Assembly (NCBI GenBank): GCA_024711325.1
Contig: JANJTC010000005.1
Location: 558,001-622,000 of the forward strand
From: Bacteriovoracaceae bacterium
Lineage (GTDB): Bacteria > Bdellovibrionota > Bacteriovoracia > Bacteriovoracales > Bacteriovoracaceae
Reading direction: 5' to 3'
DNA length: 64,000 nt
Made by a program: the position numbers and the translations under genes. Positions 1 through 64,000 of the stretch are shown here, in pieces. The stretch's first letter is position 1. Each line of letters opens with the position of its first letter. Under the pieces are notes generated by a model. The model did no database searches. It had not been told where the DNA came from and saw nothing but the letters and a program-made list of their open reading frames with translations.

Positions 1-920
1 TCCAATTCAGTTACAGCTGTCTGAGTTGCAAATTTTGCATCGGATAGTTTGATAGGAGATGTGTCCGCTGCTTGCCAACAGTGTTTTCCCCATTCCTGAA
101 GAAAATATGGATATCCTTTTGTCTGCTCTAAAACATGAAGGATAGCCTTTTCTTCATATTCGACTCCCAAAGCTTTTGCGGGATTTACGATTGCCTTACG
201 AGCAGCTTGAGAATCTAATGGACCAATTTCTGGATATTCAAACAATCTTTCTGCGTATGATTTTGCTTCCCCCGCTTGTGCCACCAACTGAGGAAGTCCT
301 GCCCCTAGAAGAATAACGGGCATTTGGCGTTGAGTACATTTATGAAGGGCCATGATTAAAGCGGCGAATTGCTCTTCAGGAAGATACTGAATTTCATCAA
401 TGGCAAGAACCAAGGCTGTTTTTTTTTCTTTTGCAGCCGCACCTACTGCAAGCAAGAGATCTGTTAAATCTTGCTCTAGATCTCCCGAGTCAGCAGTACC
501 AACTTCTTCACCAAGATCGAGAGAGAATTCAACATCTTCATATTTTACCTTCATGGCACCTAGAAATCCCCCTAGAGTACGAAGAGCTTTCTTTGCCAGG
601 TCACCACTTGCTTTCATTCTGTCTAGACGCAGAAGCGCTGACCTCAGAGCAGGGATGAGAAGTGCGGGCAATGATCTTCCTTCAGGAGTTTCAAGAGAGA
701 CTACAGTGAAAGCTTGTGATTCGGCTTCTTGTGTAATTTTAGTGAGTAAAACTGTCTTACCAACACCTCGGAGTCCAACTAAGAGTAAACCTCTGAATGA
801 AAGACCATTCTTACATCTCTCTAAAGCGATATCAGCTTTAGTGATGATTTCATCACGGCCTGCTAATTGAGGAGGGATTGTTCCAGCACCTGGTGCGTAA
901 GGATTTATTTTTGGATTCAT
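1..920 (-). CDS. AAA+ ATPase, Orc1/ExeA-like (3' end outside window)
   Basis: Reading the complement from the ATG at 920 gives 306 codons with no stop before the window edge, so the C-terminus is missing. Visible motifs are Walker A GLRGVGKT (residues 49-56), Walker B LVLAIDE (170-176) and a sensor-1-like stretch ILLGAGLP (about 206-213). This matches the AAA_16/Orc1-like ATP-binding family, cytoplasmic proteins of about 400 residues whose partners vary and are mostly unknown. The start is the first ATG after a short AT-rich leader that contains an inverted repeat (TTATCG-N5-CGATAA, 940-956). The upstream neighbour is divergent. The ATPase call is secure; the biological role is not. Confidence 0.85.
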   Translation of the reverse strand, partial: MNPKINPYAPGAGTIPPQLAGRDEIITKADIALERCKNGLSFRGLLLVGLRGVGKTVLLTKITQEAESQAFTVVSLETPEGRSLPALLIPALRSALLRLDRMKASGDLAKKALRTLGGFLGAMKVKYEDVEFSLDLGEEVGTADSGDLEQDLTDLLLAVGAAAKEKKTALVLAIDEIQYLPEEQFAALIMALHKCTQRQMPVILLGAGLPQLVAQAGEAKSYAERLFEYPEIGPLDSQAARKAIVNPAKALGVEYEEKAILHVLEQTKGYPYFLQEWGKHCWQAADTSPIKLSDAKFATQTAVTEL

Positions 921-939
921 ATAAAAAGTTTAGTGTAAT

Positions 940-956
940 TTATCGAAAAACGATAA
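940..956. promoter_or_regulatory. Inverted repeat in the leader of the AAA ATPase gene
   Basis: TTATCG-AAAAA-CGATAA lies 20 bp upstream of the ATPase start. It could be an operator or a small 5'-UTR hairpin. No regulator is assigned. Confidence 0.3.
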
Positions 957-1045
957 CTTTATTTAAGATTACTATACCTAGGGGTTTTTTACCGTGATTC
1001 CGAGTGGTTACGTGTTTTAAACCAATGGGGACTCGAATTGGGGTA

Positions 1046-1103
1046 CCAGAAATAAAAAGCCTCAGCAAATTATCCCTTTCGTCTGAGGCTTTTTTATTTC
1101 TGG
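1046..1103. terminator. Orphan bidirectional terminator-like hairpin
   Basis: Arms of about 20 nt (1046-1065 and 1083-1103) pair with one bulge. The core is GCCTCAG/CTGAGGC followed by six T on the plus strand and by five T on the minus strand. It lies between two divergent genes, so it ends neither of them. It may end a small RNA starting near 980 or attenuate transcription into the kinase gene at 1127. Confidence 0.7.
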
Positions 1104-1126
1104 CGATAAATCTGTTAAATTAAATC

Positions 1127-1624
1127 ATGCAAAGAATTCATGTCACAGGAAATGCCGGTAGTGGAAAAACTACTCTCGGAAAAGCGTTATCGAAGAAGCT
1201 TAATCTAGATCTCTATGGCCTGGATCAGATTGTCTGGAAATCTGGATGGATTAAAACACCATTAGAAGAGAGAAAAGAAAAAATCCAAGAACTAATTGAA
1301 AATGAAAAATGGATTATAGAGGGTGTTTCAGGTCAAGTGTTTAAATCAGCAGAACTCATTATCATCTTAGATATTCCATTATGGGCGTGCATATTAGGTA
1401 TTTTAAAGAGATTTGCACAAAATGGACTAAAGACTCGAAACGACCTTCCAAGGAATTGTCCTGAGTACATAGGTGTTTTCAAAGCAATTAAAGTTGCTTT
1501 TATTTATCAAAAAGTAACGAGGCCATTATTGATAAATTTGGCGAACGAACTTACCCAGAATCAAAAAGTTATTTTTATAAAAAAAAGATCTGAGTGTGAA
1601 GGCTTTTTGGCATCGCTTTCTTAA
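1127..1624 (+). CDS. Small P-loop NTPase, adenylate-kinase/topology-modulation type
   Basis: A 165-residue cytoplasmic protein. Walker A GNAGSGKTT lies at residues 8-16, followed by the strand-helix pattern and DLYGLDQIVW segment typical of the AAA_17/FlaR-like topology modulation family. These are adenylate-kinase-fold proteins whose substrates are mostly unknown. The segment IIEGVSGQV is the usual second core strand. No Shine-Dalgarno precedes the ATG; a weak TTAAAT box sits 6 nt upstream, so initiation may be leaderless, but its -35 is poor. A strong hairpin lies only 24 bp upstream and may affect transcription. The fold call is good; no specific reaction can be named. Confidence 0.8.
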   Translation: MQRIHVTGNAGSGKTTLGKALSKKLNLDLYGLDQIVWKSGWIKTPLEERKEKIQELIENEKWIIEGVSGQVFKSAELIIILDIPLWACILGILKRFAQNGLKTRNDLPRNCPEYIGVFKAIKVAFIYQKVTRPLLINLANELTQNQKVIFIKKRSECEGFLASLS

Positions 1625-1629
1625 GTTCT

Positions 1630-1814
1630 TTACTTGATGGCATTGAAGTTAGAAAGCACCCTTCGAATGGTTTCTGGAGAGGGCGTGTCGTCGCGGGCAC
1701 TTTTTATCCCCTCACCTGTTTTTTAATCATATCATTGACTTCGAAAAGATCAACAGTCTGTTTTAGTTTGAAATTCTCCTGGTGTATCAATCCTTTGAAA
1801 TATCTAACAAACAT
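1630..1814 (-). pseudogene. Frame-broken small gene remnant
   Basis: On the minus strand an ATG at 1814 opens a 36-codon frame starting MFVRYFKGLIHQENFKLKQT and ending after ..MIKKQVRG. The -1 frame continues from the same A6 run with protein-like sequence (..TGEGIKSARDDTPSPE, then TIRRVLSNFNAIK) to a stop at 1630. Joining the frames gives about 60 residues of coherent amphipathic sequence. I read this as one gene broken by an indel near the AAAAAACAGG tract, or less likely a -1 frameshift. The family is not recognised. The rest of 1625-1913 shows only the upstream region of the BON gene. Confidence 0.4.
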
Positions 1815-1913
1815 TCTTATTAAATGACTTGTTTAAGAATCCCTTAAGAGAAAATAAAGATGATGTCACTTAAACTTCCCATCATGGAGGAATAGCATGA
1901 GGTGAGGTGATTT

Positions 1914-2372
1914 ATGGAATCAAATCAAAAGAATAAAAGTATTTTTCATACTGATCAGGGTCGATGGGACCGACGGGATTTTGCAGACGATAAGTGGGCC
2001 CAAGACTTTGATGACAATATTAACCGGCATACACTTCAAGGACACACTCCTGATGAATTCGATGAAGGAGAGGCCATGGGCTATCACGAAGATGATTTTC
2101 ATGAGCCTTCAGGGCATATTTTCTCGAATGATGAACTTGAGAAAGTGGTCAAAGAACTTCTGAATAACAGTAAATCATTAGATGCTTCCGATATTACTGT
2201 TACAGCAGATAGTGGAAACATTACTTTGAGTGGCACCGTTAAAAGTGATCAAGAGAAAAATATTGCGGGTTCTCGGGTCCAGTTGATCCATGGTGTAGGA
2301 ACCGTTGGAAACAACCTTATTGTGAAAATCAATGAAGGGATTTTACCTACTGACGTTGGGCGGGACGATTAG
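1914..2372 (+). CDS. BON-domain protein
   Basis: A 152-residue protein with a very polar, Asp/Glu-rich N-terminal half and no signal peptide, then a BON domain at about residues 70-145. The signature SDITVTADSGNITLSGTV and the later VQLIHGVGTVGNNL match the family's alternating beta pattern and conserved glycines. BON domains bind phospholipid or other hydrophobic surfaces and are common in osmotic or envelope-stress proteins, but those are usually exported and this one looks cytoplasmic. GAGGTGA precedes the ATG by 4 nt. It is followed closely by the TetR gene, which has its own promoter. Confidence 0.75.
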   Translation: MESNQKNKSIFHTDQGRWDRRDFADDKWAQDFDDNINRHTLQGHTPDEFDEGEAMGYHEDDFHEPSGHIFSNDELEKVVKELLNNSKSLDASDITVTADSGNITLSGTVKSDQEKNIAGSRVQLIHGVGTVGNNLIVKINEGILPTDVGRDD

Positions 2373-2394
2373 TTACGGCCAATGGAAATTTTAC

Positions 2395-2423
2395 TTGAAA
2401 ATAAACCGACTGGTTGGTATATT
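2395..2423 (+). promoter_or_regulatory. Promoter with embedded TetR-type operator, giving a leaderless start
   Basis: TTGAAA (2395-2400), 17-bp spacer, TATATT (2418-2423) with TG one base upstream (extended -10). The spacer holds the palindrome AACCGACTGGTT (2404-2415), whose centre resembles the ACCGACTGGT core described for NemR-like TetR operators. The -10 ends 6 nt before the ATG at 2430, so transcription should start at the start codon. Confidence 0.7.
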
Positions 2424-2429
2424 AAATCC

Positions 2430-3044
2430 ATGGCACGACCAAAAAAAGACGCACTCCAACAGTCCTCAAAAGATAAGCTGCTTGAAGCTGCCACGGTTCT
2501 CATTAGAACAAATGGCTATTCTTCCACGACAGTGGACGATCTTTGTCTAAAAGCAGGGGTGAGTAAGGGAACATTCTTTCATAACTTTAAATCAAAAGAA
2601 GAACTAGCTGTCGCAGCTGCTCAAAATTGGTCTTTGAAAACGGGAGAATTTTTTAAAGCAGCTCCTTATAATAAAAAGAAAGACCCCTTAGATCGCTTTC
2701 TGGGTTATATCAGATTTAGAAAAGAGATTCTTCAGGGAGATTTGCCAGAGTTTACCTGTCTTGTGGGAACGATGGTTCAAGAAACTTATGATTCCCATCC
2801 TGAGATTAAAGTGGCCTGTTATGAAAGTATTTTTGATCACGCTGAAAGTTTAAAAAGTGATATTCATTTGGCCCGCGAGCTCTACGCCAAAAGAAGTAAA
2901 TGGTCTTCAGAAAGCCTGGCCCTTCATACTCAAGCGGTTATTCAAGGGGCCTTCATTCTTGCCAAAGCAAGCGGGGACGTAAAAATTGCCTCTCAAAGCA
3001 TTGATCATCTCGAAAATTATATTCGGCTGCTTTTTAACAAGTAG
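2430..3044 (+). CDS. TetR/AcrR-family transcriptional repressor
   Basis: A 204-residue regulator. The N-terminal TetR DNA-binding domain covers about residues 10-57 and includes AATVLIRTNGYSSTTVDDLC and the recognition-helix segment AGVSKGTFFHNFKSKEEL. The remaining alpha-helical domain would bind an effector. I chose the ATG at 2430 (MARPKKDA..) over an in-frame ATG at 2382, because a promoter with an operator palindrome lies between them and that family's proteins usually begin RPK. This implies a leaderless, probably autoregulated transcript. The downstream SRPBCC and YciI genes are likely co-transcribed and so its likely targets. Confidence 0.9.
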   Translation: MARPKKDALQQSSKDKLLEAATVLIRTNGYSSTTVDDLCLKAGVSKGTFFHNFKSKEELAVAAAQNWSLKTGEFFKAAPYNKKKDPLDRFLGYIRFRKEILQGDLPEFTCLVGTMVQETYDSHPEIKVACYESIFDHAESLKSDIHLARELYAKRSKWSSESLALHTQAVIQGAFILAKASGDVKIASQSIDHLENYIRLLFNK

Positions 3045-3067
3045 TTAAACCTTCAAGGAGACAAGCA

Positions 3068-3511
3068 ATGTCTAATACAATCACTTTACATCGAGTCCTC
3101 AAGGCCCCTGTTAGTCGCGTTTACCGTGCTTTTACAAATCCTGATGCTCTTGCCTCCTGGATTCCTCCCTACGGTTTTATTGCCAAGGTTCATGAATTCA
3201 ATCCCGTTGTTGGTGGAAGCTATAGAATGTCCTTTATTAACTTCACTAATCAACAAGAGACTTTTTTCGGAGGAACCTACATTGAAATGAAGCCCAATGA
3301 GTTGCTCAAATACGTTGATAAGTTTGACGATCCAAATCTTCCAGGGGAAATGAAAGTGACAATTTCATTTAAAGAGGTTTCCTGCGGTACAGAGATCAAT
3401 ATAAGACAAGAAGGAATTCCTTCAGTGATTCCGACGGAGATGTGTTATCTCGGCTGGCAAGAATCTCTCATGAAACTTACTAAATTAGTTGAACCAGAAA
3501 TCAATCAATAG
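3068..3511 (+). CDS. SRPBCC/AHSA1-like (polyketide-cyclase fold) protein
   Basis: A 147-residue cytoplasmic protein with the AHSA1 pattern: an N-terminal strand ITLHRVLKAPVSRVYRAFTN, the motif DALASWIPP (residues about 25-33), GGSYRMSF, and a C-terminal helix with GWQESLMKL. The family forms a helix-grip fold with a hydrophobic cavity and is often encoded beside small regulators; ligands are seldom known. AAGGAGA precedes the ATG with good spacing. It sits 23 bp after the TetR gene and 8 bp before the YciI gene, so the three look like one operon. Confidence 0.85.
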   Translation: MSNTITLHRVLKAPVSRVYRAFTNPDALASWIPPYGFIAKVHEFNPVVGGSYRMSFINFTNQQETFFGGTYIEMKPNELLKYVDKFDDPNLPGEMKVTISFKEVSCGTEINIRQEGIPSVIPTEMCYLGWQESLMKLTKLVEPEINQ

Positions 3512-3519
3512 GATTTTTT

Positions 3520-3870
3520 ATGAAGAAATTTTTAGCAATCTATCGAGGCGAGCCGAAAGCCTCGGGCAACGACTGGGATAAACTCGCACCAGAAAAACAA
3601 AAAGAACTAATTGCAAAAGGTATGGAGGCCTGGGGAAATTGGATGAAGGAGCATTCGTCCCAAATAATTGAAACAGGAGGACCTTTAGGAAAGACCTTGG
3701 CCACTGGTAAAGAAGGCATTTCTTCCGTTACCAATAAAGATTGCGGTTATGTCATCATTCAGGCATCTTCCCATGAAGAAGCAGCGAAGATGTTTTTAAA
3801 TCATCCGCATTTCTCTATTTTTCCTGGGGAGAATGTTGAAATCATGGAGTGCCTACCTATTCCTCAATAA
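3520..3870 (+). CDS. YciI/DGPF-family protein
   Basis: A 116-residue protein with the YCII-related ferredoxin-like fold pattern: an initial strand MKKFLAIYRGE, a helix with AWGNWMKEH, ETGGPLGKT, then GYVIIQASSHEEAAKMFLNHP and a final strand with VEIMECLP. It is often found next to SRPBCC and sigma/TetR regulators; the biochemical role of such copies is unknown. It is preceded by a modest TAGGAT Shine-Dalgarno and followed by a long hairpin that probably ends the operon. Confidence 0.85.
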   Translation: MKKFLAIYRGEPKASGNDWDKLAPEKQKELIAKGMEAWGNWMKEHSSQIIETGGPLGKTLATGKEGISSVTNKDCGYVIIQASSHEEAAKMFLNHPHFSIFPGENVEIMECLPIPQ

Positions 3871-3874
3871 AAAC

Positions 3875-3926
3875 ATATCCAACCTCTGAAGAATGTTTAA
3901 TTCAACAGAGATTGGATATACTTTTC
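3875..3926 (+). terminator. Likely terminator after the tetR-SRPBCC-yciI operon
   Basis: Arms 3875-3888 and 3906-3919 pair at 13 of 14 positions around a 17-nt loop and are followed by ACTTTT. The U tract is short, so strength is uncertain. Confidence 0.5.
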
Positions 3927-4058
3927 GCCATTTATTCTTGGCGTTCTAAAAACCAGAAATGCACTTCAAATAATTGAAAGCTTACGAAATCCAAAAAACA
4001 TGTCAGATCTTCTTGCTTTCCAAACGATAATATCCTTCATCCAAGGAAGGAGGCGCTT

Positions 4059-5006
4059 TTGAAAACAAATATTTTTGTTCCAAGTTTTTTTCTCGCCCGC
4101 AAAGACCAACTCATCCGTATAGATCGTCCCATGATCATTGGTCGCTCCGAAGGAGATATTGTCCTGGAGGAGGACGATCTGCTCAGTGCTGCACATTGCA
4201 TGATTCGACCGCAACTTTTAGAAGCATTTATTAAAGATCTGAAAAGTAGAAATGGTGTCTTTGTTAACAAAAAGAAAATAGAACCGAATGTGGAAGTAAA
4301 ACTGAATCCAGGTGACGCTGTTCAGATAGGCAGCCATGAGTATACTTTTTTCGATAAAGAAGATGAGGCCAAAAAAACTCTTCCTAAGGAGAGTCGCAGA
4401 AAACATCCAAGACCCGAAAATCTTTACGGACCTGAAAATCTTCTTACCTTTTATGCTGCTCCTTATGCCTTTAGAGGGCTCTACCTTCTCGTTCTATTAG
4501 GAACAGTAGCAAGCTTTTTCCTCAATCTTCATCTAGATATGAAGATTCCTCGTGAGCTTATCTTTTTGGAAAGTCTCTATAATCAAGATATCTTTGTCAG
4601 TGGATTGAAGCTTTTATTCCTGGTATGGCTTGCTTGTTTGGGTCATGGTTTTCTCATGACGATTTATTTCAACCGAAATCCTGTCAGAAAAGGAATCAGC
4701 CTGGCGGTTTTTTGTTTTGTGATTTTCTTTATGGTGGATTTTCAATATGGACCACTAGGTGGAATTAAACGTTATCTCATTGATAGAGAAAATCTGGAAA
4801 GATTGGATATTAGCGATAAGGCCATTGTGAATTTAATAAACATTATTGGCCATAAAGAAGCTATGGCAAAATCTTTTGCTCAGTCTAAACGTAAGATAGG
4901 GGGGGAACAGCTGGCCTTCCTGAGTAAAGATTATAAGGAAGTTATTAATCGCCTTGATCGAAAAATTGCTCGTTTGAGTAAGAATAAACAGTCCGGTCGA
5001 AAATAA
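4059..5006 (+). CDS. FHA-domain membrane protein
   Basis: A 315-residue protein starting at TTG, chosen because AAGGAAGGAGG lies just upstream. Residues about 20-110 form a forkhead-associated domain with the phosphothreonine-binding signatures GRSEGDI, SAAHCMI and SRNGVFVN. Three hydrophobic segments follow at about 135-160, 180-207 and 213-232, then a basic C-terminal tail. The FHA domain would sit in the cytoplasm and bind a phosphothreonine partner. Candidate kinases include the one at 32240, but no direct link is visible. It stands alone between the yciI operon and the 2H phosphoesterase. Function beyond phosphopeptide binding is unknown. Confidence 0.8.
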   Translation: MKTNIFVPSFFLARKDQLIRIDRPMIIGRSEGDIVLEEDDLLSAAHCMIRPQLLEAFIKDLKSRNGVFVNKKKIEPNVEVKLNPGDAVQIGSHEYTFFDKEDEAKKTLPKESRRKHPRPENLYGPENLLTFYAAPYAFRGLYLLVLLGTVASFFLNLHLDMKIPRELIFLESLYNQDIFVSGLKLLFLVWLACLGHGFLMTIYFNRNPVRKGISLAVFCFVIFFMVDFQYGPLGGIKRYLIDRENLERLDISDKAIVNLINIIGHKEAMAKSFAQSKRKIGGEQLAFLSKDYKEVINRLDRKIARLSKNKQSGRK

Positions 5007-5012
5007 GATTGG

Positions 5013-5040
5013 ATATCAATTATTAGATATCAAGTATTAG
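5013..5040. repeat. Tandem 14-bp repeat, two copies
   Basis: ATATCAATTATTAG (5013-5026) is followed directly by ATATCAAGTATTAG (5027-5040), one mismatch. It lies between the FHA gene stop and the next promoter; role unknown. Confidence 0.75.
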
Positions 5041-5097
5041 TGAATTTTCTAGATATTGAAAATCCCAAGGGGCTTTTATCAATGTCTCATGTCTTTA

Positions 5098-5126
5098 TTG
5101 CATTAACTCAAGACTTGAAACATAAT
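5098..5126 (+). promoter_or_regulatory. Promoter giving a leaderless 2H phosphoesterase mRNA
   Basis: TTGCAT (5098-5103), 17 bp, CATAAT (5121-5126), then 6 nt to the ATG at 5133. The -10 is five of six; the -35 is weaker. Confidence 0.5.
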
Positions 5127-5132
5127 CGCTGT

Positions 5133-5729
5133 ATGAAATACCTCATACTTTGCTTTCTCTTTTTAACCACCCAGGTCCAGGCCGCAACTTATAAATTATC
5201 CCAGGATATTTACAAGAATGAAAATGTTTCGTTCTTGATATATGACAATTACCTTACGATGAACATTAATTATGATCCCATTAAAAAATTGTTGGTTCAA
5301 TTAAATGATCAAAGTAAAATACCTTTGAAAAACAGAGGTGAGTCACACATCACGGTTGTCACTCCAATTGAGTATGATAACGTTCTCAATAAATATATAA
5401 GTATTCATGAGATAAATGCAATCGCTGCCAGGGTGAAAATACAGAAAACCCCTTTTGAGGTAGTGTGCATCGGGAAAGGATCAGTTAAAATTCGAGACAA
5501 AGAGGAATCAACTTTTTATATTGTGATTAAGTCTCCTGGTCTGTTAAATATCAGGAATGAGATTCATAAACTATTTGTTAAGAAGGGGGGTGCCAATGAA
5601 GCTTTTAACCCTGATAACTACCATCCTCATATAACCCTCGGATTCACTAATCGTGACTTGCATGAAAGTGATGGGATTATTAAAGATAAAAAAAGCTGTG
5701 TGGCCGAAATAAAAACAGGATTGTTTTAA
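5133..5729 (+). CDS. Exported 2H phosphoesterase-like protein
   Basis: A 198-residue protein with a signal peptide (MKYLILCFLFLTTQVQA). Two H-x-T motifs mark the 2H phosphoesterase fold: SHITVVTP at about residue 72 and HPHITLGF about 100 residues later. This superfamily includes 2',5' RNA ligase and cyclic phosphodiesterases acting on 2',3'-cyclic or 2'-5' bonds, normally in the cytoplasm; here export suggests periplasmic nucleotide or RNA-end processing. The ATG at 5133 is preferred because a promoter places the transcript start there and the protein then begins with a clean signal peptide. The alternative ATG at 5082 has an AAGGGG Shine-Dalgarno but would put 17 polar residues before it. 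Confidence 0.7.
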   Translation: MKYLILCFLFLTTQVQAATYKLSQDIYKNENVSFLIYDNYLTMNINYDPIKKLLVQLNDQSKIPLKNRGESHITVVTPIEYDNVLNKYISIHEINAIAARVKIQKTPFEVVCIGKGSVKIRDKEESTFYIVIKSPGLLNIRNEIHKLFVKKGGANEAFNPDNYHPHITLGFTNRDLHESDGIIKDKKSCVAEIKTGLF

Positions 5730-5740
5730 GAGAGAGAATT

Positions 5741-6382
5741 ATGGAGAATTTTGAAAAACGGCGTGATCGATTCGAGCTTTTTGAAGGGATGGAAAATCCG
5801 CTTTTGAATTTAACTTTCAATCTCGAGGTCCCTGACTTTCGTCCCTATTGCAAGCTTAACAATTTGCCGCCTTTCCATTTTTTCCTCTTCATTCTTTTTA
5901 AATCTCTCATGAAGGTAGAAAACTTTCGCTACCGGATTTTTCAAAATGAAGTTATTAAAATTGACCGGTTAATACCCTCTTACACTGTCATGAATGAAGA
6001 TCAAGTCTTAAACTTCACTCGCTTTGAGTATAGTGAAGAATTGAAAATATTCATTGAACGCAGCTTGAAATCCAGGGAAGAATCGACGAAATCCCGCAAG
6101 CTTTTGCATTCAGCAAAAGAGTTTTCTGAAAGAGAAATTAAAGACTATGTTTTTATTACCAGCATTCCTTGGTTGGAATTTACTTCAATTCAACATCCTG
6201 TAGCCAAATTTAAATCTGCGGATATTCCTTCGATAGCTTGGGGGAAATTCAAGTCAGGGCCTAATGGAATTCTCATCATGCCTTTTTCTGTTCAGGCACA
6301 TCATGGTTTCGTTGATGGTTATCACATTCATTTATTGGCCCAAGAAATTGCCCGGGAAATTGACGTGAGAATTAACTTATAA
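5741..6382 (+). CDS. Chloramphenicol-acetyltransferase-like acyltransferase
   Basis: A 213-residue protein of typical CAT length. The C-terminal FSVQAHHGFVDGYHI carries the catalytic histidine motif HHxxxDG of the CAT/BAHD-type acyl-CoA transferases. Earlier segments (RFELFEGMENPLLNLTFNLE, NFRYRIFQNEVI and SIPWLEFTSI) also align with the family pattern. It would transfer an acetyl group from acetyl-CoA to a hydroxyl. Substrate cannot be named, and the N-terminal part differs enough that drug resistance should not be assumed. GAGAGA precedes the ATG. The stop overlaps the convergent MAPEG gene by 11 bp. Confidence 0.8.
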   Translation: MENFEKRRDRFELFEGMENPLLNLTFNLEVPDFRPYCKLNNLPPFHFFLFILFKSLMKVENFRYRIFQNEVIKIDRLIPSYTVMNEDQVLNFTRFEYSEELKIFIERSLKSREESTKSRKLLHSAKEFSEREIKDYVFITSIPWLEFTSIQHPVAKFKSADIPSIAWGKFKSGPNGILIMPFSVQAHHGFVDGYHIHLLAQEIAREIDVRINL

Positions 6383-6767
6383 CTTTGGTAAGAAGATAGA
6401 AGTTGCACGCCAAAGACATGAAAAAATAAAGTGCCCGTTGTGGAACATTGCCAATGGCATAGCTTATGAAGTGGGCAACTCTGCTTAATAGGTACAAGGC
6501 AGCGGTTGCTTGCGTTAACGGATCAAACTTATTTAAAATTCCCAAAAGGATGATGGCCACTGCATAGGCCGGGAAATAGTCCTTTAGATTATTATAGGCA
6601 CGGTCACATCGAGAAGCCCAAGGTAGAAGTTCTTTCCCAGGAATGGGATCTCGGTTGGATGCTATCCATTTGCCTCCATAAGATTTCCATTTTCCGACGC
6701 TTCCTGGAACCCAAGCAAACATAAAGAGAATCGTCATCAGAGTTAAGCAAATGTATTCAAAGGCCAT
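6372..6767 (-). CDS. MAPEG-family integral membrane protein
   Basis: A 131-residue protein with four hydrophobic segments. The family signatures are the basic, polar loop after helix 1 with NRDP, then RCDRAYNNLKDYFPAYA (family motif around ERAxxNxxE) and LLSRVAHFISYAIGNVPQRA. MAPEG proteins are membrane trimers related to microsomal glutathione transferase; bacterial members have uncertain substrates. AGGATGA precedes the ATG. It lies 11 bp downstream of the beta-barrel gene and may share its transcript. Confidence 0.85.
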   Translation of the reverse strand: MAFEYICLTLMTILFMFAWVPGSVGKWKSYGGKWIASNRDPIPGKELLPWASRCDRAYNNLKDYFPAYAVAIILLGILNKFDPLTQATAALYLLSRVAHFISYAIGNVPQRALYFFMSLACNFYLLTKVIS

Positions 6768-6778
6768 AGTTAGTCATC

Positions 6779-7342
6779 CTATCTGGTAATAATGGTGAAT
6801 TCCAACATCGGCATTAAATTTGTAATTTTATCTGAAACAGTATTCTCAGTGGAACCTACTTTTTCTTCTTTCAAGCCAAGAGTATGGTAATGAATACCTG
6901 CCCCGAAACCCCAAAGGCGTGAAAGACGAAAGCGATAACCAACTCCGAATGACATACTAGAACCTGAAACTTCCCGGGATGAACCAGCTTTTTCACGATC
7001 GCCTTTTACATATGGATTCCAGTCGAAGGAAAAATAGAGATTATAGTTCTCATTCGTAAACCATTGAAGACGTGGCCCCATCTCCAAAAGTGAATATGTA
7101 TCTTCCGGAGATGTCCCTTGACTCAAAGAGGAACTCCACGAATGGATGTTCCATCCAAAGAAGAGAGTTTTCTTGCCATTTACAGAAGCACCTAAGAATG
7201 CTTTGTGAAAAGTTCGGCTTTCTTCAAATTCTGATTCAGCTGATCCATCTTTCTGCGACGAATAGTTAAGGCCATATTGAAGAAGAAAATTTGCCTGAGC
7301 AGTCATTGGGAAGACGAGTAGAAGAAGGAGCAAAAAACGCAT
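6779..7342 (-). CDS. Outer-membrane beta-barrel protein
   Basis: A 187-residue protein with a signal peptide (MRFLLLLLLVFPMTAQA) followed by alternating beta strands, such as KTLFFGWNIHSW, YNLYFSFDWNPYV and MSFGVGYRFRLSRLWGFGAG, and an aromatic/charged C-terminal strand (PMLEFTIITR). This is the pattern of a small 8-strand outer-membrane porin-like barrel. No closer family was recognised. GAGG precedes the ATG. Confidence 0.7.
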   Translation of the reverse strand: MRFLLLLLLVFPMTAQANFLLQYGLNYSSQKDGSAESEFEESRTFHKAFLGASVNGKKTLFFGWNIHSWSSSLSQGTSPEDTYSLLEMGPRLQWFTNENYNLYFSFDWNPYVKGDREKAGSSREVSGSSMSFGVGYRFRLSRLWGFGAGIHYHTLGLKEEKVGSTENTVSDKITNLMPMLEFTIITR

Positions 7343-7404
7343 AAAGAACCTCTAGAATTTATTTTAAGAATTTTCCCACAGATTTCAAATGTGTCCAAGT
7401 CGTA

Positions 7405-8145
7405 TTATTGCTGAATTTCAGAATCTATTCCGTCGCAACTTTCAATCCGGATTAAATCCTCTTGCTCAACCACTATCGACATTGGAATCCTTTTAAATCT
7501 GGAGTGAATATATTTTTTCTGTGAATTGTATGGGGCAATTTCGACAAAATATTCTCCAGTTAAAGTGTGGCCACCGTTAAATGAACTTGGAGTCAATTCA
7601 ACATGTTGGCTCTTCTCTGAGTAAGGGAAGGCCTGACCGATACTTAAAGAGAAGCCTGAGTTTTTCCCGGCAATTTCCATCGAGCTTATTTTCTTTGAGT
7701 GATTAAAGGCCGGGCATTTGAAAGAACGAAATCTTTCAGAGGCATAGGCAGCTGCATAAAAGATTTTCATGGATACGCTTGAAGCAGTTCCACTGGTGAT
7801 ACCTCGTCGGCCTGATTTTCTAGGCTTAAATAATGAGTAGAGGGATCCAAGATCCTGAGTTTCTGAACCTCGTACAGCAATCAATCTAACTATCCATGCA
7901 TCAACATCAAACTTTTGGGTGAGATATTCAAGATCGTCATCACTAACTTTTGGCATATCTACAATGAAGGTAATACTTTGTGTTATGGTTTTTTCTTTTT
8001 TCATTCCGACACGCCATTCAATTTCATTTAAATGGGAGATTTCCATTTTAACAGGATTCATCTCGGCCCCCATTGAGGTGCGTGTAACCTCCACATTGCG
8101 AGAACAGGATAAGGCGAGTAATAGTGTCAACAATATAGCTTTCAT
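7405..8145 (-). CDS. Putative lipoprotein of unknown function
   Basis: A 246-residue protein with a short signal peptide and lipobox LALSC (Cys at about residue 14), so it is probably lipid-anchored in the periplasm. The body contains a repeated beta-rich pattern and a stretch ITSGTASSVSMKIFYAAAYA. No family is recognised. AAGGAAT precedes the ATG. It is divergent from the small lipoprotein at 8202 with only 56 bp between starts, and both share an AT-rich promoter region with TATAAT on the minus strand. Confidence 0.65.
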   Translation of the reverse strand: MKAILLTLLLALSCSRNVEVTRTSMGAEMNPVKMEISHLNEIEWRVGMKKEKTITQSITFIVDMPKVSDDDLEYLTQKFDVDAWIVRLIAVRGSETQDLGSLYSLFKPRKSGRRGITSGTASSVSMKIFYAAAYASERFRSFKCPAFNHSKKISSMEIAGKNSGFSLSIGQAFPYSEKSQHVELTPSSFNGGHTLTGEYFVEIAPYNSQKKYIHSRFKRIPMSIVVEQEDLIRIESCDGIDSEIQQ

Positions 8146-8201
8146 GGCTCATTCCTTTCGGTATGATAAGATTATAAAACAAATTCAAATGAGGAGTTAT
8201 G

Positions 8202-8483
8202 ATGAAGTACTTATTTCCCTTAATAATTTTAACGGCATGTTCTTCCGGAACTGTGCAATTAACTGAGAAGGCCAAAGAGCTGGAAGTCTACGGCAATAAG
8301 CCTAAAGATTGTCGCGTGGCCGGTAGGGTTGTTGGTGTGGATAAGAATGGAAGTAAGGAGCTGGCCCTTAATCATGCACTTAATCAAGCGGCTGAAATTA
8401 ACGCAACTGGGGTGTTTGTAAATCAAGAAGTACCTAATGGTTCTGTTATGAATGTGCATGCAACTGCCTATCAATGTGATTAA
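8202..8483 (+). CDS. Small DUF4156-like lipoprotein
   Basis: A 93-residue protein with signal peptide and lipobox LTACSS. The body has Cys-Arg then ALNHALNQAAEINATGVFV and a final HATAYQC, the arrangement of DUF4156/RcsF-like envelope lipoproteins, in which two cysteines can form a disulfide. Those proteins are linked to envelope sensing, but no rcs genes are in view. Of two adjacent ATG codons the second (8202) has better spacing from GAGGAG. Confidence 0.65.
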   Translation: MKYLFPLIILTACSSGTVQLTEKAKELEVYGNKPKDCRVAGRVVGVDKNGSKELALNHALNQAAEINATGVFVNQEVPNGSVMNVHATAYQCD

Positions 8484-8495
8484 GAACTGATTAGT

Positions 8496-8551
8496 TTTGC
8501 TCCGGCATTGCCGTCAAGTTGACCTGTTGTTATAACGGCAGCTGGAGCAAA
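8496..8551 (+). promoter_or_regulatory. Stem-loop sequestering the Shine-Dalgarno of the next gene
   Basis: 8496-8506 pairs with 8541-8551 and 8509-8514 pairs with 8535-8540, leaving a 2-nt bulge and a 20-nt loop: about 17 bp in all. GGAG of the downstream gene (8544-8547) lies inside the stem. No T tract follows, so it looks more like a translational switch than a terminator. Confidence 0.6.
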
Positions 8552-8553
8552 GT

Positions 8554-9708
8554 ATGAATGGAATAATTTTCATCTTTTTATCACTCATTTTTACATCTTC
8601 CGTTCTGGCCCAGGTGACTCTGGAAGATTTGCAAAAAAGAATTGAGCAACTTGAAAATCAACAAGCGGATCTTGTTTTAAATTCGAGTGAACCTAAAACG
8701 GTGGTTAACGCTTTTTTAAATGATAACCTTACATTAGGCGGATTTCTTGAGCCTTCTTATACTTATCTTTCAGGACCTAATACTAAAACTCAATCTTTGA
8801 ATGCCTCAAATATTTTAGGACTCAATCTTTCAGCTGAGTATGGACCGCGGTACCGCTTTGTAAGTCAGATTCTCACAGGGCTTGTAATCAATATAGAAAA
8901 TCCTCACAACAATCCTGATGCAGCTCCTAACCTGCCTGGTACCAGAGAATATAGGAATTATTTTTTTGGAACTGTTCTTACTCAGGGCTATCTTGAATAT
9001 TCTCATAGTCGCATGTTCAACTTTCAAGGTGGTCTGGGATACGCACCTTTTGGATATGCACCTCAACAGAGAGAACTGGTACTTTTTATAAGAAGAGGTG
9101 GACCTCAATTACTGCGTTCAGGAGATCTCCTTGCACCTATCTGGCAAGGTTTTCATCTGTTTGGCTCGAAGAATATGAACCGTAATGAAGTTGGTTATAA
9201 TGTCTATACTTTTGCTTCCCCAAAAAAACTTCGAAGTTCAGGTTTAGGAAGCAGACTTTGGATATCAACTCCGAATGAAAAAATTGAAGGCGGTATTTCT
9301 GCCCAAATTGGAAAGAATGATAAGGATACCTTTGAAACTGTAGGTACAGATATTAAAATTGAGAGTTTTCCTTATATTTTGAAATCTGAGTTTGCTCAAT
9401 ACATATCAAGTGATCCTGATAGCTGGACCTTCTATATTGAACCAAGTGTTTATATCTCTGGTGAGGAATTGCTTCTCTATGTTTTCGGAGATTATGTGAA
9501 TAATCGAAGAAATGAAGTGACTACGACCTCTAAAGGCGATCCTTATAAAAAATGGGAATATGGGACAGGACTAAACTGGCTACCGACTTCCTATACGCGT
9601 TTGCGATTTGGGGTAACATTCCATGACTATGTTGGGAAGAGGGCGATTTCTGGGCGGATTAATCGGGACTATTTAAGTGTCGATATATCTGCGGGAGTTG
9701 CTTTTTAA
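8554..9708 (+). CDS. Outer-membrane porin-like protein with N-terminal coiled coil
   Basis: A 384-residue protein with signal peptide (..FTSSVLAQ), a short coiled coil VTLEDLQKRIEQLENQQADL, then amphipathic beta strands to a terminal aromatic residue (DISAGVAF), the hallmark of an outer-membrane barrel. Length and layout resemble porins of the OprO/P or DcaP-like class. It is the first gene of a three-gene operon: its stop overlaps the start of the PBP-like gene (TAATG), which is followed 1 bp later by a histidine kinase. A role in uptake of the ligand sensed by the trio is an inference. Confidence 0.7.
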   Translation: MNGIIFIFLSLIFTSSVLAQVTLEDLQKRIEQLENQQADLVLNSSEPKTVVNAFLNDNLTLGGFLEPSYTYLSGPNTKTQSLNASNILGLNLSAEYGPRYRFVSQILTGLVINIENPHNNPDAAPNLPGTREYRNYFFGTVLTQGYLEYSHSRMFNFQGGLGYAPFGYAPQQRELVLFIRRGGPQLLRSGDLLAPIWQGFHLFGSKNMNRNEVGYNVYTFASPKKLRSSGLGSRLWISTPNEKIEGGISAQIGKNDKDTFETVGTDIKIESFPYILKSEFAQYISSDPDSWTFYIEPSVYISGEELLLYVFGDYVNNRRNEVTTTSKGDPYKKWEYGTGLNWLPTSYTRLRFGVTFHDYVGKRAISGRINRDYLSVDISAGVAF

Positions 9709-10133
9709 TGTTTATACTTAAATTTTTATTCTTTTTCCTTCTTGTTACCTCTTTTGCCTGGGGACAAAAGATAATTTTTATCGTGAATTCATCAAATACT
9801 GTTTCAAGAATCAGTCACGATCAATTGCAGGATTTTTATTTCAAGCGTAATCGAACCTGGCCCAATGGATTACCAATCAGATTTTTTGATCGAACGGATG
9901 GGACAGAGGTCAGGAAGTTATTTTTAGATAATATTTTGAAAAAAACTTCCAGACAAGTTGACCAGTTTTGGATTGGACAAAAGCTATACACTGGCGATAG
10001 TGCTCCGACAAAAATTTCAACGAATTCGTTAATGATAAACCTGGTTGGCCGCTTCCCAGGTGGAATCGGTTATCTGAGTGAAGAAACGGTGTTACCTGAT
10101 GGAGTAAAGGTCATAGAAGTAACGGAGCTTTAA
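9708..10133 (+). CDS. Small PBP-like (phosphate-binding-protein fold) periplasmic protein
   Basis: A 141-residue exported protein: signal peptide MFILKFLFFFLLVTSFAWG, then IIFIVNSSNTVSRISHDQLQ, FYFKRNRTWPNGLPIRFFDR and LVGRFPGGIGYL. This is the single-lobe PstS-like PBP domain commonly annotated as phosphate ABC transporter substrate-binding protein. No transporter permease is nearby, so a sensing role beside the histidine kinase is more likely than transport. Translationally coupled to both neighbours. Confidence 0.75.
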   Translation: MFILKFLFFFLLVTSFAWGQKIIFIVNSSNTVSRISHDQLQDFYFKRNRTWPNGLPIRFFDRTDGTEVRKLFLDNILKKTSRQVDQFWIGQKLYTGDSAPTKISTNSLMINLVGRFPGGIGYLSEETVLPDGVKVIEVTEL

Positions 10134-10134
10134 G

Positions 10135-12150
10135 ATGAGTGAAACTCAATTTGAGGCTACTCAATCTATAACCAGAAGACTTAAAGCGGTCATGGTTGCC
10201 ATTGCTATTTTCTTCGTCTTGGGGGCCGTTGGAATTTTTCTTTCAAGTTTTGGTAACTTTTCCGGTATTCAGAATATTTATTCAGTAAACATTGTCGCAA
10301 GTCAGGTTTCACAAGCGATAGAGGGCCTCGAAACTTCCAGACAAACTATTGCTGACATGGAAGGTGCTAAGAATTTAAAAGATATTCAATTTGCTTTTAA
10401 TGAGAGCCAAAAGCTGGTTAAGGAAGCCGTTACGAACGCAATAAGGGCCTGCGACGATAGTTCAAAGGCAAAAGTCCTTTTAGAAAAAGGGCTTGAAGCA
10501 ATTCTCCTCTATGAAGAAAGTGCCAATGAACTTTTTTTTGAAAAAAATAAAGATTTAAGCGGTCAAATGATTGTAATGAATCAATACGATATGGATAGTA
10601 AAGAATATCTTCTTAAAGCTCAGATTGCACTTCGTCATACCACCGATGATATCTTTGAGAGACTTTATGCTAATCGCTACTGGCCTTTAGTAGTTGGTTT
10701 CACCTTGTCGGCGATTTTTTTTCTCTTCGTTGTGACATTCGGTTTTTCCATCTCAAATAAAATATTTCATTCAATAAATAACCTTACGTATGCAGCACTC
10801 AAAGTTTCCCAAGGAGATCTAACTTATCAGGCGCCTGTTATAGAGTCAGATGAATTGGGACAGCTTACAGACTCTTTTAATAGAATGATCTCTTCGATTC
10901 ATAGTGGAAGAATTGAACTTAATTCAACCATTGAACGGATTAAGCGGTTACAGAGAATTACCGCCAGATTCTCGGAAGCGGTAACTGCAGATCATGTGAT
11001 GGAGATTTCTTTGGCCGAAGGACTTGAAGCTGTAAATGCGGATTCAGGTGTTTTCGCGATTTTGAATAAGGATCGAGATTTGATAGAAATTCAACGTTAT
11101 GTAGGTATCCCCCATGAGGCACTAAAAAAATGGAGAAGTTTTCCTTTGGATAAGGTTACTCCGCTTTCAGATGTGATTCGCTATCATAGGCCTTTATATT
11201 TTGAAAATTTGAATGAATTTATTGAAAGATACCCCCACTTGAACAGTGAAGCTCAAGGCGAACATTTTTTGGCCGTTGCCTTTTTACCTCTCATCGTAGG
11301 CAGTGAATGTATAGGCGCTCTCAGTATCAATTTTAATCACAGTCAAAAATTTAACCAGTCGGATAGAGAATTCTTAGTAGCTCTTTCAAATCAGTGCGCT
11401 CAGGCCCTTCATCGTTCCCAACTTTATGATGAGACGAGAGAAGCTGTTGCAGCGAGAGATGAATTTTTATCCATTGCTTCCCATGAATTAAAAACGCCTC
11501 TAACTCCCCTTAAACTCCAGCTCCAATTACTTTCAAGACAGATTAAAAAAGGGGAGAAAGAGATTTCCCATGAAAAACTTCTGGGAATTATGCAGAACTT
11601 TGATAAGCAATTAGGTCGACTTTCCAAACTTATTGAAGACCTTTTGGATGTATCAAGAATTACTTCAGGGAAGCTCAATCTTAATCTTGAAAAGTTTAAT
11701 TTGTCGGACATGATAAATGATGTTTTAACTCAGTATGAGCATCAGTTAAAGAAAGCAGTGATTAAAGTCATTTTTATTTCAGAGAGTAATATTATTGGTT
11801 TCTTTGACCGCATGAGGCTTGAGCAAGTGCTGGTGAATCTTCTTACCAACGCATTAAAGTATGCTCCAGGTAAACCCATTAGTGTTATTGTTGAGAAACA
11901 AAAGAATATTGCCTTAATCACAGTTAAGGATCAGGGACCTGGAATTGCTCAAGAAAATCAGGAAAGAATATTTAAAAGGTTTGAGAGAGTTAAGAATTCT
12001 GAAAATATCGGTGGATTAGGTTTAGGTCTCTATATAAGTTCGCAAATCATTCAGGCCCATAACGGTCAAATTAGAATTGAAAGTGAATTAGGCAAAGGCA
12101 GCTCTTTTATTATTGAGATTCCCCTGACTTTAGGGTCAAAGAGTACTTAA
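10135..12150 (+). CDS. HAMP-GAF hybrid-less sensor histidine kinase
   Basis: A 671-residue inner-membrane kinase. TM1 lies at about 18-40, a periplasmic helical region at 40-180, TM2 at about 183-207, HAMP at 208-260 and GAF at about 275-430. The dimerisation domain carries the phosphoacceptor H450 in ASHELKTPL. The ATPase domain at about 555-668 shows the N box NLLTNALKYAPG, DQGPGIA and GGLGLGLYIS. There is no receiver domain and no response regulator gene adjacent, so its partner is elsewhere. It is the third gene of the porin/PBP/kinase operon, which suggests that the PBP-like protein supplies the periplasmic signal. The 3' end overlaps the convergent MerR-type gene by 15 bp. Confidence 0.9.
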   Translation: MSETQFEATQSITRRLKAVMVAIAIFFVLGAVGIFLSSFGNFSGIQNIYSVNIVASQVSQAIEGLETSRQTIADMEGAKNLKDIQFAFNESQKLVKEAVTNAIRACDDSSKAKVLLEKGLEAILLYEESANELFFEKNKDLSGQMIVMNQYDMDSKEYLLKAQIALRHTTDDIFERLYANRYWPLVVGFTLSAIFFLFVVTFGFSISNKIFHSINNLTYAALKVSQGDLTYQAPVIESDELGQLTDSFNRMISSIHSGRIELNSTIERIKRLQRITARFSEAVTADHVMEISLAEGLEAVNADSGVFAILNKDRDLIEIQRYVGIPHEALKKWRSFPLDKVTPLSDVIRYHRPLYFENLNEFIERYPHLNSEAQGEHFLAVAFLPLIVGSECIGALSINFNHSQKFNQSDREFLVALSNQCAQALHRSQLYDETREAVAARDEFLSIASHELKTPLTPLKLQLQLLSRQIKKGEKEISHEKLLGIMQNFDKQLGRLSKLIEDLLDVSRITSGKLNLNLEKFNLSDMINDVLTQYEHQLKKAVIKVIFISESNIIGFFDRMRLEQVLVNLLTNALKYAPGKPISVIVEKQKNIALITVKDQGPGIAQENQERIFKRFERVKNSENIGGLGLGLYISSQIIQAHNGQIRIESELGKGSSFIIEIPLTLGSKST

Positions 12151-13047
12151 ACGTTCATCCAGTAAAAGAAGAGAAGGAAAAAAACTGATCTTTCTTTTTT
12201 CTAACTCGGCCTTTATCTCTGGTTTCAGATTACCACCAACCCATATTTGCGAATTTCCCAACAAATGACTTGAAAGTTCACTTAGATATTCAAGCGGTTC
12301 TTTATTGACGCCTAAAAGGATGGTATTTGCTTTTAATGCATTGGCAGCTTCTGCCAGCGACACTGCAGGTAAACTAGGTCCCATAAAGATGAAAGGTAAC
12401 CCATAGTGTACGCATAACATGGCGGCAGACAGAATCCCTATCTCATGAAGTTCACCTTCCGGTGTAGATATGAGTATCAGGTCTTTTTTAAATAGCTTTT
12501 TCTGATAGTGCTTACCTATCATTTGTCCCATGTGAAAAGAAACAATTGCGCTTAAAGTATGTTCCTGAGCTATCGAAAGTTCACCACGATCAACCTTAAT
12601 GCCAATTTCATAGAATAAGGGGATAATAATGTTCAGGCATAGTTCTCGGGGGGCCAATAAACCTTGGGCCTTTTCCAATTCATGAGAAATAATGTCAAGC
12701 TTGTAGGCGCTCAGCGCAATCTGAAAACTACTCAAAATCTTTTCGAAATCAATACGTTCATGTTGAGGAGTAACAACCTGAAGTTCCTCGTAAGGCCGAT
12801 GCATGAGAGAAGAGTAGATGACTTTAAGTTTTTCGAGATTTAAATGTGCAATCTTTCCAATACTCTGTCCAATCTCAGTCAAACGAAATAAAAGGGCCAG
12901 CTTCTCTATATCCTTTTCAGAATAGAGACGATGCTTATTGTCAGCTCGTTCCGGCACTACAGCATTATAACGCTTCTCCCACGCTCTGATGGTAGCACTT
13001 GCGACACCTGATAATTGAGAAGCTACTTGAATGTTAAAATACTTCAT
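12136..13047 (-). CDS. MerR-type regulator with B12-binding domain (CarA/CarH-like)
   Basis: A 303-residue protein. Residues 1-70 are a MerR winged helix (ASQLSGVASATIRAWEKRYN, then HRLYSEKDI). Residues 100-180 are the helical cobalamin cap and 185-300 a Rossmann-type B12 domain with the ligand motif ELHEIG (E199, H201, G204). CarH-type proteins repress in the dark as adenosylcobalamin tetramers. Here the cap motif that is normally Trp-x9-Glu-His reads Val152-x9-E162-H163, so the Trp that contacts the upper ligand is missing. It is divergent from acs, and an inverted repeat covers both start regions. No Shine-Dalgarno is seen; TAAAAT lies 7 nt upstream, suggesting a leaderless start. Confidence 0.85.
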   Translation of the reverse strand: MKYFNIQVASQLSGVASATIRAWEKRYNAVVPERADNKHRLYSEKDIEKLALLFRLTEIGQSIGKIAHLNLEKLKVIYSSLMHRPYEELQVVTPQHERIDFEKILSSFQIALSAYKLDIISHELEKAQGLLAPRELCLNIIIPLFYEIGIKVDRGELSIAQEHTLSAIVSFHMGQMIGKHYQKKLFKKDLILISTPEGELHEIGILSAAMLCVHYGLPFIFMGPSLPAVSLAEAANALKANTILLGVNKEPLEYLSELSSHLLGNSQIWVGGNLKPEIKAELEKRKISFFPSLLLLDERLSTL

Positions 13048-13076
13048 CCAGAATATTTTATCATAGTATAATCTGG
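13048..13076. promoter_or_regulatory. Inverted repeat over the divergent MerR/acs promoters
   Basis: CCAGAATAT and TATAATCTGG form imperfect arms. The repeat covers the MerR gene -10 (TAAAAT, 13060-13055) and a plus-strand TATAAT (13067-13072) that could serve acs. Probable autoregulatory operator. Confidence 0.45.
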
Positions 13077-13123
13077 AAAAGAAGTGTGCCGAATGACATG
13101 CTATTTCTAGCTAAAGGACGAAT

Positions 13124-15067
13124 ATGACTGATCAGAAGATTTATCCGGTTAAAAGTGAAATTGAAGCTACCTCTTATTTAAGGGGCATGAGCGCTTATAA
13201 TGAAATGTATGAACGTTCAATTAAGGATCCGGAAGGATTCTGGTTGGAGGCAGCGAAGAATTTGGATTGGTTCATAGGACCCAGGCGAGGAGGGGAAGGC
13301 GATTTTAAAAACGTTAACTATTCCTGGTTTATGGGTGGCAAGTTAAATGCCTCGTATAATTGCCTGGATCGTCATCTTGAAAAAAGAGGGAGTAAACCGG
13401 CAATAATTTGGGCCAAGGATGAACCAGGTCAATATCAGAAAATCACCTTTCAGGAAGTTTATGACAATGTTTGTAGATTGACGAATTTGATGCAGTCTTA
13501 TGGAGTTAAAAAAGGGGATAGAGTTTGTCTGTACTTACCCATGATTCCCGAACTTGTTTATTCAGTACTGGCCTGTGCTCGTCTTGGTGCCATTCATTCA
13601 GTTGTATTCGCTGGCTTTAGTTCAGACGCTCTTAAGGGACGAGTTCAGGATGCTGAATGCAAATTTATTATTACCGCTAATGAAGGATTAAGAGGTGGTA
13701 AAAAAATTCCACTCAAAAACATTACTGATGAGGCCATAAAAGATCTTAGTTTTGTTGAAACCGTGCTGGTTGTTCATCGCACTCCTGATGCCGTTAATAT
13801 GGTGCCGGGCCGTGATATTATCTACGAAGAGGAAATTAAAAAGTTCAGACCGGTGGCCCCATGTGAACCAATGGATGCAGAAGACCCTCTTTTTATCCTT
13901 TATACATCAGGTTCAACTGGAAAACCTAAGGGGGTTCTTCATACTACCGGTGGCTATACAACGTATGCTTCCTTCACTCATAAGTATGTTTTCGATTGCC
14001 ATGAAAGTGACATTTTCTTTTGTACCGCAGATATTGGATGGGTGACTGGTCACTCTTATGTCATCTACGGTCCACTAACTAATGGAACTACGTCAGTTCT
14101 TTTTGAATCGACGCCAACTTATCCTGATGCTGGGAGATCATGGCAAATTATAGATGATCTCAAGGCCACTATTTTTTATACAGCACCAACTGCACTTCGT
14201 TCCCTGGCCCAATTTGGAGATGAGTTCGTAAAAAGATATAAACGGACGAGTATTCGAATCCTGGGAACTGTAGGGGAACCCATCAATCCAGAAGTATGGA
14301 AGTGGTATCATGACGTCGTAGGTGAAGGACGTTGTGATATTGTCGATACTTGGTGGCAGACAGAAACCGGGGGAATTATGATTACTCCCATACCTGGTGT
14401 GACTCCCACCAAACCAGGTTCGGCCACATTACCGTTTTTTGGAGTTGAACCCATCATTGTGCAACCTGAAACAGGTAAAGTTTTAAAGGGGAATAATATT
14501 GAGGGTGCACTTTGCATAAAAAAAACATGGCCCGGCCTGGCCAGGACAATCTATAAGGATCACGAGCGATTTGTTGCAACTTATTTCACTCAATACCCTG
14601 GATATTATTTTACAGGAGATGGTTGCCGCAAAGATGGAAATGGTTATTACTGGATTACTGGTCGTATCGATGACGTGTTGAATGTTTCAGGTCATCGTTT
14701 AGGGACGGCCGAAATTGAAAGTGCCCTTATGGAGCATGAGAATGTGGCCGAAGCTGCAGTAGTGGGAATGCCTCATGATATCAAGGGCACAGGTATATAT
14801 GCTTATGTAATTCTAAATACTCCAGAATCAAACCCAGAGCTGATTGAAAGCATTAAGAACGTCGTGAGGGAAATGATCGGGCGTTTTGCTGCTCCTGATA
14901 TTATTCACATTACTAAAGGTCTGCCAAAAACTCGTTCCGGCAAAGTAATGCGAAGAATTCTTCGAAAAATTGCCGCAGCTGAATATTCAGGTTTGGGAGA
15001 TATTTCAACCTTGAGTGAGCCGGGAGTTGTCGAAGTCCTGGTTAAAGAGCATAAAAATTTAAGCTAA
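13124..15067 (+). CDS. acs: Acetyl-CoA synthetase (AMP-forming)
   Basis: A 647-residue enzyme of full family length, converting acetate, ATP and CoA to acetyl-CoA, AMP and PPi in the cytoplasm. Visible motifs are the P-loop YTSGSTGKPKG, the acetate-pocket region DTWWQTETGG, YYFTGDG, the hinge GRIDDVLNVSGHRLGTAEIE, and the C-terminal LPKTRSGKVMRRILRK with the catalytic, acetylatable lysine. The second Trp of WWQTE favours acetate over larger acids. AAAGGA precedes the ATG. It is divergent from the B12-binding MerR regulator. A long hairpin follows the stop. Confidence 0.95.
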   Translation: MTDQKIYPVKSEIEATSYLRGMSAYNEMYERSIKDPEGFWLEAAKNLDWFIGPRRGGEGDFKNVNYSWFMGGKLNASYNCLDRHLEKRGSKPAIIWAKDEPGQYQKITFQEVYDNVCRLTNLMQSYGVKKGDRVCLYLPMIPELVYSVLACARLGAIHSVVFAGFSSDALKGRVQDAECKFIITANEGLRGGKKIPLKNITDEAIKDLSFVETVLVVHRTPDAVNMVPGRDIIYEEEIKKFRPVAPCEPMDAEDPLFILYTSGSTGKPKGVLHTTGGYTTYASFTHKYVFDCHESDIFFCTADIGWVTGHSYVIYGPLTNGTTSVLFESTPTYPDAGRSWQIIDDLKATIFYTAPTALRSLAQFGDEFVKRYKRTSIRILGTVGEPINPEVWKWYHDVVGEGRCDIVDTWWQTETGGIMITPIPGVTPTKPGSATLPFFGVEPIIVQPETGKVLKGNNIEGALCIKKTWPGLARTIYKDHERFVATYFTQYPGYYFTGDGCRKDGNGYYWITGRIDDVLNVSGHRLGTAEIESALMEHENVAEAAVVGMPHDIKGTGIYAYVILNTPESNPELIESIKNVVREMIGRFAAPDIIHITKGLPKTRSGKVMRRILRKIAAAEYSGLGDISTLSEPGVVEVLVKEHKNLS

Positions 15068-15081
15068 CTTCAAGTTTTATA

Positions 15082-15122
15082 AGCTTCTCCTTTCCAGTGT
15101 AATGGTTTGGAAAGGGGAAGCT
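15082..15122 (+). promoter_or_regulatory. Stem-loop sequestering the GFA gene Shine-Dalgarno
   Basis: 14 bp (15082-15095 with 15109-15122, one G-U) around a 13-nt loop. The right arm holds the AAGGGGAAG Shine-Dalgarno and ends immediately before the ATG at 15123. No T tract follows. Confidence 0.6.
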
Positions 15123-15608
15123 ATGAAACTAAAAGGCTCTTGTCATTGCGGTAAGGTTAAATTTACTGTTTCATCAAATCATTATTATCCCTATCAATTA
15201 TGTTATTGCAGTATATGTCGGAAGACTCAAGGTGGTGGCGGTTATTCCATCAATTTAAGTGCGGAGGCGAGAACTTTAAAAATTACCGGTAAGGAATTTA
15301 TCTCTACTTATCGTGCTCAAGTAAAAAATCCTGGAAAAAAAACGTATAAGAGTACCGGTGAAAGAAATTTCTGTAAAAACTGTAGCTCAGGTCTTTGGTT
15401 ATATGACCCCGAATGGCCTGAACTCATTCATCCTTTTGCTTCTGTCATCGATACTCCACTTCCAATCGCTCCTGAACATACTCATCTGATGCTCGAATTT
15501 AAAGCTCCATGGGTGGAGCTTCATAAATCCAAAAAAGATAAAATCTTTAAACGTTACCCGAAAGAATCGATCTCCCAATGGCATGAAAGAGTACTTCCAG
15601 ACCTATAG
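15123..15608 (+). CDS. GFA-family zinc protein
   Basis: A 161-residue protein with the GFA (Mss4-like) zinc pattern: CHCG at residues 6-9, CYCSICRKTQGGGG, and CKNCSSGLWL. The family is named for glutathione-dependent formaldehyde activation, but most members have no proven reaction. I use the ATG at 15123, which has an ideally placed AAGGGGAAG, rather than an earlier in-frame ATG at 15102 that lies inside the hairpin loop. The 3' end overlaps the convergent rnk-like gene by 6 bp. Confidence 0.85.
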   Translation: MKLKGSCHCGKVKFTVSSNHYYPYQLCYCSICRKTQGGGGYSINLSAEARTLKITGKEFISTYRAQVKNPGKKTYKSTGERNFCKNCSSGLWLYDPEWPELIHPFASVIDTPLPIAPEHTHLMLEFKAPWVELHKSKKDKIFKRYPKESISQWHERVLPDL

Positions 15609-16004
15609 GTGCCAATGCCCATGAGCTTCAGGTTGATAAAGTATTTCCAAAATTTTTAGTGTTCGTGATTTTCCGTCAGGAAACATCCAGTTTATTTCCT
15701 GATTCACTTTGAGTCCTATCAAGGCCGATCCCAGGGAGGCCAGGACAGAAATTTTTCCTTCGGAAAAATTTGAATCAGAAGGATAGACCAGAGTTATGGT
15801 AACTTCCTTATTTTCCTGAATATTTAAAAACTTAATTTTAGAGTTCATCGTTACTAAGTCTTTTGGAACTTCATTATCAGTAATAATACTGGCCCGCTCC
15901 AATTCTATCTCGAGATTCTCAAAGTCCTCAGACTTTTGAAAGCTCAAGAGATGTTTGATTCTTAAATAGTCTTTCTCACTGATGAGAATGCCATCTTCGT
16001 TCAT
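15603..16004 (-). CDS. rnk: Rnk-like nucleoside diphosphate kinase regulator (GreA/GreB C-terminal fold)
   Basis: A 133-residue protein. After a short helical N-terminus, the second half matches the GreA/GreB C-terminal domain: KFLNIQENKEVTITLVYPSD, ISVLASLGSALIGL and NWMFPDGKSRTLKILEI. The Rnk family has only a short N-terminal coiled coil and binds RNA polymerase without cleavage-stimulating activity. AAGGAT precedes the ATG. Upstream there is a repeated operator-like sequence. Confidence 0.8.
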   Translation of the reverse strand: MNEDGILISEKDYLRIKHLLSFQKSEDFENLEIELERASIITDNEVPKDLVTMNSKIKFLNIQENKEVTITLVYPSDSNFSEGKISVLASLGSALIGLKVNQEINWMFPDGKSRTLKILEILYQPEAHGHWHL

Positions 16005-16040
16005 GGTAAATCCTTATGTTGAATGTGTTATGTAGAAATG

Positions 16041-16064
16041 AAGACTGATCAAGACTGATCAGTC
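16041..16064. promoter_or_regulatory. Operator-like repeat upstream of rnk
   Basis: AAGACTGATC occurs twice in tandem (16041-16060), and the second copy is part of the 12-bp palindrome GACTGATCAGTC (16053-16064). It is 37-60 bp upstream of the rnk start. Confidence 0.45.
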
Positions 16065-16204
16065 AGTATTACACTGTGACGGTTTTACGAGAGATAATTA
16101 AAGCAATTTGGTGAGAAAAATTCATAAGATTAGTATAACGGATTTTGCGATGAGGAGCAATGGTCAAAAGGTGAGGTCATATGAGTGACCCCACCTTATT
16201 AATT

Positions 16205-17383
16205 CTAGCGTCTAAGTGGTCGATAGATATGTCTTAAGTGTGAAAGTGGAATCGGAGAATTCTTGAAGTTCTTAGAACGTGCATACATCCACATAAAATC
16301 GGGACGGGTTTGCGTAATCCATTCTCCACCAATCACCTGACCTGAACCATTTATCTCAACAATGTATTCGTAATTTTTAGTTAAAAATTTCTGATGAGGT
16401 GTCAGCGTCACAGGAAGTTTTGAGACGAAGTTTTGAGCTCCACTGGCAGCTAGCTCAGGTGTGAAAAACTTTAATTCTTCACCATAAGTCATGTCCATCT
16501 TCATTCGAACACGTCTCTGAATACCTTGAGCGCGGTGTGATGCTGTTACTGGTTCTTCTGCCAGGATTTGTGTCTGATATCCAGTAATCGGCTGATTCCA
16601 GACGTCATTAAATCTATCAATGTCGGCCACGAAACCTTTTCCAAGGAGTCCAAGCATGTTTGAGATGATAACATGGAAGGCACCAGCATTTACATCACGA
16701 CAGTCAGGTGATTCGGCAAGTTCCGGGGCAGGATAGGCCCGATGTTCAGGACGATCACGATCATCACCTTCTCCCTCTACTTTTCCGTTCACTTTGCATC
16801 TTCTTCCAGCAAAAGCAAATGTTTCACCTTTGTAGTTGTAAGATTCATGCATGGCCAGGAGGGATTTCACATCGGAAGATCCAAAAGGTACTTTGATCCC
16901 ATCACGATTGGTAACGACTACAGGCTCTGGTTCAGGATAATTTATGGCCGCCTGGGCCCAACCATGACAAATACCTTCCCACCAAAGATCTCTTGGACTG
17001 TAGAGGTTCAGGGCACGTTTTGTCAGAGTATAATTGTAGTCGCTATTAGAAATATCATAAAGCTCGGCAGGTGAGAGTTGGCCAATGGCCTTTTGATCCA
17101 TTTTTAAAAGTTCTTCCCTGGAGTGAAGGCGATACTTGAATGGAGTTGGATTTGGATGGCTCCATCGATAAGCGATACCACCTTTATTTGAGGGCCAGTA
17201 ACTTTCCGACCATCCCAGACGATCGTCATTTAAGCGACCATTCATTGGAAGGGCGTTGAAATCCGTCATAATCCTCATCCCAGCGATTCGATTGAAATTT
17301 GCAGGATGACTTCCACCCTCGTAAAGTTCTGCCCAAGTGGGTGAGGTTGCAAGCATCAGCGAGCAGAGAAAAAAGAACTTCAT
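16205..17383 (-). CDS. Exported elicitor-type transglutaminase-like protein
   Basis: A 392-residue secreted protein with signal peptide (..LATSPTWA). A papain-like triad is visible: Cys139 in LWWEGICHGWAQAAI, His237 in VNAGAFHVIISN and Asp260 in DRFNDVWNQP. This order and spacing match the TGase_elicitor family (GP42-like), first known from oomycetes and also found in bacteria, which crosslinks or cleaves at glutamine side chains. C196 and C228 could form a disulfide. The target is unknown; an extracellular role on host or cell-wall protein is inferred. AAGGAGA precedes the ATG. Confidence 0.75.
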   Translation of the reverse strand: MKFFFLCSLMLATSPTWAELYEGGSHPANFNRIAGMRIMTDFNALPMNGRLNDDRLGWSESYWPSNKGGIAYRWSHPNPTPFKYRLHSREELLKMDQKAIGQLSPAELYDISNSDYNYTLTKRALNLYSPRDLWWEGICHGWAQAAINYPEPEPVVVTNRDGIKVPFGSSDVKSLLAMHESYNYKGETFAFAGRRCKVNGKVEGEGDDRDRPEHRAYPAPELAESPDCRDVNAGAFHVIISNMLGLLGKGFVADIDRFNDVWNQPITGYQTQILAEEPVTASHRAQGIQRRVRMKMDMTYGEELKFFTPELAASGAQNFVSKLPVTLTPHQKFLTKNYEYIVEINGSGQVIGGEWITQTRPDFMWMYARSKNFKNSPIPLSHLRHIYRPLRR

Positions 17384-17521
17384 GTGGTCTCCTTTTTAAC
17401 GAACAATTAAAAAATTTATAGCCAATGAAAATGATTTGCTCAATCCACCCAAGTGGAATTTTACAATGAAGTGATAAGTCTGGGCTTTTAGACTCTGACG
17501 CTTAAGAATGACGGGATGTAG

Positions 17522-18148
17522 CTACAGGAAGATTAAAGTATCTTTTAGTTCGGAAGGTTGAGCGTCACTGACTTTTCCACCAAAATCTTTCAAAATTTTC
17601 TGCTCAAGGCTTTCAATACTTTGAATAAAACCCAGTGCCATATGATGGGCCTTAAAATGTGTTTGCATGATTTGAATTAATTCATCCAGTTCAGCTTGTG
17701 AAATTTGTGATTTTAATTTTTCATCAACTAAAACTGTGATCTTTCTTTCCAACACCGAAACCATAATCATGGCAGTAACTTTGTGAGAGACCTTAGAGGT
17801 TCCTAGAGTGTGGAAATATTCAAGCGCTTTTTCAGTACATTCTCGATCTGTTTCCAAATCACTCAGAGCAAATTTTTTTGCCCAGCTGAAGTGACCAACC
17901 CAAGTCATGAGAAGAGTGATAAACAACATGCCTAAAGGCCAGAGGTAAGCATGATGAAATTCAAAAAAAAGGCTAAAAATAAATGTCAGAACAAACCCAG
18001 AAAGAATTCCAAATCTCCAGGAGGCACCAGGATATTCATCAGAGGATCTCGCCAAAACTAATAGAAGTTCGCAACCGGTATTGGCCTCAAAGCTTTTAAG
18101 TCTTGATTCAACTAATGTTACGTCTTCCTGAATAAGAATATTCCGCAT
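17522..18148 (-). CDS. TPM-domain membrane protein, second of a pair
   Basis: A 208-residue protein. A TPM (TLP18.3/Psb32/MOLO-1) domain is split around two transmembrane segments at about residues 45-90: TGCELLLVLA before, and HKVTAMIMVSVLERKITVLVDE after. The start at 18148 is used because its ATG overlaps the preceding gene's stop by one base (TAATG), giving translational coupling. An upstream in-frame extension would overlap the Gly-rich tail of that gene and looks spurious. It belongs to the lemA-TPM-TPM operon. Confidence 0.8.
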   Translation of the reverse strand: MRNILIQEDVTLVESRLKSFEANTGCELLLVLARSSDEYPGASWRFGILSGFVLTFIFSLFFEFHHAYLWPLGMLFITLLMTWVGHFSWAKKFALSDLETDRECTEKALEYFHTLGTSKVSHKVTAMIMVSVLERKITVLVDEKLKSQISQAELDELIQIMQTHFKAHHMALGFIQSIESLEQKILKDFGGKVSDAQPSELKDTLIFL

Positions 18149-18996
18149 TACCAACTCCCTGAAGAACCACCGCCGGAGAAGCCCCCACCGCCGCCACTCC
18201 AACCACCACCACCGCCAAAGCCGCCTCCGCCACCATATCTTCCACCGCGACTACTTGCTAGCATTACAAGGAAATTACCAAGGCCAATGAGACCTATGAT
18301 TGATCCGAAAACAAACATCATGAATAATAGAACTATGGGAAGTCCCATAAACCCGCCAACTGCTGCAACTCCCAAACCTGAAGTAAAGCCTCTAAGACCC
18401 GGTTTCCTTCTGAATATCATACCGATTAAAGACAGGATAATCATCAGTATGACAATAAGACCTAAATTGATTTTAGGAATAGTTTGAGGGGCACGACGAA
18501 CAATTCGGCTACTGCCACTTGAAGTCTTAATATTAAATTTCTGGGCCACATCTTGCAGGAAGAGTCGAAGACCTCCATGATAATCACCACGACGGAAAAA
18601 CTCAGGAAAGATTTCCTTAGTAAATCTGGCCGTGTCAAAATCTGTTATCTCACCCTCAATTCCATTTCCAACTTCAATCCGCATTTGCCTTTCAGCTTTA
18701 GCGATGACAACCAGAAGGCCATTATCTTTTTCCTTAGAGCCCAGTTGCCATTTTTCGACCACTGCGATTGAAAAATCTTCAATGGGGTAACCTTGTAAAT
18801 CAGGAACTGTCAGTATGGTGATTTGTGGACCTTGATTGGTGTGGATTTCATAGGCCAGTTCAGAGAGATCACGCCTTTGGGATTCCTGAAGCAACCCTCC
18901 TAAGTCCATAACCGGTGAGGTTAGTGTCGGGAGCTTAAGTTCAGCTCCCAGCACATTAAACGAAAATAAGAGGATTAAGCTTAAGAAAAAGCGCAC
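18148..18996 (-). CDS. YgcG-like TPM-domain protein with Gly-rich tail
   Basis: A 282-residue exported protein: signal peptide, then a TPM domain at about 25-150 (VMDLGGLLQES, QITILTVPDLQGYPIEDFS, NGLLVVIAKAERQMRIEVG), two hydrophobic segments at about 175-245 and a C-terminal Gly-rich tail ending SGGGSSGSW. This is the standard architecture of YgcG proteins encoded beside LemA; their proposed roles include envelope protein quality control. The start abuts the lemA stop. Confidence 0.9.
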   Translation of the reverse strand: MRFFLSLILLFSFNVLGAELKLPTLTSPVMDLGGLLQESQRRDLSELAYEIHTNQGPQITILTVPDLQGYPIEDFSIAVVEKWQLGSKEKDNGLLVVIAKAERQMRIEVGNGIEGEITDFDTARFTKEIFPEFFRRGDYHGGLRLFLQDVAQKFNIKTSSGSSRIVRRAPQTIPKINLGLIVILMIILSLIGMIFRRKPGLRGFTSGLGVAAVGGFMGLPIVLLFMMFVFGSIIGLIGLGNFLVMLASSRGGRYGGGGGFGGGGGWSGGGGGFSGGGSSGSW

Positions 18997-19568
18997 TAGA
19001 ATTTAACTTCCGGTGTGGCCTGTTCTGGTTCAGAAACTGTAAATTGTGGCTTCTTTTCAAACTTGTGAATCAAAGAATTGGTAAGACTTGTTGGGAAGAC
19101 AGTTACCAAATTATTAAATTCCTGAACTGCTTCAATGTAGCGCCGGCGTGCAATGGCTATACGATTTTCAGTTCCTTCAAGTTGCGTCTGTAGTCCTTGA
19201 AAATTTTGATTCGCCTTAAGATCAGGATATCTTTCCGAGACCACCATGAGTCGTCCCAATGCTTGAGAAACTCCCGCTTGAGCCTTTTGAAATTCTTGTA
19301 ATTTTTCCGGTGTTAGATTTTTCGGATCAACCGTTACTGCCGTGGCCTTAGCACGAGCCGAAATAACACCTTCGAGCGTTTCTTTTTCATGAGAGGCATA
19401 ACCTTTAACGGTATTAACCAAATTAGGGATCAAATCAGTTCTACGTTTATATTGGTTTAACACTTCTGCCCAAGCAGCTTCAACGTTGTTGTTTGAAGTC
19501 GGAATGGATTGAAGACCACACGAAACTAAAAAGAGGGATACTAGGACAATTGCTAACGACGATTTCAT
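18996..19568 (-). CDS. lemA: LemA-family lipoprotein
   Basis: A 190-residue protein with lipobox LVSCG, followed by the conserved LemA signature: NNNVEAAWAEVLNQYKRRTD, LIPNLVNTVKGYASHEKETL and later RYPDLKANQNF, then RIAIARRRYIEAVQEFN. LemA proteins form coiled-coil structures at the membrane and occur with TPM proteins, as here. The usual N-terminal membrane helix is replaced by a lipoprotein signal. GGGAG precedes the ATG. The operon lies downstream of the rpsT terminator. Confidence 0.92.
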   Translation of the reverse strand: MKSSLAIVLVSLFLVSCGLQSIPTSNNNVEAAWAEVLNQYKRRTDLIPNLVNTVKGYASHEKETLEGVISARAKATAVTVDPKNLTPEKLQEFQKAQAGVSQALGRLMVVSERYPDLKANQNFQGLQTQLEGTENRIAIARRRYIEAVQEFNNLVTVFPTSLTNSLIHKFEKKPQFTVSEPEQATPEVKF

Positions 19569-19595
19569 TAAGAGCTCCCGAGTTAAATAGCATAA

Positions 19596-19629
19596 AATAA
19601 AAAACCCAAAGTACTCTCATACTTTGGGT
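19596..19629 (-). terminator. rpsT intrinsic terminator
   Basis: ACCCAAAGTA (19604-19613) pairs perfectly with TACTTTGGGT (19620-19629) around a 6-nt loop. On the minus strand it is followed by TTTTTTATTTTA. Confidence 0.9.
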
Positions 19630-19662
19630 CTAATTTTGTTTAAATCAAGTGCTTATGGCAAA

Positions 19663-19929
19663 TTATTTATTCATTCCTGCAACGAGCTTAGTAAGACGAG
19701 AAGTCTTACGCGCAGCTGTTTGTTTCTTCATTGCTGGCGACTTAGCAAGCTTCGCAAGAAGTGATTGAGCTTTTACAAGAAGGGATTGTGCAGTAGCAAG
19801 ATCGCCCTTTGTAACAGCAGCACGAAGAGCTTTTACAGCTGTACGTGATTTAGCAGTTTTTGTTTTGTTCGTCATACGACGAGTTTTTTCTTGTTTTGCT
19901 CTTTTAACTGATGATTTGTGATTCGCCAC
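19663..19929 (-). CDS. rpsT: 30S ribosomal protein S20
   Basis: An 88-residue basic protein of the normal S20 length, binding 16S rRNA in the 30S subunit. The family pattern is clear: MANHKSSVKRAKQEKTRR, MTNKTKTAKSRTAVKALR and a helical, lysine-rich C-terminus. Transcribed alone, with its own promoter and terminator. AGGAGAA precedes the ATG. Confidence 0.97.
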   Translation of the reverse strand: MANHKSSVKRAKQEKTRRMTNKTKTAKSRTAVKALRAAVTKGDLATAQSLLVKAQSLLAKLAKSPAMKKQTAARKTSRLTKLVAGMNK

Positions 19930-19971
19930 GTGGTTCTCCTAATTACAATCTTTTTTCAAAAATATTGCGAT

Positions 19972-20001
19972 GTTATAAACCTAAAGTCACCCTCATGGCA
20001 A
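19972..20001 (-). promoter_or_regulatory. rpsT promoter
   Basis: On the minus strand, TTGCCA (20001-19996), 18-bp spacer, TATAAC (19977-19972), 43 bp upstream of the ATG. Confidence 0.6.
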
Positions 20002-20021
20002 GAGTGAATCGATAAAGGTCT

Positions 20022-20050
20022 TTGGCAAAACACATGCAATAAGGTACTTT
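20022..20050 (+). promoter_or_regulatory. Promoter of the hbd-ech-acd operon
   Basis: TTGGCA (20022-20027), 17 bp, TACTTT (20045-20050), 39 bp before the ATG of the dehydrogenase gene. Confidence 0.5.
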
Positions 20051-20089
20051 TTCCTCGCTAAACCTTCATTATATAAGGAATTATCTCCT

Positions 20090-20947
20090 ATGAAAAACAT
20101 TCAAGCTATTGGAATTGTTGGCGCTGGTCAAATGGGACGTGGAATTGCACAAGTGGCGGCCCAGTCAGGATTTGAAGTTATTCTTTTTGATGCTTTTAAA
20201 AATTCTCTCGATTTTGGTCACTCTTTTATTAAGACGCAGCTCGATAAAGGAACGGAAAAGAATAAATGGACCGCCGATGACGCTAAAAGTGCTTTCGGAA
20301 GAATTAAGGCCACGATGGAAATGGGTGATCTTAAAAATTGTGATCTGGTAGTGGAAGCGGCCACTGAAAAGAAAGAATTAAAGTTCGATATCTTTAGAAA
20401 GCTCGATGAAGTGGTTCAAGGGAATGCTATTTTGGCCTCAAACACTTCATCTATTTCAATTACCGAAATAGCGGCCGTTACAAAACGCCCTCACCTGGTT
20501 GCCGGAATGCACTTTATGAATCCAGTGCCTGTGATGAAGTTAGTGGAAGGTATCCGCGGATTAGAAACTTCTGATGAGACTTTTAATACAGTAGCGGCCA
20601 CTGCTGAAAAGATGGGCAAAGTATTTGTGCGTGCTAAGGATTTTCCTGGTTTCGCTGTAAACCGCATTCTTATGCCAATGATTAATGAAGCTGTATACGC
20701 TCTTTATGAAGGCGTGGCCGAAGTAAAAGATATTGATACAGCAATGAAGCTTGGAACGAATCAACCTATGGGTCCTTTGGAATTGGCGGATTTTATTGGC
20801 CTTGATACTTGTTTAGCTATCATGAATGTTCTTCATGATGGGTTAGGCGATACAAAATATCGTCCTTGTCCTCTCCTGAAGCAGTATGTAGCTGCTGGCA
20901 GATTTGGTCGCAAGAACGGAAAAGGATTTTATAGTTATGATAAATAA
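20090..20947 (+). CDS. hbd: 3-hydroxybutyryl-CoA dehydrogenase
   Basis: A 285-residue NAD-dependent enzyme that oxidises 3-hydroxyacyl-CoA to 3-oxoacyl-CoA. The Rossmann motif [14 protein letters not shown] lies at residues 7-20. Catalytic residues appear in [11 protein letters not shown] and [15 protein letters not shown] (His-Glu dyad region). The C-terminal domain has [19 protein letters not shown] and [17 protein letters not shown]. Full length for the single-function family. It overlaps the next gene by 11 bp and starts the hbd-ech-acd operon. The genome context suggests oxidative use on short acyl-CoA, not butanol fermentation. Confidence 0.95.
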
Positions 20948-21719
20948 TTTTGAAACCATTCATCTTGATTCCAGTGGAGAAGTGGGAATTTTAACCATCA
21001 ATCGACCGGCCAAACTGAATGCACTTAATATTCAGGTGCATCGGGAGCTAAAAACCCTTCTCACTGAACTTCAGCATTCTTCATTAAAGGGTCTGATCTT
21101 AACCGGAGAAGGCGAGAAAGCTTTTATAGCAGGTGCCGATATTGCTGAAATGAAGCCGATGACTACGGCCGAAGCGGCTGCTTTCTCGGAGCTGGGTCAA
21201 CAGGTCACTTTGTTGATGGAATCATTGCCGTTTCCAACGATTGCGGCCGTTAATGGTTTTGCTTTGGGAGGCGGGTTTGAAATGGCCTTGGCCTGTGATT
21301 TCATCTTTGCTACTGAAAATGCCATCTTTGGTTTACCTGAAGTTAAACTCGGCTTGATTCCTGGTTTTGGTGGAACCCAGAGACTTACTCGTGTTGTAGG
21401 TGAAAGGCGAGCAAAAGAGATCATGTTCTCCGGACGCAATATTAAAGCTCCCGAAGCTAAATCACTGGGCATTGCTCTGGAGCTTTTTGCAGATAAAGCG
21501 CAATTAATGGAAGAGACCAAAAATTGGTTTAAACAGGCCAATGTTAATTCTTCCTATGCCATTGCCCGTGCTAAAGAAACTCTTCGCACTGGAATTGAAA
21601 TGACCCTGGAAGAAGGGCTTAAAGTTGAGGCGAAAGCCTTTGGAGACATCTTTCAAACGGAACAAATGATTGAAGGCACTCAGGCCTTTCTAGAGAAAAG
21701 AAAAGCAAATTTTAAATAA
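20937..21719 (+). CDS. Enoyl-CoA hydratase/crotonase
   Basis: A 260-residue crotonase-fold enzyme adding water to 2-enoyl-CoA. Oxyanion-hole segments are IAGADIAEM and [16 protein letters not shown], and the catalytic glutamate region is [19 protein letters not shown]. The ATG at 20937 is used: AAAGGA lies 9 bp upstream and an earlier in-frame start would overlap hbd further without any Shine-Dalgarno. Part of the hbd-ech-acd operon; the acyl chain-length preference is not readable. Confidence 0.93.
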
Positions 21720-21730
21720 AAGGAATACAT

Positions 21731-22873
21731 ATGCTACTTGATGAACAATACAAAGAAATTCGTGACATGGTTAAAAAGTTTTCTGATTCGGAGGTCCTTC
21801 CACTGGCCCAGAAGATTGATCATGAAGGCCACTTACCAAAGGAAATTATCAGTAAGCTTGCTGAAAACGGTTTCCTGGGATCTTACGTCCCAGAAGAATA
21901 TGGCGGGGCCGGTATGGATTACATGTCCTATACTTTAATCGTCGAAGAAATTTCCCGTAACTGCGCTTCTACCGGCGTGTTTGTTTCGGCCCATACTTCT
22001 CTTGGTATCTGGCCCATCTTAAATTTCGGAACCGAAGCCCAGAAGAAAAAGTATCTTCCTAAAATGTCTTCCGGGGAGTGGATTGGATGTTTCTGTTTAT
22101 CTGAACCTAATGCAGGATCAGATGCCGGATCACTGACAACTTTTGCTGAAGATAAAGGTGATCATTGGGAAATTAATGGCGTTAAAAACTGGATTACTAA
22201 CGGCAAAGAAGCTGGTGTCTGTATCGTTTTCGCTAAAACTAAAAAAACTCCGGATTATAAAGGTATTTCAGCTTTTATCGTTGAGACGACCACGCCAGGG
22301 TTTTCAATCATTAAAGAAGAAGACAAACTCGGGATCCGTGGATCTTCAACTTGTCAGTTAGCCTTTGATAAAGTCAAAGTACCTAAAGACGCTCTTTTAG
22401 GTGAACCAGAAAAAGGCTTCCGTGTGGCCATGGCAACTTTAGATGGTGGGCGGATTGGAATTGCCTCTCAGGCCTTGGGAATTGCTCAAGGGGCCTTTGA
22501 TTACGCGATTCGTTATACTAAAGAGCGTATTCAGTTTGGTAAACCTCTTTCAGATCTTCAGGGTGTTCAGTTCATGTTGGCAGATATGAGTACTAAAATT
22601 GGTGCTTCCCGCCTTCTTATCTACCATGCGGCGGCCTTAAAAGATGCGGGGCAGCCATATTCAAAAGAATCAGCCCAGGCCAAGCTATTTGCTTCAGAAG
22701 CCGCCATGTGGATTACCACTAAGGCCATCCAGCTATGTGGCGGTAATGGTTATACTAAAGAGTATCCAGTTGAAAGATTCTTCCGGGATGCCAAAATAAC
22801 AGAAATTTATGAAGGCACTTCGGAAGTTCAGAGAATGGTTATTGCCTCCGCTGAATTAAAAGCAATCCATTAA
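21731..22873 (+). CDS. Short-chain acyl-CoA dehydrogenase
   Basis: A 380-residue FAD enzyme of standard length, introducing the 2,3 double bond into acyl-CoA. Motifs are GCFCLSEPNAGSDAGSL (FAD and substrate contacts), WITNGKEA, GIRGSSTCQL, and the catalytic-base segment EIYEGTSEVQRMVI with Glu in the usual butyryl-CoA dehydrogenase position. It is the last gene of the operon and its electrons would go to ETF, which is not in the window. AGGAAT precedes the ATG and a terminator follows. Confidence 0.93.
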   Translation: MLLDEQYKEIRDMVKKFSDSEVLPLAQKIDHEGHLPKEIISKLAENGFLGSYVPEEYGGAGMDYMSYTLIVEEISRNCASTGVFVSAHTSLGIWPILNFGTEAQKKKYLPKMSSGEWIGCFCLSEPNAGSDAGSLTTFAEDKGDHWEINGVKNWITNGKEAGVCIVFAKTKKTPDYKGISAFIVETTTPGFSIIKEEDKLGIRGSSTCQLAFDKVKVPKDALLGEPEKGFRVAMATLDGGRIGIASQALGIAQGAFDYAIRYTKERIQFGKPLSDLQGVQFMLADMSTKIGASRLLIYHAAALKDAGQPYSKESAQAKLFASEAAMWITTKAIQLCGGNGYTKEYPVERFFRDAKITEIYEGTSEVQRMVIASAELKAIH

Positions 22874-22889
22874 TTTTACGCTCGTCAAG

Positions 22890-22931
22890 GGACACTCTGT
22901 TTGCTAGAGTGTCCATTAAATTTGTTTTATT
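22890..22931 (+). terminator. Terminator of the hbd operon
   Basis: GGACACTCT (22890-22898) pairs with AGAGTGTCC (22906-22914), loop 7 nt, followed by an AT-rich tract with TTTGTTTT. Confidence 0.75.
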
Positions 22932-22946
22932 CGCGAAGTATTCGCG
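22930..22946. promoter_or_regulatory. Inverted repeat upstream of the Lys-rich protein gene
   Basis: CGCGAA-GTA-TTCGCG (22932-22946). It also contains two direct ATTCGCG copies (22929-22935 and 22940-22946). It sits between the preceding terminator and the Shine-Dalgarno, and is a candidate operator. Confidence 0.4.
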
Positions 22947-22972
22947 TCAGTTAATTTTTTGAGGAGAAAATC

Positions 22973-24226
22973 ATGGCGAAAAAGAAGCCGACTGCTAAAA
23001 TGCCAGTGAAAAAGCCAGCAGCTAAAACTGCGGGGAAAAAACCGGTAGCGAAAGCTCCTCCAAAAAAAGCGGCACCAATGGCAAAAAAAACGACTCCAAA
23101 GAAAACAGCAGTAGTTAAAAAAGCCCCTGCTAAAAAAGCAGCACCAGCTAAAAAAATTCAACCTAAAAAAGTTGAAAAGAAAGCTGCGCCTAAATCACTT
23201 AAAGATTCTGTGATTAAGGCCGCTTCCAAATTAATGGCGAAGGCCAAGCCACTTTCTAAGGAGCAGGAAAAGAAGCTTAAAGAAAAAGAGAAGGCCCTTG
23301 CTGCCAAAGAAAAAGCTCGTCTTGAAAAAGAAAAAGCCAAAGAAAAGGCCCTTGCTGCCAAAGAGAAAGAAAAAGAACTGAAAGATAAGTCTCGCCAGAA
23401 AGAGCTTGAGAAAAAGCAGAAAGAGCAAGAGAAGCTAGATGCTAAAGCAGAGAAGGAAGCCGAGAAGGCCCGTGCTAAAGCTGAAAAAGAAGCTGGCAAA
23501 AAGAAAAAGAAGAAAAAAGGCGACGATGAGGACGAAGACGATGATGAAGACATCGAACTAGGTCCAGATGATGAGCCTGCTTTTGGTGAAGAAAGAAAAA
23601 CCAAAAAAGTTGAAGACGATGATTTTGATGAGTTCGAAGAAGAATACAAAAAATCAAAGGCGACAAAGAAAAGTGGAAAGAAAGCTTATGAAGAAGATGA
23701 TTCCACTGTAGACCTCTTCATCTCTAAGCCTTCTAAAAAAGCAAATAGTGCCGTGATGGCCGATCTTGAGAATAATATTGCAGATGAAATCGCTCAATTG
23801 CGTGAGCATTTCAACTGGAAAGATATCGCTGAAGCTATCGGAACAATGGATTTTTTCATTGATCCTAGAAATGATGAGTGTATTGAAAAAGGTTGCGACA
23901 ATATCCGCACTACACAGAGTTATTGCCGCCTTCACTATCTTCGTAACTGGAAGACAGTGCAGAAGAAGCGCGATATTTTGAAAGAAGGAAAGCTTCAGGA
24001 GTACATCGAAGAGCTTATCTCGAAGTATCCGCCTAAGTATATTGAAGCTCTTCTTTCTGATCTTTCTGACGATAAAGAGTTTTATCGCGTTCTTAACGAG
24101 CTTAACATCACTTCAGAATTTGATTTTGAAGAAGATGAGTTTGAGAATGCTGTGGATGATGATGATTCTGACGATGATATTGGAATTGAGACTATTTCAA
24201 GTTCACTTCGCTACGAAGACGAATAA
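22973..24226 (+). CDS. Histone H1-like Lys/Ala-rich protein with acidic blocks and a Zn-finger-like domain
   Basis: A 417-residue protein with a striking order of parts. Residues 1-85 are Lys/Ala/Pro repeats like histone H1 or bacterial HC1-type tails; 90-180 are a KEKE coiled coil; about 180-225 a poly-Lys block followed by an Asp/Glu run. About 265-385 is a globular domain with DECIEKGCDN and then SYCRLHYLRNW, a Cys-x4-Cys...Cys-x2-His set resembling the small zinc motif seen in some HNH-type proteins. The tail (386-417) is acidic. The basic arm should bind nucleic acid and the acidic parts could self-mask it. No named family. AGGAG precedes the ATG and a strong terminator follows. Confidence 0.8.
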   Translation: MAKKKPTAKMPVKKPAAKTAGKKPVAKAPPKKAAPMAKKTTPKKTAVVKKAPAKKAAPAKKIQPKKVEKKAAPKSLKDSVIKAASKLMAKAKPLSKEQEKKLKEKEKALAAKEKARLEKEKAKEKALAAKEKEKELKDKSRQKELEKKQKEQEKLDAKAEKEAEKARAKAEKEAGKKKKKKKGDDEDEDDDEDIELGPDDEPAFGEERKTKKVEDDDFDEFEEEYKKSKATKKSGKKAYEEDDSTVDLFISKPSKKANSAVMADLENNIADEIAQLREHFNWKDIAEAIGTMDFFIDPRNDECIEKGCDNIRTTQSYCRLHYLRNWKTVQKKRDILKEGKLQEYIEELISKYPPKYIEALLSDLSDDKEFYRVLNELNITSEFDFEEDEFENAVDDDDSDDDIGIETISSSLRYEDE

Positions 24227-24263
24227 AAAAAAGCCCCGTTCACACAAACGGGGCTTTTTTTTT
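24225..24263. terminator. Strong bidirectional terminator
   Basis: AAGCCCCGTT (24231-24240) pairs with AACGGGGCTT (24247-24256) around a 6-nt loop, with eight A before and nine T after. It serves both the Lys-rich protein gene and the convergent gene ending at 24262. Confidence 0.92.
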
Positions 24264-24993
24264 ATCTACAACCGGGGAATCCCCGCATAAGTTGGATAAT
24301 CTTACCACCGTTCTTTAGTCTCAAATGATGCCAGTAAGAATTGGCCTTTTTACCAAAGAGGCTTCCATCTCCCAAATACAGACCTTTTTTACCTTTCAAT
24401 TGTTCGTGCAGAATTTCAATCCCGCATTTCATGCTCGCCTCATCGGGAGCGATATTCTTAACGGCGCAGCTATTGCCGCTCTCGCCGCCTCTCCAGGAAC
24501 GATCTTTCTTAAGTTTATTTAATTGCAACTGGCCTACGGCCGTCCCGTGAGTCGCAGCGCGATTTATAGTGTCAGCTCCGCATGTACTTTCTTTCCAGGA
24601 GATAGAGGCAAATAACCACACCCAGAAGTAGTCTCTTTGATCTTTATTAAAGGTTGACCACTTCGGACATAAGGTCTTAACTCCAGAAAGATTTTCAGAA
24701 TGAAAAAGAGTGTTCACTCCCATAGAAGAGATGTGAGAAGTGATAACGCTACCAAGTTTTCCTAATGATCCATCCGCCTTAATGAAGGCAGAACAATTAG
24801 CACCATTGGCCTTAAAGGCAGCGCTTAAAGGTGCCTGAAATTTTTCATCACATTGAATACTTGGACCTTGTACAGCATCGGCCGTGAGAGCATTTAAGCC
24901 TTCTTTTATCACTGAAACATCTGCTTTAATCTCACTTGAGAAGACAAGGGCCAATCCAAGAATACCCAGACTGAGAAAACTATTTTTTCTCAT
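24262..24993 (-). CDS. Exported lytic-transglycosylase-like protein
   Basis: A 243-residue protein with signal peptide (..LALVFSSEIKA). The stretch WVWLFASISWKESTCG supplies a candidate catalytic Glu, and GTAVGQLQLN fits the G-x-x-Q-x strand of SLT-type lysozyme folds. At least six cysteines suggest periplasmic disulfides. The ATG at 24993 is chosen because GGAG lies 5 nt upstream; the first in-frame start is a GTG 6 bp earlier. It overlaps the preceding exported-protein gene by 14 bp. Peptidoglycan cleavage is a reasonable inference for a periplasmic predator but the rest of the SLT signature is weak. Confidence 0.6.
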   Translation of the reverse strand: MRKNSFLSLGILGLALVFSSEIKADVSVIKEGLNALTADAVQGPSIQCDEKFQAPLSAAFKANGANCSAFIKADGSLGKLGSVITSHISSMGVNTLFHSENLSGVKTLCPKWSTFNKDQRDYFWVWLFASISWKESTCGADTINRAATHGTAVGQLQLNKLKKDRSWRGGESGNSCAVKNIAPDEASMKCGIEILHEQLKGKKGLYLGDGSLFGKKANSYWHHLRLKNGGKIIQLMRGFPGCR

Positions 24994-25435
24994 GAGCACT
25001 CCATAAAAAAATGCATTCTATTCTTGGATCCTTACCTGAAATCTTTTTATAGCTTAAAGTTTTTTCTTTAACCGTGAGGCTCTCTGTCACTGTTCTTTCG
25101 AGATGTTTTAATCTAGGCGGGCAGGAATGAGTGGAAGTTACGTTAGTCAGAGTGCCACTCTTAAGAGTACTCAAAACATCTTCCGCACATTCAGCTTCAC
25201 TTGCCTCATTTAGGATTTCTTTTTTTTCAGAGGGAAGGGAAAAAGTAATGAGAGTTCCTACCATTAGAACTTCTTCACCTTGTTCACCTACAATTTTGAA
25301 AGGGCCGGGAGTGCAAACTTTATCTGAACCTGTTGTAAGTTTGAGCTGACCAGGACCAAGTCCCAGTGTGGTGGCATAACTAGAAGTTATCAGGCAGAAA
25401 TTAAGAAGCAGAAGTTTAAAGGCAGTCCTCATCAT
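24980..25435 (-). CDS. Small exported protein of unknown function
   Basis: A 151-residue protein with signal peptide (MMRTAFKLLLLNFCLITSSYA) and four cysteines in the mature part. The body is beta-rich with no recognised family. I place the start at 25435 because a consensus promoter (TTGTCA, 16 bp, TATAAT) ends 7 nt upstream of the ATG-ATG pair, so the mRNA should be leaderless. A longer frame from 25462 would begin upstream of the -10 box. It shares a transcript with the transglycosylase-like gene. Confidence 0.65.
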   Translation of the reverse strand: MMRTAFKLLLLNFCLITSSYATTLGLGPGQLKLTTGSDKVCTPGPFKIVGEQGEEVLMVGTLITFSLPSEKKEILNEASEAECAEDVLSTLKSGTLTNVTSTHSCPPRLKHLERTVTESLTVKEKTLSYKKISGKDPRIECIFLWSAHEKK

Positions 25436-25442
25436 TCCATTG

Positions 25443-25470
25443 ATTATAGGACATACCCGCATAATGACAA
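25443..25470 (-). promoter_or_regulatory. Consensus promoter giving a leaderless mRNA
   Basis: Minus strand: TTGTCA (25470-25465), 16-bp spacer, TATAAT (25448-25443), then 7 nt to the ATG at 25435. Confidence 0.75.
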
Positions 25471-25514
25471 AGATGATATATTATTTATGAATTAACAACT
25501 AGTTAGCATTGAGG

Positions 25515-26006
25515 TTAGTGCTCATTTTCTTCCTCAATCTCTTCTTCATCTAGAAAATCTTCTCCTAGGAGCTTATCTGCTTCGAGTGAAAGGTTGATGT
25601 TTTCCCTCGTGATTTTATAGAAATACTTTTGTTTGTTGTGAGTGATTTCCTGCCAATTTGGTTCAAATTCATTCCAGTCAGTATCAGCAAAAATCTCATC
25701 GAAGAAGAGGCCAATCATATCGATAAAGTTTTTTTGGGTCTCTTTAACTTTCTCTTCCGTCATCATTTGTTCTGGTTCACATGACAAGAAACAGGTTATG
25801 GGTGAAATATATTCGTCTTTTTCTGAAAGATAAGAAACAACTAGCAGTAGTTCTTGCGGGAAAATTTGACCGTAGACATCAAAATACCGACCATTTTGTT
25901 TGCATTCTGCCTGGTAAGTTTCATTCAGGAGACGGTTAACTCCTTCTGCCCAGTCGAGTGGGATCATTTTACCGTTTTTTCTAGAAGTATTATTTCGGGC
26001 CAACAT
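25515..26006 (-). CDS. Hypothetical cytoplasmic protein with acidic tail
   Basis: A 163-residue protein without signal peptide or membrane segment. Aromatic, mixed alpha/beta body (YFDVYGQIFPQELLLVVSYL, DTDWNEFEPNWQEI) and a final run of Glu residues (FLDEEEIEEENEH). No family recognised; chemotaxis-CheX-like or regulator folds are possible but not supported by a motif. AGGCAGGT precedes the ATG. Stands alone between the exported protein gene and thiolase. Confidence 0.65.
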   Translation of the reverse strand: MLARNNTSRKNGKMIPLDWAEGVNRLLNETYQAECKQNGRYFDVYGQIFPQELLLVVSYLSEKDEYISPITCFLSCEPEQMMTEEKVKETQKNFIDMIGLFFDEIFADTDWNEFEPNWQEITHNKQKYFYKITRENINLSLEADKLLGEDFLDEEEIEEENEH

Positions 26007-26109
26007 GACGACCTGCCTTAATGGAAAGATTTAGTGGTCTTTTATCTGACCCTTAATTAAAATAAATCACTAAGAAAGACAATCTTACATTCTAAAAAAG
26101 GACCAATTT

Positions 26110-27273
26110 ATGGCAGTTTATATTCTTGGCGGTGCTCGTACTGCTTTGGGAAGTTTCATGGGGACCCTATCTTCTGTTCCGGCACCTAAATTAGGGGCAG
26201 CAGCAATTGAAGGGGCCATTCAAAAAGCTAATATCGAAAAATCCCAGGTAGATGAAGTTTTCATGGGAAATGTTTTAACGGCGGGTGTTGGACAGGCCCC
26301 TGCTCGTCAGGCATTACTTTTCGCTGGTCTTCCAGAAAATGTTCCAGCAACGACTGTCGGTAAAGTCTGCGGCTCAGGTCTTCAGGCAATTATCCTGGGT
26401 GCTCGTTCAATCTTGACTGGTGATAATCAAGTGGTTGTGGCCGGTGGGATGGAGAGTATGTCACTTGCTCCTCATATGTTGATGAATTCCAGATCGGGAG
26501 CGAAGTTTGGTGCGACAGAGATGAAGGATTCCATGCAGTGGGATGGTCTGTGGGATGTATACAGTAACCGTGCGATGGGAAATTGTGCTGAGGAATGCAC
26601 TAAGAAATACACGATGTCCCGTGAAGAGCAGGATGCATTTGCCAAAGAATCTTTTGTGCGCGCTCAAGCTGCTACCAAAGAAGGCGTCTTTAAAAATGAA
26701 ATCGTGGCAGTTAAAGTGCCGACTCGTGGTGGATCCACTGATGTTGTGGATGATGAAGGTCCATTCAAGGCAAACTTTGAAAAAATGCCTTCTCTAAAAC
26801 CGGCCTTTGAAAAAGATGGCACCATCACTGCTGCCAATGCTTCAACCATCAATGATGGTGCAGCAGCCGTTGTTCTGGGTGGTGATGCCTTTGCTGATAA
26901 AGCTGAGTTTAAAATCCTGGCCTATGCCTCAAATGCACAGAATCCAACTTGGTTTACGACTGCTCCGGTTGAGGCCATCAACAAAGCACTCAAGAAGTCA
27001 GGTCTTTCAATTGACCAGATTGACCTATTTGAAATTAACGAAGCTTTTGCGGCCGTTACCATGGCAGCAATGAAAGAATTTAAAATTCCTCATGAAAAAG
27101 TAAACATCTTTGGTGGAGCAGTTGCTCTAGGCCATCCAATTGGGGCATCTGGAGCACGGATTGTCGTGACTTTGATGAATGCCATGAAACATAAGAAAGC
27201 CAAATATGGTTGCGCTGCTATTTGTATTGGTGGTGGTGAAGCACTTAGCTTGATCGTGGAGAAAATTCGTTAA
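26110..27273 (+). CDS. Acetyl-CoA C-acetyltransferase (thiolase)
   Basis: A 387-residue enzyme of standard length. It carries the nucleophilic Cys in [41 protein letters not shown] (active-site His) and the second Cys in CIGGGEA. It condenses or cleaves acetoacetyl-CoA and with hbd, ech and the dehydrogenase at 20-23 kb completes a short-chain beta-oxidation set. AAAGGA precedes the ATG. The stop overlaps the start of a cNMP-binding protein by one base, so the two are co-translated. Confidence 0.94.
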
Positions 27274-28373
27274 TGACTACTTCAGCGGCCCAGGCAAAAT
27301 CAGGACTAAAATCGCTTAAAACAGGTGAAGTTCTATTTAATGAAGGCGAGGTCGCTGATTCACTGTTCATTATTCAGAAAGGTCAAGTGCGCCTGTTCAA
27401 ACCAAAAGGTAAAGGCTTTGTGGAACTGGCAGTTCTTCGCTCAGGAGAAGTGATCGGGGAGATGGCCTACTTTGATGAGGATGGCTCAGGCAGAAAGCGC
27501 TCTTGTTCCGCCTCAGCGATTACCGGCGTAGAGATCATTGAGATTTCTTTTGCAGCGTTTGGTAAAACCATGCAGTCCCTCAATCCATGGTTTAAAACAA
27601 TCATTAATACTTTGGTCACTCGTCTTAGAAAAACCAATACCCGCATTCGTGAATTAGAAGATAACCAAACCTCGGTCTCTTATGGCGGAAAACATTCCGG
27701 CTATGAATTCATGAAACCAATTGAGGTGATGCGAATCTTAGGAACCATCTTTCTGGTTTTCAAGGCCCATGGAGAAGTAAAATCTCAAGCCTTGGAAGTT
27801 AACCGGAAAGCACTGACTCTTTATACTCAGGATATGTATCAAATCATGGAAGTAAAACTTGAGAGTATCATGACTCTCTTGGTGCAGTTGGGCTGGATGG
27901 AAATTAAAGAAGATGAAAATCAAGCTCCTAATCTTCTCTTGCTGAAAAATCTTGAAGTCATCCGACAAATTTTTATTTTTTACAATACTGAAAGGCACCT
28001 GCCCGAAGAGAAGAAAATGAAGATTGGAGAGAAGTGCGAAATGCTGATCGCTAAGATGCTTGAGAAAGCTCCTGGTAACCCGTTAGTTGATATCCCTAAT
28101 TTGAAAGTGACTGAAGATCAGGCCCCGCGTTTTACCAAGTATTACAACCTGACTCCTGTTTTGGATGAATTTAAAGCGAAGAATGTTGTGATTCATCCCA
28201 ACCATGTGGATGATGGTAAGAATTTATTTTTCGGTGAAGCTTTTATGAAGGATGGGGCGATTCTGGTTGAGATTGATTTTCCCAAGATGCAGAAGCTTTA
28301 TCCCATAATCCGTTTTATGAATGCCATTAAGAAATCAAATTCAGAGAAGGCCCCGGCCGGGGCCTTCGACTAA
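27273..28373 (+). CDS. Cyclic-nucleotide-binding-domain protein
   Basis: A 366-residue protein. Residues about 12-125 are a CRP-type cNMP-binding domain (GEVLFNEGEVADSLFIIQKGQVRLF, then SGEVIGEMAYF). The ligand-pocket Arg region reads GSGRKRSCSASA, unlike the PxRS/T of CRP, so cAMP binding is uncertain. About 150-220 is helical and could be a winged helix (ALTLYTQDMYQIMEVKLESI), and a C-terminal domain of about 110 residues is unassigned. It is translationally coupled to thiolase, which is unusual and hints at metabolic regulation. The last codons form a 22-bp GC palindrome. Confidence 0.8.
   Translation: MTTSAAQAKSGLKSLKTGEVLFNEGEVADSLFIIQKGQVRLFKPKGKGFVELAVLRSGEVIGEMAYFDEDGSGRKRSCSASAITGVEIIEISFAAFGKTMQSLNPWFKTIINTLVTRLRKTNTRIRELEDNQTSVSYGGKHSGYEFMKPIEVMRILGTIFLVFKAHGEVKSQALEVNRKALTLYTQDMYQIMEVKLESIMTLLVQLGWMEIKEDENQAPNLLLLKNLEVIRQIFIFYNTERHLPEEKKMKIGEKCEMLIAKMLEKAPGNPLVDIPNLKVTEDQAPRFTKYYNLTPVLDEFKAKNVVIHPNHVDDGKNLFFGEAFMKDGAILVEIDFPKMQKLYPIIRFMNAIKKSNSEKAPAGAFD
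28346..28367. terminator. Perfect 22-bp GC palindrome at the end of the cNMP gene
   Basis: GAAGGCCCCGG followed by its exact complement CCGGGGCCTTC. It lies inside the final codons, between convergent genes, with only a weak T-rich tail. Probable bidirectional terminator. Confidence 0.55.
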
Positions 28374-28379
28374 ATTCTA

Positions 28380-29786
28380 TTAAATTGCTGCAGGAATGAA
28401 GTTAACCTGAACGTTATCACCGGATTTATAGTAATTGCTGGTTCCATGTAATTGGATCATGAAGCCTGATCTTGGAATCGCTGGAATTTCACTGCCTGGG
28501 GAATCAGGGTGAGGTACTTTGATATTCGGGCGGGTGATATTGCCTTTATACTCCCATCCGTTTGTATTACTTTTAGGAATCACATGACCATTGATCGTCA
28601 CATAGATAGTTTCCGGTCTTGGTTCTCTTTGGAGAACAATATATCCAAAGTACTCGGTACGTGAGACGGATTTAACCTGAATACAATCTGGATATGAGAT
28701 GAGCTCATTAAAACGAATGAAGTGATATCCTGTTACTGGCTCTGACCCTCCATCTCCACGAATATTCAATGAACTTGTTCCGCTCGGTACGCTGTACCAG
28801 CTCCAGCTAGTGGCAGGCATTAGCTGTGGCGTTCCTGACTGATTAATCCGATAAACGTCAACTTTTCCAAAAGAAGTTTCACTGTCTGTTTGTTGAGCAA
28901 ACGTGATTGGCCAATAACGATACTGATGTGGAATGACAATTTTTTGAATAGAACTGTTTACGGCCGTAAAAAGATTGCTTAAACCACTGCTGCAAATATC
29001 ATAGCTGTCGCGATTGACATTATTATCACTCGCACCTGATTCTGCATAAAGTTGATTGGCCATCTTGATATAGGAAAGATTAGAAGTTTTGGACCCTGTG
29101 CAGCTGGTTTTGGCGGTGACCGCCATGAACCTCAACTGTTGTGTATTAAGATCAGTCTTGAGTTGAACAAAACGTGCATGTCGACTTTCATATTCTCCAG
29201 GAAAGTTTTTGTTTTCACTATTCTGTACGTATTCAACTGAATCATCCCGCCCATTGGAAACCAGCACTACTAAATGATAGGCCCCTTGACGTAGAAGACC
29301 GGTCGTTTTGTGATATTCCATAAAGTCCAAAGTTCGTCTTAATCCTGCCTCCGGCTCTCGTATAGGGCTGGAGAAGAAGGTTAAATCATTTGGATTGAAC
29401 ACTCTTCTGCTTAAGGCCTCGGTTGGAAGTGGATCTTCATTGGAGTTAGTCATAACTCGGTAATTGCTGTTATCATTTCCGGCCATCAGAAGAGTCGTTC
29501 CAATGACCCTGTAATCAAAATCTTTTGAAATTGTATTTACCGTGTTTTTGACGGCCGCTTTAACTGAATCTTGAATATCAAAAGAACTTCCTGAGTTATC
29601 TACTACGTAAATGATATCCACCTTGGGGGAAATCAAAGTGCGATTAGTACAGGAATGCGACTCATAAACTTTAAGTGGATCAGGGGCACTGGTTGAAGAC
29701 TGAGGTGTTGTTCCAAATTGCTCACCTCCACAACTAACTAAAGTGGCAAGAAGGAGAGAGTGAATGACTGACCAATATATTTTCAT
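28380..29786 (-). CDS. vWA-domain lipoprotein
   Basis: A 468-residue protein with lipobox LVSCGG. Residues about 52-270 form a von Willebrand A domain with the MIDAS motif VDNSGSS (D-x-S-x-S) and later SNGRDDS. The C-terminal part (about 290-468) is beta-rich with SYPDCIQVKSVSRTEYFGYI and SGFMIQLHGTSNYYKSGDNV. vWA domains bind ligands or protein partners through a metal; this one is probably exposed on the periplasmic or outer face. No neighbour suggests a partner. AAGGTG precedes the ATG. Confidence 0.78.
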   Translation of the reverse strand: MKIYWSVIHSLLLATLVSCGGEQFGTTPQSSTSAPDPLKVYESHSCTNRTLISPKVDIIYVVDNSGSSFDIQDSVKAAVKNTVNTISKDFDYRVIGTTLLMAGNDNSNYRVMTNSNEDPLPTEALSRRVFNPNDLTFFSSPIREPEAGLRRTLDFMEYHKTTGLLRQGAYHLVVLVSNGRDDSVEYVQNSENKNFPGEYESRHARFVQLKTDLNTQQLRFMAVTAKTSCTGSKTSNLSYIKMANQLYAESGASDNNVNRDSYDICSSGLSNLFTAVNSSIQKIVIPHQYRYWPITFAQQTDSETSFGKVDVYRINQSGTPQLMPATSWSWYSVPSGTSSLNIRGDGGSEPVTGYHFIRFNELISYPDCIQVKSVSRTEYFGYIVLQREPRPETIYVTINGHVIPKSNTNGWEYKGNITRPNIKVPHPDSPGSEIPAIPRSGFMIQLHGTSNYYKSGDNVQVNFIPAAI

Positions 29787-29938
29787 AATGACACCTTAAG
29801 GTAATACCTGATCAACGGATCGGAGGATCGGTCGGGAAACTTTAACTTTGAGGGGGAAATTCTTGCCCTTATCCATGAAATTACCCCAGCTTAGGGTAAG
29901 ATATGATTAACAATTATTTCAATGGGTTGAGGATATTT

Positions 29939-30724
29939 ATGGCAGAGAACTGGTATTATGTTCAAAAAGGCAACCGTCACGGTCCTGTAGCGATCGAAGT
30001 TATAGAGAAGATGATTTCCGATGATGAACTTAAAACAGATGATTTTGTCTGGAAAAAAGGTTTTGAGAACTGGAAGAAAATAAAAGAAGTTCCTGAACTA
30101 CAGGTTGCAGAGACTCCTGTTACTCCAGCGGCACCACAAATGCCCCCTGAGATATCAAAACCAACCCAAACAATTGATTTAAGGAAACTTAATCCTGAAG
30201 ACAGGTTGATCTTTATCCGGATAGGTAGTGATCGAGGTGGGGCCACAAATGATTACGGCCCGTTTAGCATTAAACAGTTAAAACAGCTCTTTAAAGAAAA
30301 TCGAATTAACGGAAAAACTTTTGTCTTTGCGACTGGCATGAAAGAGTGGACCCTGCTGGCCGATCTTCCTGAGTATCAGGATATTTTCGAAGAACTTCCC
30401 CCTGTGATTAAGGAATCTGAAAGAAGAGTGACAGTGAGAAAACCATTCATTGCCCGACTTTTTGTTCAGAATAATAAAAATGTTTTTGAAGGCATCTGTC
30501 GTGACATTTCCATTGGTGGAATGCAAATTCTTCTGGATGACTTTAAAGCTTCTGCGGGTGATAAGATTACCATCAACGTGCATCCCGAGAATTCTGACTA
30601 CCACTTTACCGCTTCAGGGGTTGTGGTGAGAATTCTTGAAGGAAACTCTGGGTTCTCATTCCGTTTTCAGGGACTATCGGATGAGGCCAAGCGTGCGATT
30701 GAAAAATACGTTCAAGAAAATTAA
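29939..30724 (+). CDS. GYF_2-GYF_2-PilZ protein
   Basis: A 261-residue cytoplasmic protein. Two GYF_2-type repeats come first: WYYVQKGNRHGPVAIEVIEK at residues 4-23, and NDYGPFSIKQLKQLF at about 104-118, each ending in a Trp-containing segment. The PilZ domain at about 160-258 has the c-di-GMP motifs ERRVTVRKPF (RRxxxR) and DISIGG (DxSxxG), both intact. It should couple c-di-GMP to a partner bound by the GYF domains. GAGGA precedes the ATG at 29939. It is the first gene of an operon with a lipase-like hydrolase and a lipoprotein. Confidence 0.88.
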   Translation: MAENWYYVQKGNRHGPVAIEVIEKMISDDELKTDDFVWKKGFENWKKIKEVPELQVAETPVTPAAPQMPPEISKPTQTIDLRKLNPEDRLIFIRIGSDRGGATNDYGPFSIKQLKQLFKENRINGKTFVFATGMKEWTLLADLPEYQDIFEELPPVIKESERRVTVRKPFIARLFVQNNKNVFEGICRDISIGGMQILLDDFKASAGDKITINVHPENSDYHFTASGVVVRILEGNSGFSFRFQGLSDEAKRAIEKYVQEN

Positions 30725-30726
30725 TT

Positions 30727-31611
30727 GTGGCAAAGATAGTTCCTTTTCATACTGAGGATCATTCCCTTACCGCCAATGATGGTGAGTCATCCCTTTTTAT
30801 TCGCCACTACTACCGTGGACAACCTAAGTTGCATTTCTTTTTAGTTCATGGAGCATTGGAACATTCAGGCCGCCACATGGATCTGGTTAACTTTTGGCTA
30901 AAGAGTTATCACGATGTAGCGGTAACTGTTTTTGACAGTATCGGACACGGAAGAAGTGGAGGAACTCGCGCCTATGTGGAAAGCTTCAAACATTACGTTG
31001 ATGACTTCTTTAAGGTAGCTGAGTTTGTTTATTCTAAGAACAATGAAAATACCCAGACCATTATCTGTGCTCATAGTTTGGGTGGTTTAGTGACCTTAAC
31101 CAGGCTATTAGATACGTCTTATCAGTTCCCTTTTCCTGTGAAGGGTCTGATCTTTTCCAGTCCCTGTATCCGGCCACAAACAATTATGGCCTCCATTAGT
31201 TTACCTATGCTTGAGAAGTTGGATCGATTCATGCCTAAGCTGCATTTGCCTCTTATTTATAAAGGGGCCGATCTTACAAGAGATCCGGAACGGGCCAATG
31301 ATTTTGACACTGATTCTCTCATTCCGAAATTTATCAGTGTCAGAATGGCAAAAGAAGTCGTAGAGGCGAGTAACCGGATTATTGGTTTGTCGTACTATCT
31401 GCGCATTCCCAGCTTGTTCCTGATTGCAGGTACTGATAAAATAGTCGATCCGACGAGCACATTACTATTTGCCCATGGGATTGATAAACAGTTAAGCAAA
31501 GTCATACAATATCCTAAGCATCATCATGAGTTGTGGAATGAAATTGATCGGGAAGATATTTTCAAAACAATGAAAACCTGGGTCGATAAGCAACTTAAGG
31601 AGACCAAATGA
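30727..31611 (+). CDS. Alpha/beta hydrolase, monoacylglycerol-lipase type
   Basis: A 294-residue hydrolase starting at GTG, 3 bp after the previous stop and so probably coupled to it. Motifs are the oxyanion segment LVHGALEHSGRH, DSIGHGRSGGTRAYV, the nucleophile elbow CAHSLGG, the Asp of LIAGTDKIVDP and the His of YPKHHHELWNE. This is the monoglyceride lipase pattern; it would release fatty acid from monoacylglycerol or a similar ester. No signal peptide, so the enzyme acts inside the cell or at the inner membrane. Confidence 0.88.
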   Translation: MAKIVPFHTEDHSLTANDGESSLFIRHYYRGQPKLHFFLVHGALEHSGRHMDLVNFWLKSYHDVAVTVFDSIGHGRSGGTRAYVESFKHYVDDFFKVAEFVYSKNNENTQTIICAHSLGGLVTLTRLLDTSYQFPFPVKGLIFSSPCIRPQTIMASISLPMLEKLDRFMPKLHLPLIYKGADLTRDPERANDFDTDSLIPKFISVRMAKEVVEASNRIIGLSYYLRIPSLFLIAGTDKIVDPTSTLLFAHGIDKQLSKVIQYPKHHHELWNEIDREDIFKTMKTWVDKQLKETK

Positions 31612-32138
31612 AATCCTTTCTCGTATTGCTTTTAGTTGTTCTGGCAGGTTGTGCCAGTTATAAAACTTATAATCAGACAACGACTGGCAAAGTTATTCTA
31701 AGAGGAGGGATTCATCAGAAAGAGTCCTGGTCTGATAGCCTGGATTTTAAACGCATGAGCTGGTATCACGGAATGACTCTCTATTTCGATGCACTTTTGT
31801 GGAAGGCCGACCTGGATTCACCCTTTTCAAAATGGTTTTCGGCTTCAGAAAAAGAGTTCTTCACTAAATGTGAACACTTCCTGGTCACCGCTAGCTATAG
31901 TGCTGATCCTGCCAAAATTTCCCATGTAAACTTTCGGGAACAGATGAAGCTCAATGGTTATGATGATGTCGTATTGAACAATTTCGCTTCTTTTCTAAAA
32001 AGCCATCCTTCCGCCACGGACTGGCGTCTTCAGAACTATAAAATTATGGGCTATTGTAAGCGCTCTCCATCCAGACTTGGAACTTCCAACCTTGCCATCA
32101 ATTTCCCCAGTTTTAAGCAATTAGAAGTTGAGCTTTAA
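31608..32138 (+). CDS. Lipoprotein of unknown function
   Basis: A 176-residue protein with lipobox VLAGCAS. The mature part has a Trp-rich start (KESWSDSLDFKRMSWYHGM) and several Cys; no family recognised. The start overlaps the hydrolase stop by 4 bp (ATGA), placing it as the third gene of the GYF-PilZ operon. Confidence 0.75.
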   Translation: MKSFLVLLLVVLAGCASYKTYNQTTTGKVILRGGIHQKESWSDSLDFKRMSWYHGMTLYFDALLWKADLDSPFSKWFSASEKEFFTKCEHFLVTASYSADPAKISHVNFREQMKLNGYDDVVLNNFASFLKSHPSATDWRLQNYKIMGYCKRSPSRLGTSNLAINFPSFKQLEVEL

Positions 32139-32239
32139 GCCCCAACTTCCCGAAAAACCGCCAAACACTCTAAAATATAGGCCAATGCCTGATTTTGCTT
32201 AAGAAAATGATCATATATCCGATAGGTACTTGAGGCATT

Positions 32240-34183
32240 ATGAGTGATAAAAAGTTTCAAAGATTCGGAAAGTATTTAATTTTGGACCACCTGGTTGATG
32301 GTGGTATGGCCAAGATTTGTCGTGCTCGTTATTTAGGTGAGCAGGCCAATAAGATGGTTGCCGTTAAAATGGTTCAGCCACAATTTTCTAATGATGAAGC
32401 TTTCGTTCGTATGTTTCAGGATGAGCTTAACATCACTTTTGGTATGCTCCATCCCAACATCATGCAAGTTTATGACTATGGTAAAACCAATGGTCAGCTT
32501 TATACCGCCATGGAATACATTCATGGTGCCAATCTAAAACAGTATCTTGATCGTCTAAAAGAGAAGAAAGTTGTCTTCCCGGTTGAGATCTCTTGTTTCA
32601 TTATTTCACAAGTGTGTTTGGGTCTTCATTATGCCCACACCTTTACGGATAAACTTACCGGAAAACCTTATAACATTGTTCACCGGGATATTTCACCTCA
32701 CAACATCATGTTGACTTATGATGGTGCCGTGAAGGTCATTGACTTTGGTATCGCCAAGGCCAATACCAATTCGGAAGCCACTCAGGCAGGAACCATTAAA
32801 GGTAAGCTTTCTTATCTTGCTCCTGAATATCTTGATGGGCTTGAACTTGATGCTCGTTATGATGAGTTCGCAGTTGGTATCACACTGTGGGAACTTCTTT
32901 GTTCAAGAAAGCTCTTTCAGGCCAATAATGACCTGGCGGTATTAAAACAAATTCAAGCTTGTAAAATCATTCCTCCTTCGGAGATTAATCCTTCCGTTCC
33001 TAAAGAACTGGATGCGATTGTGATGAAAGCGCTTTCGAAAGATCGCGCGCATCGATATGAAAACCTGGATCAGATGAACCGTGCTTTAGTGCGTTTCCTT
33101 TATTCAACGTATCCGGAATTCAATGCTTCAGATTTAAAAACATTTGCAGATGATCTTTTTAAGCAAGAAATTACCAGTGATCAGGCCAAATTCGTAGAGT
33201 ACGGTAAGATCGACACCCAGGTTTATATCGAAGATATGAAGCAGGAAGAAAGTCGAACCGGAAAGATCAGTAAGAAAGATGTCGGTATGAAAACGACCGT
33301 TACTCCTGAGCGGGAAAAACCTCGCGAACTGGAGATGACGATTGATCCGATGGAAGTTGAAATTGGTCTTGCTCAAAACCAGAAAGAAAAAACTCAGACG
33401 CGTAAACTGAATAAGGCAATGCTTCAGACAGCGAAAGCGACTTCGAGAAATACAAAAGTAAATTCTTCGGGATCGACGATTAAGAATTCGGCCAAGGATA
33501 AAACCGGCAGCCGGACCCTATCCAAAAAAGAATTGGCAAGGCAAGAAGAGAAATCCTCTTCATCAATGATCATTCTGATTATCGCAGCTTCCTTTGCAGC
33601 GGTGGCCTACTTACAAAGTGATATGGTTGAGAAGCTGATCGGTCTTAATCTTAAGAAGATGATTCACGGAGAAGAGGCGAAGAGAAGCATCTCTTCGGTG
33701 GAGAAAGAGAAAAAGAATCAAAATTCCAGACTTCCGGTACCGGAAGTTAAGGGAACCGGAAAAATCATCATGGGCGGAGTGGATATCTCCATGGAAGTCT
33801 ATGTTAATGGAGTTAAGACTGAATACATGGGGCGGCCGATTAAAGCTGACCTGGATCAGGAAACCGTCGTAGTGGTAAAAAAACAAGGCTATGTTCCTTA
33901 CGTTAGTAAAGTAACCTTGTCTAAAGATAAGAACTCAACGGTGATTAACGTGCCTGAGCTTGAACGGGCAAGGATGGGGCTATTAACCACATCACAAAAC
34001 TACACTGCTGGTTCCAAGCTCATTTATGAAGAGGCAGGTGAACGAGTAGAGAGGGATTTGCCTTTTAAAAACATTGAAATTCCCGAGGGAACTTACCAAG
34101 CCCGCGTCGTCAATCCAATTCTTGGAACTGAGAAGAGAGTTGAATTTGTGATCGAAGAGAATAAGAAACACTTTCTTGAATAG
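32240..34183 (+). CDS. Transmembrane serine/threonine protein kinase
   Basis: A 647-residue Hanks-type kinase. Kinase domain at about 10-275: glycine loop LVDGGMAK, K43 in VAVKMV, HRDISPHNIML, VIDFGIAKA and LAPEYLDG, all intact and so predicted active. A basic linker with many Ser/Thr follows, one transmembrane helix (SMIILIIAASFAAVAYL) at about 440-458, and a periplasmic PEGA-like beta domain (ISMEVYVNGVKTEYMGRPI) to the end. The HRDISPHN variant is common in deltaproteobacterial and myxobacterial kinases. It is a candidate writer for the FHA proteins at 4059 and 39896. GAGG precedes the ATG. Confidence 0.93.
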   Translation: MSDKKFQRFGKYLILDHLVDGGMAKICRARYLGEQANKMVAVKMVQPQFSNDEAFVRMFQDELNITFGMLHPNIMQVYDYGKTNGQLYTAMEYIHGANLKQYLDRLKEKKVVFPVEISCFIISQVCLGLHYAHTFTDKLTGKPYNIVHRDISPHNIMLTYDGAVKVIDFGIAKANTNSEATQAGTIKGKLSYLAPEYLDGLELDARYDEFAVGITLWELLCSRKLFQANNDLAVLKQIQACKIIPPSEINPSVPKELDAIVMKALSKDRAHRYENLDQMNRALVRFLYSTYPEFNASDLKTFADDLFKQEITSDQAKFVEYGKIDTQVYIEDMKQEESRTGKISKKDVGMKTTVTPEREKPRELEMTIDPMEVEIGLAQNQKEKTQTRKLNKAMLQTAKATSRNTKVNSSGSTIKNSAKDKTGSRTLSKKELARQEEKSSSSMIILIIAASFAAVAYLQSDMVEKLIGLNLKKMIHGEEAKRSISSVEKEKKNQNSRLPVPEVKGTGKIIMGGVDISMEVYVNGVKTEYMGRPIKADLDQETVVVVKKQGYVPYVSKVTLSKDKNSTVINVPELERARMGLLTTSQNYTAGSKLIYEEAGERVERDLPFKNIEIPEGTYQARVVNPILGTEKRVEFVIEENKKHFLE

Positions 34184-34195
34184 CCTTGGAACCTT

Positions 34196-34218
34196 GGCAA
34201 TTCGTTAACCGAATTGCC
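34196..34218 (+). terminator. Hairpin after the kinase gene
   Basis: GGCAATTCG (34196-34204) and CGAATTGCC (34210-34218) pair perfectly around a 5-nt loop. No T tract follows, so termination may need another factor. Confidence 0.5.
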
Positions 34219-34276
34219 GGGGAAACCGTCTGTAATTAACTGATCTTTATTCCAATTCTGATTTAGAAGATTTGCA

Positions 34277-34285
34277 TGCTAACAT
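34277..34285 (+). promoter_or_regulatory. Extended -10 for a leaderless prepilin-like gene
   Basis: TGC-TAACAT ends 6 nt before the ATG at 34292. The -35 is weak and no Shine-Dalgarno is present. Confidence 0.4.
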
Positions 34286-34291
34286 TAACAG

Positions 34292-35275
34292 ATGAAGAAA
34301 CTCTCGACTAAAGGCTTTGGTTTAATTGAAGCGTTGATAGCCACTGCTCTTCTGGGTGGAGTGGCACTGGGCTTTATGAAGCTGACTGAGAATATGAGTC
34401 GAGGACAGGTGACTTCTGAAACTAAGATGGAAGGGCTTGAGATGAAACGTCTCATATCGACCACTCTTTTGGATAAGGCCGCTTGTGATGCCACTTTCAC
34501 AGGAAAGGCGATCGGCGCCAATATCACTGAAATCAAAAATTCTTCAGGCATTCCGGTTTATGAAATCAATAAGCCTTATGGCGGGAACATGATTAAAATT
34601 AACTCCATGGTCACACGTGATTTAAATCAAGTCGGAAGTGACGGAACCCGGAAAGTGGAATTGATTATTGATCTGGAAAAAATTCGCACTCAATCTTACT
34701 CGCAGGTTAAAGACGCTATCATTCAACTTTTTGTCGTGGCCGATTCTCCGACGGGCATCATTATGGGTTGTATTAGTGATAGTCAGAAAATGCTTGAGGC
34801 CAATTGTGAATCTCTGGGTGGAACCTGGACCGGTATTGCTTGTGATCTGGAAAACTATGTAAAAAAAATCGGGGATACCATGACAGGTAAACTTACCTTG
34901 CCGGAGCTGGTTTCAACCGGTCCGATAAAAATTGGTGGAGGAGGATCTTGTTCAGCGGCCCAAGAAGGAAGTCAGCGCTACAATTCTGGCATCAAACAAA
35001 TGGAGTTTTGTAACGGTGTGGCCTGGGGGGCTCTAGGGGGAGGAGGTATTTCTGAAACGGTGGTGGTTACGGGACCGACATCTCCTTGCCGAGGAGCATC
35101 TGCGGTCACTTGTCCTTCAGGATACAAGATGACGGGTGGAGGTCATGAGTTTGCTGGCTCATGCGGATGCGGAGAAGAACATCGATTTCCTGTTTATAGT
35201 AAACCCAATGGTAACGGTTGGATTTCAACTGTTGAATGTGCTTACAACCGCGCCTTCGCCGTCTGTGTGAAGTGA
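34292..35275 (+). CDS. Prepilin-like protein with tail-fibre-like motif
   Basis: A 327-residue protein. The N-terminus TKGFGLIEALIATALLGGVA is a type IV prepilin leader: cleavage after Gly8, Phe+1, Glu+5, then a hydrophobic helix. The middle is pseudopilin-like. The C-terminal half has KKIGDTMTGKLTLPELVSTG, a motif common in phage tail fibres and trimeric adhesins, and then a Cys-rich end (PSGYKMTGGGHEFAGSCGCG). An extracellular adhesive tip or minor pilin is inferred. No other pilus genes are adjacent. The gene abuts the convergent ppsR with no gap. Confidence 0.75.
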   Translation: MKKLSTKGFGLIEALIATALLGGVALGFMKLTENMSRGQVTSETKMEGLEMKRLISTTLLDKAACDATFTGKAIGANITEIKNSSGIPVYEINKPYGGNMIKINSMVTRDLNQVGSDGTRKVELIIDLEKIRTQSYSQVKDAIIQLFVVADSPTGIIMGCISDSQKMLEANCESLGGTWTGIACDLENYVKKIGDTMTGKLTLPELVSTGPIKIGGGGSCSAAQEGSQRYNSGIKQMEFCNGVAWGALGGGGISETVVVTGPTSPCRGASAVTCPSGYKMTGGGHEFAGSCGCGEEHRFPVYSKPNGNGWISTVECAYNRAFAVCVK

Positions 35276-36157
35276 TTATTCTTCCGGTTTTTCTTCCGGA
35301 GTATCAAAACGTTTAGACTGCTTGAAGCGATTAACCTTTCTCATGTTGAGCAGTTTGATGATTTCTGCTGCCGTTTCTTCCAGGGCCTTTCCGGTGACAT
35401 TAAAAATCGGCCATCGTTTGTTCTCAGCAAAAATACGATTGGCCCATTCAATTTCTTCTACCACTTTGTTCATGTCAGCGTAGTCGCCTTCATCGTTGGA
35501 GAGTCCCAAACGATTTAAACGGTTCTTACGGATTTGAAAAAGTGCATCGGAATCAATGGTTAACCCAAAAATCTTTCGTTGATCAATTTGGAAAATTTTC
35601 TCAGGTAGTGGCACTCCCATAACGATGGGAACGTTGACCGTTTTAATTCCCTCCAAGGAGAGATACATGGAAAGAGGGGTCTTGGAAGTTCGTGAGATTC
35701 CCACTAAAACCACGTCAGCTTCTTCCAGTGAATTTATATTTCTTCCATCATCATGGTTAAGGGTGAATTCGATGGCCGCGACCCGTTTAAAATACTGATC
35801 ATTAACCGCATGCAATAGACCCGGCTGATAATTCGGTTCTGCTTCAAAGAAGTTTGAAAAAGTAGTTAAGAGTGGTCCTATGACATCAACTGAGCGCACG
35901 TGGTCGCGCTTTGAGAGTTCTGCAATGTAGGCCCTAAGCTCGACTGAAACGATAGTGTAAACCACGATGTCATGGTGAATGGCGGCTTCCTGAAAGATGG
36001 CATCAATCTGTTCACGAGAACGAATATTTTTATATCTCGTGAAGAAAATCTCTTTATCCTGGAATTGCGTCATGGCCGCACGGGTAATGGCGGATGCAGT
36101 TTCACCGGTTCCATCCGAAATCACGATGACTTTTAACTTATCATTGGCTTGCATCAT
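35276..36157 (-). CDS. ppsR: Bifunctional kinase/pyrophosphorylase for PPDK or PEP synthase
   Basis: A 293-residue protein of the DUF299/PSRP family. These enzymes phosphorylate (using ADP) and dephosphorylate pyruvate phosphate dikinase or PEP synthase and so set gluconeogenic flux. Signatures are VISDGTGETASAITRAAM near the N-terminus and the P-loop-like VGISRTSKTPLSMYLS at about 150-165, then GLTIDSDALFQIRKNRL. The C-terminal 20 residues are polar. Either of two adjacent ATG codons could be the start. No pps gene is in view. Confidence 0.93.
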   Translation of the reverse strand: MMQANDKLKVIVISDGTGETASAITRAAMTQFQDKEIFFTRYKNIRSREQIDAIFQEAAIHHDIVVYTIVSVELRAYIAELSKRDHVRSVDVIGPLLTTFSNFFEAEPNYQPGLLHAVNDQYFKRVAAIEFTLNHDDGRNINSLEEADVVLVGISRTSKTPLSMYLSLEGIKTVNVPIVMGVPLPEKIFQIDQRKIFGLTIDSDALFQIRKNRLNRLGLSNDEGDYADMNKVVEEIEWANRIFAENKRWPIFNVTGKALEETAAEIIKLLNMRKVNRFKQSKRFDTPEEKPEE

Positions 36158-36191
36158 AGCTTTTCTCTATAGGCCAATAGCTATTCTCTAT

Positions 36192-36237
36192 TTGCCCTAA
36201 TTGGTTTTGGTACTAAAATAAGCACAGGATTATTTTA
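36192..36237 (+). promoter_or_regulatory. Peroxidase promoter with operator-like repeat
   Basis: TTGCCC (36192-36197), 16 bp, TAAAAT (36214-36219). The -10 is the left arm of the perfect inverted repeat TAAAATAA-N8-TTATTTTA (36214-36237), placed to block initiation. Its AT-rich nature recalls Fur/PerR-type sites. Confidence 0.55.
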
Positions 36238-36254
36238 CTAAAGAGGGAGTTCAA

Positions 36255-37286
36255 ATGCACCTAAGAAAAACCTTATTCGGACTTATGGCCCTGGCCTCAT
36301 TATCCGCCTATGCTGAATTTAAGGCATTGCCTGATACTCCACCCATTCCGGCCGATAACCCACAAACTCCGGCCAAAATCGAACTGGGAAAAATGCTTTT
36401 CTTTGATCCTCGTCTCTCTATGGACGGAACCATCTCTTGTAACTCTTGCCACAACGTCATGTTCCACGGCGGCGACGGCCGTCCGGTGGGTGCCGGTATC
36501 CACGGTCAGCGCGGCGGACGCGGTTCTCCCACTGTCTGGAACTCGGCCTATCTCACCGTTCAATTCTGGGACGGGCGGGCCGCAAGTTTAGAAGAGCAGG
36601 CCCTGGGCCCGCTTATCAATTCAGTTGAAATGGGTATGACTAGTCACGATCTGGTGATTGACCGTATTAACCAAATTCCAGGTTACATCCAGGCCTTCCA
36701 AAAAGTTTTCCCAAAAGAACCGAGACCTACCATCAAGAACGCTGCTAAAGCGATTGCCGCTTATGAGCGCACACTGATCACTCCTAATTCACCTTTTGAT
36801 AAATATATGAAAGGTAACAAGAAGGCATTAAACGCCCAACAAATCCGCGGTATGAAACTCGTCGATGAGATCGGCTGTACTTCTTGCCACACTGGTGTGA
36901 ACTTTGCCGGCGACGGTTTCAAGATGGGCGAAGGAAACTACCAGCCTTTCCCACAAATCCCTGGCTCAAAGTATGACAAGATGTACGACCTCACTTCTGA
37001 CCTTGGCCGCTACGAAGTCACAAAAAAAGCTGATGATAAAAATCACTGGCGAGTACCAACCTGGAGAAACATCGCTATCACCGCTCCTTACTTCCACAAC
37101 GGAAAAGTAAAGACCTTGGATGAAGCAGTAAGAGTCATGGCCAAGACTCAACTTGATATGGATCTTAAAGATACACAGGTTGCAGATATTGTGGCCTTCT
37201 TGAACGCTCTGACTGGAGAGTTCCCGAAGCAGACGATGCCGATGCTACCAAATACTGTAAATCATTCCATCACACCTGAGCCGTAA
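36255..37286 (+). CDS. Dihaem cytochrome c peroxidase
   Basis: A 343-residue periplasmic protein with signal peptide (..LASLSAYA). Two c-type haem sites are present: CNSCH (C62, C65, H66) and CTSCH (C208, C211, H212). The order, the segment PTVWNSAYLTVQFWDGRA and the terminal YFHNGKVKTLDEAV match CcpA/MauG-type bacterial peroxidases, which reduce H2O2 with electrons from cytochrome c. Codon use is more GC-rich than neighbouring genes, consistent with high expression. GAGGGAG precedes the ATG. Confidence 0.95.
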   Translation: MHLRKTLFGLMALASLSAYAEFKALPDTPPIPADNPQTPAKIELGKMLFFDPRLSMDGTISCNSCHNVMFHGGDGRPVGAGIHGQRGGRGSPTVWNSAYLTVQFWDGRAASLEEQALGPLINSVEMGMTSHDLVIDRINQIPGYIQAFQKVFPKEPRPTIKNAAKAIAAYERTLITPNSPFDKYMKGNKKALNAQQIRGMKLVDEIGCTSCHTGVNFAGDGFKMGEGNYQPFPQIPGSKYDKMYDLTSDLGRYEVTKKADDKNHWRVPTWRNIAITAPYFHNGKVKTLDEAVRVMAKTQLDMDLKDTQVADIVAFLNALTGEFPKQTMPMLPNTVNHSITPEP

Positions 37287-37313
37287 AGGTTCCAACATAC
37301 TTTTACGTAAACA

Positions 37314-37345
37314 CCATGTCATAAAAATTAATTTTTATGACATGG
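37314..37345. terminator. 32-bp perfect palindrome between convergent genes
   Basis: CCATGTCATAAAAATT followed by its exact complement, with no unpaired centre. It lies between the peroxidase stop and the miaA stop. It can form a hairpin on both transcripts, but the stem is AT-rich and no U tract follows the full stem. Termination is the simplest reading. Confidence 0.55.
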
Positions 37346-37352
37346 GACTTAT

Positions 37353-38288
37353 TTAAATGAATATTTTAACCATCTCCAAAATCTCCCCTTTATCCTTCAA
37401 CGGATAAAAGGATCTCTTAGAAGAATCCCTCTTAAACCAAGTCCTCTGCGCCTTAGCTAACTGCCTGGTTGAAATAATAATCCTCTCCCGACACTCTTCA
37501 AGCGTTGAATACATACCCTGAATGTAATCCAAAACTTCTTTATATCCAATACTCTGTAGAGGCTTCTCATCTCCAGTAAATCCTTGCTTGAGAAGGTCTT
37601 TCACTTCTTCGAGAAGACCGCTCTTTAGCATACGATCAGTTCTTCTTTCGATAATTTTTAAATGTTCATCTTTTGGAAGATCGAGATAGACGTGAAGGAT
37701 GTCCCAGTTGTGGATGGTGACTTGTTCGAGCTTTTGGTTGGATTCATCTTTTTGGGCCCGGGCCTCTGAGAGGGGAGAGCCGGTGGTCCAGAAGTGTTCA
37801 ACGGCGCGGCGGACGCGGTAATGATCATTGGCGTGGTAGCGCTCGAAACTTTTTTGGTCGTGGGCCTCGAGGATTTTTAAGAAAGGATCAATGCCTTCCT
37901 TTTCATAGAGTTCGTTTGATCTGGTAATGATCTCATTGGGAGTGGTAGGAGAATCGTACATGCCTTTCAATAAGGCCTGAAGATAAAAGCCGCTGCCACC
38001 TACGAGATAAACTAATTTATTCTCAGATAGGAGTTTTTCGATGATGGGTAATGCCTCCCGGGCGTAGTCGGCCGCATTCATGGGATGACTTATGCTTCTC
38101 ACGTCAATCATGTGATGAGGCACGGATTTTTGTTCTTCGGGGGTGGGCTTGGCGGTGCCGATGTTGATTTCTTTATAGAGGAGAAGGGAATCGAAGTTCA
38201 CTACTTCGCCGCCGAAGGTTTCAGCGAGTTCAACCGCTAGGTCCGTTTTTCCTGAGGCGGTGGGGCCTGAGATCACGATAACCTTCAT
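37353..38288 (-). CDS. miaA: tRNA dimethylallyltransferase
   Basis: A 311-residue enzyme adding dimethylallyl to A37 of UNN-reading tRNAs. P-loop GPTASGKTDLAVELA at residues 8-22, then NFDSLLLYKEINIGTAKPT, HHMIDV and YLVGGSGFYLQALLKGMYDSP. The C-terminal region is typical, with LLKQGFTGDEKPLQSIGYKEV and QLAKAQRTWFKRD. It overlaps mutL by 4 bp, keeping the mutL-miaA order known from many bacteria. Confidence 0.96.
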   Translation of the reverse strand: MKVIVISGPTASGKTDLAVELAETFGGEVVNFDSLLLYKEINIGTAKPTPEEQKSVPHHMIDVRSISHPMNAADYAREALPIIEKLLSENKLVYLVGGSGFYLQALLKGMYDSPTTPNEIITRSNELYEKEGIDPFLKILEAHDQKSFERYHANDHYRVRRAVEHFWTTGSPLSEARAQKDESNQKLEQVTIHNWDILHVYLDLPKDEHLKIIERRTDRMLKSGLLEEVKDLLKQGFTGDEKPLQSIGYKEVLDYIQGMYSTLEECRERIIISTRQLAKAQRTWFKRDSSKRSFYPLKDKGEILEMVKIFI

Positions 38289-39895
38289 TTTAGTTTTTCT
38301 CTAAGTAGCGTCCCAAGATCGAGGACAATTTTTTTAGCGATAAGTTCATCGATGGGGAAGAAAGAGAGCATGTCTTCCCAAGTAGTTTGTGACCAATCGG
38401 AGGAATTGATTTTCATCGCTGAAAATGATTTCTCTGAGATGAGGCACTGGATGACTTCTTTTAAGGGGAAGCCATTCATCCACTCAGGAATGCCTCTTAA
38501 GACTAAGGTATCAGCACCCAGGAATTCGATTTCAACTCCGCTGGTTAAAAGTTCCTGGAGGATTTCAGTTTTTATGTTTTTAGAAGCGAAAGGTTCGCTG
38601 ACTAAAAGGGGAATGGTAAGCGCTGGAGTTTTTAATTTGGTATGGGTGTAGAGTTCAAGCAGTTTAGTCGATGAAATTGCCAGCCACATGTTTTCAGATT
38701 TTTTTAAGAAAGAGTTTCCAATCCAGATTAAGTCATCGTTTGAAGGCAAGGGCAGATTATGAGGGGAGAATAATCCCTCCATATTGTACTCATGTCGTTC
38801 TTGCTGAAGAGTTGGAATGGAGTCTAGACCTTCAAAAAAGGAAGGCATTTGGGTTTCTTGAGAAGGCTGAGTTTGAGAATGAGGCGTACTTGTCTGTACT
38901 CGCTTACTTCCCAGTTCTTTAATGGTTGAAGTCAGAAGACTGATCATCTTCGAGATCTCAAGACATTTAATAATCGTTTTATTGGGATGAACGTTCACAT
39001 CAATGGTGTCTGGAGGCAAATGAAAATAGGCCACATAGTGAAAATCATCACCAGCGAAAGTACTATCCAGACCATTGCTCATCACCCGGTGAAGCTGCTT
39101 ATCCAGGATATAACGGTTATTGATGAAAATATTCTGAAGCTTCAGGGGTGCTTTAAACGTTCCAGGAATAAGAAAGAGGTCGAGTTCGTTATTCTCATAA
39201 AAACGCTGGGAGTAGAGGATTGAGTCTTTCGCTTTCGGAAAAAGATCCTTAATCCGGTCGATATGATTCTCACGGGAGGGATAGATGTCTTTATCAGCAT
39301 CATCAATTTTAATGTGAAATTCAATTTCCGGACGAGAAAGAATGAAAGCAAAAATAATTTTCCGGATGAAAGTCTTCTCAGACTGCTGGGATTGAATGAA
39401 TTTCAACCGGGCCGGAGTATTAAAAAATAAATCCTGAATGACGAGCTCAGTTCCGTGTCCTGTTGAGTGAGTTTGTCTTTCACCATGAAAAACCGTCTGG
39501 CCACCTTCAATTCTTAATTCACTGGCAGGGCCATTTTCCGTTTTGGATATACACTGAAGCTTAGAAATGGAAGCAATCGAGGCCAGGGCCTCACCACGGA
39601 ATCCAAAGGAATGAAGCTTGTATAAATCTTCGAAGCGGGAAATCTTGGAAGTGGCGTGACGGGAGAAGGCGAGAGGCAGATCCTCAAACCGCATGCCATG
39701 ACCATCGTCTTTTAGAGAGATGAGATCGAGACCATTATTTTTGATCGAGAGTTCTAGTTTCGAGGAACCGGCATCAACTGCGTTTTCCAGAATTTCTTTA
39801 ATCAGATTTCCCGGACGCTCAATGACTTCTCCAGCTTTGATCTGATCAATGAGATGCTCAGGAAGGATGTCGATTTTCGGGGGATTGTGAACCAT
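38285..39895 (-). CDS. mutL: DNA mismatch repair protein MutL
   Basis: A 536-residue protein. The N-terminal GHKL ATPase has IKAGEVIERPGNLIKEILEN, VDAGSS, DDGHGM, RHATSKI and GFRGEALASI, all intact, followed by the transducer region DVNVHPNKTII. The C-terminal dimerisation domain is short. The DQHAxxER metal-endonuclease motif is not visible; the equivalent strand reads MWLAISSTKLLELYTHTKL. It therefore looks like a non-endonuclease MutL. The gene starts directly after the diguanylate cyclase stop, with the operon order dgc-mutL-miaA. Confidence 0.95.
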   Translation of the reverse strand: MVHNPPKIDILPEHLIDQIKAGEVIERPGNLIKEILENAVDAGSSKLELSIKNNGLDLISLKDDGHGMRFEDLPLAFSRHATSKISRFEDLYKLHSFGFRGEALASIASISKLQCISKTENGPASELRIEGGQTVFHGERQTHSTGHGTELVIQDLFFNTPARLKFIQSQQSEKTFIRKIIFAFILSRPEIEFHIKIDDADKDIYPSRENHIDRIKDLFPKAKDSILYSQRFYENNELDLFLIPGTFKAPLKLQNIFINNRYILDKQLHRVMSNGLDSTFAGDDFHYVAYFHLPPDTIDVNVHPNKTIIKCLEISKMISLLTSTIKELGSKRVQTSTPHSQTQPSQETQMPSFFEGLDSIPTLQQERHEYNMEGLFSPHNLPLPSNDDLIWIGNSFLKKSENMWLAISSTKLLELYTHTKLKTPALTIPLLVSEPFASKNIKTEILQELLTSGVEIEFLGADTLVLRGIPEWMNGFPLKEVIQCLISEKSFSAMKINSSDWSQTTWEDMLSFFPIDELIAKKIVLDLGTLLREKLK

Positions 39896-40807
39896 TTAAC
39901 CCTTAAAGAAGTTAACCTGGTTCCTTCCGCCTTCTTTTGATTTATAAACGGACGAATCAGCACGCTTAAATAAGTCTGTGCCGTTATTTACACCCTGACG
40001 GTAATCCGCCACACCGATGGAAGCAGTTACAGGTAGGCGCTTACCATCGTAGATGAATTCATGTTTTTCAACCAATTTTCTTAAACGTTCCGCAATCTCA
40101 AAGGCCTGCTTTAAGTTGGTGTTCGGAAGAAGAATACAAAACTCTTCACCACCGTAACGAGCAAAGACGTCACCCTGACGGATGCCGTTCTCACGGATAA
40201 TGCGGGATTTTTCTTTGAGAACATAATCTCCGGCATCATGGCCGTAGTTGTCGTTTAATTTTTTAAAGTGATCCAGATCAAAGATAATTAATGAAAGCGG
40301 TTTACCCGTGACTTTACACTTTTTCACTTCCAGCTCAAGTTGGTTGTTAAAGTAAGTCTTGTTGTAACACTTGGTGAGTCCGTCAGTGTTGGCCTCTTCA
40401 TGGAGCTTATCGTAAGTCAGTCGCTCCGGATCTCCCTTCGGAAGAAACTTCATCGCCACAGATCCAATCTTGATCACGTCCCCACGCTTCAGCACAGTTG
40501 GAGTTTCAAGTTTTTGGTTATTTAAATAAGTTCCATTGGCCGATCCCAGATCGGTAATGATGACTTCTTCTTCATTAGCACTAATAGTGAAGTGACGACG
40601 TGAAATCCCATGGAAATCAAGCGAGATGGTACAATCAGGATTTCTCCCGATAACAGTTTCACCAGAATTTAAATTGAAGATTGAACCATTAAGCTCACCA
40701 CCAGCAACCAAAAGGCAGGCAGGTTTCTGCTTGGCCTCTTCTTCCAAGGAAGAAAGGGCCTTCCTAATATCGGTAATTACAACGGTTGAGTTGCTATCAT
40801 CACTCAT
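39896..40807 (-). CDS. FHA-GGDEF diguanylate cyclase (DgcB-like)
   Basis: A 303-residue cytoplasmic protein. A short N-terminal tail has several Ser/Thr (STVVIT), then an FHA domain at about 45-115 (TVIGRNPDC, GISRRHFTI, GSANGTYLN). The GGDEF domain at about 135-300 has FDLDHFKKLNDNYGHDAGD and the active motif GGEEF, with an RxxD inhibitory site (RQGD) five residues upstream. It makes c-di-GMP and may be product-inhibited. The architecture matches DgcB of Bdellovibrio bacteriovorus, in which the phosphorylated N-terminus meets the FHA domain and which is needed for predation. GGAGAAG precedes the ATG. Confidence 0.93.
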   Translation of the reverse strand: MSDDSNSTVVITDIRKALSSLEEEAKQKPACLLVAGGELNGSIFNLNSGETVIGRNPDCTISLDFHGISRRHFTISANEEEVIITDLGSANGTYLNNQKLETPTVLKRGDVIKIGSVAMKFLPKGDPERLTYDKLHEEANTDGLTKCYNKTYFNNQLELEVKKCKVTGKPLSLIIFDLDHFKKLNDNYGHDAGDYVLKEKSRIIRENGIRQGDVFARYGGEEFCILLPNTNLKQAFEIAERLRKLVEKHEFIYDGKRLPVTASIGVADYRQGVNNGTDLFKRADSSVYKSKEGGRNQVNFFKG

Positions 40808-40896
40808 GTCTTCTCCAGAAATCCATTTTTAGTATGTCTTTATTCTAGGCCCGCGACCCATAATGGGCAAGGCTCAAGATAATGACCTATCGGCAT

Positions 40897-42132
40897 TTAC
40901 TGGTGGTTTTTTAACCATTGATTGGCGTATTTTTTTCCGGCCTCAACTCCCGGCTGATTAAATGGATCCACTTTAAGCAGTTCCCCAACCATCACAGTCA
41001 GGCATTCTGCAAATAGAATGAGTTGACCCACGTATTCTTCCTGAAGACTTGGAATTTTCAGATGCACCACGTGGCGACCATTCTCTTGTAGAGCTGTCAG
41101 GGTCCCTTCAAACTCCGCTTTCATGAGCTGTGACAGATAAAATGAAGAAAGATTTTTAAAACTCTCGCCTTTAAGATTATTTTTCAGTGGAAAGTCTTTT
41201 TGGAATTTTTCCACTTCAATCAACATCAGGACCTTATCTTTTGGTCCTTCCATAAATAATTGCATTTGAGAGTGCTGGTCAGTTGCTCCATAGGCCGGAA
41301 TGGGTGTGAGACCTTTTTCTTCTTTACCTAAGCTCTCGGCCCAAAGTTGAACAAACCAAGCTGAATAGTCTTTTAAGAGAGAGGAATAAGGCATCATCAC
41401 GGTTTGGCGAATGCCTTTGTCATGGAGATCCTTGATCCAAAAAGCGAGATTAAAAAAGTCTTGCCCGATTTTGGAATCGACTAGATGCTTCTGAATATCT
41501 TCGGCACCTTCTAAAATATCATCGGCAGCTATCCCCGCAAACAGCGCAGGCAAGAGACCTACCGGAGTCAGTACCGAGAATCTTCCACCAATATTTGAAG
41601 GAATATCCAGCGTCTTCACTCCCCATTCTTGGGAGAGCTTTCTAAGCTCCCCTTTTACCGGATCTGTGCAGAAAACGAAGTACTCTTTGAAATCTTCTTC
41701 TTTAATTCCACATTCAGTCAGCATATTGATGAGAATGCTCATCGCTGCCACGGTTTCAGCAGTGGTGCCTGATTTCGATACAACGTAAATTAAACATTCT
41801 TTGATATTAATTTTTTCAAGCTTGCGGCAAAGATCATCCGGATCAATGTTGTTAATAAAAACAAACTCAACACCGCTGCCATTACCTAAGGCCGAGAGAA
41901 GCATCTCAGGGCCCAGAGCACTGCCCCCAATCCCAATGTGAACGAAGTATTTTTTATGCTTAAAGTGTTCAAATACTTTTTTGGTATCATTTATGAGTTC
42001 ACGATTTTCCGGCAAGCGGAAGAATCCGATCTCCGGTGAACTTAATGTTTTTTGATAAGCACCTACGGCCTCTTCAAAAAGATTAGAGTCAGGTTGAACT
42101 TTGTGACTTGATCTGATGTTCCAGTTAAGCAT
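40897..42132 (-). CDS. pgi: Glucose-6-phosphate isomerase
   Basis: A 411-residue short-type enzyme interconverting glucose-6-phosphate and fructose-6-phosphate. Motifs are HIGIGGSALGPEM, VVSKSGTTAETVAAM, the loop NIGGRFSVLTPVGLLPAL and GATDQHSQMQLFMEGP; QPGVEAGKKY closes the C-terminus. The start at 42132 (MLNWNIRS..) is used because it overlaps the preceding gene's stop by 8 bp; longer frames extend far into that gene without a plausible Shine-Dalgarno. Probably co-transcribed with the acyl-CoA dehydrogenase upstream. Confidence 0.92.
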   Translation of the reverse strand: MLNWNIRSSHKVQPDSNLFEEAVGAYQKTLSSPEIGFFRLPENRELINDTKKVFEHFKHKKYFVHIGIGGSALGPEMLLSALGNGSGVEFVFINNIDPDDLCRKLEKINIKECLIYVVSKSGTTAETVAAMSILINMLTECGIKEEDFKEYFVFCTDPVKGELRKLSQEWGVKTLDIPSNIGGRFSVLTPVGLLPALFAGIAADDILEGAEDIQKHLVDSKIGQDFFNLAFWIKDLHDKGIRQTVMMPYSSLLKDYSAWFVQLWAESLGKEEKGLTPIPAYGATDQHSQMQLFMEGPKDKVLMLIEVEKFQKDFPLKNNLKGESFKNLSSFYLSQLMKAEFEGTLTALQENGRHVVHLKIPSLQEEYVGQLILFAECLTVMVGELLKVDPFNQPGVEAGKKYANQWLKNHQ

Positions 42133-43264
42133 GTTGTTCGTACTCTTTTTTGAGGTGGCGGGCGATAACCACACGTTGAATTTGATTGGTGCCCTCAACA
42201 ATCTGAAGAACTTTCGCATCTCTCATGAAACGCTCTACTGGGTATTCCGATGTGTATCCAACACCACCCAAAACTTGTACCGCATCCGTTGTGACTTTCA
42301 TGGCAGTATCCGTTGCTTTAAGTTTTGCCATGGAACAAAGTTTTGAATTAGCAGATCCAGAATCAATCGAAAGCGCAGCAGAATGAACCAGAAGACGAGA
42401 AGCCTCCGTCTCAGTTGCCATATCAGATAACATGAACTGGAGTCCCTGAAAATCGAAAATGGGTTGTTTAAACTGTTGACGCGACAAAGAGTACTTAATT
42501 GATTCATCGAGCGCACGCTGAGCACAGCCGACACCAATGGCGCCGATAGCTACACGCCCTCGGTCAAGTCCACCCATCGCCACTTTAAATCCCTGACCTT
42601 CATTTAAAAGAAGATTCTCATCCGGTACAAAACAGTTTTCAAAAACCAGTTCACGGGTAGGCGATGTTTTCCATCCCATCTTTTTTTCGGCCTTACCAAA
42701 AGTAAAACCTTTCACTCCATCCCGAACGATAAAGGCCGAAACCCCTTTAGCCCCTTCACCACCAGTGCGCGCCATCACAATATAAGTTTTAGCGATACCA
42801 CCAGAAGTGATCCACATCTTGGTGCCATTTAACATGTAACCACCATCAACTTTTTTGGCAGTGGTTTTCAAATTCGCTGCATCTGAACCCGCATGAGATT
42901 CAGAAAGAGCGAAGGCCCCAATTTCCTGACCGGAAGTTAAAGCTGGCAAGTATAGTTCTTTCTGCGCTTTATTTCCAAACTCTTTAAGAATCGATTGAAC
43001 CATCCCAGAAACAGAAACCGTTACCGCATAAGGCACAGAGGTCTTAGCAATTTCTTCCAGAATATAACTGTAGTCCAGATAAGACAGACCAGCGCCGCCG
43101 TACTCTTCAGGAAGAGTCACCCCGGTTACACCATACTCACCGAGGCCCTGGAAAATCTCCATACGAAACTTTCCTTCCGCATCGTCATGCTCCATATGAG
43201 GTTCAATTGAAGTCTGACAAAATTTACCAAGACTTGTTAACAGTTCTTTTTGGAAGTCATTCAT
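42125..43264 (-). CDS. Acyl-CoA dehydrogenase
   Basis: A 379-residue FAD enzyme with GAFALSESHAGSDAANLKT, MWITSGG, GWKTSPTRELVFENC, and the catalytic-base segment QIVEGTNQIQRVVI with the canonical Glu. Subtype is short- or branched-chain; chain length cannot be read from sequence. AAGGAT precedes the ATG. Placed directly before pgi, an uncommon pairing. Confidence 0.92.
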   Translation of the reverse strand: MNDFQKELLTSLGKFCQTSIEPHMEHDDAEGKFRMEIFQGLGEYGVTGVTLPEEYGGAGLSYLDYSYILEEIAKTSVPYAVTVSVSGMVQSILKEFGNKAQKELYLPALTSGQEIGAFALSESHAGSDAANLKTTAKKVDGGYMLNGTKMWITSGGIAKTYIVMARTGGEGAKGVSAFIVRDGVKGFTFGKAEKKMGWKTSPTRELVFENCFVPDENLLLNEGQGFKVAMGGLDRGRVAIGAIGVGCAQRALDESIKYSLSRQQFKQPIFDFQGLQFMLSDMATETEASRLLVHSAALSIDSGSANSKLCSMAKLKATDTAMKVTTDAVQVLGGVGYTSEYPVERFMRDAKVLQIVEGTNQIQRVVIARHLKKEYEQHA

Positions 43265-43424
43265 CCCGAGATCCTTTCATGAAATAAGAACCCAGAGTTT
43301 AGAATAGATGAAATAGTTTGGGAAATTTTTTTGTTCCCGATTCACTTCAGGAATTCAGAATTGTGATTCTATCTTATTGAAAATACTGACACTGTCTTTG
43401 GTGAAGTCATTTGGATAGAGCTTA

Positions 43425-43452
43425 TAGACAAATTTACAGTATGTGGTAATAT
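43425..43452 (+). promoter_or_regulatory. higBA promoter, leaderless
   Basis: TAGACA (43425-43430), 16 bp, extended -10 TGG-TAATAT (TAATAT 43447-43452), then 7 nt to the ATG at 43460. Confidence 0.6.
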
Positions 43453-43459
43453 GGAAATA

Positions 43460-43753
43460 ATGATTAAGTCGATTACTGGTAAAATAACTAAAGATATTGT
43501 CCAGAAGGGGTCTTCGAAAAAATTCCCTGAAAGGCTTAATAGGCGCGCCATATTTTTACTAATGGCCTTAAGTGATGTCCTCACTTTTGATGATTTAAAA
43601 CGAATCTGCGAGCCTCCTTCATTAAAGCTTCATAAGCTAAAAGGTTCCATGAAAGAGTTTTGGTCTATTACGATTGAAAAACCATGGTGCATTATCTTTC
43701 GTTATGAGAAAGGCGAATTCCATGATGTGGAAATAGGAGATTATCATGATTGA
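43460..43753 (+). CDS. higB: HigB-family toxin (RelE/ParE superfamily)
   Basis: A 97-residue basic protein. The HigB ending EKPWCIIFRYEKGEFHDVEIGDYHD is complete, including the Trp, the FR turn and the final DYH, and SLKLHKLKGSMKEFWSI is the usual beta hairpin. HigB toxins cleave mRNA on translating ribosomes. The ATG at 43460 follows a promoter by 7 nt and no Shine-Dalgarno is seen, so an earlier ATG at 43451, which overlaps the -10, is rejected. It overlaps higA by 8 bp in the toxin-first order typical of HigBA. Confidence 0.88.
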   Translation: MIKSITGKITKDIVQKGSSKKFPERLNRRAIFLLMALSDVLTFDDLKRICEPPSLKLHKLKGSMKEFWSITIEKPWCIIFRYEKGEFHDVEIGDYHD

Positions 43754-44006
43754 GTTATCAGTACGCCAGTCGGCCGGCGACTTTTTAAAGGTGATGATTC
43801 TCGACGAGAGAGGACTTACGCAAAAGTGGCTTGCTGAGGAAATTGGCTGTGCCGAAAGAAAAATTTCTGAGATTTGTAATGGTAAGCGTGGCATTTCTGC
43901 TGCATTTGCAATTGAGCTTGAGAAAGTTTTTGGTATCAGTGCCGAGTTTTGGGTTACCATGCAGGCAAAGTGGGATCTTTTTAATGCCCGTCAGAAAGCG
44001 GCGTAA
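43746..44006 (+). CDS. higA: HigA-family antitoxin
   Basis: An 86-residue XRE-type protein. The helix-turn-helix LTQKWLAEEIGCAERKISEICNG runs from about residue 25, followed by GISAAFAIELEKVFGISAEFWVTMQAKWDL, the conserved HigA C-terminal pattern. It would neutralise HigB and repress the operon. AGGAGA precedes the ATG inside the toxin gene. Confidence 0.92.
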   Translation: MIELSVRQSAGDFLKVMILDERGLTQKWLAEEIGCAERKISEICNGKRGISAAFAIELEKVFGISAEFWVTMQAKWDLFNARQKAA

Positions 44007-44008
44007 AC

Positions 44009-44779
44009 TTAATATCTGATTTCGACAATTGCAAGCTCAGGTGAGCAGTTGATTCTCAGAGGAAGTATTGATGTCCCAATTCCTCGTGAGACATACATTT
44101 TAGAGATGCCTTTTTCAAACCATCCTTGATCATATTCTCCTATTCCATCTGGAATCCAGATACTACCTATTAGAGGAATTCTTATCTGACCACCATGGCT
44201 ATGTCCTGCAAAACTGAGATGAACATTTGACGGCACTTTGTCGAAGAATGAAGGGGAGTGGAAAAGTGATATTTTGAGATCTTGAGAAGGAATACCTTGG
44301 ATGATCTCTAGTTCAGGTTGTCCCTCTTCGCCATCGTCAAAACCAATTAACCATAGACCATTATCAATCTTTTTTACTTGATTAGTGAGATCAATGATTC
44401 CCGACTCATTCAGCAAATTTTCAAGATTTAGAATTGGCTCCCAGTACTCCCAATTTCCAGAAACAAAAAATACTCCTTGAGGAGCTCTTAATTTCTTTAA
44501 AACATCTCGGTACCCTTCAAGTGTTCCTGAAGGAGTTGCCATATCTCCAGTAATAACGATGATATCTGGCTTTTCGACCTCTAAAGTTCTAATTAGTTGT
44601 TGTTCTAATCTTCCGAGCCCCTTGGTATGCAAGTCAGTTACGTGAGCAAGTTTAATTTTTTTACCTGTTTGGGTCAGAGTGATGCTGTGACGACTCACAG
44701 TAAGAGTTGTTGTATGGAGATGGATGCTAGTGAGGATTATAAATAAGAAGATGATTATTAAAATGAATTTTTTCCTCAT
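44009..44779 (-). CDS. Membrane-anchored metallophosphoesterase (YkuE-like)
   Basis: A 256-residue protein with one N-terminal membrane anchor and a calcineurin-type domain: HVTDLH, ITGDMATP, VSGNWEYW and FAGHSHGGQIRIP. The GNWE variant in place of GNHD is common in this YkuE subgroup. It would hydrolyse a phosphoester on the outer face of the inner membrane. The start lies 19 bp from a divergent start codon; TATTAT sits 6 nt upstream, so the mRNA should be leaderless. Confidence 0.85.
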   Translation of the reverse strand: MRKKFILIIIFLFIILTSIHLHTTTLTVSRHSITLTQTGKKIKLAHVTDLHTKGLGRLEQQLIRTLEVEKPDIIVITGDMATPSGTLEGYRDVLKKLRAPQGVFFVSGNWEYWEPILNLENLLNESGIIDLTNQVKKIDNGLWLIGFDDGEEGQPELEIIQGIPSQDLKISLFHSPSFFDKVPSNVHLSFAGHSHGGQIRIPLIGSIWIPDGIGEYDQGWFEKGISKMYVSRGIGTSILPLRINCSPELAIVEIRY

Positions 44780-44784
44780 TTGCT

Positions 44785-44791
44785 TATAATA
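44785..44791. promoter_or_regulatory. Overlapping divergent -10 boxes, both giving leaderless mRNAs
   Basis: Plus strand TATAAT (44785-44790), 8 nt before the ATG at 44799. Minus strand TATTAT (44791-44786), 6 nt before the ATG at 44779, with TAGTCA 17 bp further upstream. The two boxes share five bases, so the promoters should exclude each other. Confidence 0.65.
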
Positions 44792-44798
44792 AATCCAT

Positions 44799-45449
44799 AT
44801 GAATGATTTGACTAAGATTTATACTCTTAAGGTTGAGGCCCAGAACCAACTTTACGAATGGCTGGACAAAGAAGTTCGTCCTCTTCCCAAAAAGTCAGAT
44901 GGATCTATCGATCCTTATGGACACGGTTTAGTTGATAATGATGTAGATGCTTTGAGACATGCTTTTGTATCTGGAGTTTATACTATTGAATTCAGCGAAC
45001 AGACAGCCGAGTTTATGGGAAGACTCAATGAATTCCGGGATTTTGATTCTAGTTCAGCGGCACCTGGTGCTGAGAACATGGACCTTTGGAATAATGCTTT
45101 TGGGAGAAAGGTTGCAAGGAAGTTTAAAACTTGGAGAGGTCTTTATGAATCTCTCCTGAAAGCGATGAAAGATGGCGACTTAATTTTGACTCCTACTGAT
45201 TTGAGGAGGTACAGAGGGGAGAAAAGAATTAAACGGATCCCTAAATCTTTTGTTATTAAAATTAAAGAAAATAAGTCTGGTGCAAATGTCGAATTCTTAG
45301 ATGTGCGACAGCGTAAAGTGTTGAGTAAGGATGAGTTTATACAGGCGATAAGGAAAGGGCAATATCCTGGATATGCTGTTAGAAAGCATCACTCAGGTGA
45401 CTTCCCATACTCAACTAGAGATAGGTTCAGTTTTAATAATCTTGGCTAA
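44799..45449 (+). CDS. Unassigned protein with RHA and MDxxNN motifs
   Basis: A 216-residue protein with no signal peptide or membrane helix. The N-terminal half holds NDVDALRHAFVSGVY, an acidic EFRDFD and ENMDLWNNAFGRKVARK, a set also seen in DUF6973-type domains that occur in putative polymorphic toxins and phage-like proteins. The C-terminal half is basic and beta-rich, ending in FSFNNLG. Catalysis through the His and Asp residues is possible but unproven. Its start is 19 bp from the divergent phosphoesterase gene and appears leaderless. No immunity gene is evident. Confidence 0.6.
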   Translation: MNDLTKIYTLKVEAQNQLYEWLDKEVRPLPKKSDGSIDPYGHGLVDNDVDALRHAFVSGVYTIEFSEQTAEFMGRLNEFRDFDSSSAAPGAENMDLWNNAFGRKVARKFKTWRGLYESLLKAMKDGDLILTPTDLRRYRGEKRIKRIPKSFVIKIKENKSGANVEFLDVRQRKVLSKDEFIQAIRKGQYPGYAVRKHHSGDFPYSTRDRFSFNNLG

Positions 45450-45502
45450 GGTTACTCTGGGATATTAAGGGTGCTCAATTCGAGCAAATGGAAAGTTAAA
45501 AC

Positions 45503-45928
45503 ATGAAAATTGAAAAGATGAGCTTTGAAGATATTGATCAAGTCATGGAACTCGCCCATCAACTTGGCTATCCCAATTCTAGAACTGAAATAAAAAACCG
45601 CTTTGAGTTAATCCAGGATCATCCAGATTATGCTCTTTTCGTAGCTAAGACCTCACGTGTGGTGGGTTTTATTCAAATCAATTTAGAACCGGTGACTTTG
45701 CTCATAGGCACACGGGCCGATGTGGCGGCCTTTGTTATTGATGAACAACATCGCGGACAAGGAATCGGAAAGCAACTTCTCAAACAGGCCGAAGAGTGGG
45801 CCCGTGAAAAATCCATTCCCCTTGTGCGCATTCGTTCTAATGTGAAGAGGGAGGATACTCGTCGTTTTTATTTAAGAGAAGGGTACGAGCTCTCAAAGAT
45901 TGCGAATTTTTTCACTAAAAAAATCTAA
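45503..45928 (+). CDS. GNAT-family N-acetyltransferase
   Basis: A 141-residue acetyltransferase of standard length. VAAFVIDEQHRGQGIGKQLLKQAEEWA contains the acetyl-CoA pyrophosphate loop (HRGQGIGKQ), followed by VRIRSNVKREDTRRFYLREGYEL. Substrate unknown. GGAAAG precedes the ATG. Followed by a terminator that mainly serves the convergent gene. Confidence 0.9.
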   Translation: MKIEKMSFEDIDQVMELAHQLGYPNSRTEIKNRFELIQDHPDYALFVAKTSRVVGFIQINLEPVTLLIGTRADVAAFVIDEQHRGQGIGKQLLKQAEEWAREKSIPLVRIRSNVKREDTRRFYLREGYELSKIANFFTKKI

Positions 45929-45954
45929 AAAAAAAGGCGCTCCCAAAGAGCGCC
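45927..45954 (-). terminator. Terminator of the isovaleryl-CoA-type dehydrogenase gene
   Basis: GGCGCTC (45936-45942) pairs with GAGCGCC (45948-45954), loop 5 nt. On the minus strand nine T follow. Confidence 0.85.
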
Positions 45955-45960
45955 CGTATT

Positions 45961-47106
45961 TTAAGATCTTAAAGCATCTCGCAGTAAATTTTTAGCAATG
46001 ATCATGATCATTACTTCGTTAGTCCCGGCCCCAATTTCATTTAGCTTATTATCTCTCATCATGCGCTCAACTGGAAACTCTCTAGAGTATCCATAACCGC
46101 CGTGAAGTTGAATGGCATCCAGAGCAATCTTGGTGGCCATCTTCGGAAGCTGAAGCTTAACCGCTGAAGCGAGACTATTAGATTTGTTGCCGTGATCGTA
46201 CTCATAACAAACAGTATAGAGCATGCGTCTCATTGCCTCTGTTTCAGAAAACATCTCAGCAATCATTTTTTGAATCATTTGAAAGTGAGCAAGATTTTTT
46301 CCAAACTGCTTTCTCTCTCCCGCGTACTTAATACACTGATCAAGGCAGGCCTGGGCTATTCCCAGAGAAATGCCGGCGATGGTGATGCGTTCGATCTCAA
46401 GATTTTTCATCATGTGAATGGTTGAATCGCCTTCATTACCCACACGGTTGGCCATAGGCACTTTACATTTTTGGAAAGAGAGTTCTCCTGTAGGTGAAGA
46501 GCGCATTCCCATTTTGTGGATTTCTTTTGAAACGGTAAAACCCGGAGTGCCTTTTTCAACGATAAAAGTGGTGAGGTCTTTTTTTCCAGCACCCGTACGT
46601 GTGTAAACATAGGCCACATCCGCATACTGAGCGTTAGTGATCCACATTTTGTTTCCGGTGATCTCGTAGAAGTCACCAGTTCGTACCGCTTTGGTTTGCA
46701 TGCCCACCGCATCCGATCCAAATTCCGGCTCACTCATTCCCATGCAACCCACATGTTCACCAGAGATGAGTTTAGGAAGATACTTCGCCTTTTGTTCGGC
46801 CGAGCCATTGTTACTTAAGTTATTCACACAAAGGATAGTGTGCGCGAGGTAGGAGAGAGTGGAGCCAGCACAGGCCTTACCAAATTCTTCCATCACGATC
46901 GTGGCAGCAGTTGCCCCCATACCTGATCCACCGTATTCCGGATCTGCGGTGATACCTAAAAGGCCCAGGTCACCCATGTGCTTGAAGGCCTTAAGGTTAA
47001 ATGTTTCTTCGTTGTCGTGCTTTTCGGCAAAGGGCGCGAGCTCATTTTGAGCGAAATCACGGCATACTTTTTGAATTTCTTTTTCTTCGGAGGTGAAAAA
47101 CCACAT
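45961..47106 (-). CDS. ivd: Isovaleryl-CoA-dehydrogenase-type acyl-CoA dehydrogenase
   Basis: A 381-residue FAD enzyme with GCMGMSEPEFGSDAVGM, KMWITNA, GMRSSPTGEL and MATKIALDAIQLHGGYGYSR. At the usual catalytic-Glu site it reads EIGAGTNEV (Ala in place of Glu). A Glu is instead present in NLEIERITIAG (E239), the position used by isovaleryl-CoA dehydrogenase. This supports leucine catabolism. No mcc, hmg or regulatory liu genes are adjacent, so the subtype is inferred from active-site layout only. AAAGGA precedes the ATG. Confidence 0.85.
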   Translation of the reverse strand: MWFFTSEEKEIQKVCRDFAQNELAPFAEKHDNEETFNLKAFKHMGDLGLLGITADPEYGGSGMGATAATIVMEEFGKACAGSTLSYLAHTILCVNNLSNNGSAEQKAKYLPKLISGEHVGCMGMSEPEFGSDAVGMQTKAVRTGDFYEITGNKMWITNAQYADVAYVYTRTGAGKKDLTTFIVEKGTPGFTVSKEIHKMGMRSSPTGELSFQKCKVPMANRVGNEGDSTIHMMKNLEIERITIAGISLGIAQACLDQCIKYAGERKQFGKNLAHFQMIQKMIAEMFSETEAMRRMLYTVCYEYDHGNKSNSLASAVKLQLPKMATKIALDAIQLHGGYGYSREFPVERMMRDNKLNEIGAGTNEVMIMIIAKNLLRDALRS

Positions 47107-47208
47107 AAATGAATCCTTTTCTAAGGGGGAAAGTGTAGCGGAAAAATCGGTCTTTGTGAATTTATGCGCGTCCCATTATTTTGATACACTTCTGAGCAGA
47201 TATCGAGC

Positions 47209-47214
47209 TAAAAT
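47209..47214 (+). promoter_or_regulatory. -10 box for a leaderless GTG start
   Basis: TAAAAT ends 6 nt before GTG at 47221. The -35 is weak. Confidence 0.4.
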
Positions 47215-47220
47215 GAAAAA

Positions 47221-48933
47221 GTGACTTATTTAGAAAAGACTAAGCAAAATGATCCCGTTCGCCCTGGTGAACAATGGTTTTTTTATTGGAAAACCTCTGC
47301 TTCCCTCTGGGAGAGCCGGATTGTTCAATATCCTCAGCATGAAGTGATCTTTATTCCTCTCTATTGGGGATTCCACGCGGAATCTTCTTCTGAGTGGGAT
47401 TTTGGGAAAATTCACCCAGAAAGGGATCTATTGAGGCTGACTCAGTTGTTGACGCAGCACAATCGCAGGTTTTGCTGGATTCTTCCACTGACACCTGCCC
47501 CTTATTTACCCAATGGGGGAGTTCCTTCTTTTTCCGCCCGCACGCTTTCAGTTGCCCAGGATGGAGTCCATCTGGCGGTTTTTGATCAGGAATTCAATTT
47601 AAATAAAATGTTTTCATTTTTTGAACCCAAGGTCTTCCAGGCCTGGAGCGCTTTTTTAAAGGCCTTCGGCCATTTTCTGGGTCAACATAAAATGAAAGCT
47701 CCCGTGTGGGGTGTGCAGTTTTCCTATTATCAGGATGGAGAAAAACATTCGTTCCTGGAAGACTGCTCAATTGCTTTTGAACAAGGCTTCTCACGCTTTT
47801 TAAAACAGAATCATCCAGAAGGCACTGAACTGACCGAACCTAAGAAGGAAGCTCTTCTGAGAGGAACCTTCACTGATGAGGTGGGGCACTTATTTCGCAG
47901 TAGCGCTGAAGCTGCCTTAGGACCATTCTGGAAAGGTGTGCAAAAGATCATTCCATTGGGTGGAAGTCCGAAAGAAACCATTCTTCGTTCTATACCTGGG
48001 GGAAAATCCCAGTTTGAATATACCAAAGATGTGTTCCATCACTTCATACATTCCGACTGGATCTCCAGTGCGCTTTTATCTCCCAATGAGAAGAAAGAGG
48101 TTCTCGGGTGGATTCTAAATGAGCATTTTGGCTCTCAGGAAATTGATCAGCGTTATCAGTACGGCTCACTTAAAGGAGATCTCTCTGATGAATTCAGACC
48201 CTTTGGTGTTATCGATATCTTTGGTGGTAAAAAACACAATCATTTTGGAAAATTAGGTCTTGTCTCTTTTTTAGACCAGCACTTTCGCTGGCTTTATCAG
48301 CGTCATGATGAATTGCCTTTTAACCCAGAATGGATAGATGCCAATCAAAACAAAATTAAATTTTTTCATGGTGAAGATTTAAGTCGAACGACCTTCAGTC
48401 AGATCCTGAAACTCTTCATGATGGGTCAGAGAATTCTTCTCGATAAGTCGGGACTTCTTGAAGGCCTGGACCAAAAACTTCAGATCTTTCTACTGGAAAA
48501 TAATCTTAAAACTCAGTCAGTGAACTTTATGACCAGTACTCAGATTTGTGAATTAGGTGAGGGGAGACTGGTATTGTTTGAAGGCGCGAGACTCCTGGAC
48601 AATCCTGACCGCGAAAAATTCTGGGTCCATATTTTTAAATATCTGAATCTGGCCCAACCAGAAATGAAGATGGATGAGGATGTCTTTAGTATGTGGAGGA
48701 TCAGAGCGACCTCTCCCCATGAATTGTCTTACCTCGATGTCAGACGGGTCAATCTTTACAATCCTACCAGCTATAAAAAAAATGTCTCGATCAAGACCAA
48801 TAAACATTTTGCTTTCATGAAGATGATTGATCCCACCCGGGCCAATGCTAAATCCACTCCAGAAGGAGTTGATGTAGAGCTGTTACCAAATGGTAAAATC
48901 GCCCTGGATTTCGGTCACTATGAGGAATCCTGA
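47221..48933 (+). CDS. Large protein with glycoside-hydrolase-like N-terminus
   Basis: A 570-residue protein without signal peptide. The N-terminal 150 residues resemble the first strands of a GH42/GH35-type TIM barrel (EVIFIPLYWGFHAESSSEWDFG; then FCWILPLTPAPYLPNGGVPSF), with a Trp/His/Glu-rich pattern. The middle and the C-terminal 200 residues (KLQIFLLENNLKTQSVNFMT, GEGRLVLFEGARLLD) are unassigned. A barrel fold is plausible but no catalytic Glu pair can be fixed. Starts at GTG with no Shine-Dalgarno. Its stop overlaps the next gene (TGATG). Confidence 0.65.
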   Translation: MTYLEKTKQNDPVRPGEQWFFYWKTSASLWESRIVQYPQHEVIFIPLYWGFHAESSSEWDFGKIHPERDLLRLTQLLTQHNRRFCWILPLTPAPYLPNGGVPSFSARTLSVAQDGVHLAVFDQEFNLNKMFSFFEPKVFQAWSAFLKAFGHFLGQHKMKAPVWGVQFSYYQDGEKHSFLEDCSIAFEQGFSRFLKQNHPEGTELTEPKKEALLRGTFTDEVGHLFRSSAEAALGPFWKGVQKIIPLGGSPKETILRSIPGGKSQFEYTKDVFHHFIHSDWISSALLSPNEKKEVLGWILNEHFGSQEIDQRYQYGSLKGDLSDEFRPFGVIDIFGGKKHNHFGKLGLVSFLDQHFRWLYQRHDELPFNPEWIDANQNKIKFFHGEDLSRTTFSQILKLFMMGQRILLDKSGLLEGLDQKLQIFLLENNLKTQSVNFMTSTQICELGEGRLVLFEGARLLDNPDREKFWVHIFKYLNLAQPEMKMDEDVFSMWRIRATSPHELSYLDVRRVNLYNPTSYKKNVSIKTNKHFAFMKMIDPTRANAKSTPEGVDVELLPNGKIALDFGHYEES

Positions 48934-49322
48934 TGTCGCTTAACCTTGTTTATCATTTTCAAACCTCACAGAATCAGGATGGGGACTTTAAACCGGCCAG
49001 TTATCACGTGGTTTATTTTTTCAATGAACAAGGTTTTCTGGATCGTTCTATGCTTCAAGAACTTTCTAAAGCAGTTCCCAGTGCTGATCATGCGGCCCTT
49101 ACATTTTTGAACCTGGATGATTTGAAAGAATTTGCTCTTCGGGTGTGTGAGGAGCTAAACGTTTCGGATGTTCAGCTTATTTCAGTCCAGGATTATAATA
49201 TTGGTCTTGATAGCACGAAGGATCTCGCGAGCTTTCAAGGCATTTTTCAAAAGTATGGTGAGAAAATCATCAACGAAACTGCTCAAAAGAAGAAAGGGCT
49301 ATTCGGAAAACTCTTTAGTTAA
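48933..49322 (+). CDS. Hypothetical protein coupled to the preceding gene
   Basis: A 129-residue soluble protein beginning MSLNLVYHFQTSQNQDGDF and ending in a basic KKKGLFGKLFS. No family recognised. Its ATG overlaps the stop of the 570-residue protein by one base, so the two probably act together. Confidence 0.7.
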   Translation: MSLNLVYHFQTSQNQDGDFKPASYHVVYFFNEQGFLDRSMLQELSKAVPSADHAALTFLNLDDLKEFALRVCEELNVSDVQLISVQDYNIGLDSTKDLASFQGIFQKYGEKIINETAQKKKGLFGKLFS

Positions 49323-49691
49323 AAATCAAAGCATTGATTGTTTGCATCCGGAATAATTTTATATTCACAGAGTCACAACCGTAGTTGTTTCCCTTATTTA
49401 ATTCATCCGAAATGTGGTTGGAAATTTGCTCTTCTCTTGACCGGAAGGAAAGAGAGGTTCAAGAATTTTCACCTGCACGAACCTCTCTTGGGCCTTTGGT
49501 CCCGGAGGGTTGGAATCCATCCTCCTCCTTCCATTTTAACTAAGTTCGAGAAAATTCCAAGGTCGAAAAGGTGGGCGGTAAACTTGGTTAACCCACGGTT
49601 TTCTTTGAGCAAATACCCATATTGTAAACTTAACCACTCTGGCCCTTTCTCCTTGCAAATAGGTATTGATTCCTCTAATTATAGGGCATCT
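49323..49691. other. 369-bp intergenic region before rlmN
   Basis: No protein-like frame: an open frame runs through it in phase with rlmN but reads like non-coding sequence. The central 150 bp is rich in stems and is listed as a candidate RNA. The final 45 bp hold TTGCAA and AATTAT, a possible rlmN promoter. Confidence 0.6.
49445..49600 (+). ncRNA. Candidate structured RNA or rlmN leader
   Basis: Consecutive stems: AAGAGAGGTTC (49450-49460) with GAACCTCTCTT (49479-49489), 11 perfect bp; GGGCC/GGTCC (49490-49502); about 9 bp within 49504-49525; and GTGGG (49571-49575) with CCCAC (49592-49596). Strand is assigned only because rlmN is downstream. No known class (6S, SRP, RNase P, common riboswitches) could be matched by eye. 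Confidence 0.3.
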
Positions 49692-50810
49692 ATGAAGCCA
49701 TCCTTTTTCGACCTGACTTATGACGAGTTAAAAGCCCTCCTGACTGAGAAGGGATTCACCCCTTTTGGTGCGACTCAAATCTATGATTGGGTTTACAAAA
49801 AACATGTTCACGACCCAAAAGAATGGTCGAACGTTTCTAATAAAGCGAAAGAGTTCTTCGCTGAAAACTATGATTTCTCACTACTAAAAGTTGTCTGGCA
49901 TGGTCTTTCAAAAGACGGCACCCGCAAATTTTTAGTTAAGATGAATGACGGTCAGACGGTTGAAACTGTCGCCATCCCGGCCCGTGAGCGTTTAACTCTT
50001 TGTGTGTCTTCGCAAGTTGGCTGTGCTGTTGGTTGTACTTTTTGTCATACTGCGACTCAGGGTTTAAAGCGCCACCTGAAGGCAAGTGAAGTGGTTCTGC
50101 AGTTCATTACCATTCAAAAATGGATCATGGATAATGTCCATGCTGAGGAAAAACTCACTAATATCGTTTATATGGGTCAAGGCGAGCCTCTTCATAATTT
50201 CGAAAACATGAAAAGGGCGACTCAGATTTTTATGAGCGAGAAGGGTCTGGGTCTTGGTCAAAGAAGAATCACGCTTTCAACTTCAGGTCTGGTTCCAGCG
50301 ATTGAAAAACTAGCGGTTGATTTTCCACCGGTTAATATTGCACTTTCTCTTCACTCTGCCCGTAACGATGTCCGTACGGAACTCATGCCGATTAATAAGG
50401 TTTATGATCTTGATAGATTGTTCAAGGCGATAAAGCAGATCCCTCTCAAGGCCCATCGCCGTATCACTTATGAGTATCTTTTAATTGACGGCATGAATGA
50501 CGGTCTGGAAGATGTGATTGCACTGGCCGATCTTCTTAATTCTAAAGAATCAAAAATTAATCTCATCCCATTTAATGAATTTCCGGGATCAAAGTACAAG
50601 CGGCCTTCTGAGCAGAAGATCATGTGGTTTCTAGATCAAATGATTAAGCGTGGATTTACCTGCACTATTCGTACGACAAAAGGTAGTGACATCCTGGCCG
50701 CCTGTGGACAGCTCAAGAGTGAGTTCGATAAGCTCAATCTTTGGGATAAAGAAAAACCTGCGGTTATTCCGAGTATTGCCAGTAGCGTACTTCAGAATCA
50801 GGTTCGTTAA
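49692..50810 (+). CDS. rlmN: 23S rRNA (adenine2503-C2)-methyltransferase
   Basis: A 372-residue radical-SAM enzyme that methylates C2 of A2503 in 23S rRNA and A37 in some tRNAs. The radical-SAM motif CAVGCTFCHT (CxxxCxxC) follows LTLCVSSQVG, with VYMGQGEPL and ITLSTSGLVPAI after it, and the C-terminal methylatable Cys in SDILAACGQL. Start at 49692 (MKPSFFDLTYDELKALL) matches the family N-terminus. No Shine-Dalgarno is seen. The 3' end overlaps a convergent small gene by 47 bp. Confidence 0.95.
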   Translation: MKPSFFDLTYDELKALLTEKGFTPFGATQIYDWVYKKHVHDPKEWSNVSNKAKEFFAENYDFSLLKVVWHGLSKDGTRKFLVKMNDGQTVETVAIPARERLTLCVSSQVGCAVGCTFCHTATQGLKRHLKASEVVLQFITIQKWIMDNVHAEEKLTNIVYMGQGEPLHNFENMKRATQIFMSEKGLGLGQRRITLSTSGLVPAIEKLAVDFPPVNIALSLHSARNDVRTELMPINKVYDLDRLFKAIKQIPLKAHRRITYEYLLIDGMNDGLEDVIALADLLNSKESKINLIPFNEFPGSKYKRPSEQKIMWFLDQMIKRGFTCTIRTTKGSDILAACGQLKSEFDKLNLWDKEKPAVIPSIASSVLQNQVR

Positions 50811-51021
50811 CCGATTCAACTTTTTCGGCCCCGTCACCCTGAACTTTCTTTTTCTTTTTAATTTTCGCTCCGGCAACTGAACGTTCAGCTTCCTGTTCAG
50901 GTACGGCCTTTTCCACTTTATACGATTCCGCCTCGGCCATAGATTCATGAACCACAGGAGATTTAGCGAAAGAAAAGCTGACCCATGTCAGAAGACCTAA
51001 TAAAAGAATGTTTTTGAGCAT
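50764..51021 (-). CDS. Small exported Lys/Glu-rich protein
   Basis: An 85-residue protein with signal peptide (..LLTWVSFSFA) and a charged mature part with a poly-Lys run (AGAKIKKKKKV). No family. An AAGGAT-TAGGTAG stretch precedes the ATG. It overlaps the end of rlmN on the opposite strand by 47 bp, which limits confidence, but signal peptide and Shine-Dalgarno support it. Confidence 0.55.
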   Translation of the reverse strand: MLKNILLLGLLTWVSFSFAKSPVVHESMAEAESYKVEKAVPEQEAERSVAGAKIKKKKKVQGDGAEKVESVNEPDSEVRYWQYSE

Positions 51022-51235
51022 AACTACCTATCCTTGTCTTAAGATCCATTTTGCGGACCCTGACTTCTCTTCGGTTCTTTCTTATAAAACTAAACACTTA
51101 TTAAAAATCAAGTAGTTGTGCATTGTAAAAAATTACTATTTAGAAAGATTTTTAAGTTTTTGGGTGACAGATAAAGCATATATTAGGAGAGTTTAACTCA
51201 AGTATTAGTCTGCCTGATACAAGGGGAACTGGCCT

Positions 51236-52585
51236 ATGAAAATGTGGCAAATTACAACCTTAAGCTTCTTCATTACCACCTCGGTTTTTGGTAATGTTGC
51301 CGCATACTTCAATCAAAATCCTAAAGCTTCTTACACTGATCCATATCGGAAGATTCATCGGAATGGAGATAATTTAGAAGCAGTTCTTTTAGAAGAAATT
51401 AACGCTGCTAAAAAGAGTATCTTTGTTGCTGTTCAGGAACTTAGGTTGCCTTTAATTGCACGAGCATTAGTTGAAAAGAAAAAGCAGGGACTTGATGTTC
51501 GTGTCGTTCTTGAAAACAATTATAACTACAACATTATGTCTCAAAGAGACACATCCTCTAATGATAATGAGTATGAAGCTTCAAGAGTCCAGGATCTAAA
51601 AGCTTTTGTTGATGCCAACAGAAATGGTCTGATTGAAAAAAATGAGCTGGAAACCCGTGATGCTATCTACATGCTTCTAAAGGGTGATGTGCCTGTTATG
51701 GATGATTCTTTTGACTCATCTATGGGGTCGGGGCTTATGCATCACAAGTTTGTGATCATAGATGGTAAGTCCACAGTTGTAAGTTCCGCAAATTTTACTC
51801 TAAGTGATGTTCACGGCGATCTGATGACTCCTTCATCCCGTGGTAATGCTAATTCCATGGTGGTGGTTCATTCAGTAAACTTCAGCAAAATTTTCACTAC
51901 GGAATTTGCTCAACTTTGGGGTAATGGTAAAAGAGGAAATTTCGGTCATAAAAAAACCTATCGTGGAGCTGTCACTACAACAGTTCGAGGTACTAAAATT
52001 ACTGTTCAGTTCTCTCCAACCTCACAGCGCTATAATTGGGAAGAATCAGTTAATGGATTAATTGCTAACCATCTTTCGCGAGCTACTAAATCCATCAATG
52101 CGGCCCTCTTCGTTTTTTCAGATCAAAATCTGGCAAATGTGATGGAAAAAAGGCAAGCGGCCGGAGCATCAATCGGTGTAATCATTGAGCCCAAATTTGC
52201 CTACCGTGAATATTCAGAACTTCTGGATTTAATGGGATTGGGTTTACTCAACTATAAATGTGATTATGAAATCGCAAATAACCCTTGGAAAAAAGCTGCT
52301 AAAGTTGCCGGTATGGCCCAGCTTCCACAAGGTGACATGCTTCACCATAAATTTGCCGTAGTAGATGAGAAAACGGTGATCGTGGGATCTCAGAACTGGT
52401 CCGATGCTGCTAATTACGTCAATGATGAGACTTTAATCGTTATTCAAAGTCCCACAATCTCTGACCTCTATACCCAGGAATTTGAGAGAATCAAACGAAG
52501 TGCTAAATTGGGGGCCCCTCAGTGGCTAAAAGATCAGGTTCAAAAGCAGGAAGTGGCCTGTTCTGATGCTGGGATGTATTTTTAG
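51236..52585 (+). CDS. Exported phospholipase-D-superfamily protein with EF-hand loop
   Basis: A 449-residue protein with signal peptide (..FFITTSVFG). Two HKD motifs are complete: HHKFVIID (H169, K171, D176) and LHHKFAVVDEKTVIVGSQNW near residue 385, so an active PLD or Nuc-type phosphodiesterase is predicted. Between the first domain's strands lies DANRNGLIEKNE (residues 126-137), a canonical EF-hand calcium loop with D, N, N, G, I and E at positions 1, 3, 5, 6, 8 and 12. Substrate could be phospholipid or nucleic acid; export fits attack on host material. AAGGGGA precedes the ATG. Confidence 0.9.
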   Translation: MKMWQITTLSFFITTSVFGNVAAYFNQNPKASYTDPYRKIHRNGDNLEAVLLEEINAAKKSIFVAVQELRLPLIARALVEKKKQGLDVRVVLENNYNYNIMSQRDTSSNDNEYEASRVQDLKAFVDANRNGLIEKNELETRDAIYMLLKGDVPVMDDSFDSSMGSGLMHHKFVIIDGKSTVVSSANFTLSDVHGDLMTPSSRGNANSMVVVHSVNFSKIFTTEFAQLWGNGKRGNFGHKKTYRGAVTTTVRGTKITVQFSPTSQRYNWEESVNGLIANHLSRATKSINAALFVFSDQNLANVMEKRQAAGASIGVIIEPKFAYREYSELLDLMGLGLLNYKCDYEIANNPWKKAAKVAGMAQLPQGDMLHHKFAVVDEKTVIVGSQNWSDAANYVNDETLIVIQSPTISDLYTQEFERIKRSAKLGAPQWLKDQVQKQEVACSDAGMYF

Positions 52586-52653
52586 GATTCTTTTCCAAAA
52601 ACCCTAAAATTGAGTATACTTAAGGCTCTGGAAACTTATGGAAGGAGTTCCTC

Positions 52654-53577
52654 TTGAGCCGCGAAAGATCCAAAGGGATTGTCGGGATTTTTATCCTTGT
52701 GACAGTTCTATTCTTCATTTTTATTGTTTTTGCCTTTTACACTGTCTCGCAATTGAAAGAAACATCTTCTTTAGGTGAAGGATTATTGGATAATTCCAAG
52801 AATTCTCCCATTGCCGTGATTTCAATTGAAAATGAAATCATGGAATCCAAGAAGTATGTTGAAATGCTTTTGGCCGCAGAACAGGAAAAAGGAATTAAAG
52901 CGATCATTCTTCGTATCGATTCTCCCGGAGGTGCAGTTGCTCCAACTCAGGAAATCTATGAGGAAGTCAGAAGGATTGATCAGAAAAAACCTATCTATGC
53001 TTCTTTTGGAACAGTGGCCGCTTCAGGCGGATACTATATCGGTGCTGCTACCAGAAAAATCTGGGCCAATGCTGGAACCCTGACAGGCTCGATAGGTGTG
53101 ATCATGCAGATGGCCGACCTTTCAGAACTTTATAAATGGGCAAAGTATAAACCTGAGACGATCAAGGCCGGACGTTATAAAGATATTGGAAATCCTGCCC
53201 GGCCTATGACGGAAGAAGAACGTATGTTCTTAACTGAACTTCTCGCCGGGACTCATAAGCAATTTATGACCGACATTTCTGCTGTCCGTAAGGATCGACT
53301 GAAAAAAGATATTTCGGAATTAGCGCAAGGACAGATCTTTCACGGCTTTGAGGCTAAGGAAGTAGGTCTGGTAGATGAAGTTGGAAGTTTATGGCAGGCC
53401 GGTCGTGCCATCCATAAAGAATTAAAACTCAAGGGTGAGTTTAGTTTGAGATACCTTAAACCGACTAAGAAGAAATTTTCTCTTTCAGAATTTCTCCAGG
53501 AAACTGAAGATGCTATTTCCTTCATCAAGAGTAAGGTAGAAACGAAGACCGCCCCAGCTTATATTTTTAAACTGTAA
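52654..53577 (+). CDS. sppA: Signal peptide peptidase SppA, S49 family
   Basis: A 307-residue inner-membrane serine peptidase that degrades cleaved signal peptides. N-terminal membrane helix (GIVGIFILVTVLFFIFIVFA), then IILRIDSPGGAVAPTQEIYEE, the nucleophile in FGTVAASGGYYIGAA and TGSIGVIMQ. The general-base Lys lies further on (ARPMTEEE region). Short, single-domain type. Starts at TTG with AAGGAG at proper distance. First gene of an envelope block running to tolB. Confidence 0.93.
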   Translation: MSRERSKGIVGIFILVTVLFFIFIVFAFYTVSQLKETSSLGEGLLDNSKNSPIAVISIENEIMESKKYVEMLLAAEQEKGIKAIILRIDSPGGAVAPTQEIYEEVRRIDQKKPIYASFGTVAASGGYYIGAATRKIWANAGTLTGSIGVIMQMADLSELYKWAKYKPETIKAGRYKDIGNPARPMTEEERMFLTELLAGTHKQFMTDISAVRKDRLKKDISELAQGQIFHGFEAKEVGLVDEVGSLWQAGRAIHKELKLKGEFSLRYLKPTKKKFSLSEFLQETEDAISFIKSKVETKTAPAYIFKL

Positions 53578-53586
53578 GGAAGTCTC

Positions 53587-54816
53587 GTGGACTATACCTT
53601 TCTGATAGATTGGGGAAAAGATAATGCACTGACTGTTGTGGCAGTGGTGATTACTCTGGTCTTGATTTATCACTATGTCATTGAGCGCGATAAAGGGGTT
53701 AAGCTTTCTAAAAAGTATCGTAATAGTATTTTTGAAGCCCAATCCCGCATCTTTTTAAACGCAACTCAATACTTGATTGAAGGGAACAAAGACCTGGCGA
53801 TTAAAGAGTTTTTAAATGCGGTTGATCTGAACCGCGAAACTATCGATACTTATTTTGCTCTCGGTGGACTCTTTAGAAGTAACGGAGAAATTGAAAAGGC
53901 GATATCAATCCATCGCTCACTGATTGCCCGTGAAAGTATTTCTGAATCTACCCGCCTGCAGGCCTTGAAAGAACTTGCCCTGGATTTTGATAAGGGTGGA
54001 TTCATTGATAAGGCGATCGAAACCTATAAAGACGTTTTAAAAATAAATCGTGATCAGCAGGATGTGATTCATTCTCTTTGCAGGATTTATGAGGATATCG
54101 AAGATTGGGATCAGGCCTATAACTATCGTATTATGCTTTCGAAAGTCGGGCAGGAGAATCAATCAGAGACGATTTCCCATATTCTGGTTCAAAAGGCCAA
54201 GGCACTTTTTGATAAAGGTCAGTTCAAGGCCTGTGCAGAAGAACTGGAAGATGCTTTTCGATTTGCACCTTCAGTATCAGCAAAAATTCTAAGACTCAGA
54301 CTTTATCTCGTCTTGGGTAACATGGAAAATGCCAACGGTGTTTTACTAGAGCTTCTCAAAGAGCATCCTATGTATGCGACTTTCATTTTTGTTTCGCTTG
54401 ATCAGTTTAATCAGACCTTACCGCAAAAAGATGAATATAAGGAGAGATTGACTCAGCTTAAGAATTATTTTTTAGGTCTGAATGACGTGGATTTAATGAC
54501 TTCTCCCTCTGTCGTTTTGTCTAAAATTCGTCTTTTGAAAGATCTTCATAAAACAGGGGATGCTTTTAATCTTCTGGATGAGTGGATGAAAAATCACGGA
54601 CAATCTGATGTCTTGAAAGTGGAGTACATTAAGATCCTCATTGAAGTCGGTAAAAACGAAGAGGCCCTTCAGCATACTAAGAGTCTCCTGAATAATCTCC
54701 ACAGCTCATTGACCCGCCATTATTGCTCACAATGTGGTTATAATTCAGACGAAATATTCTGGAGATGTCCACAGTGTCACAATTGGGAAACCATTCAATT
54801 TCGTTGGAAGGTTTAA
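53587..54816 (+). CDS. lapB: LapB/YciM-like TPR protein with rubredoxin-type zinc domain
   Basis: A 409-residue protein starting at GTG 9 bp after sppA. One N-terminal membrane helix (LTVVAVVITLVLIYHYVI), then TPR repeats at about 50-350, and a C-terminal rubredoxin-like knuckle CSQCGYNSDEIFWRCPQC. LapB binds LpxC and FtsH and adjusts lipopolysaccharide synthesis. The same layout and the position beside sppA and tol genes support that role here, although lpxC is not in the window. Confidence 0.9.
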   Translation: MDYTFLIDWGKDNALTVVAVVITLVLIYHYVIERDKGVKLSKKYRNSIFEAQSRIFLNATQYLIEGNKDLAIKEFLNAVDLNRETIDTYFALGGLFRSNGEIEKAISIHRSLIARESISESTRLQALKELALDFDKGGFIDKAIETYKDVLKINRDQQDVIHSLCRIYEDIEDWDQAYNYRIMLSKVGQENQSETISHILVQKAKALFDKGQFKACAEELEDAFRFAPSVSAKILRLRLYLVLGNMENANGVLLELLKEHPMYATFIFVSLDQFNQTLPQKDEYKERLTQLKNYFLGLNDVDLMTSPSVVLSKIRLLKDLHKTGDAFNLLDEWMKNHGQSDVLKVEYIKILIEVGKNEEALQHTKSLLNNLHSSLTRHYCSQCGYNSDEIFWRCPQCHNWETIQFRWKV

Positions 54817-54817
54817 T

Positions 54818-55210
54818 ATGTGGTGGCTACTTCTTCTGCCCGCATTGGTCTTTGCAGAAACAGCTTCGACTGATGAAAAGCTAGTTGGTATTTTTTATTT
54901 TAAGCCGATGTTCGGACACGTTCATCAATCATCCGTTAAGACTTCGGCCAGTCTGACTACGATTCAATGCTCTCATCCGGTAAAAGTAATTGAGAGCTCT
55001 AAAGTGTCTGCCGGGACGGAATGGGCCTATGTTCAGGTAGCTGATTATCGTGGCTTTTTATTAAAACAATTTCTCTCTGAAAAGCGACCTGAGTGTTTTC
55101 AGGGAAAGTATCCGAAATTTTTCGATGCTTTTAACCTTGATCTCTCGGAGCTTTATTATTGGGGTAGATTAAATGATCAATATATTCAGGGTGAAACTCG
55201 CGTTAAGTAG
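54818..55210 (+). CDS. Small exported protein with SH3-like core
   Basis: A 130-residue protein with signal peptide (MWWLLLLPALVFA). The core HPVKVIESSKVSAGTEWAYV followed by QVADYRGFLLKQF resembles a bacterial SH3 domain, with two Cys around it. The start at 54818 sits 1 bp after the lapB stop and has GGAAGG. It overlaps the next gene by 38 bp. Confidence 0.7.
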   Translation: MWWLLLLPALVFAETASTDEKLVGIFYFKPMFGHVHQSSVKTSASLTTIQCSHPVKVIESSKVSAGTEWAYVQVADYRGFLLKQFLSEKRPECFQGKYPKFFDAFNLDLSELYYWGRLNDQYIQGETRVK

Positions 55211-56060
55211 TTTCCTCATTACAACGTGCCTATTGGCCCAAACCGGCAAGCTTCAGGAAGAAAAGGAGCTTGAGGTCGTTAATTTCAAAAGTATTAAAAA
55301 AGTACTCGAACAGGATGGTTTGACCGAAGCTTCGAAACGTAAGGCCCGGCAGGTTGAAGTTCTAAAAAAAGAGCAGGGTAAGATTGAGAGCGGAAGATTC
55401 ATGTATCCGACTGAGTCTGAACTCTGGGGATTTGTTTCAGAGTATTGGCTGGTAAAGAATGCCCAATTATTAAATTGGGATTTTGAGAAGCCGGATTATG
55501 CTTTGGATAGAAGCTTCAGCAGCACCATGGAGAATCTTGGTTTTTATCAAAAGAAGTTTAAGATTCTTCTGGTTAATACTCCGAGTTTAGTAAAGGCATC
55601 GATACCTGGAGATAGTGAACTGATCTTTTTGCTCTCAGTTCCTTTCATTAAATCACTAGATCTCTCAAAGCTTGAAATCTCCCTTTTATTATTTGAAGAA
55701 TTTATTCGCTTAGAGATGGGTTATTTTAAGAAGAACGTTGCTACGGAAAAGATGAGTAAACTGGCCGGAACAAATTTTCAGGGCAGAAAACCCGATCTGT
55801 CGATGGTGGAAGTACTCCTGAAAAATTATACCTCTCAGATTAATCAAAAAGGTTATACCTTCCAGCAACAGTTTGAACTTACCAAAAAAGTAGATGCATA
55901 TCTTAAGTCTAGTCCAGAGTTGTGGAATACCTACTTTCGACTTTTAGGCAAAATAGACAGGTTTGTTAAATCAAACGCTCAATATAAAGATTATGTGAGG
56001 CTCTATCCATCTCCGGAAATGCAGGTCAAATGGTTAAGTCCTCCTGAAAAAGTTCTGTGA
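55173..56060 (+). CDS. Exported protein, possible degenerate metallopeptidase
   Basis: A 295-residue protein with signal peptide (..FLITTCLLA). The helix LSKLEISLLLFEEFIRLEMG aligns in shape with the HExxH helix of M48-type peptidases, but His residues are replaced, so if related it is inactive. No other family is recognised. It overlaps both neighbours and belongs to the envelope operon. Confidence 0.65.
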   Translation: MINIFRVKLALSSFLITTCLLAQTGKLQEEKELEVVNFKSIKKVLEQDGLTEASKRKARQVEVLKKEQGKIESGRFMYPTESELWGFVSEYWLVKNAQLLNWDFEKPDYALDRSFSSTMENLGFYQKKFKILLVNTPSLVKASIPGDSELIFLLSVPFIKSLDLSKLEISLLLFEEFIRLEMGYFKKNVATEKMSKLAGTNFQGRKPDLSMVEVLLKNYTSQINQKGYTFQQQFELTKKVDAYLKSSPELWNTYFRLLGKIDRFVKSNAQYKDYVRLYPSPEMQVKWLSPPEKVL

Positions 56061-56884
56061 TGTTAGAGGGAACGCTTTTTAAGAACATTAAGTATTATGG
56101 TTCTTACCAGATGCTTTATGTTGTCATCTTCATCATTATTAGCTCTATTGGGGCCTTCTTCCATTTTTTGTTGAATCATGAAATAAGTATTGTCGAATCC
56201 TGGCTGCATAATAATCATTGGGAAATTCTGATTATCGCTAAATTGATTTCACTTTATCTTTTAAACCGCTGGTTTAAGGTTCGTTTGTATCAGTTGAAAT
56301 CCATTCGGGAATTGGTTCGGGAATTAGTGAGCTGGCCTGAACCAAGGGCCATGGTGATAGCTGCTTTTATGATCATAAGCTATTTGAGTTTGGGGGGAGC
56401 GGTTTTTGCGGGTCAGATAGGGTATTGGTATCATCAAGTTGCCTCATATCTCGGAATCTTCCTGTATTTCGGTATTGAGTTCATTGTGATTGCCTATTTA
56501 GATGACGTCCTCAATCAAAAAGAGCAACCTTCATACTTTTGGTTAAGTGTTTTTTATACCGGTTTATTTGCGGCCGCCTTTCGACTTAGTGTTCCCGATT
56601 ATTACAATCTTCTTCCATACATGGTTTTTTGTTTTTCTACTCTTATGTACCTCAGTGGAAAATCTTTTAAGAGTTGGAGTAATGTTGTTTGTTTTTTAGC
56701 CGTGTTTGTTGCCCCTATGGCCTCCCTCTTTGGAATGGACCCGGTATGGGGAGAAGATTTTTCACCTTTCAAAGTAAAAACCAAACTTGGCCTCCCTTTC
56801 CTAGCCGCAATTTGGATGATATCTTTTTGTTATTATAAATACCGGGATCAAATCATTCACGGAGCTCGTAGGCTCTATCGTTAG
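56060..56884 (+). CDS. Polytopic inner-membrane protein
   Basis: A 274-residue protein with about seven hydrophobic segments (for example MLYVVIFIIISSIGAFFHFL, MVIAAFMIISYLSLGGAVFA and GIEFIVIAYL). No family recognised. The ATG at 56060 overlaps the previous stop by one base (TGATG). It directly precedes tolQ with an 11-bp gap and is probably co-transcribed with the Tol genes. Confidence 0.72.
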   Translation: MLEGTLFKNIKYYGSYQMLYVVIFIIISSIGAFFHFLLNHEISIVESWLHNNHWEILIIAKLISLYLLNRWFKVRLYQLKSIRELVRELVSWPEPRAMVIAAFMIISYLSLGGAVFAGQIGYWYHQVASYLGIFLYFGIEFIVIAYLDDVLNQKEQPSYFWLSVFYTGLFAAAFRLSVPDYYNLLPYMVFCFSTLMYLSGKSFKSWSNVVCFLAVFVAPMASLFGMDPVWGEDFSPFKVKTKLGLPFLAAIWMISFCYYKYRDQIIHGARRLYR

Positions 56885-56895
56885 AGGATTTAACA

Positions 56896-57597
56896 ATGCA
56901 TGGATTAAATATTTGGCAAATTCTTCTTGAATCAGGCTTAGTCGTTAAGTTTGTTCTCCTGCTCTTAGTTCTCTCATCAGTATTGTCTTGGACCATCATT
57001 TGGCAAAAGTATAAAGAGCTGAAAATTGTGACTGACGCAAATAATAAATTTAATGAATTCTTTAAAAAGAGTCATTCCATCACTGAAATTAATCGTGAGG
57101 CTAATGAGAATCATGACTCAACAATGAGTTTAATGTTTCGTCGTGGTTTTGATGAATTAAATAAAGTCAGTGAAAAAATTTCGGGTACAGGAAAGGGGAG
57201 TCTTGCTCAGTATTTTTCTGAACATGGAATCCAGTCCTTAGAGCGTGCCCTTAAGGCCGGTTACAATACTGCCAACGAAAGAATGGACCTAAGAGTTTCC
57301 TTGCTTGCAACGATTGGTGCCATTACACCTTTCATTGGTCTCTTTGGAACTGTTTGGGGAATCATCGATGCCTTCTCGGGCCTTTCACAAGGTGGAGGAA
57401 GTATTGAGGCTGTAGCTCCTGGTATAGCAGAAGCTCTGGTGGCGACTGCCGTAGGTCTGGCCGCGGCCATTCCAGCAGTTGTTTTCTTTAACCTTTTTAA
57501 TAATCAAATCACTCGTATTAATTCCCAGATGGAATCTTTCTCGCAGGACTTTTTAAATCTCATTGAGCGCACGATTCTCATTAAGAAGGATCAATAG
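56896..57597 (+). CDS. tolQ: TolQ/ExbB/MotA-type proton channel protein
   Basis: A 233-residue protein with three membrane helices. It has the N-terminal FVLLLLVLSSVLSWTIIWQK and the signature GAITPFIGLFGTVWGIIDAF followed by APGIAEALVATAVGLAAAIPAVVFFN. It forms the proton-driven motor with TolR. Placement before tolR, a TonB-like tolA and tolB identifies it as TolQ rather than ExbB. Confidence 0.93.
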   Translation: MHGLNIWQILLESGLVVKFVLLLLVLSSVLSWTIIWQKYKELKIVTDANNKFNEFFKKSHSITEINREANENHDSTMSLMFRRGFDELNKVSEKISGTGKGSLAQYFSEHGIQSLERALKAGYNTANERMDLRVSLLATIGAITPFIGLFGTVWGIIDAFSGLSQGGGSIEAVAPGIAEALVATAVGLAAAIPAVVFFNLFNNQITRINSQMESFSQDFLNLIERTILIKKDQ

Positions 57598-57599
57598 TA

Positions 57600-58022
57600 A
57601 TGGGAATGCAAATGGGGTCCGGTAAAAAAGGACCGGTTTCAGACATTAACGTGACTCCTTTAGTAGACGTCATGCTAGTTCTTCTTGTTATCTTCATGGT
57701 TACGGCTCCGATGATGTTCAGTGGAATCAATCTGAAGTTACCTAAAACTCAGAAAGTGAATAATCTGGGTCTTAAGCAAGAGCTTGTGATTCTATCCATT
57801 ACAGAAGCTGATCAATATTTTCTGGGTAAAGATCAGGTTAAGTTAGATAACTTGATTCCTGAAATTTTAAAACAGTTTAAAACTGCTAACACTGATGTCA
57901 TTTATTTGCGTGCCGATTATGGTCTTCGTTATGAGAAAGTTGCAAAACTTATCGCGTCCTTGAAAAAGGCGGGTGTGAGTAACATTGCTCTGGTTACGGA
58001 AGTGGAGAAAGAACAGAAGTGA
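57600..58022 (+). CDS. tolR: TolR/ExbD-type protein
   Basis: A 140-residue protein with one N-terminal membrane helix. VSDINVTPLVDVMLVLLVIFMV contains the essential Asp in the helix and is the family signature. The C-terminal periplasmic domain (VIYLRADYGLRYEKVAKLIA) is standard. It follows tolQ by 2 bp and overlaps tolA. Confidence 0.95.
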   Translation: MGMQMGSGKKGPVSDINVTPLVDVMLVLLVIFMVTAPMMFSGINLKLPKTQKVNNLGLKQELVILSITEADQYFLGKDQVKLDNLIPEILKQFKTANTDVIYLRADYGLRYEKVAKLIASLKKAGVSNIALVTEVEKEQK

Positions 58023-58813
58023 TTAAACAATCCTACGATCGGGATTTTAATAAGAATTTTCTCATCTCTTTTGGAGTGCATGCACTGCTTTTCCTTCTGG
58101 CATTTGCTGGAGGAGAAATCATTTCAAAAGCATTCAAAAATGACGATGTTGAAATCATTCGTTCATCGGTCAGAGTGGATGTCGTAGGCATGCCTAAATT
58201 CACAGTTCAAGAATTAAAGAAAATGCAGGCAGAGCCCATCATTGAAAAAACTGAACCCGAAGTGGCCAAGGGTGTAAAAGAAGAAACGAAGACTGATACC
58301 GAAGACGTTATTAAAAAAGATGATCTTGTTATTCAGGAAGAAGGAAAGAAAAAGAAAGCCTCTTTTCTGAACATGTTGAATGATTATTCAAGCAAAAAAG
58401 TGACGGCCAAGGTTAAGAAGAAAGGCACAACAGAAGGTATCGGTAACAAAAATTTAGATTCTTTGATCATTGAAGGCAACCGGCTCTCTAAGGGGTCAGC
58501 TTTAGTGGGTGATTATACGGATGAGCAAAATTCGGAATTTTCTGCTTATGTTCAGAACATTCCCGGTATCATCAGACCGTTCTGGAAACTACCTAGTTAT
58601 CTGTTAGATAAAGACCTGCGTTGTCGTATTAAGATTTATCTCTCCGATTCAGGTCAATTACTTAAATTAGAAATTCAGGAGTCTTCAGGTCAAGCTGAAT
58701 TTGACGCCCGCGCAGAGAAGGCAGTCAGGGATGCGTCTCCCTTTCCTAAACCTAGTGATGAGGTTGGAAGCCGCTTAACCAATTCAGGGATTATCCTGGG
58801 ATTTCCTTTATAA
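58019..58813 (+). CDS. tolA: TolA-like TonB-domain protein
   Basis: A 264-residue protein starting at GTG inside the tolR stop. One N-terminal membrane helix (FLISFGVHALLFLLAFAGG), a Lys/Glu-rich periplasmic stalk to about residue 150, and a C-terminal TonB/TolA domain (DLRCRIKIYLSDSGQLLKLEIQ, ESSGQAEFDARAEKAVRDASPFP). It links the TolQR motor to the outer membrane. The stalk is shorter than in E. coli TolA. Confidence 0.88.
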   Translation: MIKQSYDRDFNKNFLISFGVHALLFLLAFAGGEIISKAFKNDDVEIIRSSVRVDVVGMPKFTVQELKKMQAEPIIEKTEPEVAKGVKEETKTDTEDVIKKDDLVIQEEGKKKKASFLNMLNDYSSKKVTAKVKKKGTTEGIGNKNLDSLIIEGNRLSKGSALVGDYTDEQNSEFSAYVQNIPGIIRPFWKLPSYLLDKDLRCRIKIYLSDSGQLLKLEIQESSGQAEFDARAEKAVRDASPFPKPSDEVGSRLTNSGIILGFPL

Positions 58814-58822
58814 GGATTCTTT

Positions 58823-60169
58823 ATGAAATTTTTTCTTTCAGCTATCATTCTCCTTTTTCAATTCTCAGTCTTCGCACAGGATGCTGTGATTGCAGTCGGG
58901 CAGGCCGAGCAGGAGAAGGATAAATTAGTCATAGATGATCCGGAATTAAGTAACCTGACTGGTGATCAAAAGCGCCTTTCCCTGGAGTTAGTGGAAATAC
59001 TGCGAAATGACTTCGCTTTTTACAAGCATAAGTTCAATACAGTTGAATATTCGGATAAGGGAAAAAGCAGCTACACTGCTCCCGCGGTGGATAAGTGGCA
59101 TGCCGGAGGTGTCACGTACTTTATTGCTTCTCAGATGATTAATTCTGGCGCAGGTGTTGAGGCAAAGTTTAAGGTGTGGAGTATTCTTACAAAAAAAGAA
59201 ATCCTTTCTCAGACTTTTAAAGTTGAAAAGGATAATCTCAGATCAAATGCACATCATATCTCCGATGCGCTTTATCGCTCTATTACCGGCAAGCCATCTA
59301 TCTTTAATTCTAAAATCTTTTTTGTTTCCGATAGAACAAGTAAGAAGGATATTGAGAAAGAACTCTATATCATGGATTTTGATGGGCGCAGAGTGGACAA
59401 GCTTACCAATTATAATTCAGTCGTCCTTTCACCTTCAATATCCCAGGACAATTCACGCATCATGTTTTCGGTGATTGCTGCTAAAAAAGTCATTTCCCGT
59501 TCAAAAGTGAAGTTGATTAAAAATATCGATCTTAAAATCCTCGACCTCAAGACAAAGAAAATTGAAACCGTATCAGATAAGCCGGGGATTAATTCTGGAG
59601 CGATCTTTGGAGCAGGCGGAGATCTTATTTATCTGACCTTGTCCTACACTGGTAATGCAGATATCTATGAGATGAGTTTGAATTCAGGAAAAATGCGCAA
59701 GATTACTTCTCACTATGGTGATGACGTTGACCCTTCTATCACGAGTGACGGCAGTCTTATGACGTTTCTTTCCAATCGTCCTGGTAAGGCCCATATCTAT
59801 ACAATGAATCCTTCGGAAACTGAAAAGGATGTGAAGAGGATCTCTTTTGTAGGTAAATTCAATGCTACTCCCCGTTTTTCTCCAGATGGAAAAGAGATCG
59901 TTTTCTCTTCCTGGGTCGATAATGGCTTTGATTTGTATCGTATTGGATCTGATGGTAATAATCTGGTGAGATTGACCAAGGGGTTCGGCTCAAATGAAGA
60001 GCCTGCTTATTCTCCTGACGGGGAATTCATCATTTTTACTTCCAAAAGAATGGTATCCAAGCTACGGGCCGTCCAAGATATCTACATAATGAATAGAGAA
60101 GGTGAGATTTTAGGTCAATTAACCAATGATTTTGGCCGCAACTTCTCTCCTAAGTGGTCTAACCTATAG
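58823..60169 (+). CDS. tolB: TolB beta-propeller protein
   Basis: A 448-residue periplasmic protein with signal peptide (..FQFSVFAQ). The N-terminal domain (about 25-160) precedes a WD40-like propeller with repeats such as NSVVLSPSISQDNSRIMFSV, ATPRFSPDGKEIVFSS and EEPAYSPDGEFIIFTS. Ends the tol operon. The usual pal gene does not follow: a hairpin and a new promoter do. Confidence 0.94.
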   Translation: MKFFLSAIILLFQFSVFAQDAVIAVGQAEQEKDKLVIDDPELSNLTGDQKRLSLELVEILRNDFAFYKHKFNTVEYSDKGKSSYTAPAVDKWHAGGVTYFIASQMINSGAGVEAKFKVWSILTKKEILSQTFKVEKDNLRSNAHHISDALYRSITGKPSIFNSKIFFVSDRTSKKDIEKELYIMDFDGRRVDKLTNYNSVVLSPSISQDNSRIMFSVIAAKKVISRSKVKLIKNIDLKILDLKTKKIETVSDKPGINSGAIFGAGGDLIYLTLSYTGNADIYEMSLNSGKMRKITSHYGDDVDPSITSDGSLMTFLSNRPGKAHIYTMNPSETEKDVKRISFVGKFNATPRFSPDGKEIVFSSWVDNGFDLYRIGSDGNNLVRLTKGFGSNEEPAYSPDGEFIIFTSKRMVSKLRAVQDIYIMNREGEILGQLTNDFGRNFSPKWSNL

Positions 60170-60214
60170 ATTTTGCTAGAAAAAGTGAAGATTGTTTAAA
60201 CACTGCAGCAAAAT
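60170..60214 (+). terminator. Hairpin after tolB
   Basis: ATTTTGCT (60170-60177) pairs with AGCAAAAT (60207-60214), with an inner AGTG/CACT helix. Weak U tract. Confidence 0.45.
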
Positions 60215-60218
60215 AGTC

Positions 60219-60247
60219 TTGTAAATTTTTCAGGCAGCCTGTATTAT
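60219..60247 (+). promoter_or_regulatory. Promoter of the NtrC-type regulator gene
   Basis: TTGTAA (60219-60224), 17 bp, TATTAT (60242-60247). The spacer holds the inverted repeat CAGGC-A-GCCTG (60231-60241), a likely operator. The leader is about 55 nt. Confidence 0.7.
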
Positions 60248-60309
60248 TTCCCTATAACGCACTGAGTAATTTTTAATCAAATTAGTTTTTAAGTGTAAAG
60301 GGGATCAAC

Positions 60310-61797
60310 ATGAAAACAGCTTCTATCCAAAACGAACTAGCTACTCTTTCAACAGTTCTTCTTTCTAATCTAGATGAAGTCGTCTTTTTCTCAAAGCTTT
60401 CTGGCTTTGTACAAGAAGTGATGAATGAGCACAAAGTTCTTGGTTTCGAAGTTCTTTCAGATGGTTGCACTCGCCTGGTGGCCGAGAATGGCAAGAGCTT
60501 GAACAATGCCAAACTTTTAAACAAAGGCCAAGGTCTTTCTGGTTATGTAGCTCGCATGAAAAGAGCTTATTACTCTAATTCTGTTAAGCGTGATCCTATT
60601 GCCTCTACTGGTCTTCGTGATGAAGCAGTTGAAGCTGAACTTTGTATGCCAATTATGATCGAAGGCAACGTCATCGGTACAATCAACGTACAGTCTATCA
60701 AGAAAGACCGTAACTTTGGTGAAGCTGAGATGGTTGTGATTAACGATATTCTTAATCAGTTACAGTCTCCGATCCGTAACATGCATCTTTATTTGATGGC
60801 CAAAAACTTAAACCGTGAGCTTCAGACTCGTATTGAAGCTAAGGAAAAAGAGCTTTCAAATCGTGTGGAAATTCAAATCACAAAAGGTTTTGAAGACAAC
60901 TCGCAAATGATTGGTCTTTCTAAGAACTTCCTGGAAATCGTTCAAATGGCGAAGAAAATTTCTTCTCAGGATTTTCCGGTACTTTTGGAAGGTAATCATG
61001 GTGTTGGTAAGAAGATTCTGGCCAAAAAAATTCACTCTTGGTCTGGCAGAAAAGGTGGAGTGGTTGTAGCAAGTTGTTCGGCCCTTAATGAAGCTCAACT
61101 TGATCGTGAACTTTTTAGCTCAAAAGGCTTAATGGTTCAGGCCAATGGTGGAACGCTTATTATTGATGACATCTGTAATACAACGACTCATATCCAGACT
61201 AAACTTCTAAGAGCTTTAGTTGCTGGTGAAATGATTGCGGTTGATACTGAAGAGAAGATCGCTCTTAACGTAAGAATTATTGCAACTTCAAAAATATCTC
61301 TTAAAGAGATGGTAGAAACTGGCTCATTTAAAGAAGACCTTTATTACAGACTTAATACTGTTGCCCTCAAGATTCCGGCACTACGTGAGCGTCTTGATGA
61401 TATCAAAGTTATGGCCGAGTTCTTCCTTAACTCCGGCAAAGCTGAGAAAAAAGTTCTGACTTCTGGTGCTATTGAGAAACTGACTTCATATTTCTGGCCA
61501 GGAAATGCGCACGAACTTAAGAACATTATGGAGCGCACTTATATTCTAACTGACGGTCAATATATTGAAGCTTCTCATCTTCCTGAGTTCGCTCAAGAGG
61601 TAAAAGTAGAAGTAGTTGAAGCTCCAGTTAAATATGTAGAGTTCACTTTATTTGATCTTGAGAAAAAACACATTATTGACACTCTTGATCATTTGGGTGG
61701 AAATAAAACTCGAGCTGCTAAAGCCCTTGGAATCACAGTGAAGACTCTTTACAATAAGCTTCACAGCTACGGCCTAATCGAAGCTCGTGAACAATAA
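60310..61797 (+). CDS. GAF-AAA-Fis regulator lacking the sigma-54 GAFTGA loop
   Basis: A 495-residue protein. GAF domain at about 20-165, NtrC-type AAA+ domain at about 195-430, Fis-type helix-turn-helix at the end (GGNKTRAAKALGITVKTLYN). Walker A reads GNHGVGKK and the Walker B region GGTLIIDDI. The GAFTGA sequence that contacts sigma-54 is absent: ELFSSKGLMVQANGG jumps across it. The arginine-finger segment FKEDLYYRLNTVALKIPALRER is kept. It should bind DNA and perhaps ATP but not open sigma-54 promoters, as with TyrR-like members. AAAGGGG precedes the ATG. Confidence 0.88.
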   Translation: MKTASIQNELATLSTVLLSNLDEVVFFSKLSGFVQEVMNEHKVLGFEVLSDGCTRLVAENGKSLNNAKLLNKGQGLSGYVARMKRAYYSNSVKRDPIASTGLRDEAVEAELCMPIMIEGNVIGTINVQSIKKDRNFGEAEMVVINDILNQLQSPIRNMHLYLMAKNLNRELQTRIEAKEKELSNRVEIQITKGFEDNSQMIGLSKNFLEIVQMAKKISSQDFPVLLEGNHGVGKKILAKKIHSWSGRKGGVVVASCSALNEAQLDRELFSSKGLMVQANGGTLIIDDICNTTTHIQTKLLRALVAGEMIAVDTEEKIALNVRIIATSKISLKEMVETGSFKEDLYYRLNTVALKIPALRERLDDIKVMAEFFLNSGKAEKKVLTSGAIEKLTSYFWPGNAHELKNIMERTYILTDGQYIEASHLPEFAQEVKVEVVEAPVKYVEFTLFDLEKKHIIDTLDHLGGNKTRAAKALGITVKTLYNKLHSYGLIEAREQ

Positions 61798-61850
61798 GAT
61801 TTGAAGAGTCATTCATAAAAAAGTAAAATACGAAGACTAGGAGCAACTAT

Positions 61851-62069
61851 ATGTCTAAATCACCAATGCTACTTGACGAGAAAGCTGGATCAACAACTGC
61901 ACCAGAAGCGATGACCATTAAAAACTTCCGTACCAACGGAGATATTGAAAACTTTTACCGCTACATCCATGATAATGGACTTCGCCGCGAAGCTTATATG
62001 CTGATGGAATACGCTCTCAGCAAAGTTGCTAAAGTCCGCAAAGGCAAACGTTCTAAAACTTTACAGTAA
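61851..62069 (+). CDS. Small conserved-looking basic-tailed protein
   Basis: A 72-residue soluble protein with an N-terminal polar stretch, a helical middle (DIENFYRYIHDNGLRREAYM) and a Lys/Arg-rich tail ending KGKRSKTLQ. No family recognised. AGGAGC precedes the ATG at good distance and a terminator follows, so expression as a separate small protein is likely. 53 bp after the regulator gene. Confidence 0.72.
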   Translation: MSKSPMLLDEKAGSTTAPEAMTIKNFRTNGDIENFYRYIHDNGLRREAYMLMEYALSKVAKVRKGKRSKTLQ

Positions 62070-62078
62070 TCTGAATTT

Positions 62079-62113
62079 AAGGGTCCCAATGATTGGGGCC
62101 CTTTATCTTTTTC
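62079..62113 (+). terminator. Terminator after the 72-residue protein gene
   Basis: AAGGGTCCCA (62079-62088) pairs with TGGGGCCCTT (62094-62103), one G-U, loop 5 nt, followed by ATCTTTTT. It lies only 10-20 bp before the next start. Confidence 0.8.
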
Positions 62114-62123
62114 CCGAGAAAAC

Positions 62124-63551
62124 ATGGAAGTATCTGCTAAAACCAAAATCGTCTTTGATCCCCTTTATGGCTTTATTCACTTAACTAATCTGGAATGGGA
62201 GATTATCCATACTCCTTTTTATCAGCGTCTACGTTGGATCAAGCAATTGGGTTTCACTTTTTACACATTCCCTGGTGCCGAACATTCCCGTTACGGACAT
62301 TCCATTGGAGTGATGTTTAATGCTCATAAAATTCTTCAAAGATTAGGTAAAGGTGTTCCTGAAGCTGATCTTTTTGATGATAGCGTTCAGTCACCTGAAA
62401 AGGCTTTTCACCAAAGTATTCGCCTGGCCGCTTTACTGCATGATTTGGGAACTTTTATGTTCTCACATACAACAGAGATGGCCTATATCCGGTACGGTGA
62501 AACTACCAATGAAAAAAATGGTAAAGGCCATCCGGATGATCACGAGCACTTGGGCTCTTACATCATTAAAAATACCGATTTCCCGAGAGGGATTACCTAT
62601 ATTCTTAAGCAGTATCGTCTTGATCCCCAGAAAATCTCTAATCTGGTTAAAGGTATTGATCCCAATATTCTGGCCAATCAAATCCTGCACTCTGAAGTGG
62701 ATTGTGATCGCATGGATTATCTTTTAAGGGATGCTCATTATTCTGGTATCAGGTATGGAACATACGATAGGGATTATTTGCTTCATCATTTCCGGGTGGC
62801 AGAAGTCAATGGTCATGAGGTTGTAGCAATTAATCACAATGCTCTTCATGCAGTTGAGGATTTTTTGATGGCGAGATTTGCCTGGTACTCACAGGTGATT
62901 CGTTCTGCCCGAGGAGCACGTTTCGACGCCATTGCGGAAGAACTTACTTTTTATATGCTTGAGAAAGGGAAGATTTACTCTTATTCCCAGTTAATGGATA
63001 TGATCGCCAATGACCCTGATCAATTCTATACTTTTAATGACCAATATTTTATGCAGCAGGTCCATCTCAATTACACCAATGGAACCTTTGATAAGAATCC
63101 TAGAATCAAAGACCTTGCTTACAGCCTTCTCTTTGGTAAGGCCCCTCGTACTGTTAAATGTGAAGAATTTAAGCAGCGGATTTTAAGCCAGGATGAAGAT
63201 CAGGTCTATGACAAGATAGTCAAAAAAGCTGAAACAAAAATTGAAGAGATTAAAGAAATTCTGAAGAAAAAAGGCAGCGAGAAAGACTGGATTGTTGAAG
63301 ATCTGCCTAAGAAAAATATCATTTTTGTGAAGTCCCGAAAAAAACTGGTTAAATCCAAGACTGGTGAAAATCTTCTATTGGAAAGAGATCCTGTGAAGAT
63401 TCTTATGGATAATGGAGATGTCAGACTTCTGGGAGATGTTGAGAATTCGATTATTTCTGATCTTCAAACGAAATTCAATTTTGTTCCAAACGTTTATTGT
63501 TCGGATTCGGCCTATGAATTGTTGAAGAGAGAAGGGATTATTACTATTTGA
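62124..63551 (+). CDS. HD-domain phosphohydrolase (dGTPase/SAMHD1-like)
   Basis: A 475-residue protein of the COG1078 type. Metal-binding HD residues are H in AEHSRYGHSIGVM, HD in LAALLHDLGTFMFSHTTE, and D in SEVDCDRMDYLLRDAHYSG. The opening DPLYGFIHLTNLEWEIIHTP with FQRLRWIKQLG-like YQRLRWIKQLG is diagnostic. These enzymes hydrolyse dNTPs or related nucleotides; exact substrate is unknown. A C-terminal domain of about 150 residues is unassigned. No strong Shine-Dalgarno precedes the ATG. Confidence 0.9.
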   Translation: MEVSAKTKIVFDPLYGFIHLTNLEWEIIHTPFYQRLRWIKQLGFTFYTFPGAEHSRYGHSIGVMFNAHKILQRLGKGVPEADLFDDSVQSPEKAFHQSIRLAALLHDLGTFMFSHTTEMAYIRYGETTNEKNGKGHPDDHEHLGSYIIKNTDFPRGITYILKQYRLDPQKISNLVKGIDPNILANQILHSEVDCDRMDYLLRDAHYSGIRYGTYDRDYLLHHFRVAEVNGHEVVAINHNALHAVEDFLMARFAWYSQVIRSARGARFDAIAEELTFYMLEKGKIYSYSQLMDMIANDPDQFYTFNDQYFMQQVHLNYTNGTFDKNPRIKDLAYSLLFGKAPRTVKCEEFKQRILSQDEDQVYDKIVKKAETKIEEIKEILKKKGSEKDWIVEDLPKKNIIFVKSRKKLVKSKTGENLLLERDPVKILMDNGDVRLLGDVENSIISDLQTKFNFVPNVYCSDSAYELLKREGIITI

Positions 63552-63553
63552 GG

Positions 63554-64000
63554 TTAGCGACTTTTCATCATCGCCATTTCAAAGATATTTTCAATGTTAC
63601 CTTTTATCATTTCAGCAGAATCTTGAAATTCTGCTGCATTTTGACCAATATTCATCTTCTGTTGAACAAGTTCATTAATAGACCGTCGGAGCAAATTTAA
63701 AAAAGCCTCCATCTCTTGAAGATAAACATTGAAGGAGCTCTTTATTTCATCCTTTCTTGCGGATTCAATGGCCCCTGTTTGCTTAATGATCTCCAGAGCA
63801 CGCACTAGTTTTTTTACTTCTAACAACTGATCCTCAATAACTACCATCTCCGTTTTTAGCTTCGAAAGTTCTGATTCAAGTTTTGCAATAGTTGAATTAA
63901 ATAAGGAAATGAACACATGCTTATTTGCAAGCATCCCTTCAAAAGCGTTTTCCGTCGTTTCCAGATTATGGATGGATTCCTTCACGAAAAAATCGACCAT
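63554..64000 (-). CDS. Coiled-coil protein at the window edge
   Basis: 148 residues read from an ATG that is the last base triplet of the window, so the true start may lie outside. Almost entirely helical with long heptads (IAKLESELSKLKTEMVVIED, MEAFLNLLRRSINELVQQKM). No signal peptide and no family recognised. Convergent with the HD gene with a 2-bp gap. Confidence 0.65.
   Translation of the reverse strand: MVDFFVKESIHNLETTENAFEGMLANKHVFISLFNSTIAKLESELSKLKTEMVVIEDQLLEVKKLVRALEIIKQTGAIESARKDEIKSSFNVYLQEMEAFLNLLRRSINELVQQKMNIGQNAAEFQDSAEMIKGNIENIFEMAMMKSR

Follow-up and report, generated by a model that had tools for sequence, protein, structure and literature searches.

Start codons directly behind −10-like boxes point to a class of leaderless genes in a Bacteriovoracaceae genome

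Nine start codons in a 64-kb stretch of a Bacteriovoracaceae genome (positions 558,001–622,000 of contig 1 of a 3.55-Mb genome; hereafter the window) are closely preceded by a hexamer that resembles a −10 promoter element. This arrangement raises the question whether the RNAs of these genes begin at the start codon itself and, if so, whether the genes form a class with a shared function. An answer on the first point provides evidence, from sequence alone, that the Bacteriovoracaceae have leaderless genes; the bacterium studied here is a relative of predatory bacteria.

The nine sites, with a reservation for 34292, very probably belong to a genome-wide σ70-type promoter class whose start point lies on the start codon or within about 2 nt of it. 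Box position, depletion of Shine-Dalgarno (SD) sites, and conservation were computed, and from these we infer where the RNA begins and how the ribosome binds it. RNA polymerase would recognise a −10 element ending 6–7 nt before the start codon, and the RNA would begin at the codon. Such an mRNA could not accommodate an SD site, and ribosomes would initiate on its 5′-terminal AUG, occasionally GUG. In evolution, such leaderless starts would exchange with SD-led starts.

The nine start codons and their promoters

The sequence-only reading had described a −10 box 6–8 nt before the start and no SD site, and this description holds: 9/9 sites have a −10-like hexamer at that distance and no SD match longer than 4 nt (Table 1). 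In order of position, the spacers between box and start codon measure 6, 6, 7, 7, 6, 7, 6, 8, and 6 nt. SD matches of at least 5 nt occur at 0/9 sites, and 44779 alone was noted with a 4-mer (TAAG), which lies within the spacer. A −35 score of at least 3 is reached at 2430, 5133, 25435, and 43460, but not at the remaining five. The same reading had also stated that several starts depart from the longest-frame choice; four of the nine do so (longest-frame/proposed start: 2382/2430, 5040/5133, 25462/25435, and 43451/43460), and at these sites the leaderless reading corrects start codons misplaced by longest-frame callers.

Table 1. Promoter elements, start codons, and genes in the window, in window coordinates
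Feature	Extent	Strand	Gene or remark
TTGAAA 2395–2400, 17 nt, TATATT 2418–2423, 6 nt, ATG 2430	2395..2432	+	TetR-family gene
TTGCAT, 17 nt, CATAAT 5121–5126, 6 nt, ATG 5133	5098..5135	+	2H phosphoesterase-like gene
TAAAAT 13055–13060, 7 nt, ATG 13047	13045..13060	−	MerR/B12-binding (CarH-like) gene
TTGTCA 25465–25470, 16 nt, TATAAT 25443–25448, 7 nt, ATG 25435	25433..25470	−	
TAACAT 34280–34285, 6 nt, ATG 34292	34280..34294	+	gene with pilin-like N-terminus
TAGACA 43425–43430, 16 nt, TAATAT 43447–43452, 7 nt, ATG 43460	43425..43462	+	HigB-like toxin gene
TATTAT 44786–44791 (−), 6 nt, ATG 44779 (−); TATAAT 44785–44790 (+), 8 nt, ATG 44799 (+)	44777..44801		
YaeI-like metallophosphoesterase gene	44009..44779	−	below NCBIfam cut-off
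DUF6973 gene	44799..45449	+	
TACACTT 47185–47191, N17, TAAAATG 47209–47215; TAAAAT, 6 nt, GTG 47221	47185..47223	+	
570-aa gene	47221..48933	+	no Pfam or NCBIfam match

The protein encoded from 25435 has no Pfam or NCBIfam match, and that from 34292 shows a weak ComGE match below the cut-off. With its TAACAT box, weak −35 region, and a sole homolog that is 96% identical, 34292 is the least certain of the nine sites. Read by eye, the TetR and HigB promoters contain dyad-like stretches that resemble putative self-operators. An Rfam search of the 64-kb window returned no match. The acetyl-CoA synthetase-like protein encoded in the window has its best named match, 99% identical, in Bacteriovoracaceae bacterium UBA4096.

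Box excess, SD depletion, and conservation

The comparison extended beyond the window to a sample of 40 stretches of 20 kb, which together with the window amounts to 864 kb, or about a quarter of the genome. Gene starts were assigned by our own caller from coding potential and start codon, with no upstream signal as input; 832 genes were called, and the 802 with sufficient upstream DNA were scored. The −10 and −35 matrices were E. coli-like σ70 matrices, and the background expectation per position was taken from 20 dinucleotide shuffles of the upstream DNA. The sequence-only reading had proposed such a scan against shuffled upstream regions, and it uncovered a clear excess: with the hexamer starting at −12, a −10 box precedes 42 of the 802 genes as compared to 14.95 per position in the shuffles (Poisson p ~8e-9), and 19 genes against 4.95 expected at a stricter cut-off. 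The peak is only one position wide. It is carried by ATG starts, which account for 40 of the 42 boxed genes (40/712 against 12.4 per position), while GTG and TTG starts in the sample display no box excess (2/90 against 1.9 per position); the GTG at 47221 therefore rests on its own conservation.

Boxed genes also differ from the sample in their other signals. SD matches of at least 5 nt are found in 3/42 boxed genes as compared to 272/802 of all genes, and those of at least 4 nt in 15/42 as compared to 476/802. A −35 score of at least 3 accompanies 11/42 boxes at −12 but only 22/257 boxes elsewhere (p 0.002) and 8% of random positions. The SD 4-mers that persist in 15 boxed genes and the five of the nine sites without a good −35 element speak against a leaderless class. 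The excess at −12 corresponds to ~3.4% of genes, and with other spacings and miscalled starts added, the leaderless share is perhaps roughly 3–5%, the upper part of this range being a judgement. Clustering of boxed genes in the window was considered and rejected (boxed called starts 4/68 in the window, 44/734 in the rest).

At 8/9 sites, boxes were found beyond the near-identical sister genome (G171, 91–95% DNA identity to the window). These homolog counts omit matches that start after residue 12 or have <38% identity, duplicates, and homologs with no start codon close to the aligned position; in the DNA compared they are small for several sites (n=1 for 34292, n=2 for TetR and for 5133, n=3 for HigB) and do not represent independent events, because relatives share ancestry. 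For 25435, TATAAT or TATACT is located 6–7 nt before the start in 4/4 homologs with 94–40% protein identity. TATATT-N6 precedes 2/2 TetR homologs (92 and 69%), the more distant of which (L157) carries TTGACA-17-TATATT-N6-ATG, and TAATAT-N7 precedes 3/3 HigB homologs (87–92% identity). CATAAT-N6-ATG is present in 2/2 counted homologs of 5133 (94%; L129, 54%), but a partial homolog outside the box count (L135 in G175, 44%) has GGGAG before the ATG in place of the box, which speaks against the leaderless reading. For the MerR gene, the box occurs in 12/30 homologs and in 11/13 of those with >45% identity, and an SD match of at least 4 nt is found in 1/12 boxed as compared to 14/18 unboxed homologs. 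Box and SD site replace each other among these homologs.

The preferred spacing extends through the family. In 30 family genomes, exact TATAAT-N6-ATG occurs 1790 times and TATAAT-N9-ATG 1220 times, and N6 is the higher in 29 of them, G012 being the sole exception. The family count of TATAAT-N9-ATG is itself higher than that of the reversed control (1220 versus 912), and spacing therefore explains only part of the raw N6 excess. Elsewhere in the phylum, 84 genomes gave counts of 1245 for N6 and 1035 for N9, with N6 higher in 53 and a tie in 1; the N6 excess outside the family is small.

It is conceivable that TATAAT-like hexamers arise near starts by chance where the upstream DNA is rich in A+T, and that the best ones were picked. 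Chance alone would supply about 15 of the 42 boxed genes, which leaves individual sites less certain than the class; moreover, the window is no denser in boxes than the sample, and 34292 and its box are weak. As an account of the whole set, chance is nevertheless highly improbable in our view: it would have to accommodate a peak confined to one position, the −35 and SD statistics of the boxed genes, the recurrence of boxes in diverged homologs, and the preference for N6 over N9 in nearly all family genomes.

Start placement at 47221 and at the divergent pair

The promoter of 47221 permits a comparison of start positions behind one and the same element. TACACTT-N17-TAAAATG retains a constant spacing when the window is aligned to eight relatives, and a search of 22 genus genomes yielded 17 matches in 16 genomes. 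Fifteen of these matches, all from different genomes, precede the 47221 homolog. As 15/17 matches stand before one and the same gene, we rejected the idea of a regulon. In 11 of the 15 genomes, the gene starts 5–7 nt past the box, and in the other four behind a 26–34 nt leader with GGAG; none of the aligned starts in the 15 genomes falls between these forms. The short-spacing group comprises eight genomes with a start codon 5–6 nt past the box (GTG in seven, ATG in one) and three with an in-frame ATG 7 nt past the box plus an in-frame ATG overlapping it. In the leadered genomes (G169, G177, G165, and G175), the aligned start lies 32–34 nt past the box; two of these genomes offer an alternative GTG 6 nt earlier. 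In a separate homolog count, 7/8 were scored as boxed for 47221, but the box scored in G169 (L137) is spurious, as the gene there is leadered.

The use of the same promoter in both forms is the strongest indication that the short spacing is functional and that leaderless and leadered states interconvert. This gene thus represents a natural experiment, in which a conserved promoter is followed in sister genomes by a start on the predicted +1 or by a GGAG leader, so that a switch from one state to the other can be tested directly.

A second informative arrangement is the divergent pair formed by the metallophosphoesterase gene (ATG 44779, minus strand) and the DUF6973 gene (ATG 44799, plus strand). 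The two start codons, 19 nt apart, enclose TTATAATAA, and their −10 hexamers overlap on opposite strands; one overlapping −10 region appears to serve both genes in both directions. A start gap of 14–19 nt is kept in the 9 genomes in which both starts could be placed. It amounts to 18–19 nt in the window, G171, G174, and G162, and to exactly 14 nt in G166, G170, G172, G087, and G143. Further, the gap is 27 nt in G124, and only one start is placeable in G163 and in a second copy in G166. The DUF6973 side is boxed in 9/9 genomes and the metallophosphoesterase side in 6/9, so that both sides are boxed in 6/9. All four 18–19 forms have a box on the metallophosphoesterase side (in G162 at 5 nt), as compared to only 2/5 of the gap-14 forms (G170 and G172); a broader count of 7/11 for this side takes in the window's own copy. 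With a 6-nt spacing, the predicted start points would lie 18 bp apart in the window and ~15 bp apart in the gap-14 form.

Among 132 divergent pairs in the sample, 44779/44799 is the only one with a gap <45 nt in which both called starts are boxed. The symmetric pattern CATNNTANNATNNTANNATG was found at 40 sites in 100 family genomes as compared to 10 for the reversed control. Only 3 of 30 fetched sites have frames of at least 60 codons on both sides, and two of these are the metallophosphoesterase/DUF6973 pair. On these counts, we rejected the idea that divergent pairs with two leaderless starts form a widespread class.

Alternatively, the RNA could begin upstream of the codon, a few nucleotides away from it, or at a second promoter within the adjacent gene, and translation could then rely on a leader that is short or weak. 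The 8-nt spacer of 44799 is in line with this, since the usual 6–7 nt would leave a leader of 1–2 nt; the same applies to the metallophosphoesterase side, which is well boxed in only two of the five gap-14 genomes and might be read from a promoter inside the DUF6973 gene, and to the wider gap in G124. For the class as a whole, we regard short leaders as unlikely, though less so than chance, in view of the SD depletion among boxed genes and of 47221, which starts either close to the box or behind an SD leader and nowhere between. Returning to the pair as a double leaderless arrangement, we tentatively propose, with slightly more doubt than confidence, that it is driven by a single bidirectional promoter of 14–19 bp whose two start points coincide with the start codons, and that selection has kept it in the 9 genomes via two solutions, gap 14 and gap 18–19. 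If so, one overlapping −10 region would determine, for two genes on opposite strands, where transcription begins and where translation begins.

Functional make-up and relation to known systems

The sequence-only reading had gone further and suggested a regulatory class made up mostly of regulators, exported proteins, and accessory genes. Its architectural part stands, as borne out by the one-position peak, the SD depletion, the −35 enrichment, the conservation, and the SD sites of unboxed homologs; its functional part is not supported by the counts of regulators and exported proteins. For this comparison, 48 boxed genes without SD site were set against SD genes, 168 for export and 48 of these for Pfam, the latter being the first 48 from a random draw of 96. 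By our own crude hydrophobicity rule, export-like N-termini are not enriched (15/48 boxed genes without SD, 49/168 SD genes). Pfam transcription regulators number at least 4/48 among the boxed genes (two OmpR-type response regulators, one MerR, and one sigma54 activator) and at least 1/48 among the controls (one CopG/BrnA-type antitoxin). Neither the export nor the regulator difference is significant (p 0.36 for regulators). The remaining Pfam matches of boxed genes, among those listed, are chiefly enzymes and transporters.

A set regulated at the level of translation, for instance by stress or life-cycle phase, and rich in regulators, exported or accessory genes might still be considered, given that three of the nine sites precede a TetR regulator, a MerR-like regulator, and a toxin, that the regulator count leans the same way, and that Zheng et al. 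report the transcription COG class to be richer in leaderless genes (PMC3160421). We consider it improbable, as the regulator difference is not significant, the export shares do not differ, and enzymes and transporters dominate the other matches listed. The boxed genes resemble ordinary leaderless genes of mixed function and not a regulon.

Bdellovibrio-type bacteria were formerly classified in the delta-Proteobacteria. For that group, Zheng et al. 2011 report leaderless genes in 8/33 genomes with a mean of 15.8%, and they describe 'TA-led' leaderless genes, which carry a −10-like signal instead of an SD site ~10 bp ahead of the start; their main text does not name Bdellovibrio (PMC3160421). 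The signal described there is the same as here, where the boxed genes of the sample have a box at fixed distance, few SD sites, and mostly ATG starts, but the estimated share here is 3–5% of genes as compared to that mean (PMC3160421). In Deinococcus-Thermus, a −10 motif stands directly before ~30% of ORFs; specific spacing and −35 strengthening are shared with our sample, which contains far fewer such genes (PMC12340547). The accessible part of a start-site paper on B. bacteriovorus does not use the word 'leaderless' (PMC3627812), and titles and abstract openings pairing this word with Bdellovibrio, Bacteriovorax or Bdellovibrionota included none on the subject; in one of these papers the word occurs only in the title of a reference. 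The leaderless kind is thus already known, whereas the genes described here are, to the extent of this literature search, new examples of it.

For the divergent pair, two restriction-modification systems with a C-protein provide partial parallels: EcoRV has overlapping divergent promoters, and the AhdI C gene has a leaderless transcript. These features sit in separate systems with a C-protein regulator, while no C-protein was seen at 44779/44799 (PMC5333194). Among the matches listed for leaderless together with divergent or bidirectional promoters, a weak test, no double leaderless promoter is described. Bidirectional promoters with symmetric −10 elements were reportedly described by Warman et al. 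2021. At bidirectional promoters of E. coli, start points are commonly 10, 18, or 23 bp apart, 18 bp being the commonest distance (PMC12825309). The opposed, overlapping −10 elements of 44779/44799 resemble this arrangement in the window, with both sides boxed in 6/9 genomes, and the predicted 18 bp in the window matches that distance, whereas the ~15 bp of the gap-14 form is not among the distances named in that text, and here the start points would double as start codons (PMC12825309). A promoter that is leaderless in both directions would be a variant that merits experimental work.

Boxed starts and palindromes over start codons

Among the sampled stretches, start codons with a -10-like hexamer closely upstream (boxed starts) were most numerous in two 20-kb stretches of the same genome, L056 (5 of 24 genes) and L057 (4 of 18 genes), as raw counts. 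In family genomes, sites of the symmetric pattern, in which opposed -10 hexamers overlap, include near-perfect palindromes such as CATGCTAAAATTTTAGCATG that span a start codon. A long frame is present only on one side of the sites in L158, L167, L172, and L159, and these palindromes are operator-like, covering a -10 box together with the start.

Location of the features discussed
Feature	Location
Boxed-start-rich stretch L056	contig 7, 390-410 kb
Boxed-start-rich stretch L057	contig 7, 500-520 kb
Palindrome over start codon, L158, L167 and L172	position 1501
Palindrome over start codon, L159	position 671
Repeated segment	window 1634-1780
Gap, MerR/CarH-like gene to acetyl-CoA synthetase-like gene	window 13047-13124
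Promoter TACACTT-N17-TAAAATG	window 47185-47221
570-aa gene	window 47221-48933 (+)

Conserved block and repeated segment

The gap upstream of the MerR/CarH-like gene contains a CTTCTTTTCCAG block, which is retained by most of the genus relatives listed and may be a regulator site. Elsewhere in the window, a segment of ~150 bases is flanked by two annotated frames. Copies occur in several genus relatives, with two or three per genome in some, and alignment of 10 copies yields a mean column identity of 78%. An Rfam search with the segment returned no match. Since the minus strand of several copies reads ...LELKQTVDLFSVIDMIKK..., followed by a stop in some, the segment resembles the end portion of a gene or element that is present in multiple copies.

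Promoter of the 570-aa gene

The product of this GTG-initiated gene has no match in Pfam or NCBIfam. As judged by alignment and pattern search, its promoter is near-invariant across the genus and specific to this one gene. The -35 part is unlike TTGACA, and recognition may involve an activator or a sigma factor of an alternative type.
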